Shown: piece after piece, positions 1 to 48,610 of the stretch
Layout: every line of letters begins with the position of its first letter
Position numbering within the stretch: position 1 is the stretch's first letter
Assembly: GCA_947632155.1 (NCBI GenBank)
Contig: CANROF010000014.1
Span: 1 to 48,610 of the forward strand
Direction of reading: 5' to 3'
From: an uncultured Oscillospiraceae bacterium
Lineage (GTDB): Bacteria; Bacillota; Clostridia; Oscillospirales; Oscillospiraceae
Length of the DNA: 48,610 nucleotides
The notes under the pieces: generated by a model
Databases searched by the model: none
What the model saw: the letters and a program-made list of their open reading frames with translations, nothing else
Told to the model about the DNA's origin: nothing
Translations under genes and position numbers: made by a program

Positions 1-447
1 GAGCGCGGCCTGTCACAGCTTGATGTCGCCGAGGCGCTGAATGTGTCCCGCCAGGCCGTGTCAAAATGGGAATCGGGGGCGGCGCTTCCGTCCATTGACA
101 ACCTGTGGACCATTAGCCGGCTCTACAATGTCACCGTGGACTGGCTTGTGAGCGGGGAAGCCGGACCCGAAGTAACGAACGCGCCCCAAGAGTCGGTCGC
201 GCCCCAAATTCCGAACGTGCCCCGCGAGCCGGAAGAATCGCCCGCACCGGAGGTATCCAAAAAGACGCGCAGTAAAATAGTCAAGCCTGTTCTCTGTCTC
301 ATTTGCCTTCTGGCCGCGGTCATCGTCGCGCTGGCGGCAGCGCCGGCAAGTCCCGGCCCCCAGGGGGAGCCGGAGATCGTCGAGTTTGAGGATTTGATCT
401 GCGAAAACTGGCAAACAGCCCAGGTCCGGGAATTCCGCATGGGATGA
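1..447 (+). CDS. XRE-family HTH regulator with C-terminal membrane segment (5' end outside window)
   Basis: The frame is open from base 1, so the start lies off the left edge. The first visible residues read as helices 2-4 of a Cro/CI-type HTH (LSQLDVAEALNVSRQAVSKW), typical of Firmicutes XRE repressors. A Pro/Glu-rich linker follows, then a hydrophobic stretch (about VLCLICLLAAVIVALAAA) that looks like one transmembrane helix, and a short tail ending EFRMG. The protein is probably a membrane-tethered DNA-binding regulator. The stop lies 25 bases before a small secreted-protein gene that has its own Shine-Dalgarno site, so the two are probably co-transcribed. A GTG at 43 is an internal codon and cuts into the HTH; I do not take it as the start. 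The signal sensed cannot be told. Confidence 0.8.
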   Translation, partial: ERGLSQLDVAEALNVSRQAVSKWESGAALPSIDNLWTISRLYNVTVDWLVSGEAGPEVTNAPQESVAPQIPNVPREPEESPAPEVSKKTRSKIVKPVLCLICLLAAVIVALAAAPASPGPQGEPEIVEFEDLICENWQTAQVREFRMG

Positions 448-454
448 GGCCCGG

Positions 455-831
455 TGAGAAGGAGGTCTATTCATGAAAATACAACTGCTGTCCGTCTGCG
501 CCCTCATCGTCATTCTGGGCACGGCGCTCACCGTCTACGCGGCCCCCGCGCCGGAAGTAGAGCCCGACAGCAAAACACCGGACCCCAGGGACTACTTTGA
601 AGTAAACGAGTTGGGGCTGACGTATGGGCCCAACATTTATTCTGACGTCACGCCTGACCTTGTGGCCGCCATCGGCCTCAACGGGGCCGACGGGTATGTG
701 TATTGGGAGGAGCTTCTTGGCGTCGGCGCCAGAAAGTCGCCGGATGACGTGGTGACGGACGTTCCCTCATCCATTCCCCTCTACGCCTCCGACGGCGTCA
801 CCGTCATCGGCGAATTCCCCGTCGGGCCCAG
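455..831 (+). repeat. Tandem duplication unit 1 (partner 1141-1517)
   Basis: About 377 bases, including the ribosome site and the first 120 codons, recur 686 bases downstream with few differences. From roughly base 555 to 820 the two copies look essentially identical, which points to a recent duplication or gene conversion. Confidence 0.85.
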
Positions 832-1129
832 GCCCGTGGGCGACGTTGTGCCCGTCAATCTGGTCATTCAGCCCTACGAGCCTGTAAAAAGTGACTCCTC
901 CTTTGCGCTGCAGGCGGGGGACACCGTAAGAATCTATGGCTCCTATGCCCCAAGTCTCTTTGGTGTTCTTTTCGGTCTTGTCTCTCCCGATGGCAAATTC
1001 TATGGGGCCGATGCCGCGGGCGGGCTGTTTGACAAAACCATCCGGGTCCCTGAGTCCGGGAGCTACTGCCTTGGCTTCAGGAACAGCTCGGACCAAATTA
1101 TCCGGCTATCCGGATATGTTGAGTATTAA
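473..1129 (+). CDS. Secreted protein of unknown function, longer tandem copy (218 aa)
   Basis: Starts at ATG with GAGAAGGAGG eight bases upstream. It has a clear N-terminal signal peptide (hydrophobic core LLSVCALIVILG, probable cleavage after VYA-AP). Residues about 35-120 contain NELGLTYGP, PDLVAAIGLNGADGYV and IPLYASDGVTVIGEF. I recall this pattern from the extracellular tails of clostridial M56/BlaR1-like proteins and relatives, but no catalytic motif is visible and I assign no function. Residues 121-218 are a second, unrelated, probably beta-rich part ending in SGYVEY. The first 120 residues are nearly identical to the next gene. It follows the XRE gene and may be controlled by it. Confidence 0.75.
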   Translation: MKIQLLSVCALIVILGTALTVYAAPAPEVEPDSKTPDPRDYFEVNELGLTYGPNIYSDVTPDLVAAIGLNGADGYVYWEELLGVGARKSPDDVVTDVPSSIPLYASDGVTVIGEFPVGPRPVGDVVPVNLVIQPYEPVKSDSSFALQAGDTVRIYGSYAPSLFGVLFGLVSPDGKFYGADAAGGLFDKTIRVPESGSYCLGFRNSSDQIIRLSGYVEY

Positions 1130-1140
1130 CAGAACGTTTT

Positions 1141-1517
1141 TGAGAAGGAGGTTCCTGCATGAAAAAACAACTGCTTTTCGTCTGCGCCCTCATCGTTATT
1201 CTGGGCGCGGCGCTCACCGTCTACGCGGCCCCCGCGCCGGAAGTGGAGCCCGACAGCAAATCACCGGACCCCAGGGACTACTTTGAAGTAAACGAGTTGG
1301 GGCTGACGTATGGGCCCAACATTTATTCTGACGTCACGCCTGACCTTGTGGCCGCCATCGGCCTCAACGGGGCCGACGGGTATGTGTATTGGGAGGAGCT
1401 TCTTGGCGTCGGCGCCAGAAAGTCGCCGGATGACGTGGTGACGGACGTTCCCTCATCCATTCCCCTCTACGCCTCCGACGGCGTCACCGTCATCGGCGAG
1501 TTCCCCGTCGGGCCCAG
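1141..1517 (+). repeat. Tandem duplication unit 2 (partner 455-831)
   Basis: Second copy of the 377-base unit. Similarity stops abruptly after GTCGGGCCCAG. Beyond that point the first copy continues into a 98-residue domain, while this copy runs into a short unrelated tail and a stop. Confidence 0.85.
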
Positions 1518-1551
1518 AAACGATGACGTTCAGGGGACATGGGGCCAGTGA
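1159..1551 (+). CDS. Secreted protein of unknown function, short tandem copy (130 aa)
   Basis: Paralogue of the preceding gene with the same signal peptide and the same NELGLTYGP / GYVYWEELLGVG / IPLYASDGV segment. After the shared PVGPR it ends in about ten unrelated residues (NDDVQGTWGQ), so it lacks the C-terminal half of its neighbour. It has its own GAGAAGGAGG ribosome site 29 bases after the upstream stop. It could be a truncated, decaying duplicate or a working single-domain version. The near-perfect conservation of the shared part favours a recent event over long-term selection. Function unknown. Confidence 0.65.
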   Translation: MKKQLLFVCALIVILGAALTVYAAPAPEVEPDSKSPDPRDYFEVNELGLTYGPNIYSDVTPDLVAAIGLNGADGYVYWEELLGVGARKSPDDVVTDVPSSIPLYASDGVTVIGEFPVGPRNDDVQGTWGQ

Positions 1552-1642
1552 ATAAACGAAGCTGCTGCCGCAAGGTTCGCGGCTCTGCCGCATGATCAAG
1601 AGAACTCGCCGCGCGGTATATATTTTTAGGTGGGACGTGGTA

Positions 1643-2266
1643 CTACTTGTACTTTCTCCAGTAAAATACCCCGGACGCGAGGGCCGGAATGCCGACCCAG
1701 AGGAGGAGGGCGGGGGTCCACCAGAGCTTTACGTAAGTCTCAAAGCCCATCCCCGTTCCCACGGGGATGAAGAGGAGCACGGTCAGGGGCAGGGAGAGGA
1801 GGCCCAGGACGCGGTGGGCGACGATCCAGGTCTGCTCGTCCCGCACCGTCCAGGGCAGCCGCAGGCCCATGTGGCGGCTGCGGGGCAGCTTGGGGGCCAC
1901 GTTGCCGTAGACCGCCATGGGCAGGCCCAAAAGCACCGCCATCAGGAGCTTCTCGGCGGTTTCGAATCTCTTGGGGCCCATTTTGTCCGCGAACGCGTCC
2001 AATATTCCCCTATTGGCAGCCACGGCGAGGAGCACAATGGCCGCCGCGTAGGCCGCCGTGAAGATCGTGACGCCCCGCAGGGTCCGGACCTTGGGGTTGT
2101 CCTGGGATATATTAGCTATCGCGGCGGTGTTTTTCATATAGACCGTGATCATCACCGCGGTGCAGATAACGGCCAGGGCGCACCCCGCGGGCCCGCCCAG
2201 CACCGCGCCCATGATTCCCACCACGCCGAGGGCGGACATCAGGAGCTTCACACGCTGGACGCTCAT
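1643..2266 (-). CDS. sdpI: SdpI-family immunity/membrane protein
   Basis: A 207-residue multi-pass membrane protein with about six hydrophobic segments. Near residues 125-160 it has GNVAPKLPRSRHMGLRLPWT followed by VRDEQTWIVAHRVLG. This matches the SdpI C-terminal signature (G-N-x-x-P-K...G-x-R-T/L-P-W-T...W...H). In Bacillus subtilis SdpI protects against the SdpC killing factor and also transduces its presence to the SdpR repressor. ATG at 2266 is chosen because it overlaps the TGA of the upstream repressor gene (ATGA) and because the in-frame upstream extension is a shadow of that gene. No sdpABC-like toxin genes lie in the window, so this is an orphan immunity pair that may act against toxins of neighbours. 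Confidence 0.85.
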   Translation of the reverse strand: MSVQRVKLLMSALGVVGIMGAVLGGPAGCALAVICTAVMITVYMKNTAAIANISQDNPKVRTLRGVTIFTAAYAAAIVLLAVAANRGILDAFADKMGPKRFETAEKLLMAVLLGLPMAVYGNVAPKLPRSRHMGLRLPWTVRDEQTWIVAHRVLGLLSLPLTVLLFIPVGTGMGFETYVKLWWTPALLLWVGIPALASGVFYWRKYK

Positions 2267-2568
2267 ACCCGCTCCCCCTCTCTGCGGGGCTCCGCGGTCC
2301 GCTCCCGGGGGACGGAGAAGAGCTCCGAAATCCGCATCACCATCTCCTGCGCCACCGAGAGGTTCAGGGAGTAGATCATCTGGTTGGCCCGGCGCTCGCA
2401 GGTGACGATCTCCGCCTGCTTCAGGATGTCCAGGTGCCGGGACACCGACGGCTGGGAGATGTCGAATTTCTCCGCGATCTCCCCGGCGCTCAAGCTCTGC
2501 CACCGCAGGAGCTTTATGATCTCCCGCCGGTAGGGGCTTGCCAGCGCCTGAAAAAAATCCTCTGCCAT
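2263..2568 (-). CDS. sdpR: ArsR/SdpR-family repressor
   Basis: A 101-residue winged-helix protein. It has the ArsR-type layout: FFQALASPYRREIIKLL, then SLSAGEIAEKFDISQPSVSRHLDIL as the recognition helix-turn-helix, then the wing (AEIVTCERRANQMIYSLN). No metal-binding cysteine pair (CxC) is seen in the alpha-3 region, which fits an SdpR-type rather than a metal-sensing ArsR. ATG at 2568 is preceded by AAAGGAGGGC. The gene is translationally coupled to sdpI by a four-base overlap. A palindrome inside its promoter suggests autoregulation, as known for sdpRI. Confidence 0.88.
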   Translation of the reverse strand: MAEDFFQALASPYRREIIKLLRWQSLSAGEIAEKFDISQPSVSRHLDILKQAEIVTCERRANQMIYSLNLSVAQEMVMRISELFSVPRERTAEPRREGERV

Positions 2569-2605
2569 ATATTTGCCCTCCTTTATAGAATTTGTTCTAT
2601 ATAGC

Positions 2606-2634
2606 ATTATAGCTATATAGCTAAGCTTTGTCAA
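2606..2634 (-). promoter_or_regulatory. Consensus sigma-A promoter for the sdpRI pair
   Basis: Reading the minus strand: TTGACA (2629-2634), 17-base spacer, TATAAT (2606-2611). Both boxes are perfect, with ideal spacing, 38 bases upstream of the repressor ATG. Confidence 0.88.
2611..2622. promoter_or_regulatory. Candidate operator palindrome
   Basis: AGCTATATAGCT is a perfect 12-base palindrome placed between the -35 and -10 boxes of the sdpR promoter. A related CTATATAG half recurs just downstream at about 2598-2605. This is the expected position for a repressor site, and the adjacent ArsR/SdpR protein is the obvious candidate ligand. Confidence 0.6.
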
Positions 2635-2686
2635 GAGGGTGGGGAGATTTTTTTGCGGTTTACCGGAAAGTTTTTGCGAATCGAAA

Positions 2687-2716
2687 GTAGGGGCCGATGT
2701 GGTCATCGGCCCCTAC
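2687..2716. repeat. Short palindromic repeat (GTAGGG family)
   Basis: Perfect 13-bp inverted repeat GTAGGGGCCGATG / CATCGGCCCCTAC with a TGGT loop. The inner stem and loop recur at 2841-2862. Confidence 0.8.
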
Positions 2717-2761
2717 GCGGACGTGGCGCGTTTGACGGTAGATGAGTGGTGAACGAAAGAC

Positions 2762-2783
2762 GGGTCGCCGGGGACGGCGACCC
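2762..2783. repeat. Short palindromic repeat (GGGTCGCCG type)
   Basis: GGGTCGCCG, loop GGGA, CGGCGACCC, followed by CCTAC. Same unit at 8925-8946, and in inverted orientation at 12983-13004. Confidence 0.8.
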
Positions 2784-2832
2784 CTACGGCTGATTTTGAA
2801 GGTTTTTGCGTTGATATGGGAACGTCCGTAAT

Positions 2833-2870
2833 CGCGGCACGGGCCGATGTGGTCATCGGCCCGTGCCGCG
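2833..2870. repeat. Short palindromic repeat, 17-bp perfect stem
   Basis: CGCGGCACGGGCCGATG, loop TGGT, then its exact reverse complement. The GGGCCGATG-TGGT core is shared with 2687-2716, but the outer arms differ and remain complementary. The rest of the 2569-2929 gap holds only the sdpR promoter and these repeats. Confidence 0.8.
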
Positions 2871-2929
2871 AGGTTTTGGGGGTTTCGCGTTTTGTTGGGG
2901 GGCGGGTTTGATTCATCAGGCCCGGTTTC

Positions 2930-4117
2930 TCAAAATTTATACATCCCCGTGTTTACGGTCACCGTGTCCGGGTCGGGTGTTATGGGGGGTTTTTCCTCCT
3001 TCGGGGCGTCGGGGTCCCGGACGGCGATGTCGTCCACGTCCTCCGAGACGGCCCGGACGGCGGACTCCTGGGCGGGGGTACACTTCACGCAGTCGCAGCG
3101 GAGGATGGAGAGCCCCGCCTCGATCTCCTCCGGCGTCAGCGCCCGGTCCAGCGTCACGCTGTCGCAGCGGTAGAGGGTGACAAAGCCGTGGCGCTCAAGG
3201 AGCGCCCGGGTCACGGCGACGGCCTCTTTCCCCCACGAAAGCTTGCCCCGGTAGGGGATGATGTCGCCGCAGTCCGGGTCCAGCTCCTCCAGCCGCGCCT
3301 CCAGCTCCTCCGGGACAACGGCCCGGCCCGCGACGCGCAGGCCCTCCAGCTCGTCCAAAAGCGCCATATTCTCCCGCTCCACCGTGAGGTTCCCGCCGAT
3401 CCAGAGCTTCTTCCCCCGGCGCAGCAGCTTTTTTGTGAGGTTCTGGCTCCTGTCCAGATAGACAAACCCCTCCGGCATGACGATAAGGCCCTCGGGCTTC
3501 TCGGCGCCGGCGAGCTTCAGCGCGTCCTCCAGCACGTCCTCCGTCACCGCCAGCTCCCCGCACAGCACCCGGGTCCCCGCCTCGATGAGGGCGGGCAGCT
3601 CCCCGGGGTCGCCCACGGTGACGGTGTCCGGCGTGTAGATACTCTTTCCGGCGAAACGCAGGCGGAAGATTTTGTCGATGACCAGGTCGTCGTCCACATA
3701 CTCGTACCCCGCCGGGTACAGGCACTCCGTACCGGTGACCTCGATTCTCGGGGTGTAGTCGTCCCGGCGGCAAATGAGCTTGCCGTTGACGATTATCCCC
3801 GCGTAGCTCTCCGCCGCCGCGCCGGCCCCCGGCGCCACGGTGAGGCTCCCCACCACCGCCAGCACCGTAGGTCCCTTGGCCGCGTCCTCCGCGGTCAGGG
3901 TGAAGCTCCCCATCTTCGTCACCACCCGCGCCCCCTCCGGGACGTTGATGACGGCGCCGGAGTTGTGCCGGACGCCGCACCTGGCCATGACGGCCAGGGA
4001 CGACGGCGTCACCAGCAGACTCCCGCAGTTGATCTGTACCGCGCCGTACCCGGCGATCTTCTCCTCCGTCAGCTCCGTGGCGTCGCATCTTCCGCAGTTG
4101 ATTTGCAGTTTTTTCAT
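2930..4117 (-). CDS. Unknown protein with repeated beta motifs and cysteine pairs, partner of ECF sigma factor
   Basis: A 395-residue protein with no family I can name. It shows recurring short strand-like units such as INCGSLLVTP, KMGSFTLTA, VVGSLTVAPG, IIVNGKLICR, VLCGELAVTE and IGGNLTVER. This spacing suggests a beta-solenoid or bactofilin-like repeated fold (inference). Cysteine motifs stand at both ends: NCGRCDA at residues 8-14 and RCDCVKC near residue 340, which could bind a metal or an Fe-S cluster. There is no signal peptide or membrane helix, so it is probably cytoplasmic. The start lies two bases after the sigma factor stop, with GGAG inside the sigma gene's 3' end. This tight coupling suggests an anti-sigma factor or a co-regulated partner, although it does not resemble known anti-sigma families. 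Confidence 0.7.
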   Translation of the reverse strand: MKKLQINCGRCDATELTEEKIAGYGAVQINCGSLLVTPSSLAVMARCGVRHNSGAVINVPEGARVVTKMGSFTLTAEDAAKGPTVLAVVGSLTVAPGAGAAAESYAGIIVNGKLICRRDDYTPRIEVTGTECLYPAGYEYVDDDLVIDKIFRLRFAGKSIYTPDTVTVGDPGELPALIEAGTRVLCGELAVTEDVLEDALKLAGAEKPEGLIVMPEGFVYLDRSQNLTKKLLRRGKKLWIGGNLTVERENMALLDELEGLRVAGRAVVPEELEARLEELDPDCGDIIPYRGKLSWGKEAVAVTRALLERHGFVTLYRCDSVTLDRALTPEEIEAGLSILRCDCVKCTPAQESAVRAVSEDVDDIAVRDPDAPKEEKPPITPDPDTVTVNTGMYKF

Positions 4118-4119
4118 AG

Positions 4120-4611
4120 TTATCGCTCCTCAAAATAAGTCTTTTTCAGTGTCTCTCTGGCGGATCTGAGCCTTGAGCGGACGGTGGCGGGGCTCAGGTC
4201 GAACAGCTTCCCCAGCTCCGCGGAGTTAAACCCCGCGAAATACCGGAGGTAAAACAGCTCCCGCTCCCCGTCCCGGAGCTCCCCGATGGCCCGCCAGACC
4301 TCCGCCCGGGTGAAGTCCTCCTCCACGGGCGTCTCCGGGACCTCCGCCTGGGCGGTCCTGTCCCGGCGGAGGGAGTCGATGAAGAGATTCCGGGCCGTCT
4401 TTTTCAGCCAGCTCCACCTCCCCCGCTCATCCAGGGGCGCCAGAATGTGGTAATTCATCATAGCTCTCAAAAACGCCTCCTGGGCGATGTCCTCCGCCGA
4501 GGCCCGCTGCCCCGTCAGCCTCTCGCAGAACGCCGCAAGGCGCGGCCAGTATTTTTCATAGAGCTCCGGCGTAGAGATCACCACCTTTTTTGCTTTTTCG
4601 AGCGCTCTCAT
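4120..4611 (-). CDS. ECF-type RNA polymerase sigma factor
   Basis: 163 residues with sigma region 2 (YEKYWPRLAAFCERLTG, then ASAEDIAQEAFLRAMMNY and WLKKTARNLFIDSLRRDR) and region 4 (LRDGERELFYLRYFAGFNSA, then DLSPATVRSRLRSARETLKK). No region 3 or extra C-terminal domain is present, as expected for ECF proteins. ATG at 4611 is chosen because the in-frame sequence upstream runs into the pfp terminator. No strong ribosome site precedes it, so the start is uncertain. It is followed at two bases by the unknown gene at 2930-4117. The regulon is unknown. Confidence 0.85.
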   Translation of the reverse strand: MRALEKAKKVVISTPELYEKYWPRLAAFCERLTGQRASAEDIAQEAFLRAMMNYHILAPLDERGRWSWLKKTARNLFIDSLRRDRTAQAEVPETPVEEDFTRAEVWRAIGELRDGERELFYLRYFAGFNSAELGKLFDLSPATVRSRLRSARETLKKTYFEER

Positions 4612-4642
4612 TTTATAGACGTTTGAAAGAAGCGAAGTGTTG

Positions 4643-4673
4643 ACAAAAATTTGGGCGGGTTTCAAACCCGCCC
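4643..4673 (-). terminator. Intrinsic terminator after pfp
   Basis: On the minus strand: GGGCGGG/CCCGCCC stem with a TTTGAAA-type loop (4653-4673), followed by AAATTTTTG. It separates pfp from the downstream sigma factor gene. Confidence 0.72.
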
Positions 4674-4692
4674 GAAGCCGTTTTATTTGTCC

Positions 4693-5922
4693 TTACGCCT
4701 CTTCACAGAAGATGTGGTACGGCTTGCCCTCGATGTAGATGGGCGTCAGCTCCGCCTGGATGAGGGGCTTGGCGTAGTTGATGAAGGCCGGGAGCATGTC
4801 GGTGTGGTTGTCGTTGACCCACTCCATGGGGACCTTCTTCTCAAGATTTGCCACCTCGGAGATGGGGTGGAGCTCCGTGATGCACTGGTAGGGCTTGTTG
4901 GAGACGCGCCGCAGGGCCACCATCTCCCCGGTGTGGCCGGCGAAAGCGGCCTTTGTGGCGGCGCCGCCCACCTGATACGCCTCCGTGATGTCGGTGCGGC
5001 TGGTGAGGTGCGCCGCGCAGCGCTGGAGGGTACTGAGCTCAATGGAGCGGGTCTTGGTGTCCAGCTTGCGCTCCACGACGCCCGCCAGATACCGGGCCGT
5101 GCCGGTCAAATTCTTATGCCCGAAGGCGTCCACGCGCCGGGGGTCGTCGGAGAGCTCGCAGACATACCGCCCGTCCTCCAGCTTCACGCCCTCGGACACC
5201 GCGATGACCACGCTGGGCTTCTGCTCCTGCATCACCCGGACCTTCTCCACAAAGCGGTCCACGTTGAAGGGCACCTCGGGAAGGCAGATCATGTCCACGC
5301 CCTCGCAGTCCTCGCCCCGGGCCAGCGCGGCGGCGGCGGTGAGCCAGCCGGCGTTGCGGCCCATGATCTCCACAATGGTCACATACCGGGAGCCGTAGAC
5401 CGTGGCGTCCCGGATGACCTCCTTCATCACCACGGATATGTACTTAGCCGCGGAGCCGTAGCCGGGGGTGTGGTCCGTCACCATCAGGTCGTTGTCGATG
5501 GTCTTGGGCACGCCCATAAAGCGGATGTCCGACGCCACGTGCTCGCCGTAGTCGGCCAGCTTCCCGATGGTGTCCATGGAGTCGTTGCCGCCGATGTACA
5601 TGAAATACCCCACGTCCAGCTTCTCCAAAAGGGCCAGGAGCTTTTTGTAGGGCGCCTCGTCCTCCCGCCAGTCCGGGAGCTTATAGCGGCAGGAGCCCAG
5701 GTAGCTGGAGGGCGTGCGCTTTAAAAGCTCGATCTCCAGGCCCGTCCTGAACTTCTCGGAGAGGTCCACATACTTGCCCTGAAGAAGCCCCTCTACCCCG
5801 TGGAGCATCCCGTAGACGTGCTCCGCGCCCCGGGCCCGGGACGCCTCGTAGACGCCCGCCAGGGAGGAGTTGATCACCGCGGTGGGACCGCCGGACTGAC
5901 CTACCATCACATTTTTTGCCAT
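4693..5922 (-). CDS. pfp: PPi-dependent 6-phosphofructokinase
   Basis: 409 residues. It phosphorylates fructose-6-phosphate at C1 reversibly, using pyrophosphate, in cytoplasmic glycolysis/gluconeogenesis. Visible motifs: N-terminal GQSGGPTAVINSS, MYIGGNDSMDT near residue 110, and GVPKTIDNDL near 137. The GG(N)D in place of the ATP-enzyme GGDGS, and Lys in PKTIDND, mark the PPi-dependent class. EIMGRNAGWLTA lies near 190. ATG at 5922 has AAAGGAGG nine bases upstream; the longer open frame lacks a plausible upstream start. It is a single gene with its own promoter and terminator, divergent from the DUF2975 gene. Confidence 0.92.
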   Translation of the reverse strand: MAKNVMVGQSGGPTAVINSSLAGVYEASRARGAEHVYGMLHGVEGLLQGKYVDLSEKFRTGLEIELLKRTPSSYLGSCRYKLPDWREDEAPYKKLLALLEKLDVGYFMYIGGNDSMDTIGKLADYGEHVASDIRFMGVPKTIDNDLMVTDHTPGYGSAAKYISVVMKEVIRDATVYGSRYVTIVEIMGRNAGWLTAAAALARGEDCEGVDMICLPEVPFNVDRFVEKVRVMQEQKPSVVIAVSEGVKLEDGRYVCELSDDPRRVDAFGHKNLTGTARYLAGVVERKLDTKTRSIELSTLQRCAAHLTSRTDITEAYQVGGAATKAAFAGHTGEMVALRRVSNKPYQCITELHPISEVANLEKKVPMEWVNDNHTDMLPAFINYAKPLIQAELTPIYIEGKPYHIFCEEA

Positions 5923-5995
5923 GACGCTGCCTCCTTTATTCATTTTCAAAATCAATTCGCCGATTTTATGGGACGTTATCCGCGCAATTTTGTTA

Positions 5996-6024
5996 ATTAT
6001 AACAGATTTTCCATTTCCGCGCAA
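5996..6024 (-). promoter_or_regulatory. Promoter of pfp
   Basis: Minus strand TTGCGC (6019-6024), 17-base spacer, TATAAT (5996-6001), about 74 bases upstream of the pfp ATG. The 233-base gap to 6156 also holds the divergent promoter at 6104. Confidence 0.65.
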
Positions 6025-6103
6025 CAGCAAACCGCAAAGAAATCCGCAAAAGCCTGTATTTTTGACGAAATTTCCATATTTATCGTTTTTCGATAAATTT
6101 TTA

Positions 6104-6132
6104 TTGACATTCAAAAACGTTTGTGGTACTAT
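6104..6132 (+). promoter_or_regulatory. Promoter of the DUF2975/XRE operon
   Basis: TTGACA (6104-6109), 17 bases, TACTAT (6127-6132), 23 bases before the ATG at 6156. The ribosome site is AAAGGAGC. Confidence 0.8.
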
Positions 6133-6155
6133 ACCGGTGAAAGGAGCTGAAACGA

Positions 6156-6647
6156 ATGAGTCAAAAGGAATTATCCGTGCTTTTAAAGGCCGTGGTGGCG
6201 GTGCTGGCGGTGTTTTTGGCGGCGGTGCTGGTGTTTTTCGTGCCGCTGCTGAGCGCCACGGTGGCGCAGTTTTACGAGGGGCAGCCCGTGCGCCGCGCCA
6301 TTTTCGGCTATGGCATCCCCGGCATCGTGGCGGCGTCCTCCGTTCCGGGCTTTGTGGCCCTGGGGCTCGCGTGGCGCATCTTCACCGAGATCGGCCGGAA
6401 CAACAGCTTCTGCGCCGACAACGCCCGCAGGCTCCGGACCATCAGCCGCCTGGCCCTGGGGGACACGTGCCTCTACGTGGTGCTGGCGGTGGCGGTGCTG
6501 GCCCTGGGACCCAAGCACCCCTCGGTGCCCCTCATCTTCGTGGCGGTGACGCTCTTCGGCGCGGCGGTGACGGTCTGCTGCGCGGCGCTCTCGCACCTGA
6601 CGCAGAAGGCCGCGGACTTGAAGTCCGACAACGACCTGACCATATGA
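6156..6647 (+). CDS. DUF2975-like four-helix membrane protein
   Basis: 163 residues with four hydrophobic segments (about 10-32, 48-68, 100-120, 125-145). The segments between them, FVALGLAWRIFTEIGRNNSF and CADNARRLRTISRLAL, match the DUF2975 pattern (...I...SF...N...L..I). Function unknown; it is an integral membrane protein. In Firmicutes this family is usually encoded just upstream of a very small YozG-like XRE regulator, exactly as here (nine-base gap). Membrane protein and regulator probably form one sensory unit. Confidence 0.8.
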   Translation: MSQKELSVLLKAVVAVLAVFLAAVLVFFVPLLSATVAQFYEGQPVRRAIFGYGIPGIVAASSVPGFVALGLAWRIFTEIGRNNSFCADNARRLRTISRLALGDTCLYVVLAVAVLALGPKHPSVPLIFVAVTLFGAAVTVCCAALSHLTQKAADLKSDNDLTI

Positions 6648-6656
6648 GGCGGCGCT

Positions 6657-6872
6657 ATGGCAATATCTGTAAATTTAGACGTGATGCTGGCCAAGCGGAA
6701 GATGAGCCTGACGGAGCTGTCGGAAAAGGTTGACATAACTATGGCAAACCTGTCCATTTTAAAGACCGGCAAGGCCAAGGCCGTGCGTTTTTCCACCCTG
6801 GACGCCCTCTGCCGCGCCCTCAAATGTCAGCCGGGGGATATTTTGGAATTTACGGAGGACGGCGAGGCATGA
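6657..6872 (+). CDS. Small YozG-like XRE regulator
   Basis: 71 residues consisting almost only of a Cro/CI HTH: NLDVMLAKRKMSLTELSEKV, DITMANLSILKTGKAKAVRF and STLDALCRALKCQPGDILEF. The KTGKAKAVRFSTLDALC element is typical of YozG-type regulators. It is co-transcribed with the upstream DUF2975 gene, and its TGA overlaps the ATG of the following (broken) lipoprotein gene. Probably an autoregulator. Confidence 0.88.
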   Translation: MAISVNLDVMLAKRKMSLTELSEKVDITMANLSILKTGKAKAVRFSTLDALCRALKCQPGDILEFTEDGEA

Positions 6873-7185
6873 AAAAGGGGCTTTTCGCCGCGGTGGCGGC
6901 TCTTCTCCTGCTCACCGGGTGCGCGGGCCCGGACGTCCTGGGCCAAGCCTCCCGGGAGCTGGGCATCGACCTCCCTGGCGGGACGGCGAGGCTTACAGCC
7001 GCGGGCCGTACCTGACGGACGAAAACGGCGAGCCCCTGGTGCCGGAGATCGAAAGCGGCTGGTACAAGCTCATCGACCGGCGGACGGGGCTGGCCGCCCA
7101 GTTCGACGGCCTTGTGTTCAACCTGACCCTGGGGGTCTACGACGCGGATACGGATACCTTGTATTTTTGTACTATCGACACGTAA
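6869..7185 (+). pseudogene. Small lipoprotein gene broken by a frameshift
   Basis: ATG at 6869 overlaps the upstream TGA. It encodes a lipoprotein signal (MKKGLFAAVAALLLLTGCAG, lipobox LTGC) and continues as ASRELGIDLPGG. After about base 6985 this frame degenerates and stops at 7015. From there the +1 frame encodes a coherent continuation (DGEAYSRGPYLTDENGEPLV, then GWYKLIDR and a C-terminus ending FCTIDT at 7185). The GG-GDGEAY junction looks like an out-of-frame deletion between two short G-rich repeats. I recall intact relatives that have a glycine/histidine-rich loop before GDG, but cannot verify this. Neither half alone is a sensible protein. A sequencing error is a possible alternative. 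Confidence 0.6.
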
Positions 7186-7201
7186 AAAGCAGGTGATTTT
7201 T

Positions 7202-8635
7202 ATGGAAAATGAAGAAAACGAGTCCGATTTGATGGAAAGTTCCGAAACCGGCCGGCCGCTTCCCGTTGAAAATGCCGCCCCGGCCCGGGAGCCGGTGAGG
7301 TTTGCGCTCGACGACTGGCTGGCGCTCCTTTTGGGTGTGGCCCTTGCGGCGCTGTGGTTCCACGTCTTTGATTTTGAGAGCCTCATGCGTGTCCCGGGCC
7401 TGGGGACCACGGCCTTTGTGCTGGCGGCGCTGGGCGCGGAGTGCCTGTGTCTGCGAAGGCGGCTCCGGCCCACGCGCCGGGGGCTCTTTCTGGCGGTCTG
7501 CACCGTTCTGCTGGCCGTTGTCACGGGGCTCTACGGGCCGTATGCGCTGCGGGCATTGAATCTCATTCTGCTGGCCTGCCTCACCCCGGCCGCGGCCCTG
7601 GCCCTGGCGGGGCGGGATTTCCCGGCGCTGGAGGCGGCGGTAGTGCCGGAGACGCTGAGGCTGTTCATTCCCAACCTTTTCCGGCATTTCGCTAAGCCCT
7701 TTCTGGCCCTGCGGCGGCGGGGGCGGAGCTTCAACGGGTTTTGGATGGTGCTTCTGACGCTGCTGGTGGCCTTTCCGCTCCTGGCGCTGGTGGTGGCGCT
7801 GCTGTCCTCCGCCGACCAGGTGTTTGACGGGCTTTTGGGGGACCTGGGCAAGGCGCTGCTGGACTCCCTGGACCGGGGGCGGTTTTTGTGGACGTGGCTG
7901 AAGACGGCCGTTTTCGGCCTCATGCTCTTCTCCTTCCTCTACTCCCTCATGCGCCCCGCTCCGGAGCGGGAGGTTGAGAAAACCGAGCCTGTAGCCCTCC
8001 CCTGCCTGCCCTTCATCGCGGTCCTCACGGCGCTGGACGTCATCTACGCCGTCTTTGCCGTCATTCAGTTCGTCTTTCTCTTCGGCGGCGCCGAAACTGC
8101 GGCCATGCGGGGCGGCTTTGCCGAATACGCCCGCCAGGGCTTTTTCCAGCTCGCGGCGGTGGCGGGGCTCAATCTTCTGGCCGCCATGTGCTGCGTCAGG
8201 GCCTCCGGGCGGGGCCGGAGGGCGCTGAATGTCCTCACCTGGACCCTCATCGGCCTCACCTTCGTCATCCTCGTCTCCGCGGTGTACCGGATGTGCCTCT
8301 ACATCGGGGCCTACGGGCTGAGTCTGCTGCGGTGCATGACGCTGCTCATCATGCTCTGGATCGCCATCGCCCTGGGCGCCGCGGCATATAAGACGGCGCG
8401 GCCGGGATTTCACGTCTTCCCGGTGATGCTCTCGTCGTTTCTGGCGCTGTGGCTGGTCTTCAACTACGCCAACATCGCCCGGCGCATCGAGGACTACAAC
8501 CGCGCCGCCTACGAGGCCGGCGTCCTTTCGGACTTCGACCGCGGCTACATCGAGTCCCTCTCCCCCAGCGCCTCCGAAAACGCCTCCCTCCCCTGGCAAA
8601 ACCGCGTGCTGCTGCCAAGAGGGGAAACAAAATAA
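7202..8635 (+). CDS. DUF4173/DUF4153-like multi-pass membrane protein
   Basis: About 477 residues with roughly ten to twelve transmembrane helices, after an acidic cytoplasmic N-terminus of about 35 residues. EYARQGFFQLAAVAGLN near residue 310 and the C-terminal NIARRIEDYN...FDRGYIESLSPSA correspond to the conserved features I associate with DUF4173 proteins. No catalytic motif is known for the family. ATG at 7202 is used, with AGGTGA upstream; a GTG three codons earlier is in frame. It lies 16 bases after the broken lipoprotein gene and is probably in the same transcript from 6104. The stop is followed at 18 bases by a modular hairpin repeat. Confidence 0.75.
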   Translation: MENEENESDLMESSETGRPLPVENAAPAREPVRFALDDWLALLLGVALAALWFHVFDFESLMRVPGLGTTAFVLAALGAECLCLRRRLRPTRRGLFLAVCTVLLAVVTGLYGPYALRALNLILLACLTPAAALALAGRDFPALEAAVVPETLRLFIPNLFRHFAKPFLALRRRGRSFNGFWMVLLTLLVAFPLLALVVALLSSADQVFDGLLGDLGKALLDSLDRGRFLWTWLKTAVFGLMLFSFLYSLMRPAPEREVEKTEPVALPCLPFIAVLTALDVIYAVFAVIQFVFLFGGAETAAMRGGFAEYARQGFFQLAAVAGLNLLAAMCCVRASGRGRRALNVLTWTLIGLTFVILVSAVYRMCLYIGAYGLSLLRCMTLLIMLWIAIALGAAAYKTARPGFHVFPVMLSSFLALWLVFNYANIARRIEDYNRAAYEAGVLSDFDRGYIESLSPSASENASLPWQNRVLLPRGETK

Positions 8636-8653
8636 ACACCCGCAGGGGCCGCC

Positions 8654-8851
8654 TGTCGAAAAAGCCCTGACGGGCTTTTTCGACAAGGGGAACGTGCGGG
8701 AAATTTTCGCTGAATTTTGCGAAATTCAGCGAAAACTTCCCTGCTGTCGCCCTGCGCGCCGCCTACGGCGGCACTTGTGCGACAAAAGGGATTTTTTCCA
8801 AGGCACATGTCCTTGGAAAAAATATTGAATTTGAACTTTTTGACAAACTGA
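8654..8851 (+). repeat. Modular 3'-UTR hairpin element, copy 1 (complete)
   Basis: Four consecutive hairpins. H1: 14-bp stem 8654-8667/8672-8685, loop TGAC. Linker AGGGGAACGTGCGG. H2: 14-bp stem 8704-8717/8722-8735, loop TGCG, upper part CTGAATTT/AAATTCAG. Linker with CCTGCTG. H3: two-tier stem TGTCGC/GCGACA (8745-8750/8779-8784) enclosing GCCGCC-TAC-GGCGGC. Linker AAAGGGA. H4: 12-bp stem TTTTTTCCAAGG/CCTTGGAAAAAA (8792-8822), loop CACATGT. Then TATTGAATTTGA and TTTTTGACAAACTGA. No T-tract follows H1, H2 or H3, so the unit is not an ordinary terminator. Confidence 0.85.
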
Positions 8852-8946
8852 GGGGCCGCCTTTTGGCGGCCCCTGCGGATACATTGCTGCGCTTGACGGA
8901 AATTGGGCGGTGAAACGCGAGGGCGGGTCGCCGGGGACGGCGACCC
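8852..8946. repeat. Two short palindromic repeats with shared linker
   Basis: GGGGCCGCC-TTTT-GGCGGCCCC at 8852-8873 and GGGTCGCCG-GGGA-CGGCGACCC at 8925-8946, the latter followed by CCTAC. The linker GCTTGACGGAAATTGGGCGG at 8891-8910 resembles linkers at 12817-12830 and 12898-12912 and, inverted, at 13119-13144. Nothing else is visible in the convergent gap 8636-8988. Confidence 0.75.
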
Positions 8947-8988
8947 CTACTTTTTTACTTTTTTCCTCCCAAGCTCTATTTCCTGTTT

Positions 8989-9627
8989 TTATTTCACCTT
9001 GGAATACCCGAAGGTGTTGACAACGGCGTCGATGGGCTCGCCGTTTTTGCACATGGGGCACTCCGAGGGGGCGTAGGAGACGTAGTCCGGGATGGTGTTG
9101 GTGTCAAAGAGGGACACCACCTCCATGCCCTCGATGCTGTGGGTGGCGGCGTAGATGGCGGCGGCGCCCACAACGCGCCCGCCGTAATACTCCACGCTCT
9201 CCCGGCCCCGGAGGGCCGTCTTGCCGGTGGTCAGCGAGCAGGCCAGGATGAGGACGTGCTTGCCCTCCAGCATGAATTTGGCGTTGTCCCGGAAGATGAG
9301 CTCGCCCCGGCTGTTCAGCTCGCCCTTGCAGATATAGATGTTGCTGCCCTCGCTCAAGGACCGGCCTCCGGCTTTTGTCAGCTCCTTGGCAAGGCATGTG
9401 CCGATGACGCTGGTGCCGTCCATGCACAGGATCGTGTCCACCGGGAAGCGGCCCTTCACCTTTTCACACAGCTTGTGGGCCACGTCCTCGGCGCCCCGGA
9501 GGCTGTACTTCTGGGCGGTGACGTCGATAAAGTAGTTTATGTGGCTGTTTTGCGTGGCAAAATGGCCCTTGGCCGCCAGCAGCGGCAGGCCGCCGATCTT
9601 GAGCAAAGGAAAGAATTTAGGTTCCAT
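8989..9627 (-). CDS. Phosphoribosyltransferase-like protein (orotate PRT type)
   Basis: 212 residues resembling type I phosphoribosyltransferases. VDTILCMDGTSVIGTCLAKE corresponds to the first core strand/loop, and HVLILACSLTTGKTALRG to the PRPP-loop region (usual form VLVVDDvxTTGxT). The acidic pair normally present in that loop is replaced by ACS, so PRPP chemistry may be altered. The C-terminal SYAPSECPMCKNGEPID holds a CxxC that is not part of the core fold. Similar proteins are often annotated orotate phosphoribosyltransferase in Clostridia, but no pyr genes are nearby. ATG at 9627 follows AGGGGG at nine bases; a TTG two codons upstream is the alternative start. It is a single gene with its own promoter. 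Confidence 0.7.
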   Translation of the reverse strand: MEPKFFPLLKIGGLPLLAAKGHFATQNSHINYFIDVTAQKYSLRGAEDVAHKLCEKVKGRFPVDTILCMDGTSVIGTCLAKELTKAGGRSLSEGSNIYICKGELNSRGELIFRDNAKFMLEGKHVLILACSLTTGKTALRGRESVEYYGGRVVGAAAIYAATHSIEGMEVVSLFDTNTIPDYVSYAPSECPMCKNGEPIDAVVNTFGYSKVK

Positions 9628-9664
9628 ATCCAAAAACCCCCTGATCTGGTAGAATGATTACCTT

Positions 9665-9693
9665 ATTATAGCAGGAAAAACACGATTTTACAA
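9665..9693 (-). promoter_or_regulatory. Promoter of the PRT-like gene
   Basis: Minus strand TTGTAA (9688-9693), 17 bases, TATAAT (9665-9670) with an extended TGC directly before the -10 box. Confidence 0.75.
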
Positions 9694-9735
9694 CACACGA
9701 TCGCACATTATTGCGACAAATCGATAAAGCCGCCC

Positions 9736-9960
9736 TCACTCCCCGGGCCCCGGGGCGTGGACCTTTCGGGCGTTCCAGTTGTCCGCGGCGAGCTTCGCGG
9801 CCTCATAGAGCGTGGTCTGCCCGTCGTAGGAGATGGCCGAGGTGTGGGCGCCGCAGTCCAGGCACTGGATGTAGACGCACCAGCCGCCCTCCTCCTCAAT
9901 GCTCCCCACGCCCCCGCAGCAGGGGCAGTCCTCCAGGTAGATATTCTCAAGCCCGTCCAT
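9736..9960 (-). CDS. Lar-like small zinc-ribbon protein
   Basis: 74 residues with CPCCGG near residue 12, CLDCGAHT near residue 33 and a C-terminal EAAKLAADNWNARK. This is the layout of Lar-family/phage-type small zinc proteins (CPxCGG...CxxCGA...A...WNxR). In phage and some chromosomes Lar relatives modulate type I restriction; no restriction genes are in the window, so the function is open. ATG at 9960 is preceded by GGAGG at eight bases. It has its own promoter and is monocistronic. Confidence 0.75.
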   Translation of the reverse strand: MDGLENIYLEDCPCCGGVGSIEEEGGWCVYIQCLDCGAHTSAISYDGQTTLYEAAKLAADNWNARKVHAPGPGE

Positions 9961-9993
9961 GGCGTTACCTCCGTTTTCCGCGATTTGCAATTC

Positions 9994-10022
9994 ATTTTAC
10001 ACCATCCCGTCCCCCCTGTCAA
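9994..10022 (-). promoter_or_regulatory. Promoter of the Lar-like gene
   Basis: Minus strand TTGACA (10017-10022), 17 bases, TAAAAT (9994-9999), 34 bases upstream of the ATG. Confidence 0.75.
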
Positions 10023-10096
10023 GCGCGCCGCCCCCCGGGCGGCGGCGGGATGTCTCGCAAAATCCACAAAAAGTGGCCCGGTTTTTAAGGTTTGTT

Positions 10097-10125
10097 TTGA
10101 CAAATCGACGCAAAAATGCTATGAT
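10097..10125 (+). promoter_or_regulatory. Promoter of the polyphosphate:AMP phosphotransferase gene
   Basis: TTGACA (10097-10102), 17 bases, TATGAT (10120-10125), about 73 bases before the ATG. Confidence 0.8.
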
Positions 10126-10198
10126 AGGGCTGTGCGAAGGCGTATCCAATTTAAATCGCAAAAATATAATCAAATTATTTTGATTCGGAGGTGCTCAA

Positions 10199-11719
10199 AT
10201 GATTCTTGATTTCAAACGCGCCGACGACGGCCTTGATAAGGCCGCCCGGAACACTCGCATCGAGGCCATGCGGGCCGAGCTCGTGGGCCAGCAGCAGACC
10301 ATCCGGGACGCCAGACTTCCCGTGGTGGTCCTGCTGGAGGGCTGGGACTGCGCCGGGAAGGGCAACCTCATCCGGGAGCTCATATGCGAGATGGACCCCC
10401 GGTTTTTCAAGGTCGCCAGCTTCGGGCGGACCCCGGAATACGAGGAGCGCTACCCGTTCCTCAAAAAATTCTTCGACGTCCTGCCGGAGACAGGCAAGTT
10501 TCTCTTCATGGACACCGGCTGGATGGAGGACACGGTTGGCAAGTACCTGCGCCGGGAGATCTCCCGGGAGGAGTACGAGCGGCGGATAGAGTCCTGCAAC
10601 ACCCTGGAGCGGCAGCTCCGGGACAACGGGTATGTGCTCGTAAAGCTCTTTTTGCACATCTCCCGGGAGGAGCAGCTCCGGCGCATCACGGACCTCCGGG
10701 AAAACCGGGACACCCAGTGGCGCGTCTCCGGGGACGACCTCTGGCAGCAGCAGGAGTACAACCAGTTCATGCGGACCTACGACGAGTTCATGGAGGCCAC
10801 CTCCCAGACCGCGCCCTGGCATGTTCTGGACGGCGAGAGCCGGAAAAAGGCGCTTTTTGACGGCCTTGCGGCCATTACCGGCACCGTCCGGCAGGCCATC
10901 GCCCTGGGCCGGTATGAGGGCAAGCCCACCGGCCGCCAGTTCCCGCTTCGGGGCGGGCCGTCGCTGGCCGACTGCGATCTCTCCGCCACCATCGACCCCG
11001 ACAAGTATAAAAAGAAGCTGGCGCAGCTCCAGCGCAGGCTCTCGGAGCTCCACAACCAGATCTACCGGAAGAAGATTCCCGTGGTGATATGCTTTGAGGG
11101 CTGGGACGCCGCCGGAAAGGGCGGCAACATCCGGCGTCTGGCCTATCCCCTGGACCCCCGGGGCTTTGACGTCATCCCCATCGCCAGCCCCACCCCCGGC
11201 GAGAAGGCCCGGCACTTTTTGTGGCGGTTCTGGACGAAGCTCCCCCGCAGCGGCCACATCGCCATCTTCGACCGCACCTGGTATGGCCGGGTGATGGTGG
11301 AGCGCATCGAGGGCTTCTGCTCCGAGAACGACTGGAAGCGGGCCTACGGGGAGATCAACGAGTTTGAAAAGGAGCTCACCGACTGGGGCACCGTGGTGCT
11401 GAAGTTCTGGATAAACATCGACCCCGACACCCAGCTCGAGCGCTTCGAGGCCCGGCAGAACACCCCGGGGAAGGAGTGGAAGATCACCGACGAGGACTGG
11501 CGCAACCGGGACAAGTGGCCCCAGTACGCCGAGGCCATCGAGGAGATGCTTCAAAAGACCAGCACCGAGTACGCCCCTTGGTACATCATCGAGTCCGTGG
11601 ACAAAAAATACGCCCGCATCCGCACCCTCCAGATCGTCACCGACGCTTTGGAGAAGGCGGTGCAGGAGAACGTGGTGCGTGGGATCAAGAGCGCCCCGGC
11701 GGAGAAAAAGGAGAAATAA
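10199..11719 (+). CDS. pap: Polyphosphate:AMP phosphotransferase (two-domain PPK2 class)
   Basis: 506 residues made of two fused PPK2 P-loop domains. The first domain (about 12-240) has Walker A GWDCAGKG at 48-55. The second (about 265-490) has GWDAAGKG near 301 and the PPK2 lid/Walker B signature FDRTWYGRV near 357. Two-domain PPK2 enzymes transfer a phosphate from polyphosphate to AMP to make ADP; usually the C-terminal domain carries full catalysis. In domain 1 the equivalent FDRTWYGR is changed to FMDTGWMED, which suggests a degenerate, structural half. ATG at 10199 follows GGAGGTG. It is monocistronic, with a promoter at 10097 and terminator at 11735. No ppk1 or ppx gene is in the window. 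A role in energy salvage from polyphosphate is inferred. Confidence 0.92.
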   Translation: MILDFKRADDGLDKAARNTRIEAMRAELVGQQQTIRDARLPVVVLLEGWDCAGKGNLIRELICEMDPRFFKVASFGRTPEYEERYPFLKKFFDVLPETGKFLFMDTGWMEDTVGKYLRREISREEYERRIESCNTLERQLRDNGYVLVKLFLHISREEQLRRITDLRENRDTQWRVSGDDLWQQQEYNQFMRTYDEFMEATSQTAPWHVLDGESRKKALFDGLAAITGTVRQAIALGRYEGKPTGRQFPLRGGPSLADCDLSATIDPDKYKKKLAQLQRRLSELHNQIYRKKIPVVICFEGWDAAGKGGNIRRLAYPLDPRGFDVIPIASPTPGEKARHFLWRFWTKLPRSGHIAIFDRTWYGRVMVERIEGFCSENDWKRAYGEINEFEKELTDWGTVVLKFWINIDPDTQLERFEARQNTPGKEWKITDEDWRNRDKWPQYAEAIEEMLQKTSTEYAPWYIIESVDKKYARIRTLQIVTDALEKAVQENVVRGIKSAPAEKKEK

Positions 11720-11734
11720 TTTTTACCGCTTTCA

Positions 11735-11764
11735 CCCCCCGGGCCCGTCCCGGGGGGCTTTTTT
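11735..11764 (+). terminator. Intrinsic terminator after pap
   Basis: CCCCCCGGG, loop CCCGT, CCCGGGGGG (11735-11757), then C and six T. Confidence 0.9.
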
Positions 11765-11775
11765 CGGCAAGGCTA

Positions 11776-11804
11776 TTGCCGGTTGGGGCGAAATGGGGTA
11801 TAAT
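11776..11804 (+). promoter_or_regulatory. Promoter of the TtcA-like gene
   Basis: TTGCCG (11776-11781), 17 bases, TATAAT (11799-11804), 38 bases before the ATG. Confidence 0.8.
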
Positions 11805-11842
11805 ACTAATCAGCAAAAAAGCATCGGAGGGAGGCGCGGAGG

Positions 11843-12718
11843 ATGGACGAAGGCTTAAGAGACGAGGAACGGCGAAAAAAATGCGAGCGCAGCATCATCA
11901 AGACCTATCGCAGGGAGCTCTGGGGGCCTTTCACCAAGGCCCTGAACGTGTACAAGCTCATCGAGCCCGGGGACAAGATCGCCGTGTGCGTCTCCGGCGG
12001 CAAGGACTCCATGTTGCTGGCCAAGCTCCTGCAGGAGCTCTATGCGCACGGGGAGCGGAACTTTGAGCTTTCGTTTTTGGCCATGGACCCGGGCTACAGC
12101 GAGGCCAACATGCGCTCCGTCGAGGCTAACGCCAGGCTCCTGGGGGTGCCCATACGGACCTTCCGGACGGAGATCTTCGACGTCGCGGCCTCCGTGGGCG
12201 GCTCGCCCTGCTACCTGTGCGCCAGGATGCGCCGGGGGTATCTCTACAGCCACGCCCGGGAGCTGGGCTGCAATAAAATCGCCCTGGGCCACCACTTTGA
12301 CGACGTCATCGAGACGACCCTCATGAGCATGCTCTACGGCGGGCAGATACAAACCATGCCGCCCAAGCTCCGCAGCCGCAACTTCCCCGGGATGGAGCTC
12401 ATACGCCCCATGTACCTCATCCGGGAGGCGGACATCATCCGCTGGAAAAATTATAACGGCCTCACCTTTCTCCAGTGCGCCTGCCGCCTCACCCAGGGGC
12501 TCGCCGGCGGCGGCGCGGAAAAGGGCAAGCGCGCCGAGATAAAGCGCCTCATCGCCCAGCTCAAAACGGTCAATCCCCAGGTGGAGGCCAGCATCTTCCG
12601 CAGCATGGAAAACGTGTGCCTGGACACCGCCATCGCCTATAAGCTCGGCGGCGTGAGGCACCATTTCCTGGATGACTACGACACCGCGCCGCTGAAAACG
12701 GGAGACGACCCCCTGTAG
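11843..12718 (+). CDS. TtcA/TilS-like PP-loop ATPase (tRNA thiolation family)
   Basis: 291 residues. PP-loop SGGKDS at about 52-57 adenylates the target base. CYLCARMRRG near 124 and a further CAC near 213 give the three-cysteine pattern that in TtcA-type enzymes holds an Fe-S cluster. ALGHHFDDVIETTLMSMLYG near 152 is the other family signature. The likely role is sulfur insertion into a tRNA base (2-thiocytidine-type). Bacterial relatives in Clostridia are diverse and the exact base modified is not certain. ATG at 11843 follows GGAGGGAGG. Its TAG stop lies inside the first palindromic repeat of the following gap. Confidence 0.85.
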   Translation: MDEGLRDEERRKKCERSIIKTYRRELWGPFTKALNVYKLIEPGDKIAVCVSGGKDSMLLAKLLQELYAHGERNFELSFLAMDPGYSEANMRSVEANARLLGVPIRTFRTEIFDVAASVGGSPCYLCARMRRGYLYSHARELGCNKIALGHHFDDVIETTLMSMLYGGQIQTMPPKLRSRNFPGMELIRPMYLIREADIIRWKNYNGLTFLQCACRLTQGLAGGGAEKGKRAEIKRLIAQLKTVNPQVEASIFRSMENVCLDTAIAYKLGGVRHHFLDDYDTAPLKTGDDPL

Positions 12719-13108
12719 GGGCCGGACACCGCGCCGGCCCGTCCCCCTCCACCGCTGTGTCTCCGTGTAACGCAGACAGGGCCGGCACGGTGTCCGGCCC
12801 TTACATTGGCGTGTGGCGTTGATTTGGGCGGGGCGCATTATCGAGGAATGGGCCGCCGTGGGCGGCGGCCCGTACAGCATAGAGGGAGGGTTATCGCGTC
12901 GATTTGGGCGGGCGCGTTATCAAGGAAATCGCTGGGAATGGTGATGCCTTCCGGAAAACGATAAACCCAATTCTCGCCGTAGGGGTCGCCGTCCCCGGCG
13001 ACCCGCGTCGCGATTATGAACACACAACCCCACAACGTGAAAACCGGTAATCTCGCTGTACGGGCCGTGACCGTAGGAAATGCCCTTGGGCACGCCCACG
13101 GCGGCCCA
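12715..13108. repeat. Cluster of short palindromic repeats in a 540-base gap
   Basis: Contains GGGCCGG/CCGGCCC (12719-12740), whose flank GTAG includes the upstream stop codon; an inverted relative at 12779-12800; GGGCCGCCG-TGGG-CGGCGGCCC at 12850-12871; GGGTCGCCG-TCCC-CGGCGACCC at 12983-13004; and a longer GGGCCG...CGGCCC pair at about 13060-13108. Linkers GATTTGGGCGGG occur twice (about 12821 and 12902), plus an inverted relative at 13119-13144. No ORF in 12719-13256 has coding character. The terminator of the next minus gene is at 13188. Confidence 0.75.
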
Positions 13109-13187
13109 TTCCCCCGATTCACCGCCCAAATTACGTCGAACGCAATACGTGTCGTGGGGGCCGCAAGCTTTCAGCTATCACTCCGCC

Positions 13188-13227
13188 AAAAAAACCGTGC
13201 CGCCGCGGGATGGGTCCCGCGGCGGCA
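13188..13227 (-). terminator. Intrinsic terminator of the GH32 gene
   Basis: Minus strand TGCCGCCGCGGG / CCCGCGGCGGCA (12-bp perfect stem, six-base loop) followed by CGG and seven T. Confidence 0.9.
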
Positions 13228-13256
13228 CTTTTTGAGAGGAATGATATGAAAAAGCT

Positions 13257-16200
13257 TCAGCTCCAGATGCTGTTGAGGGTGTAGACGGTGATGTCGGCGG
13301 TGACGGCGTCGCCCTCCACCACCACGCTGGCGCCCAGGCTGTCGGCGCCGGGGAAGATCATGTTGGCGCCCGCGGCGCTGCCGCCCTTGGCGAAGACCTC
13401 GACGCTGGCGCGGTCCACGAAGATGTGGAGGTCAACGGTGCCGTCGGCGTTGGGCGTCACGATGACGCGGCCGCCGTCGGAGAAGTTGCCCACCTGGATG
13501 CCGGACTTGCTGCGGTCCACGGTCAGGGCGTTGGACTTCACGTCGTACATGACCAGGGTATACTCGTCGCCGTTCTCACGGAGCTTGAAGCCAAACTTCG
13601 TGGTGTTGGCGCCGGGCTTGATGCTGGCGACGATCTCATAGGTGTCGCTCCTGAGGGCGGAAAGGGCGGTGTTGTCGCTGCCGATCTCGGCGCCCTTCAG
13701 CTCCACCGTGGGCTCGTTGCGAAGCGTCTCGTACTCCTTGATGGGAGTCTGGGTCAGGACGTACTTGCCGTCCTGATAGGCCACGCCCACCTTGAGGATC
13801 AGGTTGTAGTTGCCGTTGAATTTTGTGCCGGTGGTGTTGGCCACCTCGTTGCAGTAATCCCAGGTGTTCATCCAGTTGATCTCATAGATGTCGGGGATAG
13901 TGGGATTGGCCGCGGTGCCGAAGTCCTGGACGTACCAGGTCATGGCGGCGTAGGAGTCACGGCCGAAGTTCATGACGCCGTCGGTGCTGGCGTAGGTCCC
14001 GTCGGGGATGAAGGTCCACTTGCCGTTGACCTCCTTGAAGTCGCCGATCTTGTAGCCCCGGCCGCCCCGGGAGAGGACCCACTTGATGGAGCCGGTGGGG
14101 GCCATCACGGGGTAGAGGTCCGGGCACTCGGTGTTGATGCCGCCGTCGCCGATGTAGGTGGACTCGCAGGTCCAGTCGATGAGATTCTCGGAGGAGTAGA
14201 TGCGCAGGGGACCGCCGGCGATGACCATGAACCAGGTGTTCTCCCAACGGAAGACCTTGGGATCGCGGCAGGCCATGTCGTGGAGGGGATCGGTGGACCA
14301 ATCCACCACGATCTTGTCGGTCTTGATCCAAGTCTCGCCCTCGTCCTCGCTGTAGGCAAGCTCGATGCGCTCGCCCCGGCCCTCGCCGTGGGAGGTGATG
14401 AACATCACAAGACCGCCCTTATCGCCGGAGAAGAGGCCGGAGGTGTTCTTTTCGTCGGCCACGATGCAGCCGGAGTAGGCCCAGCCGTAGGCGTTGGGCA
14501 GGATGGCCACGTTCTGCTCCTCCCAGTGGATGAGATCGGTGCTCGTGGCGTGGAGCCAGTGCATGGTGTTCCAGACGGTGTAGGACGCGAACTGGTGATA
14601 GAGATGCCAGGTGCCGTTGTAGTACACAAGGCCGTTGGGGTCGTTGCCCCACCAATCCTTGGGTGAGTAGTGGTACTGGTTGCGGAAGGCCTCGTTGTAA
14701 TAGACGCTGTCGGGCTGACGCCTGAGGACGATGACGCGGTAGGTCACGGGGACCGTGACGCCGTCCACGGTGGTGGTGGAGGTGACATTGAGGGTGCTCT
14801 TGCCCTCCGGGACCGGGATGTCCTTGCCGCCCTCATAGACCTGGCCGTCGGGGCCGGTGACGGTGACGGTGGCGGAGGCGCTTACGGGCGTGGCCACGAT
14901 GTCGATCTTCTCGGCGTCGTTCTTCACAAACTGCATGTAGGTGGGGGTGGTGTCGAAGAACTGGGCCTTCTTTTCCACCTCGCCCACGGTGGACGCCACG
15001 GTGATGTCCTTGAGGATGGGGGAATTCTCGCCGGTGAGCTCGGTGACGGCGGTGTTCTGGAACACGGCGGTGCAATTGGAGCACTCCAGGCCCAGATAGC
15101 CGCTCTCCGGAACGGTGTTCTGGCCGGCGTCGTAGCCGATGGTGTAGTCGCCGGTGCTGGCGATGAGCTGGTCGTTGACGTAGCAGACCATCCAGATGCC
15201 CATGGCCACGACTTTCAGGGTGTACTTGCCATCACTGGGGCGGTCAATGGCCTTGTCGTTCACCAAGGTCACCTTTCTGCCGTTCTCCCAGCGTGTCAGG
15301 CGCGCGGTGTCGTAGCCCAGGTCCAGGGTGAAGGCGAAGGCGTTGGTGTGGTCCGCGGCGCTCTGGTTGCGGAAGACGAGAGAGACGGTGCCCTCGTCGC
15401 CGGTGGCGGTGACGTCGGTGGAATAGACGAAGTCGGAGGCGGTGGTGGCGGAGTAGGCGAAGCAGTTGCGCTCCTCGCCGTTTGCGGCGGTGAGGCCGCT
15501 GGCGTCCACCGTCCAGCTCCCGCCGAAGGAGGCCAGATCCTCAAGGCCGGTGTTCCAGCCCTGGCCGGTGACGGCCGTGCCCTGGGGCTCGCCGCCGTCA
15601 GCGCCGGCGCTGCGATTGAGGAGAGTTATGTTGCTGAAGCGGACCTTGGAGTTGAAGGAGAGGACGCCCAGATACCCGCCCTCCCACTTGGGGATGACGC
15701 CGGAGATCTCCCGGGTGAGCTCCGCGCCCGCGTTGCCGAAGCTGTACTTGTAGGCTCCGCTGCGGCGGACCTCGATTCTGAGGTGCAGGGGCTTTGTGAA
15801 GTCGATGTCGCCCTGCTGGCCGCCGTCGGTGGTGTTGACGCCGCTGGCGCCGCCGGCGGCAAACACGCGGAACTTGGTGGGATCGTCGCGGCCGGTGTCG
15901 AAGTTGGCGCCAAACCACTTGGAGCCGGGGACGTCGGTCGTCTCAAGGCCGAAGATGAGGGCGCCGGAGATGCCCGCGCCGGGGGCGCTGGCCTCAAGAA
16001 GCTCCACATCCGCCTCAAAGACGAAAGAGTCGGTGGGGGCCGCGAGGCCCTTGTACACCACGAAGTGGTCGCCGCCGGTGTTGCCCACGGTGACGGTCTT
16101 GGCCGTCTCGTCAACCTCGCACAGCTCAGGATACGGGGTGCTGGTGGCAAAATCGGTGAGGCCGGAGAGGACCGGGTTGTCGTCGCCCTCCTCGGGGGCG

Positions 16201-17036
16201 TTCCAGTCCACCTCCACGGTGCCTGTGCCGGCGCTCTCCAGGCTCTCGAACTGGACGTTGGAGAACTGGGCGGTGCACTCCCAGGCCAGGATGCCCACAT
16301 AGCCGCCGGCCCAGTCGGGGACCACGCCGGTGAAGGAGCTTAAATCCGCGCCCACGTTGCCGAAGCTGTATGTAAATTTGCCGTTTTTCTTCATCTCCAG
16401 CTTCAGATGGAGGGGCTGGTCGATGTCGATGTCCCCCTTGGGGCCGCCCTCGTGGGTTTCAAAGGCCGGGACGCCGCCCACGGAGAACATGCGGAAGAGG
16501 TTCTGGTCGTTTATCTTGTTGGAGTCCAGGTTCGCGCCGTACCAGGCGCCGAAGGGGTCGTTCTTGTCCCTGATGCCGAAGGTCAGGGCCGCGGAGCGGA
16601 TGCCGTTGGGGCCCTCGGGGAACAGGACGTCCGCCTCGAAGACGAAGGCGACGGAGGGCTCCTCCAGGCCGTTATAGATAGCCATGTGGTCCCCGCCCAC
16701 CTTTTTGATGGTGATGGTGTGGGCCGTCTCGTCCACCTCAAAGGCGTCGGCGTGGCCGGCGGAGGTGAAGTCGGTAAAGCCGGAGGCATTCTGGGGCTGG
16801 TCGGGCACATCCGGCGTATCGGGCCCGTCGGGCTCGTCGGGTTTACCCGGCTGGCCGCCGGTGCCGGGCTGGTCGCCGGTACTGGGCTGGTCGCCGGTAC
16901 TGGGCTGGTCGCCGGTACTGGGCTGGTCGGTCTGGCCGCCGGTGTTGGGCTGGTCGTTCCCGCCGCAGGCCGACAGCACGAACGTCAGCGCCAACAGCAG
17001 CGCCAGGAGCCTCACTGTGAGCTTCCTTGTTTTCAT
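13257..17036 (-). CDS. Multidomain lipoprotein of glycoside hydrolase family 32 (levanase/fructanase type)
   Basis: 1259 residues. Order: lipoprotein signal (lipobox LSAC, Cys near 24); Gly/Pro/Asp-rich linker with repeated TGDQPS units (30-75); two homologous beta-sandwich domains of about 180 residues (about 80-270 and 285-475); a third lectin-like domain (about 490-680); an Ig/cadherin-like segment (about 680-770); and a GH32 five-blade propeller (about 785-1110) with C-terminal sandwich. Catalytic motifs: WWGNDPNGLVYYNG near 795 (nucleophile Asp), CRDPKVF near 923 (transition-state Asp) and TECPDLYPV near 967 (acid/base Glu). It should cleave levan, inulin or other fructosyl glycans at the cell surface. 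ATG follows AAGGAGG. No transporter or fructokinase gene is adjacent. Substrate inferred from family only. Confidence 0.9.
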   Translation of the reverse strand: MKTRKLTVRLLALLLALTFVLSACGGNDQPNTGGQTDQPSTGDQPSTGDQPSTGDQPGTGGQPGKPDEPDGPDTPDVPDQPQNASGFTDFTSAGHADAFEVDETAHTITIKKVGGDHMAIYNGLEEPSVAFVFEADVLFPEGPNGIRSAALTFGIRDKNDPFGAWYGANLDSNKINDQNLFRMFSVGGVPAFETHEGGPKGDIDIDQPLHLKLEMKKNGKFTYSFGNVGADLSSFTGVVPDWAGGYVGILAWECTAQFSNVQFESLESAGTGTVEVDWNAPEEGDDNPVLSGLTDFATSTPYPELCEVDETAKTVTVGNTGGDHFVVYKGLAAPTDSFVFEADVELLEASAPGAGISGALIFGLETTDVPGSKWFGANFDTGRDDPTKFRVFAAGGASGVNTTDGGQQGDIDFTKPLHLRIEVRRSGAYKYSFGNAGAELTREISGVIPKWEGGYLGVLSFNSKVRFSNITLLNRSAGADGGEPQGTAVTGQGWNTGLEDLASFGGSWTVDASGLTAANGEERNCFAYSATTASDFVYSTDVTATGDEGTVSLVFRNQSAADHTNAFAFTLDLGYDTARLTRWENGRKVTLVNDKAIDRPSDGKYTLKVVAMGIWMVCYVNDQLIASTGDYTIGYDAGQNTVPESGYLGLECSNCTAVFQNTAVTELTGENSPILKDITVASTVGEVEKKAQFFDTTPTYMQFVKNDAEKIDIVATPVSASATVTVTGPDGQVYEGGKDIPVPEGKSTLNVTSTTTVDGVTVPVTYRVIVLRRQPDSVYYNEAFRNQYHYSPKDWWGNDPNGLVYYNGTWHLYHQFASYTVWNTMHWLHATSTDLIHWEEQNVAILPNAYGWAYSGCIVADEKNTSGLFSGDKGGLVMFITSHGEGRGERIELAYSEDEGETWIKTDKIVVDWSTDPLHDMACRDPKVFRWENTWFMVIAGGPLRIYSSENLIDWTCESTYIGDGGINTECPDLYPVMAPTGSIKWVLSRGGRGYKIGDFKEVNGKWTFIPDGTYASTDGVMNFGRDSYAAMTWYVQDFGTAANPTIPDIYEINWMNTWDYCNEVANTTGTKFNGNYNLILKVGVAYQDGKYVLTQTPIKEYETLRNEPTVELKGAEIGSDNTALSALRSDTYEIVASIKPGANTTKFGFKLRENGDEYTLVMYDVKSNALTVDRSKSGIQVGNFSDGGRVIVTPNADGTVDLHIFVDRASVEVFAKGGSAAGANMIFPGADSLGASVVVEGDAVTADITVYTLNSIWS
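16868..16929. repeat. 18-base tandem repeat coding for the TGDQPS linker
   Basis: CTGGTCGCCGGTACTGGG is repeated three times almost perfectly, with partial units on both sides. It encodes the linker behind the lipid anchor, so copy-number change would alter only linker length. Confidence 0.85.
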
Positions 17037-17221
17037 GTGTTCCTCCTTATTTTTTGGACGTCCGTCCGGTCCGGGCCCGGGGCGTCCTGATGTACAAAAT
17101 TGTCATTTCTTGAATGTGCGCCCGTTTTCTGGATTTTTCTGGGAATCTCAGGGATTTTCTGCAAGCTTCCGGCATTTATTGATAGTTTAAACAAATCCGG
17201 CAGTATGTTTCCGCTGCATTT

Positions 17222-17251
17222 AGTATAAATTACAGACATCCGTCCCGTCAA
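17222..17251 (-). promoter_or_regulatory. Candidate promoter of the GH32 gene
   Basis: Minus strand TTGACG (17246-17251), 18 bases, TATACT (17222-17227). This implies a leader of about 180 bases. The rest of the 17037-17422 gap holds the element at 17279 and the cyclase terminator. Confidence 0.5.
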
Positions 17252-17278
17252 TCAAATCCCGCCGCGGCCTCAACAAAT

Positions 17279-17318
17279 GTGCATTTGCACAAATTTTTGC
17301 AAAGCTTTTGTGCATTTT
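17279..17318. promoter_or_regulatory. Candidate operator with repeated GTGCATTT
   Basis: GTGCATTTGCAC (17279-17290, imperfect palindrome) and GTGCATTTT (17310-17318) lie 31 bases apart, just upstream of the GH32 promoter. The spacing of about three helical turns would suit cooperative binding. No cognate regulator is identified. Confidence 0.35.
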
Positions 17319-17360
17319 CCGCGTTCAATTTTGGCGTACCGGAAAAAGCTGTCAGCGCGC

Positions 17361-17393
17361 AAAAAAACCCGGCCGGCGAAGCCGCCGGTCGGG
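17361..17393 (-). terminator. Terminator of the FecR/cyclase operon
   Basis: Minus strand CCCGACCGGC / GCCGGCCGGG (10 bp with one G-U pair, loop GGCTTC) followed by seven T. Confidence 0.88.
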
Positions 17394-17422
17394 AGAATCT
17401 TTTCGTCGAATTGCTATATTTT

Positions 17423-19234
17423 TTATAGGAGCTTGTCCAGGGTCAGGATCTCAAACCCCTCCTTCTTGCCCTTGAGCTCCACCGGGCCCAGGCTCGTCAC
17501 CTCCGCCCGGGGGCCCAGGGCGCCGGCCACGGCGCGGGAGATATACACCGTCCCGCCGGGGGCACGGGCCTCCAGGCGCGAGGCGGTGTTCACCGTGTCG
17601 CCGATGGCCGTGTAGTCCAGGCGCTGGGGGGAGCCGATGCTGCCCACCACGGCCTTGCCGTAGTGGATGCCCACACCGAAGGAGACGCTCCTGCCGAAGC
17701 GCTCCGTGAGCTCCGCGGACAGGGCCCTGGAGCCCTCCACCATGTCCATGGCGGCCCGGGCGGCCCGGTAGACGGGGTCCCCGGTCGTCAGCGGCGCGCC
17801 CCAGAAGGCCATGGCCGCGTCGCCGATGAATTTGTCCAGCGTCCCGCCGTTTTTGTGGATGCAGTCGGAGACGAGGGTCAGGTAGCGGTTCAGTATCTCC
17901 ACCACCTGGGGCGGCTCCAGCAGCTCCGACATGGTGGTGAAGCCCCGGACGTCCACGAAGAGCACGGCGATGTCCGTGAGCTTCCCGCCCACCTCCATGG
18001 CCGCCGGGTCCCGCAGGAGCTCCGCCACCACCTCCGGGGACTGGTAGAGCTTGAAGGTCCTGGTGACGCGCCGTGTCTCCAGCGCGGCGCGGATGTAGTT
18101 GAGGGCCAGGCTCATGGCGTAGACCGGCACGGCCGCCGCCGGTATCCACAGCGGGTGGAGCACCGTCCCGGCGTAGTCATAGAGCACCCGGCACAGCGCC
18201 AGCCACGCCCCGCAGAGCACCGCCAGCAGCGCCGTGGACGACCACACCCTGCGCTTCCAGAAGGCCGCGGCCGCCAGGGCCGTCAGGACGAACAGCGCCG
18301 CGAGCTGCGGGCCGTCGGGGGCCACGGACTTATAATCGGCCCGGAGGATGGCCTCCACGGCGTTGGCCTGGACCTCCACCCCGTACATGGGGGTGGCCCT
18401 GTCGATGCCGGTGAGGAAGCTGTCCTGGAGGCCCGCGGCGTAGGCGCCGATGAGGACCACCTTCCCGGCGTACATCACGGGGTCGATCTGCCCGTCCAGC
18501 AGCGCCGCCAGGGAGAGATTTTGGTTGTAGGCCCCGGGCTTGCCGGTGAAGGGCAGATACCACGTCTCCAGCCTGCCCGTCTCCGGCTCCGCGGGCGCCG
18601 GGAGGCCCCGGGCCTCCCGGTACATCCGGGCCAGGGTCAGGGCCAGGGAGGGGACGCGCTCCCCCTCCGGCGTGGTCAAGTAAAGAATCTGCTGCCGCAC
18701 GCGGCCGTCCCGGTCCAGCATGGCGTTGACGTGTCCCACGCGCGCCGACGCCGCCAGGGCCTCATAGGGCCGGTAGTAGCCCAGGACCGAAAAGCTGTCC
18801 CCGGAGGCCGCGCTGCCGTCCCCGGCGCCGGCTCCCGCCGTGCCGAAGCGGGCCGAGGAGGCCGCCGCCACGTTGCCGTACTTCGCCGCCGCGGCGGCAA
18901 GATACGCGTCCGCCTCGGGGTCCGTCTCCCCGGTAAAGAGCACGTCCAGACCAATGGCCGCGGGGCGGCGGCCGGGGTCCGCGTTCAGCGCCTCAATGGC
19001 CCTGGCGTAGACCTCCCGGCTCCAGCCCTGCTGGGGCCCCAGGCGCTCCAGGGCCGCGTCGTCAACGGTTATCAGCACGATCTCGCCGCTGATAAAGCCC
19101 GGGCGCTGATAGAGGAGGTCCCCCACCGCCAGATCCGCGTCCCGCAGCGCCCCCAGGGCCGCCAGCGCCGTCATCACCGCCGCCAGAATCAGCAGCAGGA
19201 GAAGGCGCTGTGTGATTTCCCGCTTTTTATTCAA
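17423..19234 (-). CDS. CHASE2-domain class III adenylate/guanylate cyclase
   Basis: 603 residues. One N-terminal membrane helix (about 9-30), an extracytoplasmic CHASE2 sensor (about 33-300, with FISGEIVLITVDDAALERLG and GKVVLIGAYAAGLQDSFLTG), three closely packed helices (about 310-385), then a cytoplasmic catalytic domain. Catalytic motifs are intact: metal-binding Asp in LFVDVRGFTTMSE (near 425) and DKFIGDAAMAFWG (near 469), and DYTAIGDTVNTASRLEA (near 541) carrying the transition-state Asn/Arg. The sequence alone does not settle ATP or GTP specificity. The start is TTG at 19234 with AGGAGG six bases upstream. It is the last gene of the operon, 88 bases after the LRR frame, with a terminator beyond. 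The pairing with FecR genes suggests the CHASE2 domain reads an envelope signal. Confidence 0.9.
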   Translation of the reverse strand: MNKKREITQRLLLLLILAAVMTALAALGALRDADLAVGDLLYQRPGFISGEIVLITVDDAALERLGPQQGWSREVYARAIEALNADPGRRPAAIGLDVLFTGETDPEADAYLAAAAAKYGNVAAASSARFGTAGAGAGDGSAASGDSFSVLGYYRPYEALAASARVGHVNAMLDRDGRVRQQILYLTTPEGERVPSLALTLARMYREARGLPAPAEPETGRLETWYLPFTGKPGAYNQNLSLAALLDGQIDPVMYAGKVVLIGAYAAGLQDSFLTGIDRATPMYGVEVQANAVEAILRADYKSVAPDGPQLAALFVLTALAAAAFWKRRVWSSTALLAVLCGAWLALCRVLYDYAGTVLHPLWIPAAAVPVYAMSLALNYIRAALETRRVTRTFKLYQSPEVVAELLRDPAAMEVGGKLTDIAVLFVDVRGFTTMSELLEPPQVVEILNRYLTLVSDCIHKNGGTLDKFIGDAAMAFWGAPLTTGDPVYRAARAAMDMVEGSRALSAELTERFGRSVSFGVGIHYGKAVVGSIGSPQRLDYTAIGDTVNTASRLEARAPGGTVYISRAVAGALGPRAEVTSLGPVELKGKKEGFEILTLDKLL

Positions 19235-19322
19235 GGTGTGCCTCCTGAAAACGCGCGGAGGTCCAAGGCCATGCCCGCCTGTGCGCGTGTATTCTTTCCG
19301 TAAGCCCTCCGGGTTCCCCGGC

Positions 19323-20036
19323 TCACCCGTTGCAGTTTACGGTGACGGCGTCGGAGATCGCGACGCTCCCGCTGACCAGCGCCTCCCACTGTTCCCGGGT
19401 CCCGGCGAAGTTTATCGTCTCCAGCGCCGGGGTATCCGCAAACGCGCTGTCGCCGATATGGGTCAGCGTGGACGGCAGCGACAGCTCCGTAAGCTCCGGG
19501 CAGTTCCAAAAGGCGCGGGTGCCGAGGCTCAGGACGCCCTCCGGGACCGTGAGGGACCGGATGCCGGAGCCGGTAAACGCGTCGGAGCCCACCTCCGTCA
19601 AGGTGGAGGGCAGGGTGACCCCGGTCAGGGCCGTGCAGCCGAAAAAGGTCATCTCCAGGCTCTTGACCCCCTCGGGCAGGTTTACCGTGGTGAGCCGGGA
19701 ACAGCTCTGGACGGTGTTGACCAGCTCCTCCACCGGCCCCAGGAGGGTGATCTCCCGCAGCGAGGCGCACATCGCGAAGGCCTGGGAATCGATCTTCTTC
19801 ACGCTGGGGGGAATCACCACGGAGGTGAGCGCGTCACAACCGTAGAAGGCGCCGACGCCGATGGACTCCACCGAATCGCCAAGCGTCAGGCTCTCCAGCT
19901 TCAGGCAGTAAGAGAACGCCTGGGAACCGATGGAAACAAGGCTATCCGGAAGAGTCAGCTCCTCGACGGCGTTATAATGGCTGAAGGCGTCGCTGTTGAT
20001 GGCGGTGATGCCCTCCCCGATCACAAGCCCGGTCAC
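19323..20036 (-). CDS. BspA-like leucine-rich repeat part of a frameshifted FecR protein
   Basis: Encodes about nine to ten LRR_5/BspA-type repeats of 22-23 residues, with recurrent L-P-x-S/G-x-x-x-I/L-G-x-x-A-F (SLVSIGSQAFSYCLKLESLT, SVKKIDSQAF, TLTHIGDSAF), ending in a short cap. Such repeats usually bind ligands on the outside of the cell. The apparent GTG at 20036 has no ribosome site. Upstream of it the same frame reads YRTQ, which joins the FecR protein's WDDAPWG if one G is removed from a seven-G run (20051-20057). I therefore take this as the C-terminal domain of the gene at 19972-21633, not as an independent gene. Confidence 0.75.
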   Translation of the reverse strand: MTGLVIGEGITAINSDAFSHYNAVEELTLPDSLVSIGSQAFSYCLKLESLTLGDSVESIGVGAFYGCDALTSVVIPPSVKKIDSQAFAMCASLREITLLGPVEELVNTVQSCSRLTTVNLPEGVKSLEMTFFGCTALTGVTLPSTLTEVGSDAFTGSGIRSLTVPEGVLSLGTRAFWNCPELTELSLPSTLTHIGDSAFADTPALETINFAGTREQWEALVSGSVAISDAVTVNCNG

Positions 20037-21633
20037 CTGGGTGCGGTACTCCCCCCCAGGGGGCGTCGTCCCAGTTCAGCTCGTCCAGGCCCGCGAACTC
20101 CGGCGTCACGGTGAGGACCCCGCCGGCGCTGAGGCTCCAGCCGGTGCCGGAGGCGATGGCGTTGGGGTCCGTCGGTTCCGGGCTTTCGGACAGGCCCTCC
20201 CCGCCGTAGCGGGCGCCGAGGGGCAGGTACACATACTCCGTCATCGCCCCGGTGCCGAAGCCCAGGGTCGTCTGGTAGAAGAATACCATCACCCTGCCGT
20301 CGCCGGTCACGGTGAAGTCCACCTCATCCAAATTGACCGTGTCCACATGCTCCCAGCCTCTGGAGGTGATGTAGTCCCCGAAGTCCTCCGCCGCCAGGGC
20401 GTCCTTGATGGCCTGACGGATCTCGCTCTCCGTGCCGTCCATCACGTCCGTCAGGGTCAGCCGCTCCCCGGTCATGAGGTCCAAAACGTAGTGGGTGCTG
20501 GAGAACCAGGGGCGAGTGGCGTTGGCGTCGTACTCCTGGAAAGCCATGTCCACGGTCGCCATGCCGCTGGCGGGGAATCCCGCCGACGTCGAATAGTTGC
20601 TGCTGTAGCTCCCCGGCCTCTTCCCCTCGGAGGCCAGGCTGCCGGTCCTGCTCACAAAATCCCGGGCCATATCGGCGAAGATGCCGTTGATGACCTCGAT
20701 CCCCGCGCCGGGGCCCTCAAAGATCGGCAGGTCGAAAAAGACGTTGGTGAAGACCCCGGTGGCCTCGGGGATTCGGACGATCTCGCAGCTCACGTTTCCC
20801 TGGCTGATTCTGGACACGAATTCCCCCTCCGGAAGGCCCTCCAGCGGGTCGGAGCCGGCGCCTCCCGGCGCCTCCGGGCCGTCCCCGCCGCCCCCGGCGT
20901 TCCCGGCGTCCCCGCCGTTTCCGGCGCTGATGCCAAGGCCGGCCAGCTTTTCGGAGACGTCCGGGTCCGTCCCGGCCTCCGCCAGTACAAAGTCCGGGAC
21001 GTCGCTCCCGTCAAAATCGCCGACGGTCACCGTGGGCTGGCCGTTTTTGACGCTGAGCCGCGCCGTCTGCCCCGCCGCCACCTGCTCCACCGCCGGGAGG
21101 ATGGCCCCGTCGGCCCTGGCGGTGCAGCGGACCTTGCCCTCGATGATGTAGACATCGAAGGTATCCCCGTCCACGGCCCGCACCCAGCCGCAGGTGCCCC
21201 GGACGGCCATGACCATGTTGGAGGACCGGATCTCCAGCGTCTCGTCCTCCTCCAGTGGCTTCGTCACGTTGAAAAAGAGGCTCCCGCGCTCAACCACCAG
21301 CTCCAGCGCGCGGCCGTCGCGGTTTATCTCCACCGCGCTGTCCTGGTCGAGCTTTGTAAGCTTGGTGTCGTCCAGGTTTATCCACCCGTAGCTTGCACGC
21401 TGGGTGCCCACGGAGTAGCCGTCAAAAAGGCTCATCCGCAGCTCCATGCCCAGCATGGACCGGACGGGCACGTCGGCCCCCTCGCCGTCGGTGACGGCCA
21501 CGGTCCCCTCCGCCCGCACAAGCCACATGGCCGCGGCCTTGTTGTCCCCGCCGGAGGCCGCCAGGACCACGATGAGCGCAACGGCCGCCAAAACCGCCGC
21601 CGCGGCTATGCCAACGATCACTTTCTTTTTCAT
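19972..21633 (-). CDS. FecR-domain membrane protein 1 (with DUF3298-like domain; frameshift into LRR)
   Basis: About 550 residues as read. One N-terminal membrane helix (about 5-28); extracytoplasmic FecR domain (about 36-205: MWLVRAEGTVAVTDGEG, then SYGWINLDDTKLTKLDQDS, MVMAVRGTCGWV and VYIIEGKVRC); Gly-rich linker; DUF3298-like domain (about 275-480; RLTLTDVMDGTESEIRQAI, YVYLPLGARYGGEG). It then starts an LRR cap (GTGWSLSAGGVLTVT...WDDAPWG) and loses frame at a seven-G run (20051-20057), after which GVPHPGDRACDRG is nonsense. The LRR continues in the next frame to 19323. A restored protein would be about 770 residues. ATG 21633 is preferred (GGAG ten bases upstream) over GTG 21642. Possible causes are sequencing error, mutation or slippage-controlled expression. 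Confidence 0.82.
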   Translation of the reverse strand: MKKKVIVGIAAAAVLAAVALIVVLAASGGDNKAAAMWLVRAEGTVAVTDGEGADVPVRSMLGMELRMSLFDGYSVGTQRASYGWINLDDTKLTKLDQDSAVEINRDGRALELVVERGSLFFNVTKPLEEDETLEIRSSNMVMAVRGTCGWVRAVDGDTFDVYIIEGKVRCTARADGAILPAVEQVAAGQTARLSVKNGQPTVTVGDFDGSDVPDFVLAEAGTDPDVSEKLAGLGISAGNGGDAGNAGGGGDGPEAPGGAGSDPLEGLPEGEFVSRISQGNVSCEIVRIPEATGVFTNVFFDLPIFEGPGAGIEVINGIFADMARDFVSRTGSLASEGKRPGSYSSNYSTSAGFPASGMATVDMAFQEYDANATRPWFSSTHYVLDLMTGERLTLTDVMDGTESEIRQAIKDALAAEDFGDYITSRGWEHVDTVNLDEVDFTVTGDGRVMVFFYQTTLGFGTGAMTEYVYLPLGARYGGEGLSESPEPTDPNAIASGTGWSLSAGGVLTVTPEFAGLDELNWDDAPWGGVPHPGDRACDRGGHHRHQQRRLQPL

Positions 21634-21657
21634 TTTTCCCACGCTCCTTGCGCGTTC

Positions 21658-21759
21658 TTATCCCGCGAAGTCCTCCGGCAGGAAGGATTCGCCCATGTAT
21701 TTTTGAAAATGGATATTGTACCCGTTGAAATCCGTGGTATAAGCGCCGCCGATGCTCAT
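21658..21759 (-). CDS. 33-residue small ORF coupled between two FecR genes
   Basis: The ATG (21757-21759) overlaps the TGA of FecR gene 2 in an ATGA arrangement and has GGAGG nine bases upstream. It ends with TAA at 21658, 24 bases before the ATG of FecR gene 1. The product begins MSIGGAYTTDFNGYNIHFQK and ends GESFLPEDFAG. It is aromatic-rich and acidic toward the end, with no membrane segment. No family is recognised. The strong ribosome site and perfect overlap argue for translation; it might be a small regulator of the FecR/cyclase system, a degraded gene remnant, or a coupling ORF. Confidence 0.5.
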   Translation of the reverse strand: MSIGGAYTTDFNGYNIHFQKYMGESFLPEDFAG

Positions 21760-23261
21760 CGCCGCGGGACCTCCGTGGAAGCCTGGGGCCCGGCCAGCGG
21801 GTCCGGGCCCTCGCCGCCGTAGCGGGAGGACAGGGGCAGGTAGAAAGTGCTGCCCTCCTCTAAATTGGACAGGCCGCCGCCCAGCCTGGAGAAGTCAAAG
21901 TCGATCCTTATCTCGTTCCCTGAAAACGACCAGTCCAGAGTGGAAAGGTCCATGCTGTCCACGTTTTCCAGGGGAAGCCGCGGGCCGTAGGCCGTCTCGT
22001 AGATGGCGGCCTTGATGGCCTCCCGGGCCTCCTGGTCCGTGCAGCCCATGAGCTCCGGGATGCCCAGCTTCTCCCCCGTTCCGGCGTCGAAGGCCAGCGT
22101 GGACGTGGTGGAGTAGTGCCCGCCGGCGGTCCGGCCGTCATTATAAACATATAGACCGTTCAGGATGATAAGGCCCTGGCGGTTATCGTTCACGCTGAAC
22201 TGCTGGCTGCTCTCGTACACCTCGAGGTCCGTGTCGGGGAATTCCTCAATGTGCATGTCGATGTCCCGGCTCCTGACCAGGAACTCCTGGAGCAGCGTGT
22301 CCATGTACGCGTTTATGTTCTCCGCCACGGCCCCGGCGCCGCTGAAATAGGGGTAGGTGAAGGTCACGTGGGGCAGCTCCTGGGCCAGGTCGGGCACCGC
22401 CTGCTTCATGACATACGTAAGCCCGTCCTGGCTGTCCCCGTCCTCCGGCCCGTCGTCCGCGCCGGGAGGCACATCGCCGCCGGAGGGCGCGTCGCCGCCG
22501 TCCTCCGGGCCCGCGGGGCCGCCGGAGGGCTCTCCGGGGGCGTCCCCGGCGTCCATGCCGATGGAGGCCAGCTTTTCGGAGACATCCGGGTCTTCCCGGG
22601 CCTCCTCCAGGACAAATTCCGGTATCTCGCTCTTTTCAAAGCTCCGGACGGCGACGGCGGGCTGGCCGTCTTTTATGCTGAGCCGCGCCGTCTGGCCCGC
22701 CGACACCTGCTCCGTGGCGGGGAGCACGGCGTCCGCGGTCCTGGCGGTGCAGCGGACCTTGCCCTCGATGATGTAGACGTCGAAGGTATCCCCGTCCACG
22801 GCCCGCACCCAACCGCAGGTGCCCCGGACGGCCATGACCATGCTGGAGGACCGGATCTCCAGCGTCTCGTCCTCCTCCAGGGGCCTCGTCACGTTGAAAA
22901 AGAGGCTCCCCCGGTCAATCGCCAGCTCCAGCGCGCGGCCGTCGCGGCTTATTGTGACCGAGCTTTCCTGGTCAAGCTTCGTAAGCTTGGTGTCGTCCAG
23001 GTTTATCCACCCGTAGCTTGCACGCTCAGTGCCCACGGCGTAGCCGTCGTACAGCCCCAGGCGCAGCTCCATGCCCGCCATGGACCGCACTGGGACGTCT
23101 TTACCCCCGCCGTCGGTGACGGCCACGGAGCCCTCCGCCCGCACAAGCCACATGGCGGAGGCCCTGTTCTCTTTTCCCCCGGCCAGCAGCGCCGCGGTCA
23201 GTATCCCCGCCGCCAGAAGCACCGCCGCGCCGGCGATGAGGAGGATGCGTTTCTTCTTCAT
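21756..23261 (-). CDS. FecR-domain membrane protein 2 with DUF3298-like domain
   Basis: 501 residues. N-terminal membrane helix (about 5-28), FecR domain (about 34-205) nearly identical to its two neighbours (SYGWINLDDTKLTKLDQESS, LFFNVTRPLEEDETLEIRSS, RGTCGWVRAVDGDTFDVYII), Gly/Pro/Asp linker (about 240-275), and a DUF3298-like domain (about 285-485; HVTFTYPYFSGAGAVAENIN, YLPLSSRYGGEG). DUF3298 domains are known from RsiV, where they bind lysozyme; ligand binding here is inferred. ATG 23261 has GGAG upstream and lies 18 bases after FecR gene 3. The stop overlaps the 33-codon ORF. Confidence 0.85.
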   Translation of the reverse strand: MKKKRILLIAGAAVLLAAGILTAALLAGGKENRASAMWLVRAEGSVAVTDGGGKDVPVRSMAGMELRLGLYDGYAVGTERASYGWINLDDTKLTKLDQESSVTISRDGRALELAIDRGSLFFNVTRPLEEDETLEIRSSSMVMAVRGTCGWVRAVDGDTFDVYIIEGKVRCTARTADAVLPATEQVSAGQTARLSIKDGQPAVAVRSFEKSEIPEFVLEEAREDPDVSEKLASIGMDAGDAPGEPSGGPAGPEDGGDAPSGGDVPPGADDGPEDGDSQDGLTYVMKQAVPDLAQELPHVTFTYPYFSGAGAVAENINAYMDTLLQEFLVRSRDIDMHIEEFPDTDLEVYESSQQFSVNDNRQGLIILNGLYVYNDGRTAGGHYSTTSTLAFDAGTGEKLGIPELMGCTDQEAREAIKAAIYETAYGPRLPLENVDSMDLSTLDWSFSGNEIRIDFDFSRLGGGLSNLEEGSTFYLPLSSRYGGEGPDPLAGPQASTEVPRR

Positions 23262-23279
23262 ATTCCATACGCTCCTAAC

Positions 23280-25919
23280 TTAACCGATATAGCCCTCCAG
23301 GGCCGCAAAAAGGCCGTCTGTCTCCATAAGGCCCACGCAGGTGACGGTGTCGCCGCCGTTCTCCCGCCGGAAGCCCACCTCCGTGTCCGGGAGGGTGAGG
23401 GTGTCGGCGGTGGTCAGCGCCCCGGAGGCGTTTATGTACATGTACTCCCAGGCGGTTGACCTCTCCACGTACACCTCGCCGCCGTAGATCCAGGCGCTCT
23501 TGCGGTTGGCGCCTATGAGGGTGGAGCGGGCCTCGCCGCCGGACATGTAAACGAGGTAGGTCTGCACGGGCCGGACAAAGGCGTCCGCCCCGGCGTCATA
23601 TTTGCCGCACACCACCAGCGCCGCCAGGTTCCCGTCCATGGAGAAGAGCCTTGCCCGGCCCGTGGGGACGGTGGAGCCGTCGGTGGAGGGCACGGAGTCG
23701 GCGATGACGCGCCGGATCTCCGCCTGGAGCTTTGACGCCTCGTCGGCGGTGGGCTCCACGGGCTCCCCCGTGAAGAAATCGCCCAGCTCCGGCGCCGGGC
23801 CGCCGGCGCCCCAGTCCGCCTGCCACCGGGAGCTCAAGGGCAGCTCCACCTCCACGTGCTCCGTGTCGGACTCCAACGTCACCTGGTGGTTGTGGATGAC
23901 CGCCACCGCCACGCCCTTTTTGATGTAGAAGTCCAGGGTGTCCACGGGCAGCGCCGCCAGCACGTCCTCCCGGGCGGCGGCGAAGGCGGTGTCCCTCAGC
24001 TTTTCGCGGATGGCCGCCCGGATGCCGCTGACGCCGCCGTCCGCCGCCTCCGAGAGCTTCAGCCTCTCGCCGGTGGTCAGGTCAAAGGTGTAGTAGGTAT
24101 CCGGGAACACGTCCAGGTCGAACTGCAGGTTCTTGTCCTCGTGGTGGACGGACACGCACAGGACGCCCTCCATGGGGAAATCCACCCGGGTATCGTAGCT
24201 GTCCACGTAGGAGTCGTCCAGTTGCCGCTGGTCGTCGTAGGTCCGGCCAAAATAGGCGTCGTAATCGGCGGTGTATAGCGAGAGATGGCCGTCCGCGAGC
24301 TGCCGGAAATAGCGGTTGACCGCCTCGATTCCGGCGTAGGGGCCGGTGAGGACGGGAATCTGGTAGTAAAGCCGCTCTACCCGGTGGGTGATGCCCTCCG
24401 GCCGGAGGGTCCGAATCTCCCATTGGATGCCGCCGCTGCTGCCGGACAGGGCCGTCTCGCCGCCGGACGCGCCGCCGTTCTGCCACCTCTGGCCCAGGGG
24501 AATCTCCACCTGGAACGAGCCGCGGCCGTACTTATCGCCCAGGCCCACGCTGGAGAAGAGCGGCTCCACCAGGATGCTGTCGGACCGCGGGCAGAAAGAG
24601 AGGTCCTCCAGCCACACCGGAGAGAAGTAGGACGGCTGGAACTCCGCGCCGTATTGGGTCTGGCGCACGGCCGCGATGACGGCGTCGCAGATCTCCTGGT
24701 CGGTGCCGTCGGCGAATTGGCGGATCGTCAGCCGCTCCCCGGTGGTCAGGTCAAAGACGAAATACTGCGGTATGATGTCGTACTCGTTCAGGGGGTCGGG
24801 GTTTTGGATGTTCGGGTAGACGGATACGCACACGATGTTCTCCAGCGGGAAGTCCACCGCCACGTCCTTCCGGATGTTCAGGGAGACGGCGCCGGAGCCG
24901 TAGAGCCGGTCAAGGTCCTCGTCGTAGCCGGGGGGACACTTACTGTTTAAAAACCCGTCGGCCACCGTCTTCAAAAAGTCGTTGATGGCGGCGATTCCCG
25001 CCTCGGGGCCCTCGAAGACCGCCAGCTCATAGTAGATATAGCGGGCCTCGTGGGTGAGATCGGGCCGCTGGGTGCGGATGGTCCAGGTGATGTCCCCGTG
25101 GGCGCCGTTCAGGCCGTCGTCGTCATCGTCCCGGGTGTCCCAGTCGATCTCCTCCACGGAGCCGCCGGGGCCGTCCGGGCCCTCCGGGCCGCCGGAGGAT
25201 GTCCCGCCCCCGGTTACGCCCAGCGCGGCCAGCTTTTCGGAGAGGTCCGGGTCCGCCCCGGCCTCCGCCAGCACGAAGTCCGGGACGTCGCTTTCGCCGA
25301 AGGTCCCGACGGTTATCGTGGGCTCGCCGTTTTTGACGCTCATGCGGGCCGTCTGGCCCGCCGTCACCTGCTTCGTGGCGGGGAGGATAGCCCCGTCGGC
25401 ATTGGCCGTGCAGCGCACCGTGCCCTCGATGATATACACCTCGAATGTCTCCGCGTCCACCGCCCGCACCCAGCCGCAGGTGCCCCGGATGGCCATGACC
25501 ATACTGGAGGAACGAATTTCCAGCGTCTCGTCCTCCTCCAGGGGCCTCGTCACGTTGAAAAAGAGGCTCCCGCGGTCAACCGACAGCTCCAGCGCGCGGC
25601 CGTCGCGGCTTATTGTGACGGAGCTGTCCTGGTCAAGCTTCGTAAGCTTGGTGTCGTCCAGGTTTATCCACCCGTAGCTTGCCCGCCCGGTGCCCACGGC
25701 GTAGCCGTCGTAGAGTCCCAGGCGCAGCTCCATGCCCGCCATGGACTGTACCGGGACGTCCTCACCCTCGCCGTCGGTGACGGCGACGGTCCCCTCGGCT
25801 TTCACCAGCCACATGGCCGCGGCCTTTCCGCCGTCCCCGCCGGTCAGCAGGACCGCGGCCGCGATTCCCGCCGCCAGTACGATCACGGCGGCTATGATCA
25901 AAATAAGCTTCCTTTTCAT
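23280..25919 (-). CDS. FecR-domain membrane protein 3 with two DUF3298-like domains
   Basis: 879 residues. Membrane helix (about 5-27), FecR domain (about 36-205), linker with Gly/Pro and an Asp run (about 230-265), then two successive DUF3298-like domains. Domain A is about 275-500 (YYELAVFEGPEAGIAAINDF, YFVFDLTTGERLTIRQFADG). Domain B is about 515-710 (YYQIPVLTGPYAGIEAVNRY, YTFDLTTGERLKLSEAADGG). A C-terminal region of about 150 residues (TADEASKLQAEIRRVIADSV...) has no recognised family. It is the longest FecR paralogue here. Its ATG overlaps the TGA of the HD-GYP gene. Topology: short cytoplasmic tail, large outer part. Confidence 0.85.
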   Translation of the reverse strand: MKRKLILIIAAVIVLAAGIAAAVLLTGGDGGKAAAMWLVKAEGTVAVTDGEGEDVPVQSMAGMELRLGLYDGYAVGTGRASYGWINLDDTKLTKLDQDSSVTISRDGRALELSVDRGSLFFNVTRPLEEDETLEIRSSSMVMAIRGTCGWVRAVDAETFEVYIIEGTVRCTANADGAILPATKQVTAGQTARMSVKNGEPTITVGTFGESDVPDFVLAEAGADPDLSEKLAALGVTGGGTSSGGPEGPDGPGGSVEEIDWDTRDDDDDGLNGAHGDITWTIRTQRPDLTHEARYIYYELAVFEGPEAGIAAINDFLKTVADGFLNSKCPPGYDEDLDRLYGSGAVSLNIRKDVAVDFPLENIVCVSVYPNIQNPDPLNEYDIIPQYFVFDLTTGERLTIRQFADGTDQEICDAVIAAVRQTQYGAEFQPSYFSPVWLEDLSFCPRSDSILVEPLFSSVGLGDKYGRGSFQVEIPLGQRWQNGGASGGETALSGSSGGIQWEIRTLRPEGITHRVERLYYQIPVLTGPYAGIEAVNRYFRQLADGHLSLYTADYDAYFGRTYDDQRQLDDSYVDSYDTRVDFPMEGVLCVSVHHEDKNLQFDLDVFPDTYYTFDLTTGERLKLSEAADGGVSGIRAAIREKLRDTAFAAAREDVLAALPVDTLDFYIKKGVAVAVIHNHQVTLESDTEHVEVELPLSSRWQADWGAGGPAPELGDFFTGEPVEPTADEASKLQAEIRRVIADSVPSTDGSTVPTGRARLFSMDGNLAALVVCGKYDAGADAFVRPVQTYLVYMSGGEARSTLIGANRKSAWIYGGEVYVERSTAWEYMYINASGALTTADTLTLPDTEVGFRRENGGDTVTCVGLMETDGLFAALEGYIG

Positions 25920-27373
25920 CTCTTAACCGCCTCCCCGATCTCCGTTTCCCAACAGCGGCTTTCGATAAACGCGTCCGTGAGGGCAACGTCCAGCTTGCCC
26001 TCCTTCCGGGCCATGTCGCTGAGGATGCCCAGGGCCCGCTCCACCGGCATCCCCTTCTTGTAGGGCCTGTCCGGGGCGGAAAGGGCGTCGAACACGTCGA
26101 GTATCGTGATGATCCGCACCTCCGGAGGAATCTCCTCCCCCCTGAGGCCGCGGGGATAGCCCGTGCCGTTTAAGTACTCGTGGTGCCGGGAGGCCCAGTC
26201 CCGCACGTGCCGCAGGTCCTCCGGGAAGCTGATTTTTGAGAGCAGGCTGTCCGTCAGCTCCACGTGGTGTTCCATGATCTTCCGCTCCCGGGGCGACAGC
26301 GTCCCCCGGCGTATGGAGAGCATACTGAGCTCCTCCGGCGTGAGCCACGGCCGCGCCGCGCCCCGGGCGTCCGTGTACTCCCGCCGCGCAAGGGCCTCCA
26401 GGGCCTCCAGGCGCCCGTCCGTCTGGAAGCCGGCGGTGTCCGCCTCGTCGATAAGGGCACGGGCGTCCTCAATGTCCCGAAGCAGTCCGGCGTGCTCCTC
26501 CGCCGTAAGCTCGCCCCGGAGCTCCCGGATCTCCCCCCGGAGGGCGATGACCTCCAGGCGGTTTTGAATCTCCGCCCGCTGCTCCGGGCGGAGGCGGGCG
26601 GCCTTGTTCATGACCTCCAGGGGCGTCACTAACTTGCCGATGTCGTGGAGCCAGATGCTTATGATAAGCTCCTCCCGCCGCGGCGCGTCGATGCGCATGA
26701 TCCCGCGCCGGTCCAGGTAGTCGATGAATCTCTCCCCGTATGCGGCCATGTGCCGGCTGTGGCTGGCGTTGTAGGGCGTGCGCTCGTCAACGGCGGCGGA
26801 GAGCATCCTGACAAACGAGTGGAAGAGCTCCCGAATCTGACGTATGTACCGGACGTTCCTTACGGTTATGGCGGCCTGGGAGGCCACGGACTCCAGCACC
26901 AGCGCCATATCCTCCCGGAAGGGCCGGACGTTCCCGCCGCGGTCCATGGCGTTGATGAGCTGTATGACGCCCAGCTTCTCCCCCTCCCGGCTCACCATGG
27001 GCACCACCAGCATGGACCGGGTGCGGTAGCCGGTGATGGCGTCGTAGCTCCTGGGGCCGGAGAAGTCGCAGATGTCGCTTTCGTACACGTCGTCGATCAA
27101 AAGCGTCCTGCCCTCCATCAGCGCCAGGGCGCAGACGTTCTCCCGCCGCATGGGCACCGGCGGCAGGTCCGGCTCCCGGCCGTCCCCTCCCGCGCAGGTC
27201 CCCAGGGTGTTGTTGCGCATGATACGAAAATGCAGCGCGCCGCCCTCCAGGAGGTACACCGTCCCCGCGTCGCATTCGGCAAGCTCCATGACGCACTGGA
27301 GGATTTTCTCCATGAGCCTGCCTATGTCCCGCTCGGCGGAGAGCATCACGCCGATCTCCAGAACGCGTCTCAT
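25916..27373 (-). CDS. GAF / HD-GYP-type phosphohydrolase
   Basis: 485 residues, soluble. GAF domain (about 10-180; AECDAGTVYLLEGGALHFRI, SMLVVPMVSREGEKLGVIQL). HD-GYP domain (about 185-470): HSRHMAAYGERF, IWLHDIGKLVTP (HDxGK), EHHVELTDSLL, HHEYLNGTGYPRGL (HHExxxGxGYP) and DVFDALSAPDRPYKKGM. All metal ligands are present, so it should hydrolyse a cyclic (di)nucleotide; the substrate is not determined. About 100 extra, helical residues separate HDIGK from EHHVELT, a clear departure from ordinary HD-GYP length. ATG 27373 with GAGG is preferred; TTG 27388 would overlap the MBL gene by eight bases. Confidence 0.87.
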   Translation of the reverse strand: MRRVLEIGVMLSAERDIGRLMEKILQCVMELAECDAGTVYLLEGGALHFRIMRNNTLGTCAGGDGREPDLPPVPMRRENVCALALMEGRTLLIDDVYESDICDFSGPRSYDAITGYRTRSMLVVPMVSREGEKLGVIQLINAMDRGGNVRPFREDMALVLESVASQAAITVRNVRYIRQIRELFHSFVRMLSAAVDERTPYNASHSRHMAAYGERFIDYLDRRGIMRIDAPRREELIISIWLHDIGKLVTPLEVMNKAARLRPEQRAEIQNRLEVIALRGEIRELRGELTAEEHAGLLRDIEDARALIDEADTAGFQTDGRLEALEALARREYTDARGAARPWLTPEELSMLSIRRGTLSPRERKIMEHHVELTDSLLSKISFPEDLRHVRDWASRHHEYLNGTGYPRGLRGEEIPPEVRIITILDVFDALSAPDRPYKKGMPVERALGILSDMARKEGKLDVALTDAFIESRCWETEIGEAVKR

Positions 27374-27380
27374 ATTTTCC

Positions 27381-28166
27381 TCAGTCAAGCTCTATCACCA
27401 TACCCTCTCTGGCAAAAATGCACGCGCCGCCGGAAAGCCGCTCCTGGCCCTCCAAAAAATCGTCGTCGTGGTCCCCGGAATAGTGGGTCATCAGCACCCG
27501 CCCGGCGCCGCTGAGCCTCCCGGCCTCAACGCCCCGCCGCCAGGTGGAGTGGCCCCAGCCGGGGCGGAAGTCGTCCTCGGTGAAATTGGCGTCCCAGACG
27601 AGAAGGTCCGTCTCCCGGGCAAAAGCCGCGAGCCGCTCCATAAGCGCCCCGTCCGGCTCGCAGTCCGGGGTGTAGACAAGGCTCCTGCCGTCCCCGCGGA
27701 GCTTATAGATGAGGCTCCCGCCGGGGTGGCGGCTCTCCATGGCCGTGACGGTGAGCCACGGCCGTATCCGCGTATGCTCCCCGGGACGCAGCTCCCGGAA
27801 TTCCGCACCGGCGGGGTATTCCTCCACCCGCAGCGGCCAGCCCGGAGGGCCGATGACCCGGCCCAGCGTCTCCCGGAGCCCCGCCGCGCCCCAGAGGACG
27901 AGCTTCCGCCCGGGGTCGGAGAGCGCGGCAAAGTCCGTAAGGCCCAGAACGTGGTCTAAGTGTACGTGGCTCAGGAGGATGTGGAGCTCCCCCTCCGGCT
28001 CAAGGCCGGAAAGGCCCGTTCCGGCGTCCAGGACCACCGTCTCCCCTCCGCGATGAAGGGCAATACAGGAGGTGTGCCCCCCGAAGCGCGCGAAGCGCCC
28101 GCCGCTTCTGGGCGCGCCGCCCCGAACGCCCCGGACCTCCACGCGCCAGACATCTCCCCCGGTCAT
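27381..28166 (-). CDS. MBL-fold metallo-hydrolase (phosphodiesterase-like)
   Basis: About 261 residues. Metallo-beta-lactamase fold: FGGHTSCIALHRGGETVVLD then AGTGLSGLE, metal motif SHVHLDHVLGL (HxHxDH), ESRHPGGSLIYKL, YTPDCEPDG and LLVWDANF, MTHYSGDHDDD. The opening RGVRGGAPRSG-GRFARFGGHTSC resembles MBL hydrolases often grouped with cyclic-nucleotide phosphodiesterases/RNase Z. I infer cyclic-nucleotide or phosphodiester hydrolysis but cannot prove it. The start is uncertain: the ATG at 28196 coincides with the expected transcription start of the promoter at 28202, so ATG 28166 (GGGGG upstream) is chosen. First gene of the operon; the next gene follows within eight bases. Confidence 0.82.
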   Translation of the reverse strand: MTGGDVWRVEVRGVRGGAPRSGGRFARFGGHTSCIALHRGGETVVLDAGTGLSGLEPEGELHILLSHVHLDHVLGLTDFAALSDPGRKLVLWGAAGLRETLGRVIGPPGWPLRVEEYPAGAEFRELRPGEHTRIRPWLTVTAMESRHPGGSLIYKLRGDGRSLVYTPDCEPDGALMERLAAFARETDLLVWDANFTEDDFRPGWGHSTWRRGVEAGRLSGAGRVLMTHYSGDHDDDFLEGQERLSGGACIFAREGMVIELD

Positions 28167-28201
28167 ACGCATCCCCCGATTCACATAAGAATTCATTATA
28201 T

Positions 28202-28230
28202 ATTATACTGTCCCCCGCCCGCGTTTTCAA
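28202..28230 (-). promoter_or_regulatory. Promoter of the MBL/HD-GYP/FecR/cyclase operon
   Basis: Minus strand TTGAAA (28225-28230), 17 bases, TATAAT (28202-28207). No other good promoter or terminator is seen until 17361. Confidence 0.78.
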
Positions 28231-28260
28231 GCACCATCCCAAAAAAGCCGCAAAACCCCG

Positions 28261-28288
28261 AAAAAAAGCGCCCGGATGCCCGGACGCT
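28261..28288 (-). terminator. Terminator of pepC, downstream of the hairpin repeat
   Basis: Minus strand AGCGTCCGG, loop GCAT, CCGGGCGCT (one G-U pair) followed by T7 (28261-28267 as A on plus). It places the modular repeat inside the pepC 3' untranslated region. Confidence 0.82.
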
Positions 28289-28307
28289 CCAAAACTCTTT
28301 TTAAATA

Positions 28308-28571
28308 TTTTTTCCAAGGACATGCGCCTTGGAAAAAATCCCTTTTGTTTTGCGGAGTGTGCGGCCCTACGGGCCGTGCGCGGAGCAAAACAGCAGGGAA
28401 AATATTCTGAATTTCGCAAAATTCAGAATATTTTCCCGCACGTTCCCCTTGTCGGAAAAGCCCGTCAGGGCTTTTTCGACAAACTGAGGTGGTTTTTCGC
28501 TGAATTTCGCAAAATTCAGCGAAAAACCACCGCACATTCCCCTTTAAAATGGCCGCCACGCGGCCATTTTA
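28308..28571 (-). repeat. Modular 3'-UTR hairpin element, copy 2 (inverted, with an extra H1-H2 module)
   Basis: Read on the minus strand from the pepC stop: H1-like AAAATGGCCGC/GCGGCCATTTT (includes the stop codon), AAAGGGGAATGTGCGG, an H2 with TGCG loop, CCTCAGT, then H1 GTCGAAAAAGCCC-TGAC-GGGC (28449-28482), AAGGGGAACGTGCGG, an H2 with the CTGAATTT-TGCG core and new outer arms GAAAATATT/AATATTTTC, CCTGCTG, H3 (GTTTTGC/GCAAAAC enclosing CGGCCC-GTA-GGGCCG), AAAGGGA, and H4 TTTTTTCCAAGG-CGCATGT-CCTTGGAAAAAA (28308-28338). Confidence 0.85.
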
Positions 28572-29903
28572 CGCAAGTGACCCCATGGGGTCCCAGGGGG
28601 CGAGCTCGATGACGGGGGTATCCAAAACAGCGAGCTGCTCCGGCGTCAGGTACTTCTTGTTCACCACCACCTGGTACATGTACTCGTCAAACCACTTGTC
28701 CGACATGACGTAGTAGCCCTTCCGGCCGGCCTCGTCGCCCCAACTGTTCTCCACCCGCCAGCGGTTGGGCTTTCCGGCGTCGTCCAGGTTGACGCCCTGG
28801 AACACCATGGCGTGGGTCATCTGGCTCTGGCAGTAGTCCAGCCTCTCGGCCTTGGTCATGCTGAGCTTGATGTCCAGGGTGTTCTCGTAATCGTAGTTGT
28901 CCGGGTCCAGAAGTCCCGTCTCCCTGTCGGAATAGGGCCCCACGTCGCAGCCAAACCAGACGGGCTCGCCGTCGCGCATCTGGGCGATGGCGGCGGCCTT
29001 CACCTCGTCGATGGGCAGGTTTATGTAGCAGACGGGGTCCCCCTCCCGGACGTTGCCCAGCATCTTCACGGTGTAGCGGCGATAGAAGGGCTTGTCGGCG
29101 GTGGGGGCGTTGATGAGGCTGACGTACTGTTCCAGGTCCATGTCCACGTACTTTTTGAAAAACTCCCGGGGGGTGAGGCCTATGTCCCGGATGAAGCTGT
29201 CGTTTTTGTCCCGGACCTCCAGGTCCACGGTCCTGGGGGGCTCGCCCAGGCAGATGACCAGGATGCGGTAGACCTCCCCCACCATCCGCCGCTTCTCCGC
29301 CTCCAGGGCCTCGCGCTGACGGCCCTGGGCCGCCATGCGGCGGAGCAGGACGGCGTCGGTGCGCAAAAGCTCCGTCACCACCCGGTTCATGTCCCGGGTG
29401 GCGGAGGAAACCGCCGACTCCGGCATGGCGGACTTGGGCACCACGCCGTATTTTTTGACCAGATTCGCCATCATGTCCCACTGGCCGCCGTCGCCCACGG
29501 GGTCCCGCAGGAGGAAGTCCAGAAGGCGGCTGCCGGTGGGCTCGTCCAGGGTCGCCAGGACGTTCTCCAAAAACCAGTTGGCCTTTTCCAGCTTATCCCA
29601 GAAGAGCATGTAGTTTTGGGAAAGCTCGAAGTCCTTGAGGTCCAGCTTTTTCATGACCCGGGCGCGCATCACGTTCATGGCGGCGAAGAGCCAGCACCGG
29701 CCGCTGGCCTTCTGGCTGGTGACGCTCCCCTGCTGTAAGCTGACGGAGAAGGTGTGGGTGGTGCGGCGGCGGGCGCCGTGGGAAAGGCAGCTTTTATTGA
29801 GGCCGTTGGTCATCACGGCGTCCCGTGCCACAAGATTGGCCCGCTCCGCGCCAAATTCCGCGCTGAAGCCCTCAATGAGTTCCGGGGTGAGAGTATCGTT
29901 CAT
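28569..29903 (-). CDS. pepC: Aminopeptidase C (C1B cysteine peptidase, bleomycin hydrolase family)
   Basis: 444 residues, close to the usual length for the family. Catalytic Cys70 in QKASGRCWLFAAMN, His near 362 in MTHAMVFQGVN, Asn near 384 in RVENSWGDE; the oxyanion Gln is in VTSQKASGRC. The enzyme is a cytoplasmic hexameric aminopeptidase that trims peptides. ATG 29903 is preceded by AAAGGAGG. No signal peptide. Monocistronic, with its own promoter (29937) and a terminator at 28261. Confidence 0.93.
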   Translation of the reverse strand: MNDTLTPELIEGFSAEFGAERANLVARDAVMTNGLNKSCLSHGARRRTTHTFSVSLQQGSVTSQKASGRCWLFAAMNVMRARVMKKLDLKDFELSQNYMLFWDKLEKANWFLENVLATLDEPTGSRLLDFLLRDPVGDGGQWDMMANLVKKYGVVPKSAMPESAVSSATRDMNRVVTELLRTDAVLLRRMAAQGRQREALEAEKRRMVGEVYRILVICLGEPPRTVDLEVRDKNDSFIRDIGLTPREFFKKYVDMDLEQYVSLINAPTADKPFYRRYTVKMLGNVREGDPVCYINLPIDEVKAAAIAQMRDGEPVWFGCDVGPYSDRETGLLDPDNYDYENTLDIKLSMTKAERLDYCQSQMTHAMVFQGVNLDDAGKPNRWRVENSWGDEAGRKGYYVMSDKWFDEYMYQVVVNKKYLTPEQLAVLDTPVIELAPWDPMGSLA

Positions 29904-29936
29904 GGGTTTGCCTCCTTTAATATATTAATGTGCTCA

Positions 29937-29965
29937 ACTATATCACAAAAGTCCGGGGATGTAAA
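29937..29965 (-). promoter_or_regulatory. Promoter of pepC
   Basis: Minus strand TTTACA (29960-29965), 17 bases, TATAGT (29937-29942). Confidence 0.68.
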
Positions 29966-30018
29966 GCGATGTTTGAGCAAACCGGCGCAGGGAGCGTTGT
30001 CGGCGCAAAGTTTGGGAC

Positions 30019-30047
30019 TTGACAAACGGGGGGCGGTGGGGTATCTT
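30019..30047 (+). promoter_or_regulatory. Promoter of the transglutaminase lipoprotein gene
   Basis: TTGACA (30019-30024), 17 bases, TATCTT (30042-30047). The leader is about 135 bases; I see no known riboswitch in it. Confidence 0.65.
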
Positions 30048-30187
30048 TATTATGTATACGAAATACGAATTGGCAGCCCTGTTGCCGTCACTTATGTTCG
30101 CGCGCAAAGGGTGGACTGCGGCCGCTGGCGCGTTCCAGTGGTTTTTCTTTCGCCCCGCCGTTAAGGCGCGAAAATGGAGGTTTTTTC

Positions 30188-31792
30188 ATGAAAAAAATGA
30201 GAAAAATTCTGGCGCTGCTTCTGGCCTTCGCGGCCATAGCGGCCCTGGCCGCCGGCTGCGGCGGCGGGGACACGGGCAAGGAGCCCGCCGGTACCCCCGA
30301 CCAGCCCCCGAAGCAGGACACCACCCCCGACACGCCGGACACCCCGGATGAGCCCGATACTCCGGATACGCCGGATATGCCGGATACGCCTGATACGCCG
30401 GACACCCCGGATACGCCGGACACTCCGGACACCCCCGACACTCCGGATACCCCGGGTACGCCGGATACTCCCGACACGCCCGACACCCCGGATACGCCCG
30501 ACACTCCGGATACGCCCGACACTCCGGATACGCCCGACACCCCGGATACGCCCGACACCCCGGATACGCCCGATACTCCGGATACCCCGGACACACCGGA
30601 CACGCCGGATACCCCGGACACACCGGACACGCCGGATACCCCGGACACACCGGATACCCCGAATCAGCCGGACACCCCCGACACACCGGACGTGCCCGAT
30701 ACACCGGACACGCCGGACGCACCCGACACGCCGGACCAGCCGGACACACCGGACACGCCCTCTCAGCCGGAGAATCCGCCTCAGCCGCCTCAGCCGGCGA
30801 CGCCGCCCCAGCCCGAGGAGCCCGCTCCCCCGGCGCAGATCCCCGACGCCTCCCAGGAGCTGCCCTCCAGTCCCGAGGCCGACAAGGTCCTGGATGACAA
30901 GTACGAGGACAAGACCGACGTGAACGCCAGCAACCAGGAGATGGAAAACGAGTCCGCGGCCCTCCAGAACACGCCCCCGGCGTTTTACGACTACAAGAAG
31001 GTCAGCCACCCCGGCACGGCGGTCAATGAGAAAAACAACGCCATTATCGACTACTCCAACGCCGCCGACGGCTACGTGATGGTCCTCTACAACGCCTCCA
31101 CCGACAAGCGCTTAAAGGCCCAGGTCAAGGGCCCCACCACTACATATCAGTACAATCTCACCGCCGGCGTCTGGGCGGCGCTGCCGCTGTCCGACGGCAA
31201 CGGCGAGTACTCCGTGGGCGTCTACGTCCACTCCGGCGAGGGCAACAAGTACGCCACCGCCTGCTCCCAGAAGCTGAGCGTCACCCTCACCGACGAGTTC
31301 GCGCCCTTCCTGCGCAGCAACCAGTACGTGGACTTTGAGGGCGCCGCGAACACCATAAATCAGGCCGCCATGCTCTGCCGCGGCGTCACGGAGCCCCTAG
31401 ACAAGGTGAAGGCCATCTACACCTTTGTTGTCGAGAACTTAAGCTACGACCACGACCGGGCCGCCAACGTCACCAGCGGCTATCTGCCGGTGCTGGACAG
31501 CGTCCTGGCCAACAAAAAGGGCATCTGCTTCGACTACGCGGCGCTGATGACCGGGATGCTCCGCAGCCAGGGCGTCCCCTGCAAGCTGGTGGTGGGCTAC
31601 GCCGGGACGGCGTACCACGCCTGGATCAACGTCTACTCCGAGAAGGACGGGTGGATCAACAACGCCATCTTCTTCGACGGCACCTCCTGGCAGCGGATGG
31701 ACCCCACCTTCGCGTCCTCCGGCAATCAGAGCGCCGACATCATGAAGTACATCGGCGACGGGCAGAACTACACCGTGAAATATATGTACTGA
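30188..31792 (+). CDS. Lipoprotein with Pro-Asp-Thr repeats and transglutaminase-like domain
   Basis: 534 residues. Lipoprotein signal (lipobox AAGC, Cys near 24), then a very long low-complexity P-D-T repeat (about 46-190), a Pro/Gln stretch, an alpha/beta linker, and a transglutaminase-like domain (about 380-534). The catalytic triad is visible: Cys in KGICFDYAALMTGML (near 445), His in AYHAWINVYS (near 476) and Asp in QRMDPTFAS (near 504). Such domains in Clostridia act as secreted cysteine proteases or cross-linking enzymes. The repeat probably spaces the enzyme away from the membrane through the cell wall. ATG follows TGGAGG. The stop is followed at six bases by a modular hairpin repeat. 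Confidence 0.88.
   Translation: MKKMRKILALLLAFAAIAALAAGCGGGDTGKEPAGTPDQPPKQDTTPDTPDTPDEPDTPDTPDMPDTPDTPDTPDTPDTPDTPDTPDTPGTPDTPDTPDTPDTPDTPDTPDTPDTPDTPDTPDTPDTPDTPDTPDTPDTPDTPDTPDTPDTPDTPDTPNQPDTPDTPDVPDTPDTPDAPDTPDQPDTPDTPSQPENPPQPPQPATPPQPEEPAPPAQIPDASQELPSSPEADKVLDDKYEDKTDVNASNQEMENESAALQNTPPAFYDYKKVSHPGTAVNEKNNAIIDYSNAADGYVMVLYNASTDKRLKAQVKGPTTTYQYNLTAGVWAALPLSDGNGEYSVGVYVHSGEGNKYATACSQKLSVTLTDEFAPFLRSNQYVDFEGAANTINQAAMLCRGVTEPLDKVKAIYTFVVENLSYDHDRAANVTSGYLPVLDSVLANKKGICFDYAALMTGMLRSQGVPCKLVVGYAGTAYHAWINVYSEKDGWINNAIFFDGTSWQRMDPTFASSGNQSADIMKYIGDGQNYTVKYMY
30326..30757 (+). repeat. Low-complexity P-D-T coding repeat
   Basis: Roughly 45 tandem nine-base units (CCG/CCC-GAT/GAC-ACG/ACC/ACT) with a few substitutions (Glu, Met, Gly, Asn-Gln, Val, Ala). 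Local runs of an 18-base higher-order unit suggest expansion by slippage or recombination. The array creates long open frames on the other strand. Confidence 0.92.
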
Positions 31793-31798
31793 ACTGGC

Positions 31799-31976
31799 TT
31801 GAAAGGCTGACGCCTTTCAATGCCAAGGGGAACGTGCGGACAAAAAATCTGAATTTTGCGAAATTCAGATTTTTTGTCCTGCTGTCGCCCTGCGCGCGCC
31901 CCGTTGGGGCACACTTGGGCGACAAAAGGGATTTTTTCCAAGGCACATGTCCTTGGAAAAAATATTGAATTTGAGT
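31799..31976 (+). repeat. Modular 3'-UTR hairpin element, copy 3 (complete)
   Basis: Starts six bases after the stop codon. H1 TTGAAAGGC-TGAC-GCCTTTCAA (31799-31820), AAGGGGAACGTGCGG, H2 17-bp stem (31840-31856/31861-31877) with CTGAATTT-TGCG core and outer arms ACAAAAAAT/ATTTTTTGT, CCTGCTG, H3 TGTCGCC/GGCGACA (31883-31924) enclosing GCCCC-GTT-GGGGC, AAAGGGA, H4 TTTTTTCCAAGG-CACATGT-CCTTGGAAAAAA (31932-31962), TATTGAATTTGA. Confidence 0.87.
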
Positions 31977-31978
31977 TT

Positions 31979-32007
31979 TTGACAAGCTGACTGGATCGCG
32001 TTATTTT
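31979..32007 (+). promoter_or_regulatory. Promoter of the pilus/secretion-like operon, at the end of repeat copy 3
   Basis: TTGACA (31979-31984), 17 bases, TATTTT (32002-32007), with the ATG at 32027 after CTGGAGG. The TTTTTGACAA segment is the conserved tail of the hairpin element. Confidence 0.65.
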
Positions 32008-32026
32008 AAACTGGAGGCCCCGGGAT

Positions 32027-33073
32027 ATGAAAAATAAGGCACTGACGAACGACGAGATAAGCTCCATCTGCATGGGGCTTTCCATGCTCCTGCACGCCGG
32101 CGTGGGCGTGGGGGACGGGCTTAGTATGCTCTCGGACGAGGAGCAGGACGGCGCCACCCGGGAGCTTCTCTCCAAAATGGCCCTGGAGGTGGACGACGGC
32201 GCGTCCCTGGCGGAGGCCGTCAGCGGCTCCGGGGCGTTCCCCGTATACGTCCGGGGACTTCTGGACGTGGGCGAAAAGGCCGGGCGGACGGAGGAGGCCC
32301 TGGCGGCCCTCTCCCGCCACTACGAGGACCGCTCGCGGCTCAACAGGCAAATAAAGGCGGCGCTTTTGTACCCCGCCATACTCCTGGTCATCATGCTGGC
32401 GGTGATCGTCATCCTCCTGGTGGAGGTGCTTCCGGTGTTCAACGACGTATACGCCTACCTGGGCGGGAGCCTCACCGGCATCGCCGGGGGCCTTCTGAGC
32501 CTGGGCCAGGCCATCGACGCGGCCATGCCGGCGCTGTGCGCCATACTGGGCGTTGTCATCTTAGCCGTGGCGCTCTTCGCGGCCGTCCCGGCCTTCCGGG
32601 CCAGGGCCGTGGGCCTCTGGCACCGGGTCATGGGCGACCGGGGCGTGTCGAAAAAGATAAACACCGCCCGCTTTGCCCAGTCGCTGTCCATGGGGCTCTC
32701 CAGCGGACTTCCGTTGGAGGAGGCTCTGAGCATGGCGGCGTCGCTTTTGGAAAATGTTCCCTCCGCCCGGGCCAGATGTCTCGACTGCCTCAAGCGCCTG
32801 GAGGACGGGGAGCCCATGGCCCAGGCCATGAAGAATTCCCGGGTCCTGCCCCACACGGAGTGCCGGCTTTTGGAGATCGGCCTTCGCAGCGGCACCGGCG
32901 ATACGGCCATGGAGCAGATCTCCCGGCGCCTCTCCGAGGACAGCGAGATGGCCCTCCAGGAGCTGGTGGGCCGGGTGGAGCCGGCGCTGGTGATGGTGAC
33001 GTCCATCATGGTGGGGCTCATACTGCTCTCCGTGATGCTGCCCCTTATGAACATCATGTCCGCCATAGGGTGA
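32027..33073 (+). CDS. Type II secretion/type IV pilus inner-membrane platform protein (GspF/PilC family)
   Basis: 348 residues with the duplicated GspF layout. Cytoplasmic helical domain 1 (about 8-110; ISSICMGLSMLLHAGVGVGD, LLDVGEKAGRTEEALAALSR), membrane helices (about 115-140 and 150-195), domain 2 (about 210-310; TARFAQSLSMGLSSGLPLEE, EIGLRSGTGDTAMEQISRRL), and a final helix (about 320-345). It anchors the assembly ATPase in pilus or pseudopilus machines. First gene of a six-gene run to pilT. The copy is compact compared with the roughly 400-residue standard. Confidence 0.88.
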   Translation: MKNKALTNDEISSICMGLSMLLHAGVGVGDGLSMLSDEEQDGATRELLSKMALEVDDGASLAEAVSGSGAFPVYVRGLLDVGEKAGRTEEALAALSRHYEDRSRLNRQIKAALLYPAILLVIMLAVIVILLVEVLPVFNDVYAYLGGSLTGIAGGLLSLGQAIDAAMPALCAILGVVILAVALFAAVPAFRARAVGLWHRVMGDRGVSKKINTARFAQSLSMGLSSGLPLEEALSMAASLLENVPSARARCLDCLKRLEDGEPMAQAMKNSRVLPHTECRLLEIGLRSGTGDTAMEQISRRLSEDSEMALQELVGRVEPALVMVTSIMVGLILLSVMLPLMNIMSAIG

Positions 33074-33079
33074 CGCGCC

Positions 33080-33406
33080 ATGAGGAAGCTGCTGAAAAAA
33101 CGCCTCCCCGGGGCTGTCCGGGGCGTGCTGGTGGTCGCCGCCGCCGCGGCGGTGCTCTATATCTTCTTCACGGGCCTTGCCGGCGTGCGCCGCGGCAGCG
33201 ACGGCGAGGGCAAAAAACAGCTTGAGGAGTCCATCCGCCGCACGGCGGTGGCCTGCTACGCCACGGAGGGCATCTATCCCCCCACGGTGGAGTACATGCA
33301 GGAGCATTACGGGCTCCAGGTGGACGGGGACAAGTATTTCGTGGACTACCAGATCTTCGCCTCAAACCTCATGCCCACCTTCACGGTGCTGGAGCTGGGC
33401 GGCTGA
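33080..33406 (+). CDS. Small membrane-anchored protein of the pilus-like cluster
   Basis: 108 residues. Positive N-terminus (MRKLLKKRLP), one hydrophobic helix (about 14-32), then an outer domain with KQLEESIRRTAVACYATEGI and YPPTVEYMQEHYGLQVDGDK. The segment around ACYATEGIYP resembles the first helix/loop of short pseudopilin-like proteins, but no GFTLxE prepilin site is present. ATG 33080 follows AGGGTG, six bases after the platform gene. Function inferred from neighbours only. Confidence 0.72.
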   Translation: MRKLLKKRLPGAVRGVLVVAAAAAVLYIFFTGLAGVRRGSDGEGKKQLEESIRRTAVACYATEGIYPPTVEYMQEHYGLQVDGDKYFVDYQIFASNLMPTFTVLELGG

Positions 33407-33430
33407 AAGACAAGCGGAAGGACAGAGAGA

Positions 33431-33904
33431 ATGCGTTTTGTACGTCCAAAACATCATACCGACGGCCTCGTCACCCTGCTTTTATTCGGGGTCTTCGCGG
33501 CCTGCGTGCTGTCCGTGCTGCTCACCGGGGCCAAGGTCTACCGGGACATAACCGCCGGGAACCGGCGGGAGTACAGCCGGCGCACCTGCGCCCAGTACAT
33601 CGTCACCAAGGTCCGCCAGGCCCCGTCAGGCGGCGGCGTGGATGTCTCCGATAACGCCATCAACCTCCGGGAGACGATCGACGGCGAGGACTACGTCACC
33701 AGCATCTACTGTCATGACGGGTGGCTGTGGGAGATCTTCACCTTTGACGGCTGGGACTTCGACCCGGAGGACGGGGAAAAGCTCATCGAGGCCCGGGAGA
33801 TGACCCCGAGCCTCAAGGACGGGCTCCTCACCGTGGACCTGGTGGACGCCAACGGGGAGAGCACCCATCTGGTCCTCACCCTGAGAGGGGGCGGTGCGTC
33901 ATGA
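33431..33904 (+). CDS. DUF4860-like pseudopilin-type protein
   Basis: 157 residues. Short N-terminus, hydrophobic helix (about 13-35, DGLVTLLLFGVFAACVLSVL), then an outer domain with RREYSRRTCAQYIVTKVRQA, YVTSIYCHDGWLWEIFTFDG and LLTVDLVDANGESTHLVLTL. This matches what I know as DUF4860, a family seen in clostridial pilus/secretion-like clusters. The TGA overlaps the next ATG (ATGA), so it is translationally coupled. The helix position is pseudopilin-like, but the canonical G-F-x-x-x-E site is absent. Confidence 0.75.
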   Translation: MRFVRPKHHTDGLVTLLLFGVFAACVLSVLLTGAKVYRDITAGNRREYSRRTCAQYIVTKVRQAPSGGGVDVSDNAINLRETIDGEDYVTSIYCHDGWLWEIFTFDGWDFDPEDGEKLIEAREMTPSLKDGLLTVDLVDANGESTHLVLTLRGGGAS

Positions 33905-34353
33905 GGAGCAAAGCGCCCCTGGCGCTGATGGAGCAGGCCGTGATGATCCTGGTCTTCGCCCTGGCGGCGGCGGTGTGTATGCGGGTCTTCGTCTGGTCGG
34001 ACAGGACCTCCAAGCGAAGCGAGGCTCTGGACCGCGCCGTGGTGGAGGTCCAGAACGCCGCCGAGACAGTGAAATATGAGGGCCGGAGGACCGGCGGCGA
34101 CGCCGCCTCGGTCCTGGCCGCCGCGGCGGAGGCCGCGGGACTTGAAAAAAACGCCGCCGGCGCCCTCACCGGCTTTTATAACGGCAATCTGGAGCCCTGC
34201 GGCGCGGACGGCGCGGCCTGGGTCCTCCGGGCGGAGGGACAGGAAAGCGGCGTGCCCGGCCTTGCCTGGGCGCGGGTCTATATGGAGGACATATCCGGCG
34301 GGGACATCCTGTTTGAGGTCACCGTGGCCTGGCAGACGGAGGTGGGCGCGTGA
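33901..34353 (+). CDS. Pseudopilin-like membrane protein
   Basis: 150 residues. N-terminal KAPLALMEQAVMILVFALAA is a short basic head and a hydrophobic helix with a Glu near its start, reminiscent of a prepilin helix but without the Gly-Phe cleavage site. The outer part has SKRSEALDRAVVEVQNAAET and a beta-rich end (WARVYMEDISGGDILFEVTV). It overlaps both neighbours (ATGA at 33901, GTGA at 34350), so production in fixed ratio with them is likely. Confidence 0.72.
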   Translation: MRSKAPLALMEQAVMILVFALAAAVCMRVFVWSDRTSKRSEALDRAVVEVQNAAETVKYEGRRTGGDAASVLAAAAEAAGLEKNAAGALTGFYNGNLEPCGADGAAWVLRAEGQESGVPGLAWARVYMEDISGGDILFEVTVAWQTEVGA

Positions 34354-34793
34354 ACGGGGAAAAAAAGCGCTTCTCGCCCCCCGCGGTGGGGGGGAGCTCC
34401 CTTCTTGTCATCTTCGCGGTGCTGTGCCTTACGGTGTTCGCGCTGCTGTCCATGTCCACCGTCCAGGCCGACAAGCGCCTCTCCGACGCCTCGGCCGAGA
34501 CGGTCAAGGGGTATTTTGACGCGGACAGCGCGGCGGAGGCCATCCTGGCCCGGCTGCGCCGGGGGGAGGTCCCCGACGGCGTGACGGTCACGGACCTGCC
34601 CCTCGCCAGCGGCGTGGGGGACAGCTTCCTCTCAGCCCAGTACGCCTGCCCCATCTCCCCCACCCAGGTGCTTCGGGTGGCCGTCCTTTTCCGGGGCGGG
34701 CTGGGAGACAGCTATGAGATCCGCTATTGGCAGGCGGTGTCCTCCGCCCAGTGGGAGCCGGACGACAGCATCACCGTCTGGGACGGCAACTGA
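34350..34793 (+). CDS. Membrane-anchored protein of the pilus-like cluster (PilX-like)
   Basis: 147 residues starting at GTG that overlaps the upstream TGA. Head GEKKRFSPPAVGGSSLLVIF, hydrophobic helix (about 17-40), then VQADKRLSDASAETVKGYFD and ADSAAEAILARLRRG, a layout similar to PilX-type minor pilins in which the segment after the helix carries a conserved ADxA-E motif. No homology is claimed beyond that. It is followed at 22 bases by pilT. Confidence 0.7.
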   Translation: MNGEKKRFSPPAVGGSSLLVIFAVLCLTVFALLSMSTVQADKRLSDASAETVKGYFDADSAAEAILARLRRGEVPDGVTVTDLPLASGVGDSFLSAQYACPISPTQVLRVAVLFRGGLGDSYEIRYWQAVSSAQWEPDDSITVWDGN

Positions 34794-34815
34794 TACGATA
34801 AGGAGTCATATTTCT

Positions 34816-35871
34816 ATGGAAATTCTCGATTATCTTCGCGCGGCGGTGGAGGACGGGGCCTCGGACCTCTTCATCGTCGCCGGCGGCCCCGTGAGCTACA
34901 AGGTCAAGGGGGCCATCAGGAACATCAATGACGAAAAGGTCTTCCCCCAGGAGACGGAGCGTCTGCTGACGGACCTCTACGCCCACGCAAAGCGGGACAT
35001 GCGCCGCTACCTGGAGAGCGGCGACGACGACTTCTCCTTCGCCGTGGGCGGGCTTGCGCGCTTCCGGGTCAACACCTACCGCCAGCGCGGCTCCATGGCC
35101 GCCGTGGTCCGGGTGGTGGCCTTCGACATCCCGGACTGGCGGAGCCTCCACATCCCCGAGGAGGTCATGAAGCTCTCCGCCGTTGACCACGGCATGGTCC
35201 TGGTCACCGGCACCGCCGGCAGCGGCAAGTCCACCACCCAGGCCTGCGTCATCGACCAGATTAACCGCACCCGGAGCTGCCACGTCATCACCCTTGAGGA
35301 CCCCATCGAGTACCTGCACCGCGACCAGAGGAGCATCATAAGCCAGCGGGAGATCGCCATCGACACCGAAAGCTACCTCACGGCCCTCAGGGCGTGCCTC
35401 CGGCAGGCCCCGGACGTGATACTCCTTGGCGAGATGCGCGACCACGAGACGATCCGCACCGCCATGACCGCGGCGGAGACGGGGCACCTGCTCATCGCCA
35501 CACTCCACACCAGCGACGCGGTGAACACCGTGGACCGAATCATCGACTCCTTCCCGCCGGTACAGCAGGCCCAGATACGCATCCAGCTCAGCACCGTCCT
35601 GCACACCGTGGTTTCCCAGCAGCTCATCCCCGCCCGGGACGGCGGCATGGTCCCGGCCTTTGAGATCATGCACTCCAACAGCGCCATCCGGAGCCTCATC
35701 CGGGACAGCAAGACCCACCAGATAGACAACGCCATCGCCTCCGGCAGCGCCGAGGGCATGATCTCCATGGACCAGTCCATACTCAATCTCTTCAAAAACG
35801 GCCTCATCGACAGGGACACCGCCATAAGCTACGCCTCCAACCCCGAGCAGCTAAAGCGGCGCCTGGGCTGA
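34816..35871 (+). CDS. pilT: PilT-type hexameric ATPase
   Basis: 351 residues. N-terminal domain (1-105, DYLRAAVEDGASDLFIVAGG) and RecA-like core with Walker A GTAGSGKST (near 131-139), Asp box ITLEDPIEYLH (near 157), Walker B ILLGEMRDHETI (near 201) and His box HLLIATLHTSDAVNT (near 225). GEMRD rather than GExRD with a zinc tetracysteine marks the retraction-type PilT, not PilB/GspE. It is the only such ATPase in the cluster, so it may power either movement or assembly here. ATG 34816 follows AAGGAG; the longer open frame overlaps the upstream gene. Confidence 0.92.
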   Translation: MEILDYLRAAVEDGASDLFIVAGGPVSYKVKGAIRNINDEKVFPQETERLLTDLYAHAKRDMRRYLESGDDDFSFAVGGLARFRVNTYRQRGSMAAVVRVVAFDIPDWRSLHIPEEVMKLSAVDHGMVLVTGTAGSGKSTTQACVIDQINRTRSCHVITLEDPIEYLHRDQRSIISQREIAIDTESYLTALRACLRQAPDVILLGEMRDHETIRTAMTAAETGHLLIATLHTSDAVNTVDRIIDSFPPVQQAQIRIQLSTVLHTVVSQQLIPARDGGMVPAFEIMHSNSAIRSLIRDSKTHQIDNAIASGSAEGMISMDQSILNLFKNGLIDRDTAISYASNPEQLKRRLG

Positions 35872-35934
35872 CGGACCGGAGGCCGCGTCATCGCCGGAGC
35901 GCCGCTCCGGCGCCGGCAAAGGAGGAATTGTCCG

Positions 35935-36918
35935 GTGAAGCGTTCCAGACCCAATACGAAAACCAGGAGGACCATACTTGTCGTCTTGGGGCTTTTGTGC
36001 CTCGCGGTGTTCTGCGTCTCCTCCTACATGGTGGTGACGCGCCTTGTCCGCCAGGCGCGGGAGGAGCGGGCCTTTGAGGCCCTCGTCTCCCAACTGCCCG
36101 CCAGGGCCCCCCTCCCCCAAGTCTCCGCGCCCCAGGACCCGGCGGAGACGCAGCCCGACGCGCCCGTCCCCCCCGATGAACCCCAGGCCCCGGAGCCCGG
36201 CGACGACGGCGGCGACAGCGGCGAGCCCGGGGCGCTCCCGGAGGTCCTGCCCCACCCCTCCGGCCAGACGGACACCGCCGGGCGGTATGACCTGCTCTAT
36301 GAACAGAACGAGGACATGTTCGGCTGGATATGTATCGAGGGCACGGACATAAATTTCCCCGTGATGCACACGCCGGATGACCCGGAGCACTACCTGCACC
36401 GGGCGTTCGACGGCTCCTACTCCTACAGCGGCTGCCCGTTTTTGGCGTGGAACTGCTACACCGACTGCGGGAATTACATCGTCTACGGGCACCACATGAC
36501 CAACGGCACCATGTTCGCCACGCTCATGAAATACGCCAGGGAGTCCTGGTGGCGCGAGCACCCCATTATCCAGTTTGACACGCTGGATAAGCTGGGCGAC
36601 TATGAGGTGCTGTCCGCCTTCTACACCCAGGTCTACCACGTGAACGAGGAGGGCGTTTTCAAGTATTACGCCTACAACGAGCTGACGGACCAGGAGACTT
36701 TCGACGAATTCGTGCGCCAGGCCCGGGAGGCGGCCCTCTATGACACCGGCGTGGAGGCCAACTTCGGCGACCAGCTCCTGACGCTCATCACCTGCAACGA
36801 CCACACCAAAAACGGCCGCTTCGTGGTCATCGCCAGGCTCGCCCAGACCGCCCCCAACGACAGCGGCGCCTCCGAGGACAGCGGCGCCGAATCCCCCGCC
36901 GAACAGCAGCCGGAATGA
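35935..36918 (+). CDS. srtB: Class B sortase
   Basis: 327 residues. One N-terminal membrane helix (about 13-36), a Pro/Asp/Glu-rich stalk (about 55-115), then the sortase domain. It has NEDMFGWICIEGTDINFPVM near 123, catalytic His in VYGHHMTNGTMF (near 186), Cys in LLTLITCNDHTKNGRFVVIA (near 286) and Arg in GRFVV. Class B enzymes attach specific proteins or pilins to peptidoglycan or to each other. GTG 35935 is used, with AAAGGAGG upstream. It lies 63 bases after pilT, probably co-transcribed. No protein with an LPxTG/NPxTN sorting signal is seen in the window, so its substrates lie elsewhere. Confidence 0.92.
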   Translation: MKRSRPNTKTRRTILVVLGLLCLAVFCVSSYMVVTRLVRQAREERAFEALVSQLPARAPLPQVSAPQDPAETQPDAPVPPDEPQAPEPGDDGGDSGEPGALPEVLPHPSGQTDTAGRYDLLYEQNEDMFGWICIEGTDINFPVMHTPDDPEHYLHRAFDGSYSYSGCPFLAWNCYTDCGNYIVYGHHMTNGTMFATLMKYARESWWREHPIIQFDTLDKLGDYEVLSAFYTQVYHVNEEGVFKYYAYNELTDQETFDEFVRQAREAALYDTGVEANFGDQLLTLITCNDHTKNGRFVVIARLAQTAPNDSGASEDSGAESPAEQQPE

Positions 36919-36941
36919 AAAAATCACCCGTAACCCCCGAG

Positions 36942-36968
36942 GGGCCGCCCAAAAGGCGGCCCTTTTTT
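36942..36968 (+). terminator. Terminator of the pilus/sortase operon
   Basis: GGGCCGCC, loop CAAAA, GGCGGCCC, then six T. Confidence 0.92.
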
Positions 36969-37096
36969 GGCCGCTGTCTGGGTCCCGGTAAGAGGTCCGG
37001 CGGTTTAGGGGGCTTCATTTTGCACGAAATATTGCCGCGAATTGCAAATCCACTATGTTTAACTCCACAAAAACTCTTAAAACTGCAATTTTTTAT

Positions 37097-37125
37097 TTGA
37101 CACGCTTCTAAAGCCGTCATATAAT
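37097..37125 (+). promoter_or_regulatory. glnA promoter P1
   Basis: TTGACA (37097-37102), 17 bases, TATAAT (37120-37125): a perfect housekeeping promoter. Its transcript would begin near 37132, right at the attenuator hairpin. Confidence 0.85.
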
Positions 37126-37132
37126 GTGCCGT

Positions 37133-37175
37133 GAGAGCAACGGGGCTTTTCGCAGAAAACTCCGTTGCTCTTTTT
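37133..37175 (+). promoter_or_regulatory. glnA leader attenuator with alternative anti-terminator hairpin
   Basis: Terminator form: AGAGCAACGG (37134-37143) pairs with CCGTTGCTCT (37162-37171), followed by T4. Alternative form: AGAGC (37134-37138) pairs with GCTTT (37145-37149), closing a six-base loop AACGGG. This loop has A at position 1 and G at position 4, as in ANTAR-protein binding sites. The two forms are mutually exclusive. A matching element precedes amt, and an ANTAR protein is encoded just after glnA. The first of the two hairpins usually seen in ANTAR targets is not evident. Confidence 0.65.
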
Positions 37176-37193
37176 GAGGTTATATGCTACAAT
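37165..37193 (+). promoter_or_regulatory. Candidate glnA promoter P2
   Basis: TTGCTC (37165-37170), 17 bases, TACAAT (37188-37193) with extended TGC. It lies inside and after the attenuator, so a transcript from P2 would escape attenuation. Confidence 0.45.
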
Positions 37194-37196
37194 ACC

Positions 37197-37209
37197 AACA
37201 ATCATTGTT
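37197..37209. promoter_or_regulatory. Palindrome at the P2 start site
   Basis: AACAATCATTGTT is a perfect 6+1+6 inverted repeat covering the expected start point of P2. Possible operator; no regulator assigned. Confidence 0.35.
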
Positions 37210-37231
37210 ATATACCGAAAGGAGCTTTCCC

Positions 37232-38563
37232 ATGAGCCATTACAGTAAGGAAGACATCATCCGCATGGTGGAGGAGCAGGACGTAGAGTTCATCCGTATG
37301 CAGTTCACCGACATTTTCGGACAGCTCAAGAACGTCGCCATCACCAAAAGCCAGATTCAGAAGGCCGTGAACAACCAGATCATGATCGACGGAAGCTCCA
37401 TCGAGGGCTTCGTGCGCATCCATGAGTCCGACCAGTATCTCTATCCCGACCTTGACAGCTTCACCGTCCTGCCCTGGCGGCCCCAGTACGGCAAGGTGGC
37501 GCGGCTCATCTGCGACGTCTACAATCCCGACGGAACGCCCTTTGTGGGCGACCCCCGGGGCGTTCTGAAGAAGGAGCTCAAGAAGGCCGCGGACCTGGGC
37601 TACAGCTTCAACGTGGGCCCCGAGTGCGAGTTCTTCCTCTTTGAGACGGACGACGAGGGCCGTCCCACCACCAAGACCGGCGACGAGGCGGGGTATTTCG
37701 ACCTGGGGCCTCTCGACCACGGCGAGGGCACCCGGCGCGAGATCTGCCTCAACCTCGAGGCCATGGGCTTTGAGATCGAGGCCTCCCACCACGAGGTGGC
37801 CGCCGGTCAGCACGAGATCGACTTTAAGTACGACGAGGCCCTCCGCGCCGCCGACAAGATCATGACCTTCAAGCTGGCGGTGAAGACCGTGGCCCAGAAG
37901 AACGGCCTGCACGCCACCTTCATGCCCAAGCCCATCTTCGGCATCAACGGCTCCGGTATGCACACCAATATGTCCCTCTTCAAGGACGGCAAGAACGTCT
38001 TCTACGATCCCGCGGACCCCAGGGGCCTCTCCAAGGAGTGCTACAGCTTCATCGCCGGCCTTCTGGCCCACGTCCGGGGCATGGCGGCCATCACGAATCC
38101 GCTGGTGAACTCCTACAAGCGGCTGGTGCCCGGATACGAGGCCCCCTGCTATCTGGCCTGGTCCGCCTCCAACCGCTCCGCCCTCATCCGAATCCCCGCC
38201 GCCCGGGGGCAGTCCACCCGCGTGGAGCTCCGGTGCCCCGATCCCTCCTGCAACCCCTACCTGGAGCTGGCCTGCTGCCTGGCCGCCGGCCTCGACGGCA
38301 TTGAGAAGGGCCTGACGCCCCCGGCGGAGATCACCGAGAACATCTTCGCCATGGACCGCAAGACCCGCCACGCCCACGGCATCCACTCCCTGCCCGGGAA
38401 TCTCCACGAGGCCATCGAGGAGCTGGAAAAGGATGAGCTCATCTGCCAGACCCTTGGCGAGCACGTCATGGAGCAGTACACCCAGGGCAAGCGCAAGGAG
38501 TGGGACGCCTACAGGACCTACGTCTCCGATTGGGAGATCGACAAGTACATTGTAACCTACTGA
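37232..38563 (+). CDS. glnA: Glutamine synthetase type I (GSI-alpha)
   Basis: 443 residues, the length of Gram-positive GSI-alpha enzymes. Motifs: [11 protein letters not shown] near 32, IDGSSIEGF (Ser-rich loop) near 54, [11 protein letters not shown] near 130, and the ATP/ammonia-site segments [20 protein letters not shown] and [20 protein letters not shown]. The C-terminal region has [17 protein letters not shown] and [20 protein letters not shown]. It makes glutamine from glutamate, ammonia and ATP in the cytoplasm. The adenylylation-site Tyr region of GSI-beta is absent, so control is by feedback or regulator binding. ATG 37232 follows AAAGGAGC. First gene of the nitrogen block; leader with attenuator. 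Confidence 0.96.
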
Positions 38564-38569
38564 TCTGGC

Positions 38570-38689
38570 TTGAAAGGCCGTTCCGGCCTTTCAAGGCCAA
38601 GGGGAACGTGCGGTGTTTTTCCCGACGTACATGCCGCCGGGAAAAATATTGAATAATGAGCTTTCCGGGGCGGGCTTGGCGCCCGCCCC
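38570..38689 (+). repeat. Modular 3'-UTR hairpin element, copy 4 (reduced)
   Basis: Starts six bases after the glnA stop. H1 TTGAAAGGCCG-TTC-CGGCCTTTCAA (38570-38594), then GGCCAAGGGGAACGTGCGG, then directly an H4-like TTTTTCCC/GGGAAAAA (38616-38646) with a loop containing TACATG, then TATTGAAT. H2 and H3 are missing. A short palindrome GGGGCGGGC/GCCCGCCCC (38667-38689) follows. Confidence 0.8.
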
Positions 38690-38713
38690 TATCGCATTTG
38701 GGGGTGAAAACCC

Positions 38714-39244
38714 GTGATACGTACAGTTGTCGCCTTTGAAAAGGACGAATCCAGGGACAAGATCGCCGATATGCTGGAGCGCTCCGGCATCGCGGTGCGC
38801 TACCGCTGCCGCTCCGGGGCGGAGGTCCTGAGAGCGGTGAAGACCATGGGCTCCGGCGTGGTCATATGCGGCCACAAGCTGACGGACATGTCGTCGGGAC
38901 AGCTCGCCCACGAGCTCCACGGCATGGCGAAATTTCTGGTCCTGGCAAAGCAGTCGCAGCTTGAGCTCATGGACGACCCGGACACCTTCAAGCTGCCCAT
39001 TCCCATCTCCGCCGCGGAGCTCCGGGGCAGCGTCAATATCCTCATTCAGCTTGACGAGATAACCGCCCGGGCCCAGCTCCCCCAGCGCAGCGAGGAGGAG
39101 CGGGAGATGATACGCCGGGCCAAGGAGCTCTTGATGGAGTCCCGGGGCTTTACCGAGGCGGAGGCCCACCGCTATCTCCAGAAGCGCAGCATGGAGACAG
39201 GCATGAAGCTCCCCGAGACTGCGCGGCAGATACTGGAAATGTAA
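38714..39244 (+). CDS. ANTAR-domain RNA-binding antiterminator with pseudo-receiver domain
   Basis: 176 residues. The N-terminal part (1-115) has a response-regulator fold pattern (TVVAFEKDESRDKIADMLER, VVICGHKLTDMSSG, KFLVLAKQSQLE), but the phospho-acceptor Asp expected after VVIC is Gly-His. It therefore should not be phosphorylated in the standard way. The C-terminal ANTAR domain (about 120-174; EREMIRRAKELLMESRGFTE, AEAHRYLQKRSMETGMKLPE) carries the characteristic AK-LLM...G-E-EAHRYLQ...M pattern. ANTAR proteins bind tandem small hairpins in nascent RNA and prevent termination; in Clostridia many control nitrogen genes. GTG 38714 follows GGGGGTG. It sits between glnA and gltB, whose leader region has no terminator. 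Confidence 0.9.
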   Translation: MIRTVVAFEKDESRDKIADMLERSGIAVRYRCRSGAEVLRAVKTMGSGVVICGHKLTDMSSGQLAHELHGMAKFLVLAKQSQLELMDDPDTFKLPIPISAAELRGSVNILIQLDEITARAQLPQRSEEEREMIRRAKELLMESRGFTEAEAHRYLQKRSMETGMKLPETARQILEM

Positions 39245-39314
39245 TACTAATATTCATTTACAAATACTTACTAAAATTGAAACCTCCTACCCCACAACAA
39301 GGACGTGATGGGAT

Positions 39315-42300
39315 ATGTCAGATAATCAGACAAAACAAAATACGGGCCTCTACGACCCGCGGTTTGAGCACGACGCCTGTGGCATCGGCGCGGTGGTGAG
39401 CCTCAGGGGCGTCAAGACCCACAAGACGGTGGACGACGCTTTGAAGATCGTGGAGCGCCTGGAGCACCGGGCGGGACGTGACGCCGCCGGGGAGACGGGC
39501 GACGGCGTGGGCATCATGCTCCAGATCAGCCACAGCTTTTTTAAAAAGGCCGCTTCGCGTCTGGGGCTGGAGCTCCCCGGCGAGCGGGACTACGGCCTGG
39601 GGATGTTCTTCTTCCCCCGGGACATCGTGGCCCGCAGCCAGGCCAAGCGGATGCTGGAGATCATCGCCGCCAAGGACGGGCTCGAGTTCCTGGGCTGGCG
39701 GGACGTGCCGGTGGACCCCTCCATTTTGGGGAAAAAGGCCCTGGACTGTATGCCCTACATCGCCCAGTGCTTCATCAAAAGGCCGGAGAACGTGGAGCGG
39801 GGCCTGCCCTTTGACAGGCTCCTCTACGTCATACGCCGGGAGTTTGAGCAGTCCAACGACAACACCTATGTGCTGAGCCTCTCCTCCCGCACCGTGGTCT
39901 ACAAGGGGATGTTCCTGGTCCACCAGCTCCGCAGGTTCTACCTGGACCTCCAAAGCCCGGACTACCGCTCCGCCATCGCCCTCGTACACTCCCGCTTTTC
40001 CACCAACACCAACCCGAGCTGGGAGCGGGCCCACCCCAACCGGCTCATCCTCCACAACGGCGAGATCAACACCATCCGGGGCAACATCGACCGCATGGTG
40101 GCCCGGGAGGAGACGATGCGCTCCGACATTTTGGAGCCCTACATGGACCGCATCCTCCCGGTGGTGAATCCCAACGGCTCGGACTCCGCCATGCTGGACA
40201 ACACCCTGGAATTTTTGATGATGAGCGGCATGGAGCTCCCCATGGCCGTGATGATCCTCCTGCCCGAGCCCTGGCAGCACGCGGACCTCTCCGCCGACAG
40301 CGCCAAGCAGGACATGTACCACTACTACGCCACCATGATGGAGCCCTGGGACGGCCCCGCAGCGGTGCTCTTCTCCGACGGCGACCGGGTGGGCGCGGTG
40401 CTGGACCGCAACGGCCTGCGGCCCGCGCGCTACTACGTCACCGACGACGACTACCTAATCCTGTCCTCCGAGGTGGGGGTCCTGGACATCCCCGAGGAGC
40501 GTATCCGGCAAAAGGGGCGGCTCCAGCCCGGGCGGATGCTCTTGGCCGACACCGTGGAGAAGCGCATCATCTCCGATGAGGAGCTGAAGGCCCGCTACGC
40601 CGCCTCCCAGCCCTACGGCGAGTGGCTGGACGCCAACCTTGTGCGCCTGCGGGAGCTGCCCATCCCCAACAAAAAGGTGCCCATCCACTCCCAGGACCAG
40701 CGGGACCGGCTCTACAAGGCCTTCGGCTACACCTACGAGGACGTGCGGGGCGTCATCCTCCCCATGGCCCGCACAGGCAGCGAGCAGACCGCCGCCATGG
40801 GCACGGACATCCCCCTGGCGGTGCTCAGCGAGAAGCACCAGCCCCTATTCAACTACTTCAAGCAGCTCTTCGCCCAGGTGACCAATCCCCCCATCGACGC
40901 CATCCGGGAGGAGATCGTCACGGACACCACCGTCTACGTGGGCTCCGACGGCAACCTCCTGTGCGACAGGCCCGAAAACTGCCGGGTGCTGGAGATTCAC
41001 AATCCCATCCTCTCGGGCGTGGACATGCTGAAAATACGCTCCATGAACAAGCCCGGCTTCAAGGTGGAGACTGTCTCCATCCTCTACTACAAAAACACCC
41101 CCCTGGAGCGGGCTGTTGACAGGCTCTTTATCGCCTGCGACAGGGCCTACCGGAACGGGGCCAACATCATCATCCTCTCGGACCGGGGCGTGGACGAAAA
41201 CCACGTGGCGATACCGTCCTTACTCGCTGTCTCCGCCATGGAGCAGTACCTGGTCCGCACGAAAAAGCGCACCGCCGTGTCCGTTATTTTGGAGTCCGGC
41301 GAGCCCCGGGACGTCCACCACTTCGCCACGCTCTTGGGCTACGGCGCCCGGGCGGTCTACCCCTACCTGGCCCACGAGTGCATCGCGGAGCTCATTGAAA
41401 AATCCATGCTGGACAAGGACTTTTACGCCGCGGTGGACGACTACAACCTGGCGGTGCTCCACGGCATCGTGAAGATCGCCTCCAAAATGGGCATCTCCAC
41501 CATCCAGTCCTACCAGTCGGCCCAGATCTTTGAGGCCGTGGGCATCAAAAAAGAGGTCATCGACAAATACTTCACCAACACCGTCTCCCGTGTGGGCGGC
41601 GTGGGCCTGGAGGAGATCGGCGAGGGCGTGGAATACCGCCACTCCCGGGCCTTCGATCCCCTGGGCCTCGGCGTGGACCCCACCCTGGACTCCACCGGCG
41701 TCCACTCCCTGCGCTCCGGCGAGGACAAGGAGGACCACATGTACGATCCTCTCACCATCCTCACCCTCCAGCGGGCCACGCGGGCCGGGGACTACAAGCT
41801 CTTCAAGGAGTACTCCGCCCGGGTGGACTCCGACGCCGTGCCCCACACCCTCCGGGGGCTTCTGCGCTTCGACTACCCCGCGGAGGGTATCCCCATCGAC
41901 GAGGTGGAGAGCGTGGACGAGATCGTGAAGCGCTTCAAGACCGGCGCCATGTCCTACGGCTCCATCTCCCAGGAGGCCCACGAGTGCCTGGCTGTGGCCA
42001 TGAACACCCTCCATGGCAAGTCCAACTCCGGCGAGGGCGGCGAGCTGCCCGAGCGGCTGGGCACGATCCGGGGCTCCGCCATCAAGCAGGTGGCCTCCGG
42101 GCGCTTCGGCGTCACCAGCGAATACCTGGTGTCCGCCCGGGAGATTCAAATCAAAATGGCCCAGGGCGCCAAGCCCGGGGAGGGCGGGCACCTGCCGGGG
42201 AAGAAGGTCTACCCCTGGATCGCCAAGACCCGCTACTCCACCCCCGGCGTGGCCCTGATCTCTCCCCCGCCCCACCACGACATCTACTCCATTGAAGATT

Positions 42301-43847
42301 TAGCCCAATTGATATACGATTTGAAGTCCGCCAACCGCTATGCCGACATCGCGGTGAAGCTCGTTTCCGAGGCGGGCGTCGGCACCATCGCCGCGGGCGT
42401 TGCCAAGGCCGGGGCCCAGACGGTGCTCATCTCCGGCTACGACGGCGGCACCGGCGCGGCCCCCAAGACGAGCATCCACGACGCGGGGCTCCCCTGGGAG
42501 CTGGGCGTGGCGGAGACACACCAGACCTTGGTGCAAAACGGCCTGCGCCGCCGGGTCCGCATCGAGACGGACGGCAAGCTCATGACCGGCCGGGACGTGG
42601 CTATCGCCTGTATGCTGGGGGCCGAGGAATTCGGCTTCGCCACCGCGCCCCTCATCACCCTGGGGTGCGTCATGATGCGGGTGTGCAACCTGGACACCTG
42701 CCCCATGGGCGTCGCCACGCAAAACCCGGAGCTGCGGAAGAGATTTTGCGGCAAGCCCGAGTACGTCATGAATTTCATGCGCTTCGTGGCCCAGGAGCTC
42801 CGGGAGATCATGGCGCGCCTCGGCGTGCGCACGGTGAACGAGCTGGTGGGCCGCACGGACCTTTTGAAGGTCCGGGAAAAGCAGGTCACCCACCGGGCGG
42901 CCAGCGTGGACCTCTCCTCCCTGCTCAGGAGCGAATACTCCGTCCCCCAGCACTTTGAGGCGGACGCGGTGTACGATTTCGGCCTGGAGAGGACAAAGGA
43001 CCTGGCCCAGCTCCTGCCAAAGCTGGACCTGGACAAGGGCTCCGCCTCCCTGGACATCGAGGTCGGCAACACCGACCGGGCCTTCGGGGCCATCCTGGGC
43101 TCCGAGATCACCCGGAAATACAAAAATACCCTGCCCGAGGACGCCTTCACGGTGAACTGCCGCGGCGCGGGGGGACAGTCCTTCGGGGCCTTCATCCCCA
43201 GGGGGCTGACGCTGAACTTGGTCGGCGACTCCAACGACTACTTCGGCAAGGGCCTCTCCGGCGGAAAGCTCACCGTGCGGCCCCCGGAGAGCGCCCGGTA
43301 TAAGGCCGGGGAGAACATCATCATCGGCAACGTGGCCCTCTACGGCGCCACGGCGGGGAAGGCGTTTATCGCCGGCCTTGCCGGGGAGCGCTTCGCCGTC
43401 CGCAACTCCGGCGCTTACGCCGTGGTGGAGGGCGTGGGCGACCACGGCTGCGAGTACATGACCGGCGGCCGCGTGGCGGTCCTGGGCCCCGTGGGGCGGA
43501 ATTTCGCGGCCGGTATGTCCGGCGGCATCGCCTACGTCTGGGACGGCAAGCGGGACCTCTACAAGCGGGTGAACAAGTCCATGGTGGACCTCATGCCGCT
43601 GTCCGAAAAGCACGACATCGAGGAGCTCCACGCCCTCATCGAGGAGCACTGGAGGGCCACGGGCTCCGCCCGGGCCAGGGAGATATTGGACGGCTTTGCC
43701 GGGAGCGTGGAGCTTTTCAAGAAGATCATGCCCCGGGACTACGACCGGATGCTCCGGGCCATCTCCCAGTTTGAGGAGCGGGGCATGGGCTACGAGGCCG
43801 CCCAGGAGGAGGCATTTTACCTGATCACCAGAGGGGGCGAGGCGTAA
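39315..43847 (+). CDS. gltB: Glutamate synthase large subunit
   Basis: 1510 residues. Class II glutamine amidotransferase domain (about 22-420); Cys22 in PRFEHDACGIGAV becomes the N-terminal nucleophile after removal of the leader peptide. Central domain about 470-760. FMN-binding synthase domain about 820-1190 (SYGSISQEAHECLAVAMNTL, GEGGELPERLG, ISGYDGGTGAAP). [3Fe-4S] cysteines in LGCVMMRVCNLDTCPMGVAT near 1120. C-terminal GXGXG beta-helix (about 1240-1480). It transfers the amide of glutamine to 2-oxoglutarate through an internal ammonia tunnel. ATG follows AAGGACGTG. The TAA is one base before gltD. Confidence 0.97.
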   Translation: MSDNQTKQNTGLYDPRFEHDACGIGAVVSLRGVKTHKTVDDALKIVERLEHRAGRDAAGETGDGVGIMLQISHSFFKKAASRLGLELPGERDYGLGMFFFPRDIVARSQAKRMLEIIAAKDGLEFLGWRDVPVDPSILGKKALDCMPYIAQCFIKRPENVERGLPFDRLLYVIRREFEQSNDNTYVLSLSSRTVVYKGMFLVHQLRRFYLDLQSPDYRSAIALVHSRFSTNTNPSWERAHPNRLILHNGEINTIRGNIDRMVAREETMRSDILEPYMDRILPVVNPNGSDSAMLDNTLEFLMMSGMELPMAVMILLPEPWQHADLSADSAKQDMYHYYATMMEPWDGPAAVLFSDGDRVGAVLDRNGLRPARYYVTDDDYLILSSEVGVLDIPEERIRQKGRLQPGRMLLADTVEKRIISDEELKARYAASQPYGEWLDANLVRLRELPIPNKKVPIHSQDQRDRLYKAFGYTYEDVRGVILPMARTGSEQTAAMGTDIPLAVLSEKHQPLFNYFKQLFAQVTNPPIDAIREEIVTDTTVYVGSDGNLLCDRPENCRVLEIHNPILSGVDMLKIRSMNKPGFKVETVSILYYKNTPLERAVDRLFIACDRAYRNGANIIILSDRGVDENHVAIPSLLAVSAMEQYLVRTKKRTAVSVILESGEPRDVHHFATLLGYGARAVYPYLAHECIAELIEKSMLDKDFYAAVDDYNLAVLHGIVKIASKMGISTIQSYQSAQIFEAVGIKKEVIDKYFTNTVSRVGGVGLEEIGEGVEYRHSRAFDPLGLGVDPTLDSTGVHSLRSGEDKEDHMYDPLTILTLQRATRAGDYKLFKEYSARVDSDAVPHTLRGLLRFDYPAEGIPIDEVESVDEIVKRFKTGAMSYGSISQEAHECLAVAMNTLHGKSNSGEGGELPERLGTIRGSAIKQVASGRFGVTSEYLVSAREIQIKMAQGAKPGEGGHLPGKKVYPWIAKTRYSTPGVALISPPPHHDIYSIEDLAQLIYDLKSANRYADIAVKLVSEAGVGTIAAGVAKAGAQTVLISGYDGGTGAAPKTSIHDAGLPWELGVAETHQTLVQNGLRRRVRIETDGKLMTGRDVAIACMLGAEEFGFATAPLITLGCVMMRVCNLDTCPMGVATQNPELRKRFCGKPEYVMNFMRFVAQELREIMARLGVRTVNELVGRTDLLKVREKQVTHRAASVDLSSLLRSEYSVPQHFEADAVYDFGLERTKDLAQLLPKLDLDKGSASLDIEVGNTDRAFGAILGSEITRKYKNTLPEDAFTVNCRGAGGQSFGAFIPRGLTLNLVGDSNDYFGKGLSGGKLTVRPPESARYKAGENIIIGNVALYGATAGKAFIAGLAGERFAVRNSGAYAVVEGVGDHGCEYMTGGRVAVLGPVGRNFAAGMSGGIAYVWDGKRDLYKRVNKSMVDLMPLSEKHDIEELHALIEEHWRATGSARAREILDGFAGSVELFKKIMPRDYDRMLRAISQFEERGMGYEAAQEEAFYLITRGGEA

Positions 43848-43848
43848 T

Positions 43849-45327
43849 ATGGGAAAAGCTACCGGATTTATGGAATACAACCGGGAAAATAACGGCTCCG
43901 TGGAGCCCCTGGAGCGGATAAAGAGCTTCAACGAGTTCCATCCGCCCCTCTCCCGGGACGCCCGGATACGCCAGGCCGCCCGGTGCATGGACTGCGGCGT
44001 GCCCTTCTGCCAGTCGGGCATCGCCCTTGGCGGGGCGTTCACCGGGTGCCCCCTCCACAACATGGCCCCGGAGTGGAACGACCTTGTGTACCACGGCAAT
44101 TTTGAGGAGGCCTACAAGCGCCTGCGCAAGACCAACAACTTCCCGGAGTTCACGGGCCGGGTGTGTCCCGCTCTTTGCGAGGCGGCCTGCACCTGCGCCC
44201 TCCACGGGGACGCGGTGACGGTCCGGGAAAACGAGCTCTTTGTTGTGGAGAACGCCTACGCCTCCGGCATCGTCCGGCCCGACATCCCCAAGGTCCGCAC
44301 CGGAAAGCGCGTGGCGGTGGTGGGCTCCGGCCCCGCGGGCCTCGCCGCCGCGGACCAGCTCAATCACCGGGGCCACTCCGTGACGGTCTTTGAAAAGGCC
44401 GACCGGGTGGGCGGTCTGCTCATGTACGGCATCCCCAACATGAAGCTCCAAAAATCCGTCATCGACCGACGGGTGGAGCTGATGCGCGCCGAGGGCGTGG
44501 AGTTCAAGACAAACGCCGACGTCGGGCGCGACGTGGCCGCGGGGGGGCTGGCGGCGGTGTTCGACGCCGTGATCCTCTGCTGCGGGGCCAAAAAGGCCCG
44601 GGACCTGAAGGTCCCGGGGCGGGACGCCGGGGGCGTATACTTCGCCGTGGACTTTTTGACCTCCACCACCAAGAGCCTTCTGGACAGCAACCTCAAGGCC
44701 GGGACGTACATCTCCGCCCGCGGCAAAAACGTGGTGGTGGTGGGCGGCGGCGACACGGGCAACGACTGCGTGGGGACCTGCGTGCGCCACGGCTGCGCCA
44801 GCGTCACCCAGCTTGAGATGATGCCCCGTCCCCCCAAGGAGCGGGGGGAGAACAACCCCTGGCCCGAGTGGCCCCGGGTGGAAAAGACCGACTACGGCCA
44901 GCAGGAGGCCATCGCCGTCTTCGGACATGACCCGCGCCTTTACCAGCGCACGGTGAAGGAGATCGCGGCCGGGGAGGACGGGAATATAAAGGAGATCGTC
45001 ACCGTCTCCCTGATGCCCCGGAGTGAGAACGGCCGGACCGTGATGGTCCCGGTGGAGGGCTCCGAGGAGACGCTGCCCTGTGAGCTTTTGCTCATCGCGG
45101 CGGGCTTTGTGGGGACGGAGAGCTACATCCCGGAGGCCTTCGGCCTCGCCACCGACGCCCGGGGCAACATCGCCACCCACGAGGGGTTCCGCACCTCCCT
45201 CCCCAACGTCTTCGCCGCCGGCGACACCCGGCGCGGGCAGTCTCTCGTCGTCCACGCCATCGCCGAGGGCCGCGCCGCGGCCCGTCAGGTGGATGAATTC
45301 TTAATGGGATATACGAATCTTATTTAA
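43849..45327 (+). CDS. gltD: Glutamate synthase small subunit
   Basis: 492 residues. N-terminal two-cluster ferredoxin-like part: CMDCGVPFC, GCPLHNMAPEWN and CPALCEAACTCAL. FAD-binding GSGPAGLAAADQLNHRGHSV near 160, NADPH-binding NVVVVGGGDTGNDC near 300, and a C-terminal FAD segment NVFAAGDTRRGQSLVVHAI. It supplies electrons from NAD(P)H to the FMN/Fe-S centres of GltB. It starts one base after gltB, so the two are coupled. The stop is followed at six bases by repeat copy 5. Confidence 0.97.
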   Translation: MGKATGFMEYNRENNGSVEPLERIKSFNEFHPPLSRDARIRQAARCMDCGVPFCQSGIALGGAFTGCPLHNMAPEWNDLVYHGNFEEAYKRLRKTNNFPEFTGRVCPALCEAACTCALHGDAVTVRENELFVVENAYASGIVRPDIPKVRTGKRVAVVGSGPAGLAAADQLNHRGHSVTVFEKADRVGGLLMYGIPNMKLQKSVIDRRVELMRAEGVEFKTNADVGRDVAAGGLAAVFDAVILCCGAKKARDLKVPGRDAGGVYFAVDFLTSTTKSLLDSNLKAGTYISARGKNVVVVGGGDTGNDCVGTCVRHGCASVTQLEMMPRPPKERGENNPWPEWPRVEKTDYGQQEAIAVFGHDPRLYQRTVKEIAAGEDGNIKEIVTVSLMPRSENGRTVMVPVEGSEETLPCELLLIAAGFVGTESYIPEAFGLATDARGNIATHEGFRTSLPNVFAAGDTRRGQSLVVHAIAEGRAAARQVDEFLMGYTNLI

Positions 45328-45332
45328 CTGGC

Positions 45333-45459
45333 TTGAAAGGGCGTTGCCCTTTCAATGCCAAAGGGAATATGCCGGTCCCCTGCGGGCACGGCCCGCAGGG
45401 CCGCACACTCCGGGGACCTAAAAGGGCAAATTTTCAAGGCGCATGTCCTTGAAAATTTG
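45333..45459 (+). repeat. Modular 3'-UTR hairpin element, copy 5 (H2 missing)
   Basis: H1 TTGAAAGGGC-GTT-GCCCTTTCAA (45333-45355), AAAGGGAATATGCC, H3 GGTCCCC/GGGGACC (45374-45380/45412-45418) enclosing GGCCC...GGGCC with the same GCACACTCC bulge as copy 2, AAAAGGG, H4 CAAATTTTCAAGG-CGCATGT-CCTTGAAAATTTG (45427-45459). A further TTCGCGCC/GGCGCGAA hairpin follows at about 45470-45489. Confidence 0.82.
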
Positions 45460-45526
45460 ATTAAAATTATTCGCGCCTGCGGGCGCGAAGTCTGCGACGC
45501 ATTTATTTATTATTGTTCATGTCAAA

Positions 45527-45561
45527 AAAGAGCGACGGTGCTTTTTACCGCCGCTCTTTTT
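45527..45561 (+). promoter_or_regulatory. amt leader attenuator matching the glnA element
   Basis: Terminator form: AGAGCGACGGT (45529-45539) with ACCGCCGCTCT (45547-45557), one A-C mismatch, T-tract to 45561. Alternative form: AAAGAGC (45527-45533) pairs with GCTTTTT (45540-45546), closing a six-base loop GACGGT. Same exclusive geometry and same ACGG core as the glnA leader, but loop position 1 is G instead of A. It lies 73 bases upstream of the amt ATG. I could not fix the promoter. Confidence 0.62.
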
Positions 45562-45634
45562 ATATCTTAATCTCTCCGCAGACCCGCAAGGGTGGGGGCC
45601 TTCGGAAAATCTGATTTTCAGGAGGAAACAAAAA

Positions 45635-47335
45635 ATGGATATGTCCGTATGGTATCTCGTAGGCGCGATCTTGGTGTTCTTCATGCAGGGCGGCTTCGCC
45701 ATGGTGGAGACGGGCCTGACCCGGGCCAAAAACGCCGGGAACATCATCATGAAGAACCTGATGGATTTCTGCATCGGCACGGTGGTGTTCAGCCTTTTGG
45801 GCTATGGCATCATGATGGGCGAGCACGTCTTTTTCGGCCTCATCGGCAAGCCGAACTGGCAGCTCTTCACCGACTTTGACGGCGCGGACTGGCGCAGCTT
45901 CGTCTTTCAGCTCGTCTTTTGCGCCACGGCGGCCACCATCGTGTCCGGCTCCATGGCGGAGCGGACAAAATTCTCCGCCTACTGCATCTACTCCGGCGTC
46001 ATAAGCCTCGTCATCTACCCCATTGAGGCCGGCTGGGCCTGGGGCGGCGGATGGCTCTCGGAGCTCCGGTTCATCGACTTTGCCGGCTCCGCCGTCATCC
46101 ACATGGTGGGCGGCTGGACGGCCCTCATCGGGGCCTGGCTGGTGGGTCCCCGCATCGGCAAGTACACCAAGGACAAGGACGGGAAGACCAAGGTCAACGC
46201 CATCCCCGGCCACTCCATGACCCTGGCGGCCCTGGGCGTCTTTATGCTGTGGTTTGCCTGGTACGGCTTCAACGCCGCGGCGGCGGCGGACCTTACGGAA
46301 ATGGCGCAGATCCTGGGCACCACCACCATCGCCCCCTCCGTGGCCACCTGCGTGTGCATGATCTACACCTGGGCCCGGACGGGCAAGCCCGACGTCAGTA
46401 TGTGCCTCAACGCCTCCCTGGCGGGCCTGGTGGCCATCACCGCCGGCTGCGCCAGTGTGGACGCCATCGGCGCCGCCGTCATCGGCGCGGTGTCCGGCGT
46501 GCTGGTGGTGGAGTCCGTGAACTTCATCGACCAGAAGGTGAAGATCGACGACCCGGTGGGCGCTTTCTCCGTCCACGGCGTCCACGGGCTCTGGGGGACC
46601 CTGGCCGTGGGGCTCTTCGCCTGCAACGAGAAGTACGGCACCAAGGGCCTCTTTTACGGCGGGGGCTTCAGGCAGCTCGGCGTACAGTGCCTCGGCATCG
46701 TGTGCATTCTGGCCTGGACCGTCGTCATGATGTTCCTGGTCTTCAAGGTCATCGGCAAGTGCGTCCACGGCCTCCGGGTCAGCGCCGAGGAGGAGCTGGA
46801 GGGCCTGGACATCGCGGAGCACGGCTTAGTCTCCGCCTACGCCGACTTCGTGACGCCCCAGAATCTCAGCGTCTACTCCCTGGCGGCGTCCTCCGTCCCC
46901 GTGGAGGCGGTGACCCCCGCCGACGGGAAGGCGACGATGGACGAGGCCGTGCCCATCTACGGCCGGACCTCCGACACCCACCCCGCGCAGCCCATCTACA
47001 AGGTGGAGATTATCATGAACATGGCCCGCTTCGAGCAGCTTAAAAACGCCCTGGAGGGCATCGGCGTCACGGGCATGACCGTCACCAACGTCATGGGCTG
47101 CGGCATCCAGAAGGGCCACCCCCGCTACTACCGCGGCGTCCCCGTGGAAATACAGCTCCTGCCCAAGGTCCAGGTTGACATCGTGGTGAGCAAGGTCCCC
47201 GTCAGCGACGTCATCAACACCGCCCGCAAGGTCCTCTACACCGGCAGCATCGGCGACGGCAAGATCTTCGTCTACGGCGTGGAAAACGTAGTCAAAGTCC
47301 GCACCGGCGAGGAGGGCTACGACGCCCTGCAATAA
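45635..47335 (+). CDS. amt: Ammonium transporter fused to a PII signalling domain
   Basis: 566 residues. The Amt domain (about 1-400, eleven predicted helices) shows FMQGGFAMVETGLTRAKNAG, FVFQLVFCATAATIVSG, HMVGGWTALIGAWLVGPRIG, the pore-lining FAWYGFNA and GAFSVHGVHGLWGTLAVG (His pair region). A linker (about 400-452) leads to a C-terminal PII domain (about 455-566). That domain has YKVEIIMNMARFEQLKNALE, the T-loop GIQKGHPRYYRGVPVEIQLL with Tyr equivalent to Tyr51, and IGDGKIFVYGVENVVKVRTG. The fusion lets the nucleotide/2-oxoglutarate-sensing PII plug its own channel. ATG follows CAGGAGG. The gene is preceded by an attenuator and followed by a long terminator. Confidence 0.95.
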   Translation: MDMSVWYLVGAILVFFMQGGFAMVETGLTRAKNAGNIIMKNLMDFCIGTVVFSLLGYGIMMGEHVFFGLIGKPNWQLFTDFDGADWRSFVFQLVFCATAATIVSGSMAERTKFSAYCIYSGVISLVIYPIEAGWAWGGGWLSELRFIDFAGSAVIHMVGGWTALIGAWLVGPRIGKYTKDKDGKTKVNAIPGHSMTLAALGVFMLWFAWYGFNAAAAADLTEMAQILGTTTIAPSVATCVCMIYTWARTGKPDVSMCLNASLAGLVAITAGCASVDAIGAAVIGAVSGVLVVESVNFIDQKVKIDDPVGAFSVHGVHGLWGTLAVGLFACNEKYGTKGLFYGGGFRQLGVQCLGIVCILAWTVVMMFLVFKVIGKCVHGLRVSAEEELEGLDIAEHGLVSAYADFVTPQNLSVYSLAASSVPVEAVTPADGKATMDEAVPIYGRTSDTHPAQPIYKVEIIMNMARFEQLKNALEGIGVTGMTVTNVMGCGIQKGHPRYYRGVPVEIQLLPKVQVDIVVSKVPVSDVINTARKVLYTGSIGDGKIFVYGVENVVKVRTGEEGYDALQ

Positions 47336-47357
47336 GCGGAAACGTTATTTATGTAAG

Positions 47358-47414
47358 GGGGCTGTGAAAAAACACATCGGCAGAGACGTGTTTTTTCGCG
47401 GCCCCGCTTTTTTG
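47358..47414 (+). terminator. Terminator of amt with an unusually long stem
   Basis: GGGGCTGTGAAAAAACAC pairs with GTGTTTTTTCGCGGCCCC over 18 bp (two G-U), followed by GCTTTTTTT. Confidence 0.92.
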
Positions 47415-47549
47415 TGGAAAAAAACACGGTTTTTTGCAAATTGGAAATACGAAAGTATTCCCTGCGCAATCTTCCTCGTCTGACGCGTAAAATCCTCTCC
47501 GCTCGGTTTGAGCTTTTAATCAGGGATTCGTATGAAACACCAAGAATAG

Positions 47550-47577
47550 AAAAAAGCGTCCTTCGGGGCGCTTTTTT
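47550..47577. terminator. Second, UUCG-capped bidirectional terminator
   Basis: AAAAAAGCGTCC, loop TTCG, GGGCGCTTTTTT. It works in either direction. No ORF ends at it on either strand, and the amt transcript already ends at 47414. The 47415-47549 stretch shows nothing else recognisable. Confidence 0.85.
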
Positions 47578-47633
47578 GCTGAAAGACGGCCTTGGATGCA
47601 ACCCTCGGTTGAAATAGCGCAAAAACGCCTCTA

Positions 47634-47662
47634 TTGAATGCAACTGTAATTTTTGCTATAAT
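47634..47662 (+). promoter_or_regulatory. Promoter of the right-end XRE regulator
   Basis: TTGAAT (47634-47639), 17 bases, TATAAT (47657-47662) with extended TGC. Confidence 0.82.
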
Positions 47663-47693
47663 GCAATCATCAAGCGAAAGGACGGTGCATGAA

Positions 47694-48590
47694 ATGCCGA
47701 ATATATTAAGCGAACGCATAGCCGCTCTGCGAAAGGAGCGGGGGCTCACCCAGGAGCAGCTTGGGAAGCTGGTGGGGGTGTCCTATCAGGCCGTGGGTAA
47801 GTGGGAGAAGGGCGGCGCGCCGGACGTGGAGCTGCTGCCGGTGCTGTCGAGGCAGCTCGGCGTGACCATCGACGCCCTCTTCGGTATGGAGGGCGGCACA
47901 CCGGAGGACCCGGCGGAGGCGGTGGGCCGCTGGCTCCGGGGATTCCCGGCCAAGGAGCGGATAGATCAGTTCTGCCGGCTGGTTTGGTCCTCCAGAGAGC
48001 ACTTCATATCAGACGAGTTCGGTGAGATCAACCTGCCCAGATGGGGCTATCTTGATTCCTGCCAGATTGCCTCCGGCGACGTTACATATCAGCTTATGCT
48101 TTCGCAAATCGCGGTGGAGGGCGGCATTCTCTTTGACGTTCACGCCGAGGACCTGTCCTTCGTGACGCTCTGGCCAAGGCCCAAGGACGGCTGGGCGAAG
48201 TGGCTTGCGCCGAAGGAGGCATACCGGCAGCTCTTTGGGCTCTTGGCAAAGCCGGGCTGCCTGGAGCTGGTGGAGTACATCTATAACCGGAAAATCGGCT
48301 GGTTCTCTGCAAGCGTTGTGACGAAGCATCTGCAAATGGCGCGGGAGGACGTGGAGGAGCTGCTTCAGGCGCTTGCGGAGTTGGAGCTGGTATCCTCCAT
48401 GGAGCTTGAGCTGGAGGAGGGTGACACCAAAGTCTATGAGGTGTCAGAGCCTTGGAAGCTGATCCCTTTCCTGATGCTCGCCCGGACGCTGATGCAGTCC
48501 GAGTCAAACTATCTGCGGCTGTACGCCCCGCTGCCGCTCTTTGGGCCGGATGAAAAATGGGAAGACGGGAAAAAAGAAATCTCGAAATGA
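47694..48590 (+). CDS. XRE-family regulator with unknown C-terminal domain
   Basis: 298 residues. HTH at 1-60: SERIAALRKERGLTQEQLGK, then VGVSYQAVGKWEKGGAPDVE, LLPVLSRQLGVTIDALFG. The C-terminal 230 residues start with a helical PAEAVGRWLRGFPAKERIDQ, followed by a mixed region and a possible second winged helix (WFSASVVTKHLQMAREDVEE, LLQALAELELVSS). I recognise no ligand domain. ATG 47694 has AAAGGA eleven bases upstream; the longer frame upstream overlaps the promoter. The stop is followed by a new ribosome site at the right edge, so an operon probably continues outside the window. Confidence 0.83.
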   Translation: MPNILSERIAALRKERGLTQEQLGKLVGVSYQAVGKWEKGGAPDVELLPVLSRQLGVTIDALFGMEGGTPEDPAEAVGRWLRGFPAKERIDQFCRLVWSSREHFISDEFGEINLPRWGYLDSCQIASGDVTYQLMLSQIAVEGGILFDVHAEDLSFVTLWPRPKDGWAKWLAPKEAYRQLFGLLAKPGCLELVEYIYNRKIGWFSASVVTKHLQMAREDVEELLQALAELELVSSMELELEEGDTKVYEVSEPWKLIPFLMLARTLMQSESNYLRLYAPLPLFGPDEKWEDGKKEISK

Positions 48591-48610
48591 CATGATTGAT
48601 AGAAAGGAGC
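48591..48610 (+). other. Ribosome site of a gene beyond the right edge
   Basis: The last ten bases, AGAAAGGAGC, look like a Shine-Dalgarno site 10-20 bases after the XRE stop. The gene it serves is not in the window. Confidence 0.4.

Follow-up and report, generated by a model that had tools for sequence, protein, structure and literature searches.

A modular, MITE-like repeat family of the Oscillospirales, probably mobilised by an IS1182-family transposase and carrying a conserved reverse-strand RNA-like fold

The window analysed here is the whole 48,610-nt stretch (positions 1 to 48,610) of contig CANROF010000014.1 from an uncultured Oscillospiraceae bacterium. It contains five hairpin blocks, two of which lie between nitrogen-assimilation genes, in the interval between glnA and an ANTAR-like regulator gene and in that between gltD and amtB. 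The initial annotation read the blocks as five copies of one element with the order H1, linker, H2, H3, H4. Both their positions and this module order hold, with corrections needed for copies 2, 4 and 5. Copy 2 is present and inverted, but consists of two minus-strand units (a partial one followed by a complete one) rather than one; copy 4 is present with H1, linker and H4 only; copy 5 is present without the H2 core and with a degenerate linker. The features are as follows.

8644..8652, + strand: left direct repeat AGGGGCCGC, half of the downstream hairpin (sequence, direct-repeat search)
8654..8850, + strand (structured strand is the reverse, −): copy 1, type A, complete (sequence; match to covariance model R1, G000:C14:8653-8834)
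8654-8685, 8685-8699, 8700-8739, 8745-8784 and 8791-8823: copy 1 modules H1, linker, H2, H3 and H4, respectively
8836-8850, + strand: right terminal repeat of copy 1
8819..8846, − strand: promoter-like TTGTCA-N16-TATTTT, running back through H4, H3, H2 and H1 (consensus match only)
8851-8859, + strand: right direct repeat of copy 1 (sequence, direct-repeat search)
8852-8873, + strand: copy 1 host hairpin GGGGCCGCC-TTTT-GGCGGCCCC (8851..8873 with the right direct repeat)
28483..28568, − strand: outer partial unit of copy 2, with hairpin, linker, H2 and CCTCAGT
28296..28482, − strand: complete unit of copy 2, adjoining the partial one (R1 match G000:C14:28296-28482:-)
31794..31989, + strand: copy 3, type B, complete, with the end GACAAGCTG, 1 nt past the stop codon of the upstream gene
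38565..38650, + strand: copy 4, type B, reduced (H1-linker-H4), in the interval between glnA and the ANTAR-like regulator gene
45328..45459, + strand: copy 5, type B, reduced H2, in the interval between gltD and amtB

Several blocks abut stop codons. The partial unit of copy 2 lies directly 3' of the stop codon at 28571-28569, while copies 3, 4 and 5 begin 0–1 nt past one: copy 4 starts 1 nt past that of glnA, and copy 5 directly 3' of that of gltD (45325-45327). The H4 core pattern occurs four times in the window versus 0.01 times expected from shuffles. In contrast, the linker alone, with up to three mismatches allowed, is found eight times in the window versus 5.6 expected, which is not significant. 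In copy 1, a consensus scanner made terminator-like calls at H4, on both strands, and at a six-pair stem at 8696-8710 (three calls versus 0.7 in shuffles).

Copies also exist beyond the window: the 2.50-Mb genome of this bacterium contains 90 exact matches to the linker, against none in the reversed control, and covariance model matches extend the family to related genomes. The element is about 180–270 bp long, and H1, H2, H3 and H4 each exist as several alleles that occur in many combinations, with an optional H3 insert of ~63 nt that has hairpins of its own. Two types can be distinguished. Type A (77 of the 90 copies) has an H1 of the form TGTCGAAAAAGCCC... and the ends CAGnYTGTCRAAAAA / TTTTTYGACARnCTG. 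It sits at gene ends, with neighbouring genes in the arrangement +/- in 25 cases, +/+ in 19, -/- in nine and -/+ in two, one or both neighbours being missing for the other 22. Type B (13 copies) starts with CTGGC and lies between forward genes in 11 of 13 cases, with 10 of the 13 starting 0–1 nt past the stop codon that closes an open frame of 80 or more codons; copy 5 is absent from these 13 because its linker is degenerate. The description of a modular, high-copy structured element at gene 3' ends is borne out. A protein-coding reading was rejected, as the lengths from linker to AAAAGG are spread over three frames (31/30/22). This length is a multiple of three no more often than by chance, and no transposase is found inside the element.

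For the covariation analysis, similarity filtering brought 91 distinct copies down to 67, and removal of eight more by hand left an alignment of 59, from which copies with the long H3 insert were excluded. The covarying stems reported from the window were borne out, with a covariation score reached by none of 500 shuffles on both strands. On the strand read initially, four of five covariation measures exceeded all 500 shuffles, compared to five of five on the reverse strand; the fifth measure, the number of further pair types, was matched in 23 of 500 forward shuffles and in none of the 500 reverse ones. RNAalifold predicts 43 pairs forward, 29 of them changed on both sides, and 46 pairs in the reverse reading, 27 of them changed on both sides. 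Compensatory changes on both stem sides, one mark of a structured noncoding RNA, are present whichever strand is read.

Folding energies differ strongly between the strands. For the same alignment, the consensus energy improves from -40.6 kcal/mol forward to -68.4 kcal/mol in reverse, with A-C mismatches turning into G-U wobbles upon reversal (208 G-U and 16 A-C cells). Single copies behave alike, 54 of 59 folding better when reversed, by a mean of 12.2 kcal/mol. The effect is largest in H3: all 44 of 44 type A copies and 14 of 15 type B copies fold this module better when reversed, and its forward 'internal loop' GCGCGC/GCACAC becomes the continuous helix GUGUGC/GCGCGC. In the reduced forms the forward and reverse folds are about equal. 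Speaking against the reverse reading, the H2 loop TGCG resembles the stable UNCG tetraloop only when read forward, though one copy at the glnA site (L328) carries this loop reversed. The initial annotation had proposed a selected structure; its covarying, modular nature stands, but both energy and single-copy folds place the better strand opposite to the one on which it was described. Hence, module order and loops are to be read in reverse, and the interior would be a modular RNA-like segment with the order H4', H3', H2', H1', in which H3' would form a continuous helix with conserved G-U wobbles.

This strand preference bears on the 3'-UTR placement in the initial annotation, taken as a forward-strand 3'-UTR or intercistronic mRNA element whose hairpins would stabilise or end the mRNA of the upstream gene. 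We consider such a role unlikely. Among type A cases, 54 of 68 do have a forward upstream gene, as do 43 of 52 cases outside the genus, and type B lies close behind stop codons, as described above. However, H3 folds worse forward in 58 of 59 copies, as do 54 of the 59 whole copies, the G-U/A-C asymmetry favours the other strand, and at convergent sites, which are common (25 of 77 type A), no orientation is favoured. Tandem gene pairs are oriented forward relative to the element in 45 cases versus reverse in 17 (p 5e-4). Since tandem neighbours are mostly forward, read-through would yield the less stable strand, and the bias is compatible with a free-standing RNA as well as with the tight fold being avoided in messenger RNA. 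The asymmetry likewise weighs on a DNA-level role as a cruciform or as hairpins bound by a protein, e.g. a nucleoid or recombination protein. Hairpins with conserved loops would suit a DNA-binding protein, and one copy (L082) lies within a palindrome, which it duplicates and which we take to resemble parS; a cruciform nevertheless uses both strands and leaves the asymmetry unexplained, making this role improbable.

The taxonomic range was determined by linker and covariance searches. Of 60 relatives, 22 contain the exact linker; 21 belong to the genus and the remaining one to a different family of the order. The covariance model R1, built from the 59 aligned copies, matches 31 of 34 genomes of the genus, often with at least 60 copies each when no more than 77 were scored per genome. 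Under strict filters and with at most 13 matches scored per genome, an order-wide sample of 197 genomes yielded 25 with R1 matches; the 22 outside the genus belong to 14 other genera, and the R1 range covers six families including that of the source bacterium. Relatives outside the genus have in common the H3 core and an H4 with a CRCATGT-like loop, while the outer hairpins differ. Their gene neighbourhoods show the same pattern (+/- 23, +/+ 15, -/- 7, -/+ 1 and seven one-sided), and at two such loci (L304, L316) the same host hairpin flanks both sides, as judged by eye. The strand preference also recurs outside the genus: the H3-H4 parts fold better reversed at 50 of 53 loci, by a mean of 5.1, compared to 0.4 (sd 5.95) for 212 neighbouring windows. 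Four of the 57 loci, which have no recognised H4 (L182, L193, L314, L315), were left out of this set, and L188, one of the three loci against the result, was kept even though it is apparently set in the wrong direction.

A pattern scan of named genomes gave at least 81 rows; the matches listed were all from metagenome-assembled genomes labelled 'Lapin', 80 titled Oscillospiraceae and one Lachnospiraceae. We take these isolate names to denote rabbit gut. In a class-wide sample of 341 genomes, model R2 gave three weak matches outside the order, each in a different genome (E 4.6e-6 to 9.6e-4); R2 comprises 13 pairs of H4' only, so this is a weak negative. A phage collection yielded a 47-nt partial match in one record (E 9e-6), and a plasmid collection none. 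An Rfam scan of the window gave no hit above threshold; for four element loci none reached the gathering score, the best being 29.7 bits versus 40. In the open-licence literature on IS1182, MITEs, BOX, Oscillospiraceae, terminators and structured RNAs, we found no description of the element. It may have been listed earlier, for example among the thousands of candidates of PMC8040213.

Mobility of the element entered the initial annotation only as a possible check, in the form of a search for a linked protein such as a RAYT transposase. The linked transposase found belongs to an IS with the ends of the element and is of the IS1182 family by a curated protein model. Among 30 loci fetched around DUF772 hits, five carry an autonomous IS whose terminal inverted repeats match those of the element at both ends with 0 mismatches (L126, L128, L129, L130, L137), and four more match at one end (L127, L138, L143, L147). 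The five complete IS are 1496–1511 bp long, and in 5/5 an exact copy of a 21–31 nt hairpin is found on both sides. Two of their transposases were scanned and match NF033551 (IS1182 family transposase) with 380.8 and 340.4 bits, above the cut-off of 270; the domains are PF05598, PF13751 and PF01609. Of the 34 genomes of the genus, 16 contain IS1182-type (DUF772) hits. In the genome containing the window, assembled in 89 contigs, no intact IS1182 transposase was found, the one DUF772 hit being a fragment in an open frame of 94 aa.

Flanking sequences point to insertion at hairpins. After 30 of the 90 copies in this genome were dropped because an end was not recognised, exact flanking direct repeats of at least 10 nt were found in 30 of 60 copies, the longest being 35 nt, compared to 0.8% of mismatched pairings; no exact flanking repeat of 10 nt was found for the other 30. 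The repeat folds below -6 kcal/mol in 17 of the 30, for instance as a 29-nt hairpin at L010 and a 35-nt one at L098, while the other 13, which do not do so alone, are parts of hairpins or plain sequence. In 23 copies, the 8 nt following the hairpin contain on average 3.3 T at the far copy and 1.9 T at the near one, a nominal difference. Comparison of orthologous loci by eye found lysA mostly element-free within 150 nt (the exceptions being L408, from this genome, and L415); at argS, 5 of 22 loci carry an element, and both orientations occur. A close pair of amtB loci (L353/L356) reads TAA versus TAA-element-TAA, again by eye, so that type B can insert with only ~3 nt of duplication, which falls outside what the hairpin model explains. 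The shared ends, hairpin duplications and element-free loci are visible in the sequences themselves, and together they suggest that the element was moved by this IS. REP/BIME-type repeats spread by a RAYT (Y1) transposase are likewise high-copy, palindromic and extragenic. The 15-nt end pattern common to the element and a DDE-type IS1182 element, together with the hairpin duplications at insertion sites, makes such an origin highly improbable. To our knowledge, REP elements display no such sharing of IS1182 ends or hairpin duplication.

Known systems offer partial parallels. IS1272 of Staphylococcus, a member of the same IS1182 family as the proposed partner IS, targets inverted repeats by structure and is reported to replace the stem-loop without duplication, with whole stem-loop duplication named as an alternative pathway of its model (cited part of PMC5678879). 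In contrast to IS1272 as described there, the five IS found here duplicate the stem-loop and are related to non-autonomous elements whose interior is structured. MITEs in general are short, have terminal inverted repeats, no transposase, target duplications and a stable predicted transcript structure (PMC10969869), all of which are traits common to the present element. Unlike what the cited part of that review describes, the interior is here conserved across families of an order; IS1182 is not mentioned in the same part. The BOX repeats of Streptococcus pneumoniae are modular and MITE-like, number 125 per genome, are proposed to be moved by ISSpn2, an IS with similar ends, are enriched between convergent genes and are predicted to fold when transcribed (cited part of PMC3049150). 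By this description, our element resembles BOX in being modular, high-copy and MITE-like, in the IS with similar ends, in its convergent-gene sites and in its predicted fold. It differs in its covarying hairpin modules with a strand preference, in inserting at hairpins that are often duplicated, and in a core found across several families of one order.

Type B additionally appears as a resident between nitrogen-assimilation genes. By eye, 10 of 20 related loci have an element or remnant past the glnA stop codon, ahead of the ANTAR-like gene; in the gltD–amtB interval the element is present in 4 of 20 loci, with one remnant. At the glnA site the H2 stems differ yet stay complementary in L320, L321, L328 and L338, while other loci carry reduced H1-H4 forms (e.g. 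L318, L319, L327). Type B, with its ends CTGGC..., would sit directly past stop codons in operons and remain in place at an orthologous site as species diverge, with its stems altering over time. Its persistence with the pairing intact suggests that type B is kept by selection at these sites, though loss is also common.

The same observations bear on whether the element could be a purely selfish MITE with no RNA function, its arms kept complementary not by selection but by template switching inside hairpins at replication, through which one arm is copied onto the other (quasipalindrome correction). The mobile features are clear (flanking repeats, shared ends and IS hairpin copies), paired columns read forward switch almost without wobble intermediates, as in arm-to-arm copying, and BOX-type repeats have been argued to be parasitic (cited part of PMC3049150). 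However, arm correction should be strand-neutral, yet distinct mismatch events in H2, read forward, comprise 20 A-C versus 1 G-T (p 2e-5). Fixed non-Watson-Crick pairs (G-U in H3', G-U/A-U in H4') stay uncorrected across copies, the same strand preference is found outside the genus, and stems at the orthologous glnA site differ yet stay paired. A purely selfish origin is conceivable, although we doubt it.

Signals for transcription of the reverse strand were also considered. The promoter-like TTGTCA-N16-TATTTT of copy 1 was called once by the scanner, versus 0.1 times in shuffles, and a promoter-like site was called in both loci scanned. The pattern is present in 45 of 60 copies in this genome and absent in 15, and it overlaps the end repeat and H4 in part. 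The scanner did not call H1' a terminator in the two loci scanned. The reverse strand may be transcribed, and the resulting RNA may do something for the element or its host.

The copies are best read as a BOX-like modular MITE, IS1182-mobilised, with a putative reverse-strand structured RNA. We estimate a probability of roughly 0.74 that they form an IS1182-mobilised, hairpin-targeting MITE family with a conserved reverse-strand RNA-like fold. In the proposed mechanism, an IS1182-family transposase would act in trans on the ends CAGnYTGTCRAAAAA...TTTTTYGACARnCTG, with a palindromic hairpin, often a transcription terminator, as target, part or all of which is duplicated. The transposase would join the element ends at the feet of the hairpin and repair would duplicate the latter, a step proposed because of the flanking repeats, the hairpin copies beside the IS and the published IS1272 model. 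With a terminator copy left on the far side, insertion may become tolerable. A more speculative extension, which we put forward tentatively, is that of a mobile noncoding-RNA gene: moved by IS1182, with its own promoter, it would encode a multi-hairpin RNA opposite to the flanking genes and end in a terminal hairpin, having spread through a gut-bacterial order beside terminators and become fixed by selection in places between glnA, gltD and amtB.

MITEs, modular BOX repeats and palindrome targeting by IS1182 members are each already known; as far as the literature searched shows, what is new is their combination, the fact that this IS group duplicates hairpins, and the reverse-strand fold found across the order. 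The element would join three things that are usually apart, namely a miniature transposon at high copy number, a transposase that selects stem-loops and duplicates them, and an RNA-like fold conserved across several families. If the reverse-strand RNA is made, it would constitute a mobile RNA gene whose copy number reaches about a hundred per genome in common gut bacteria.

Some copies of the hairpin element carry an insert of about 63 nt inside H3, which bears two hairpins of its own (examples are the copies at loci L009, L019, L065, L067, L074, L080, L083 and L096). The insert has a single core sequence and occurs in two slightly differing forms, each tied to an H3 allele. At a further element locus in the genome from which the window derives (L082, contig C40, near 11111), the copy is hosted by the palindrome ATGTTTCACGTGAAACATCG, which is duplicated by the insertion and resembles parS, the chromosome-partition site.

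Other repeats were observed in the window:

2761-2790, 8923-8950 and 12976-13006: the three occurrences of a short hairpin, GTAGGGGTCGCC-GTCCCC-GGCGACCCGC.
19972-25919: three paralogous genes in tandem, with a common region of ~300 nt at 79-85% identity.
30322-30756: a lipoprotein-like gene with a long 9/18-nt tandem repeat encoding PDTPDTPD.

Close to IS1182-type (DUF772) loci, another motif in inverted repeat, GGGGCTGTGAAAAAA / TTTTTTCACAGCCCC, turns up repeatedly (L120, L134, L137, L140-L142, L144 and L145). In other genomes, the intergenic sites of the element are occupied by a different repeat, whose ends resemble TACTAATATCTA(A/T)TTAAA. It was found after glnA (related locus L330), before amtB (related locus L359) and in the flank of L126, an IS1182-type locus with both element-like ends. 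This repeat looks like another miniature element.
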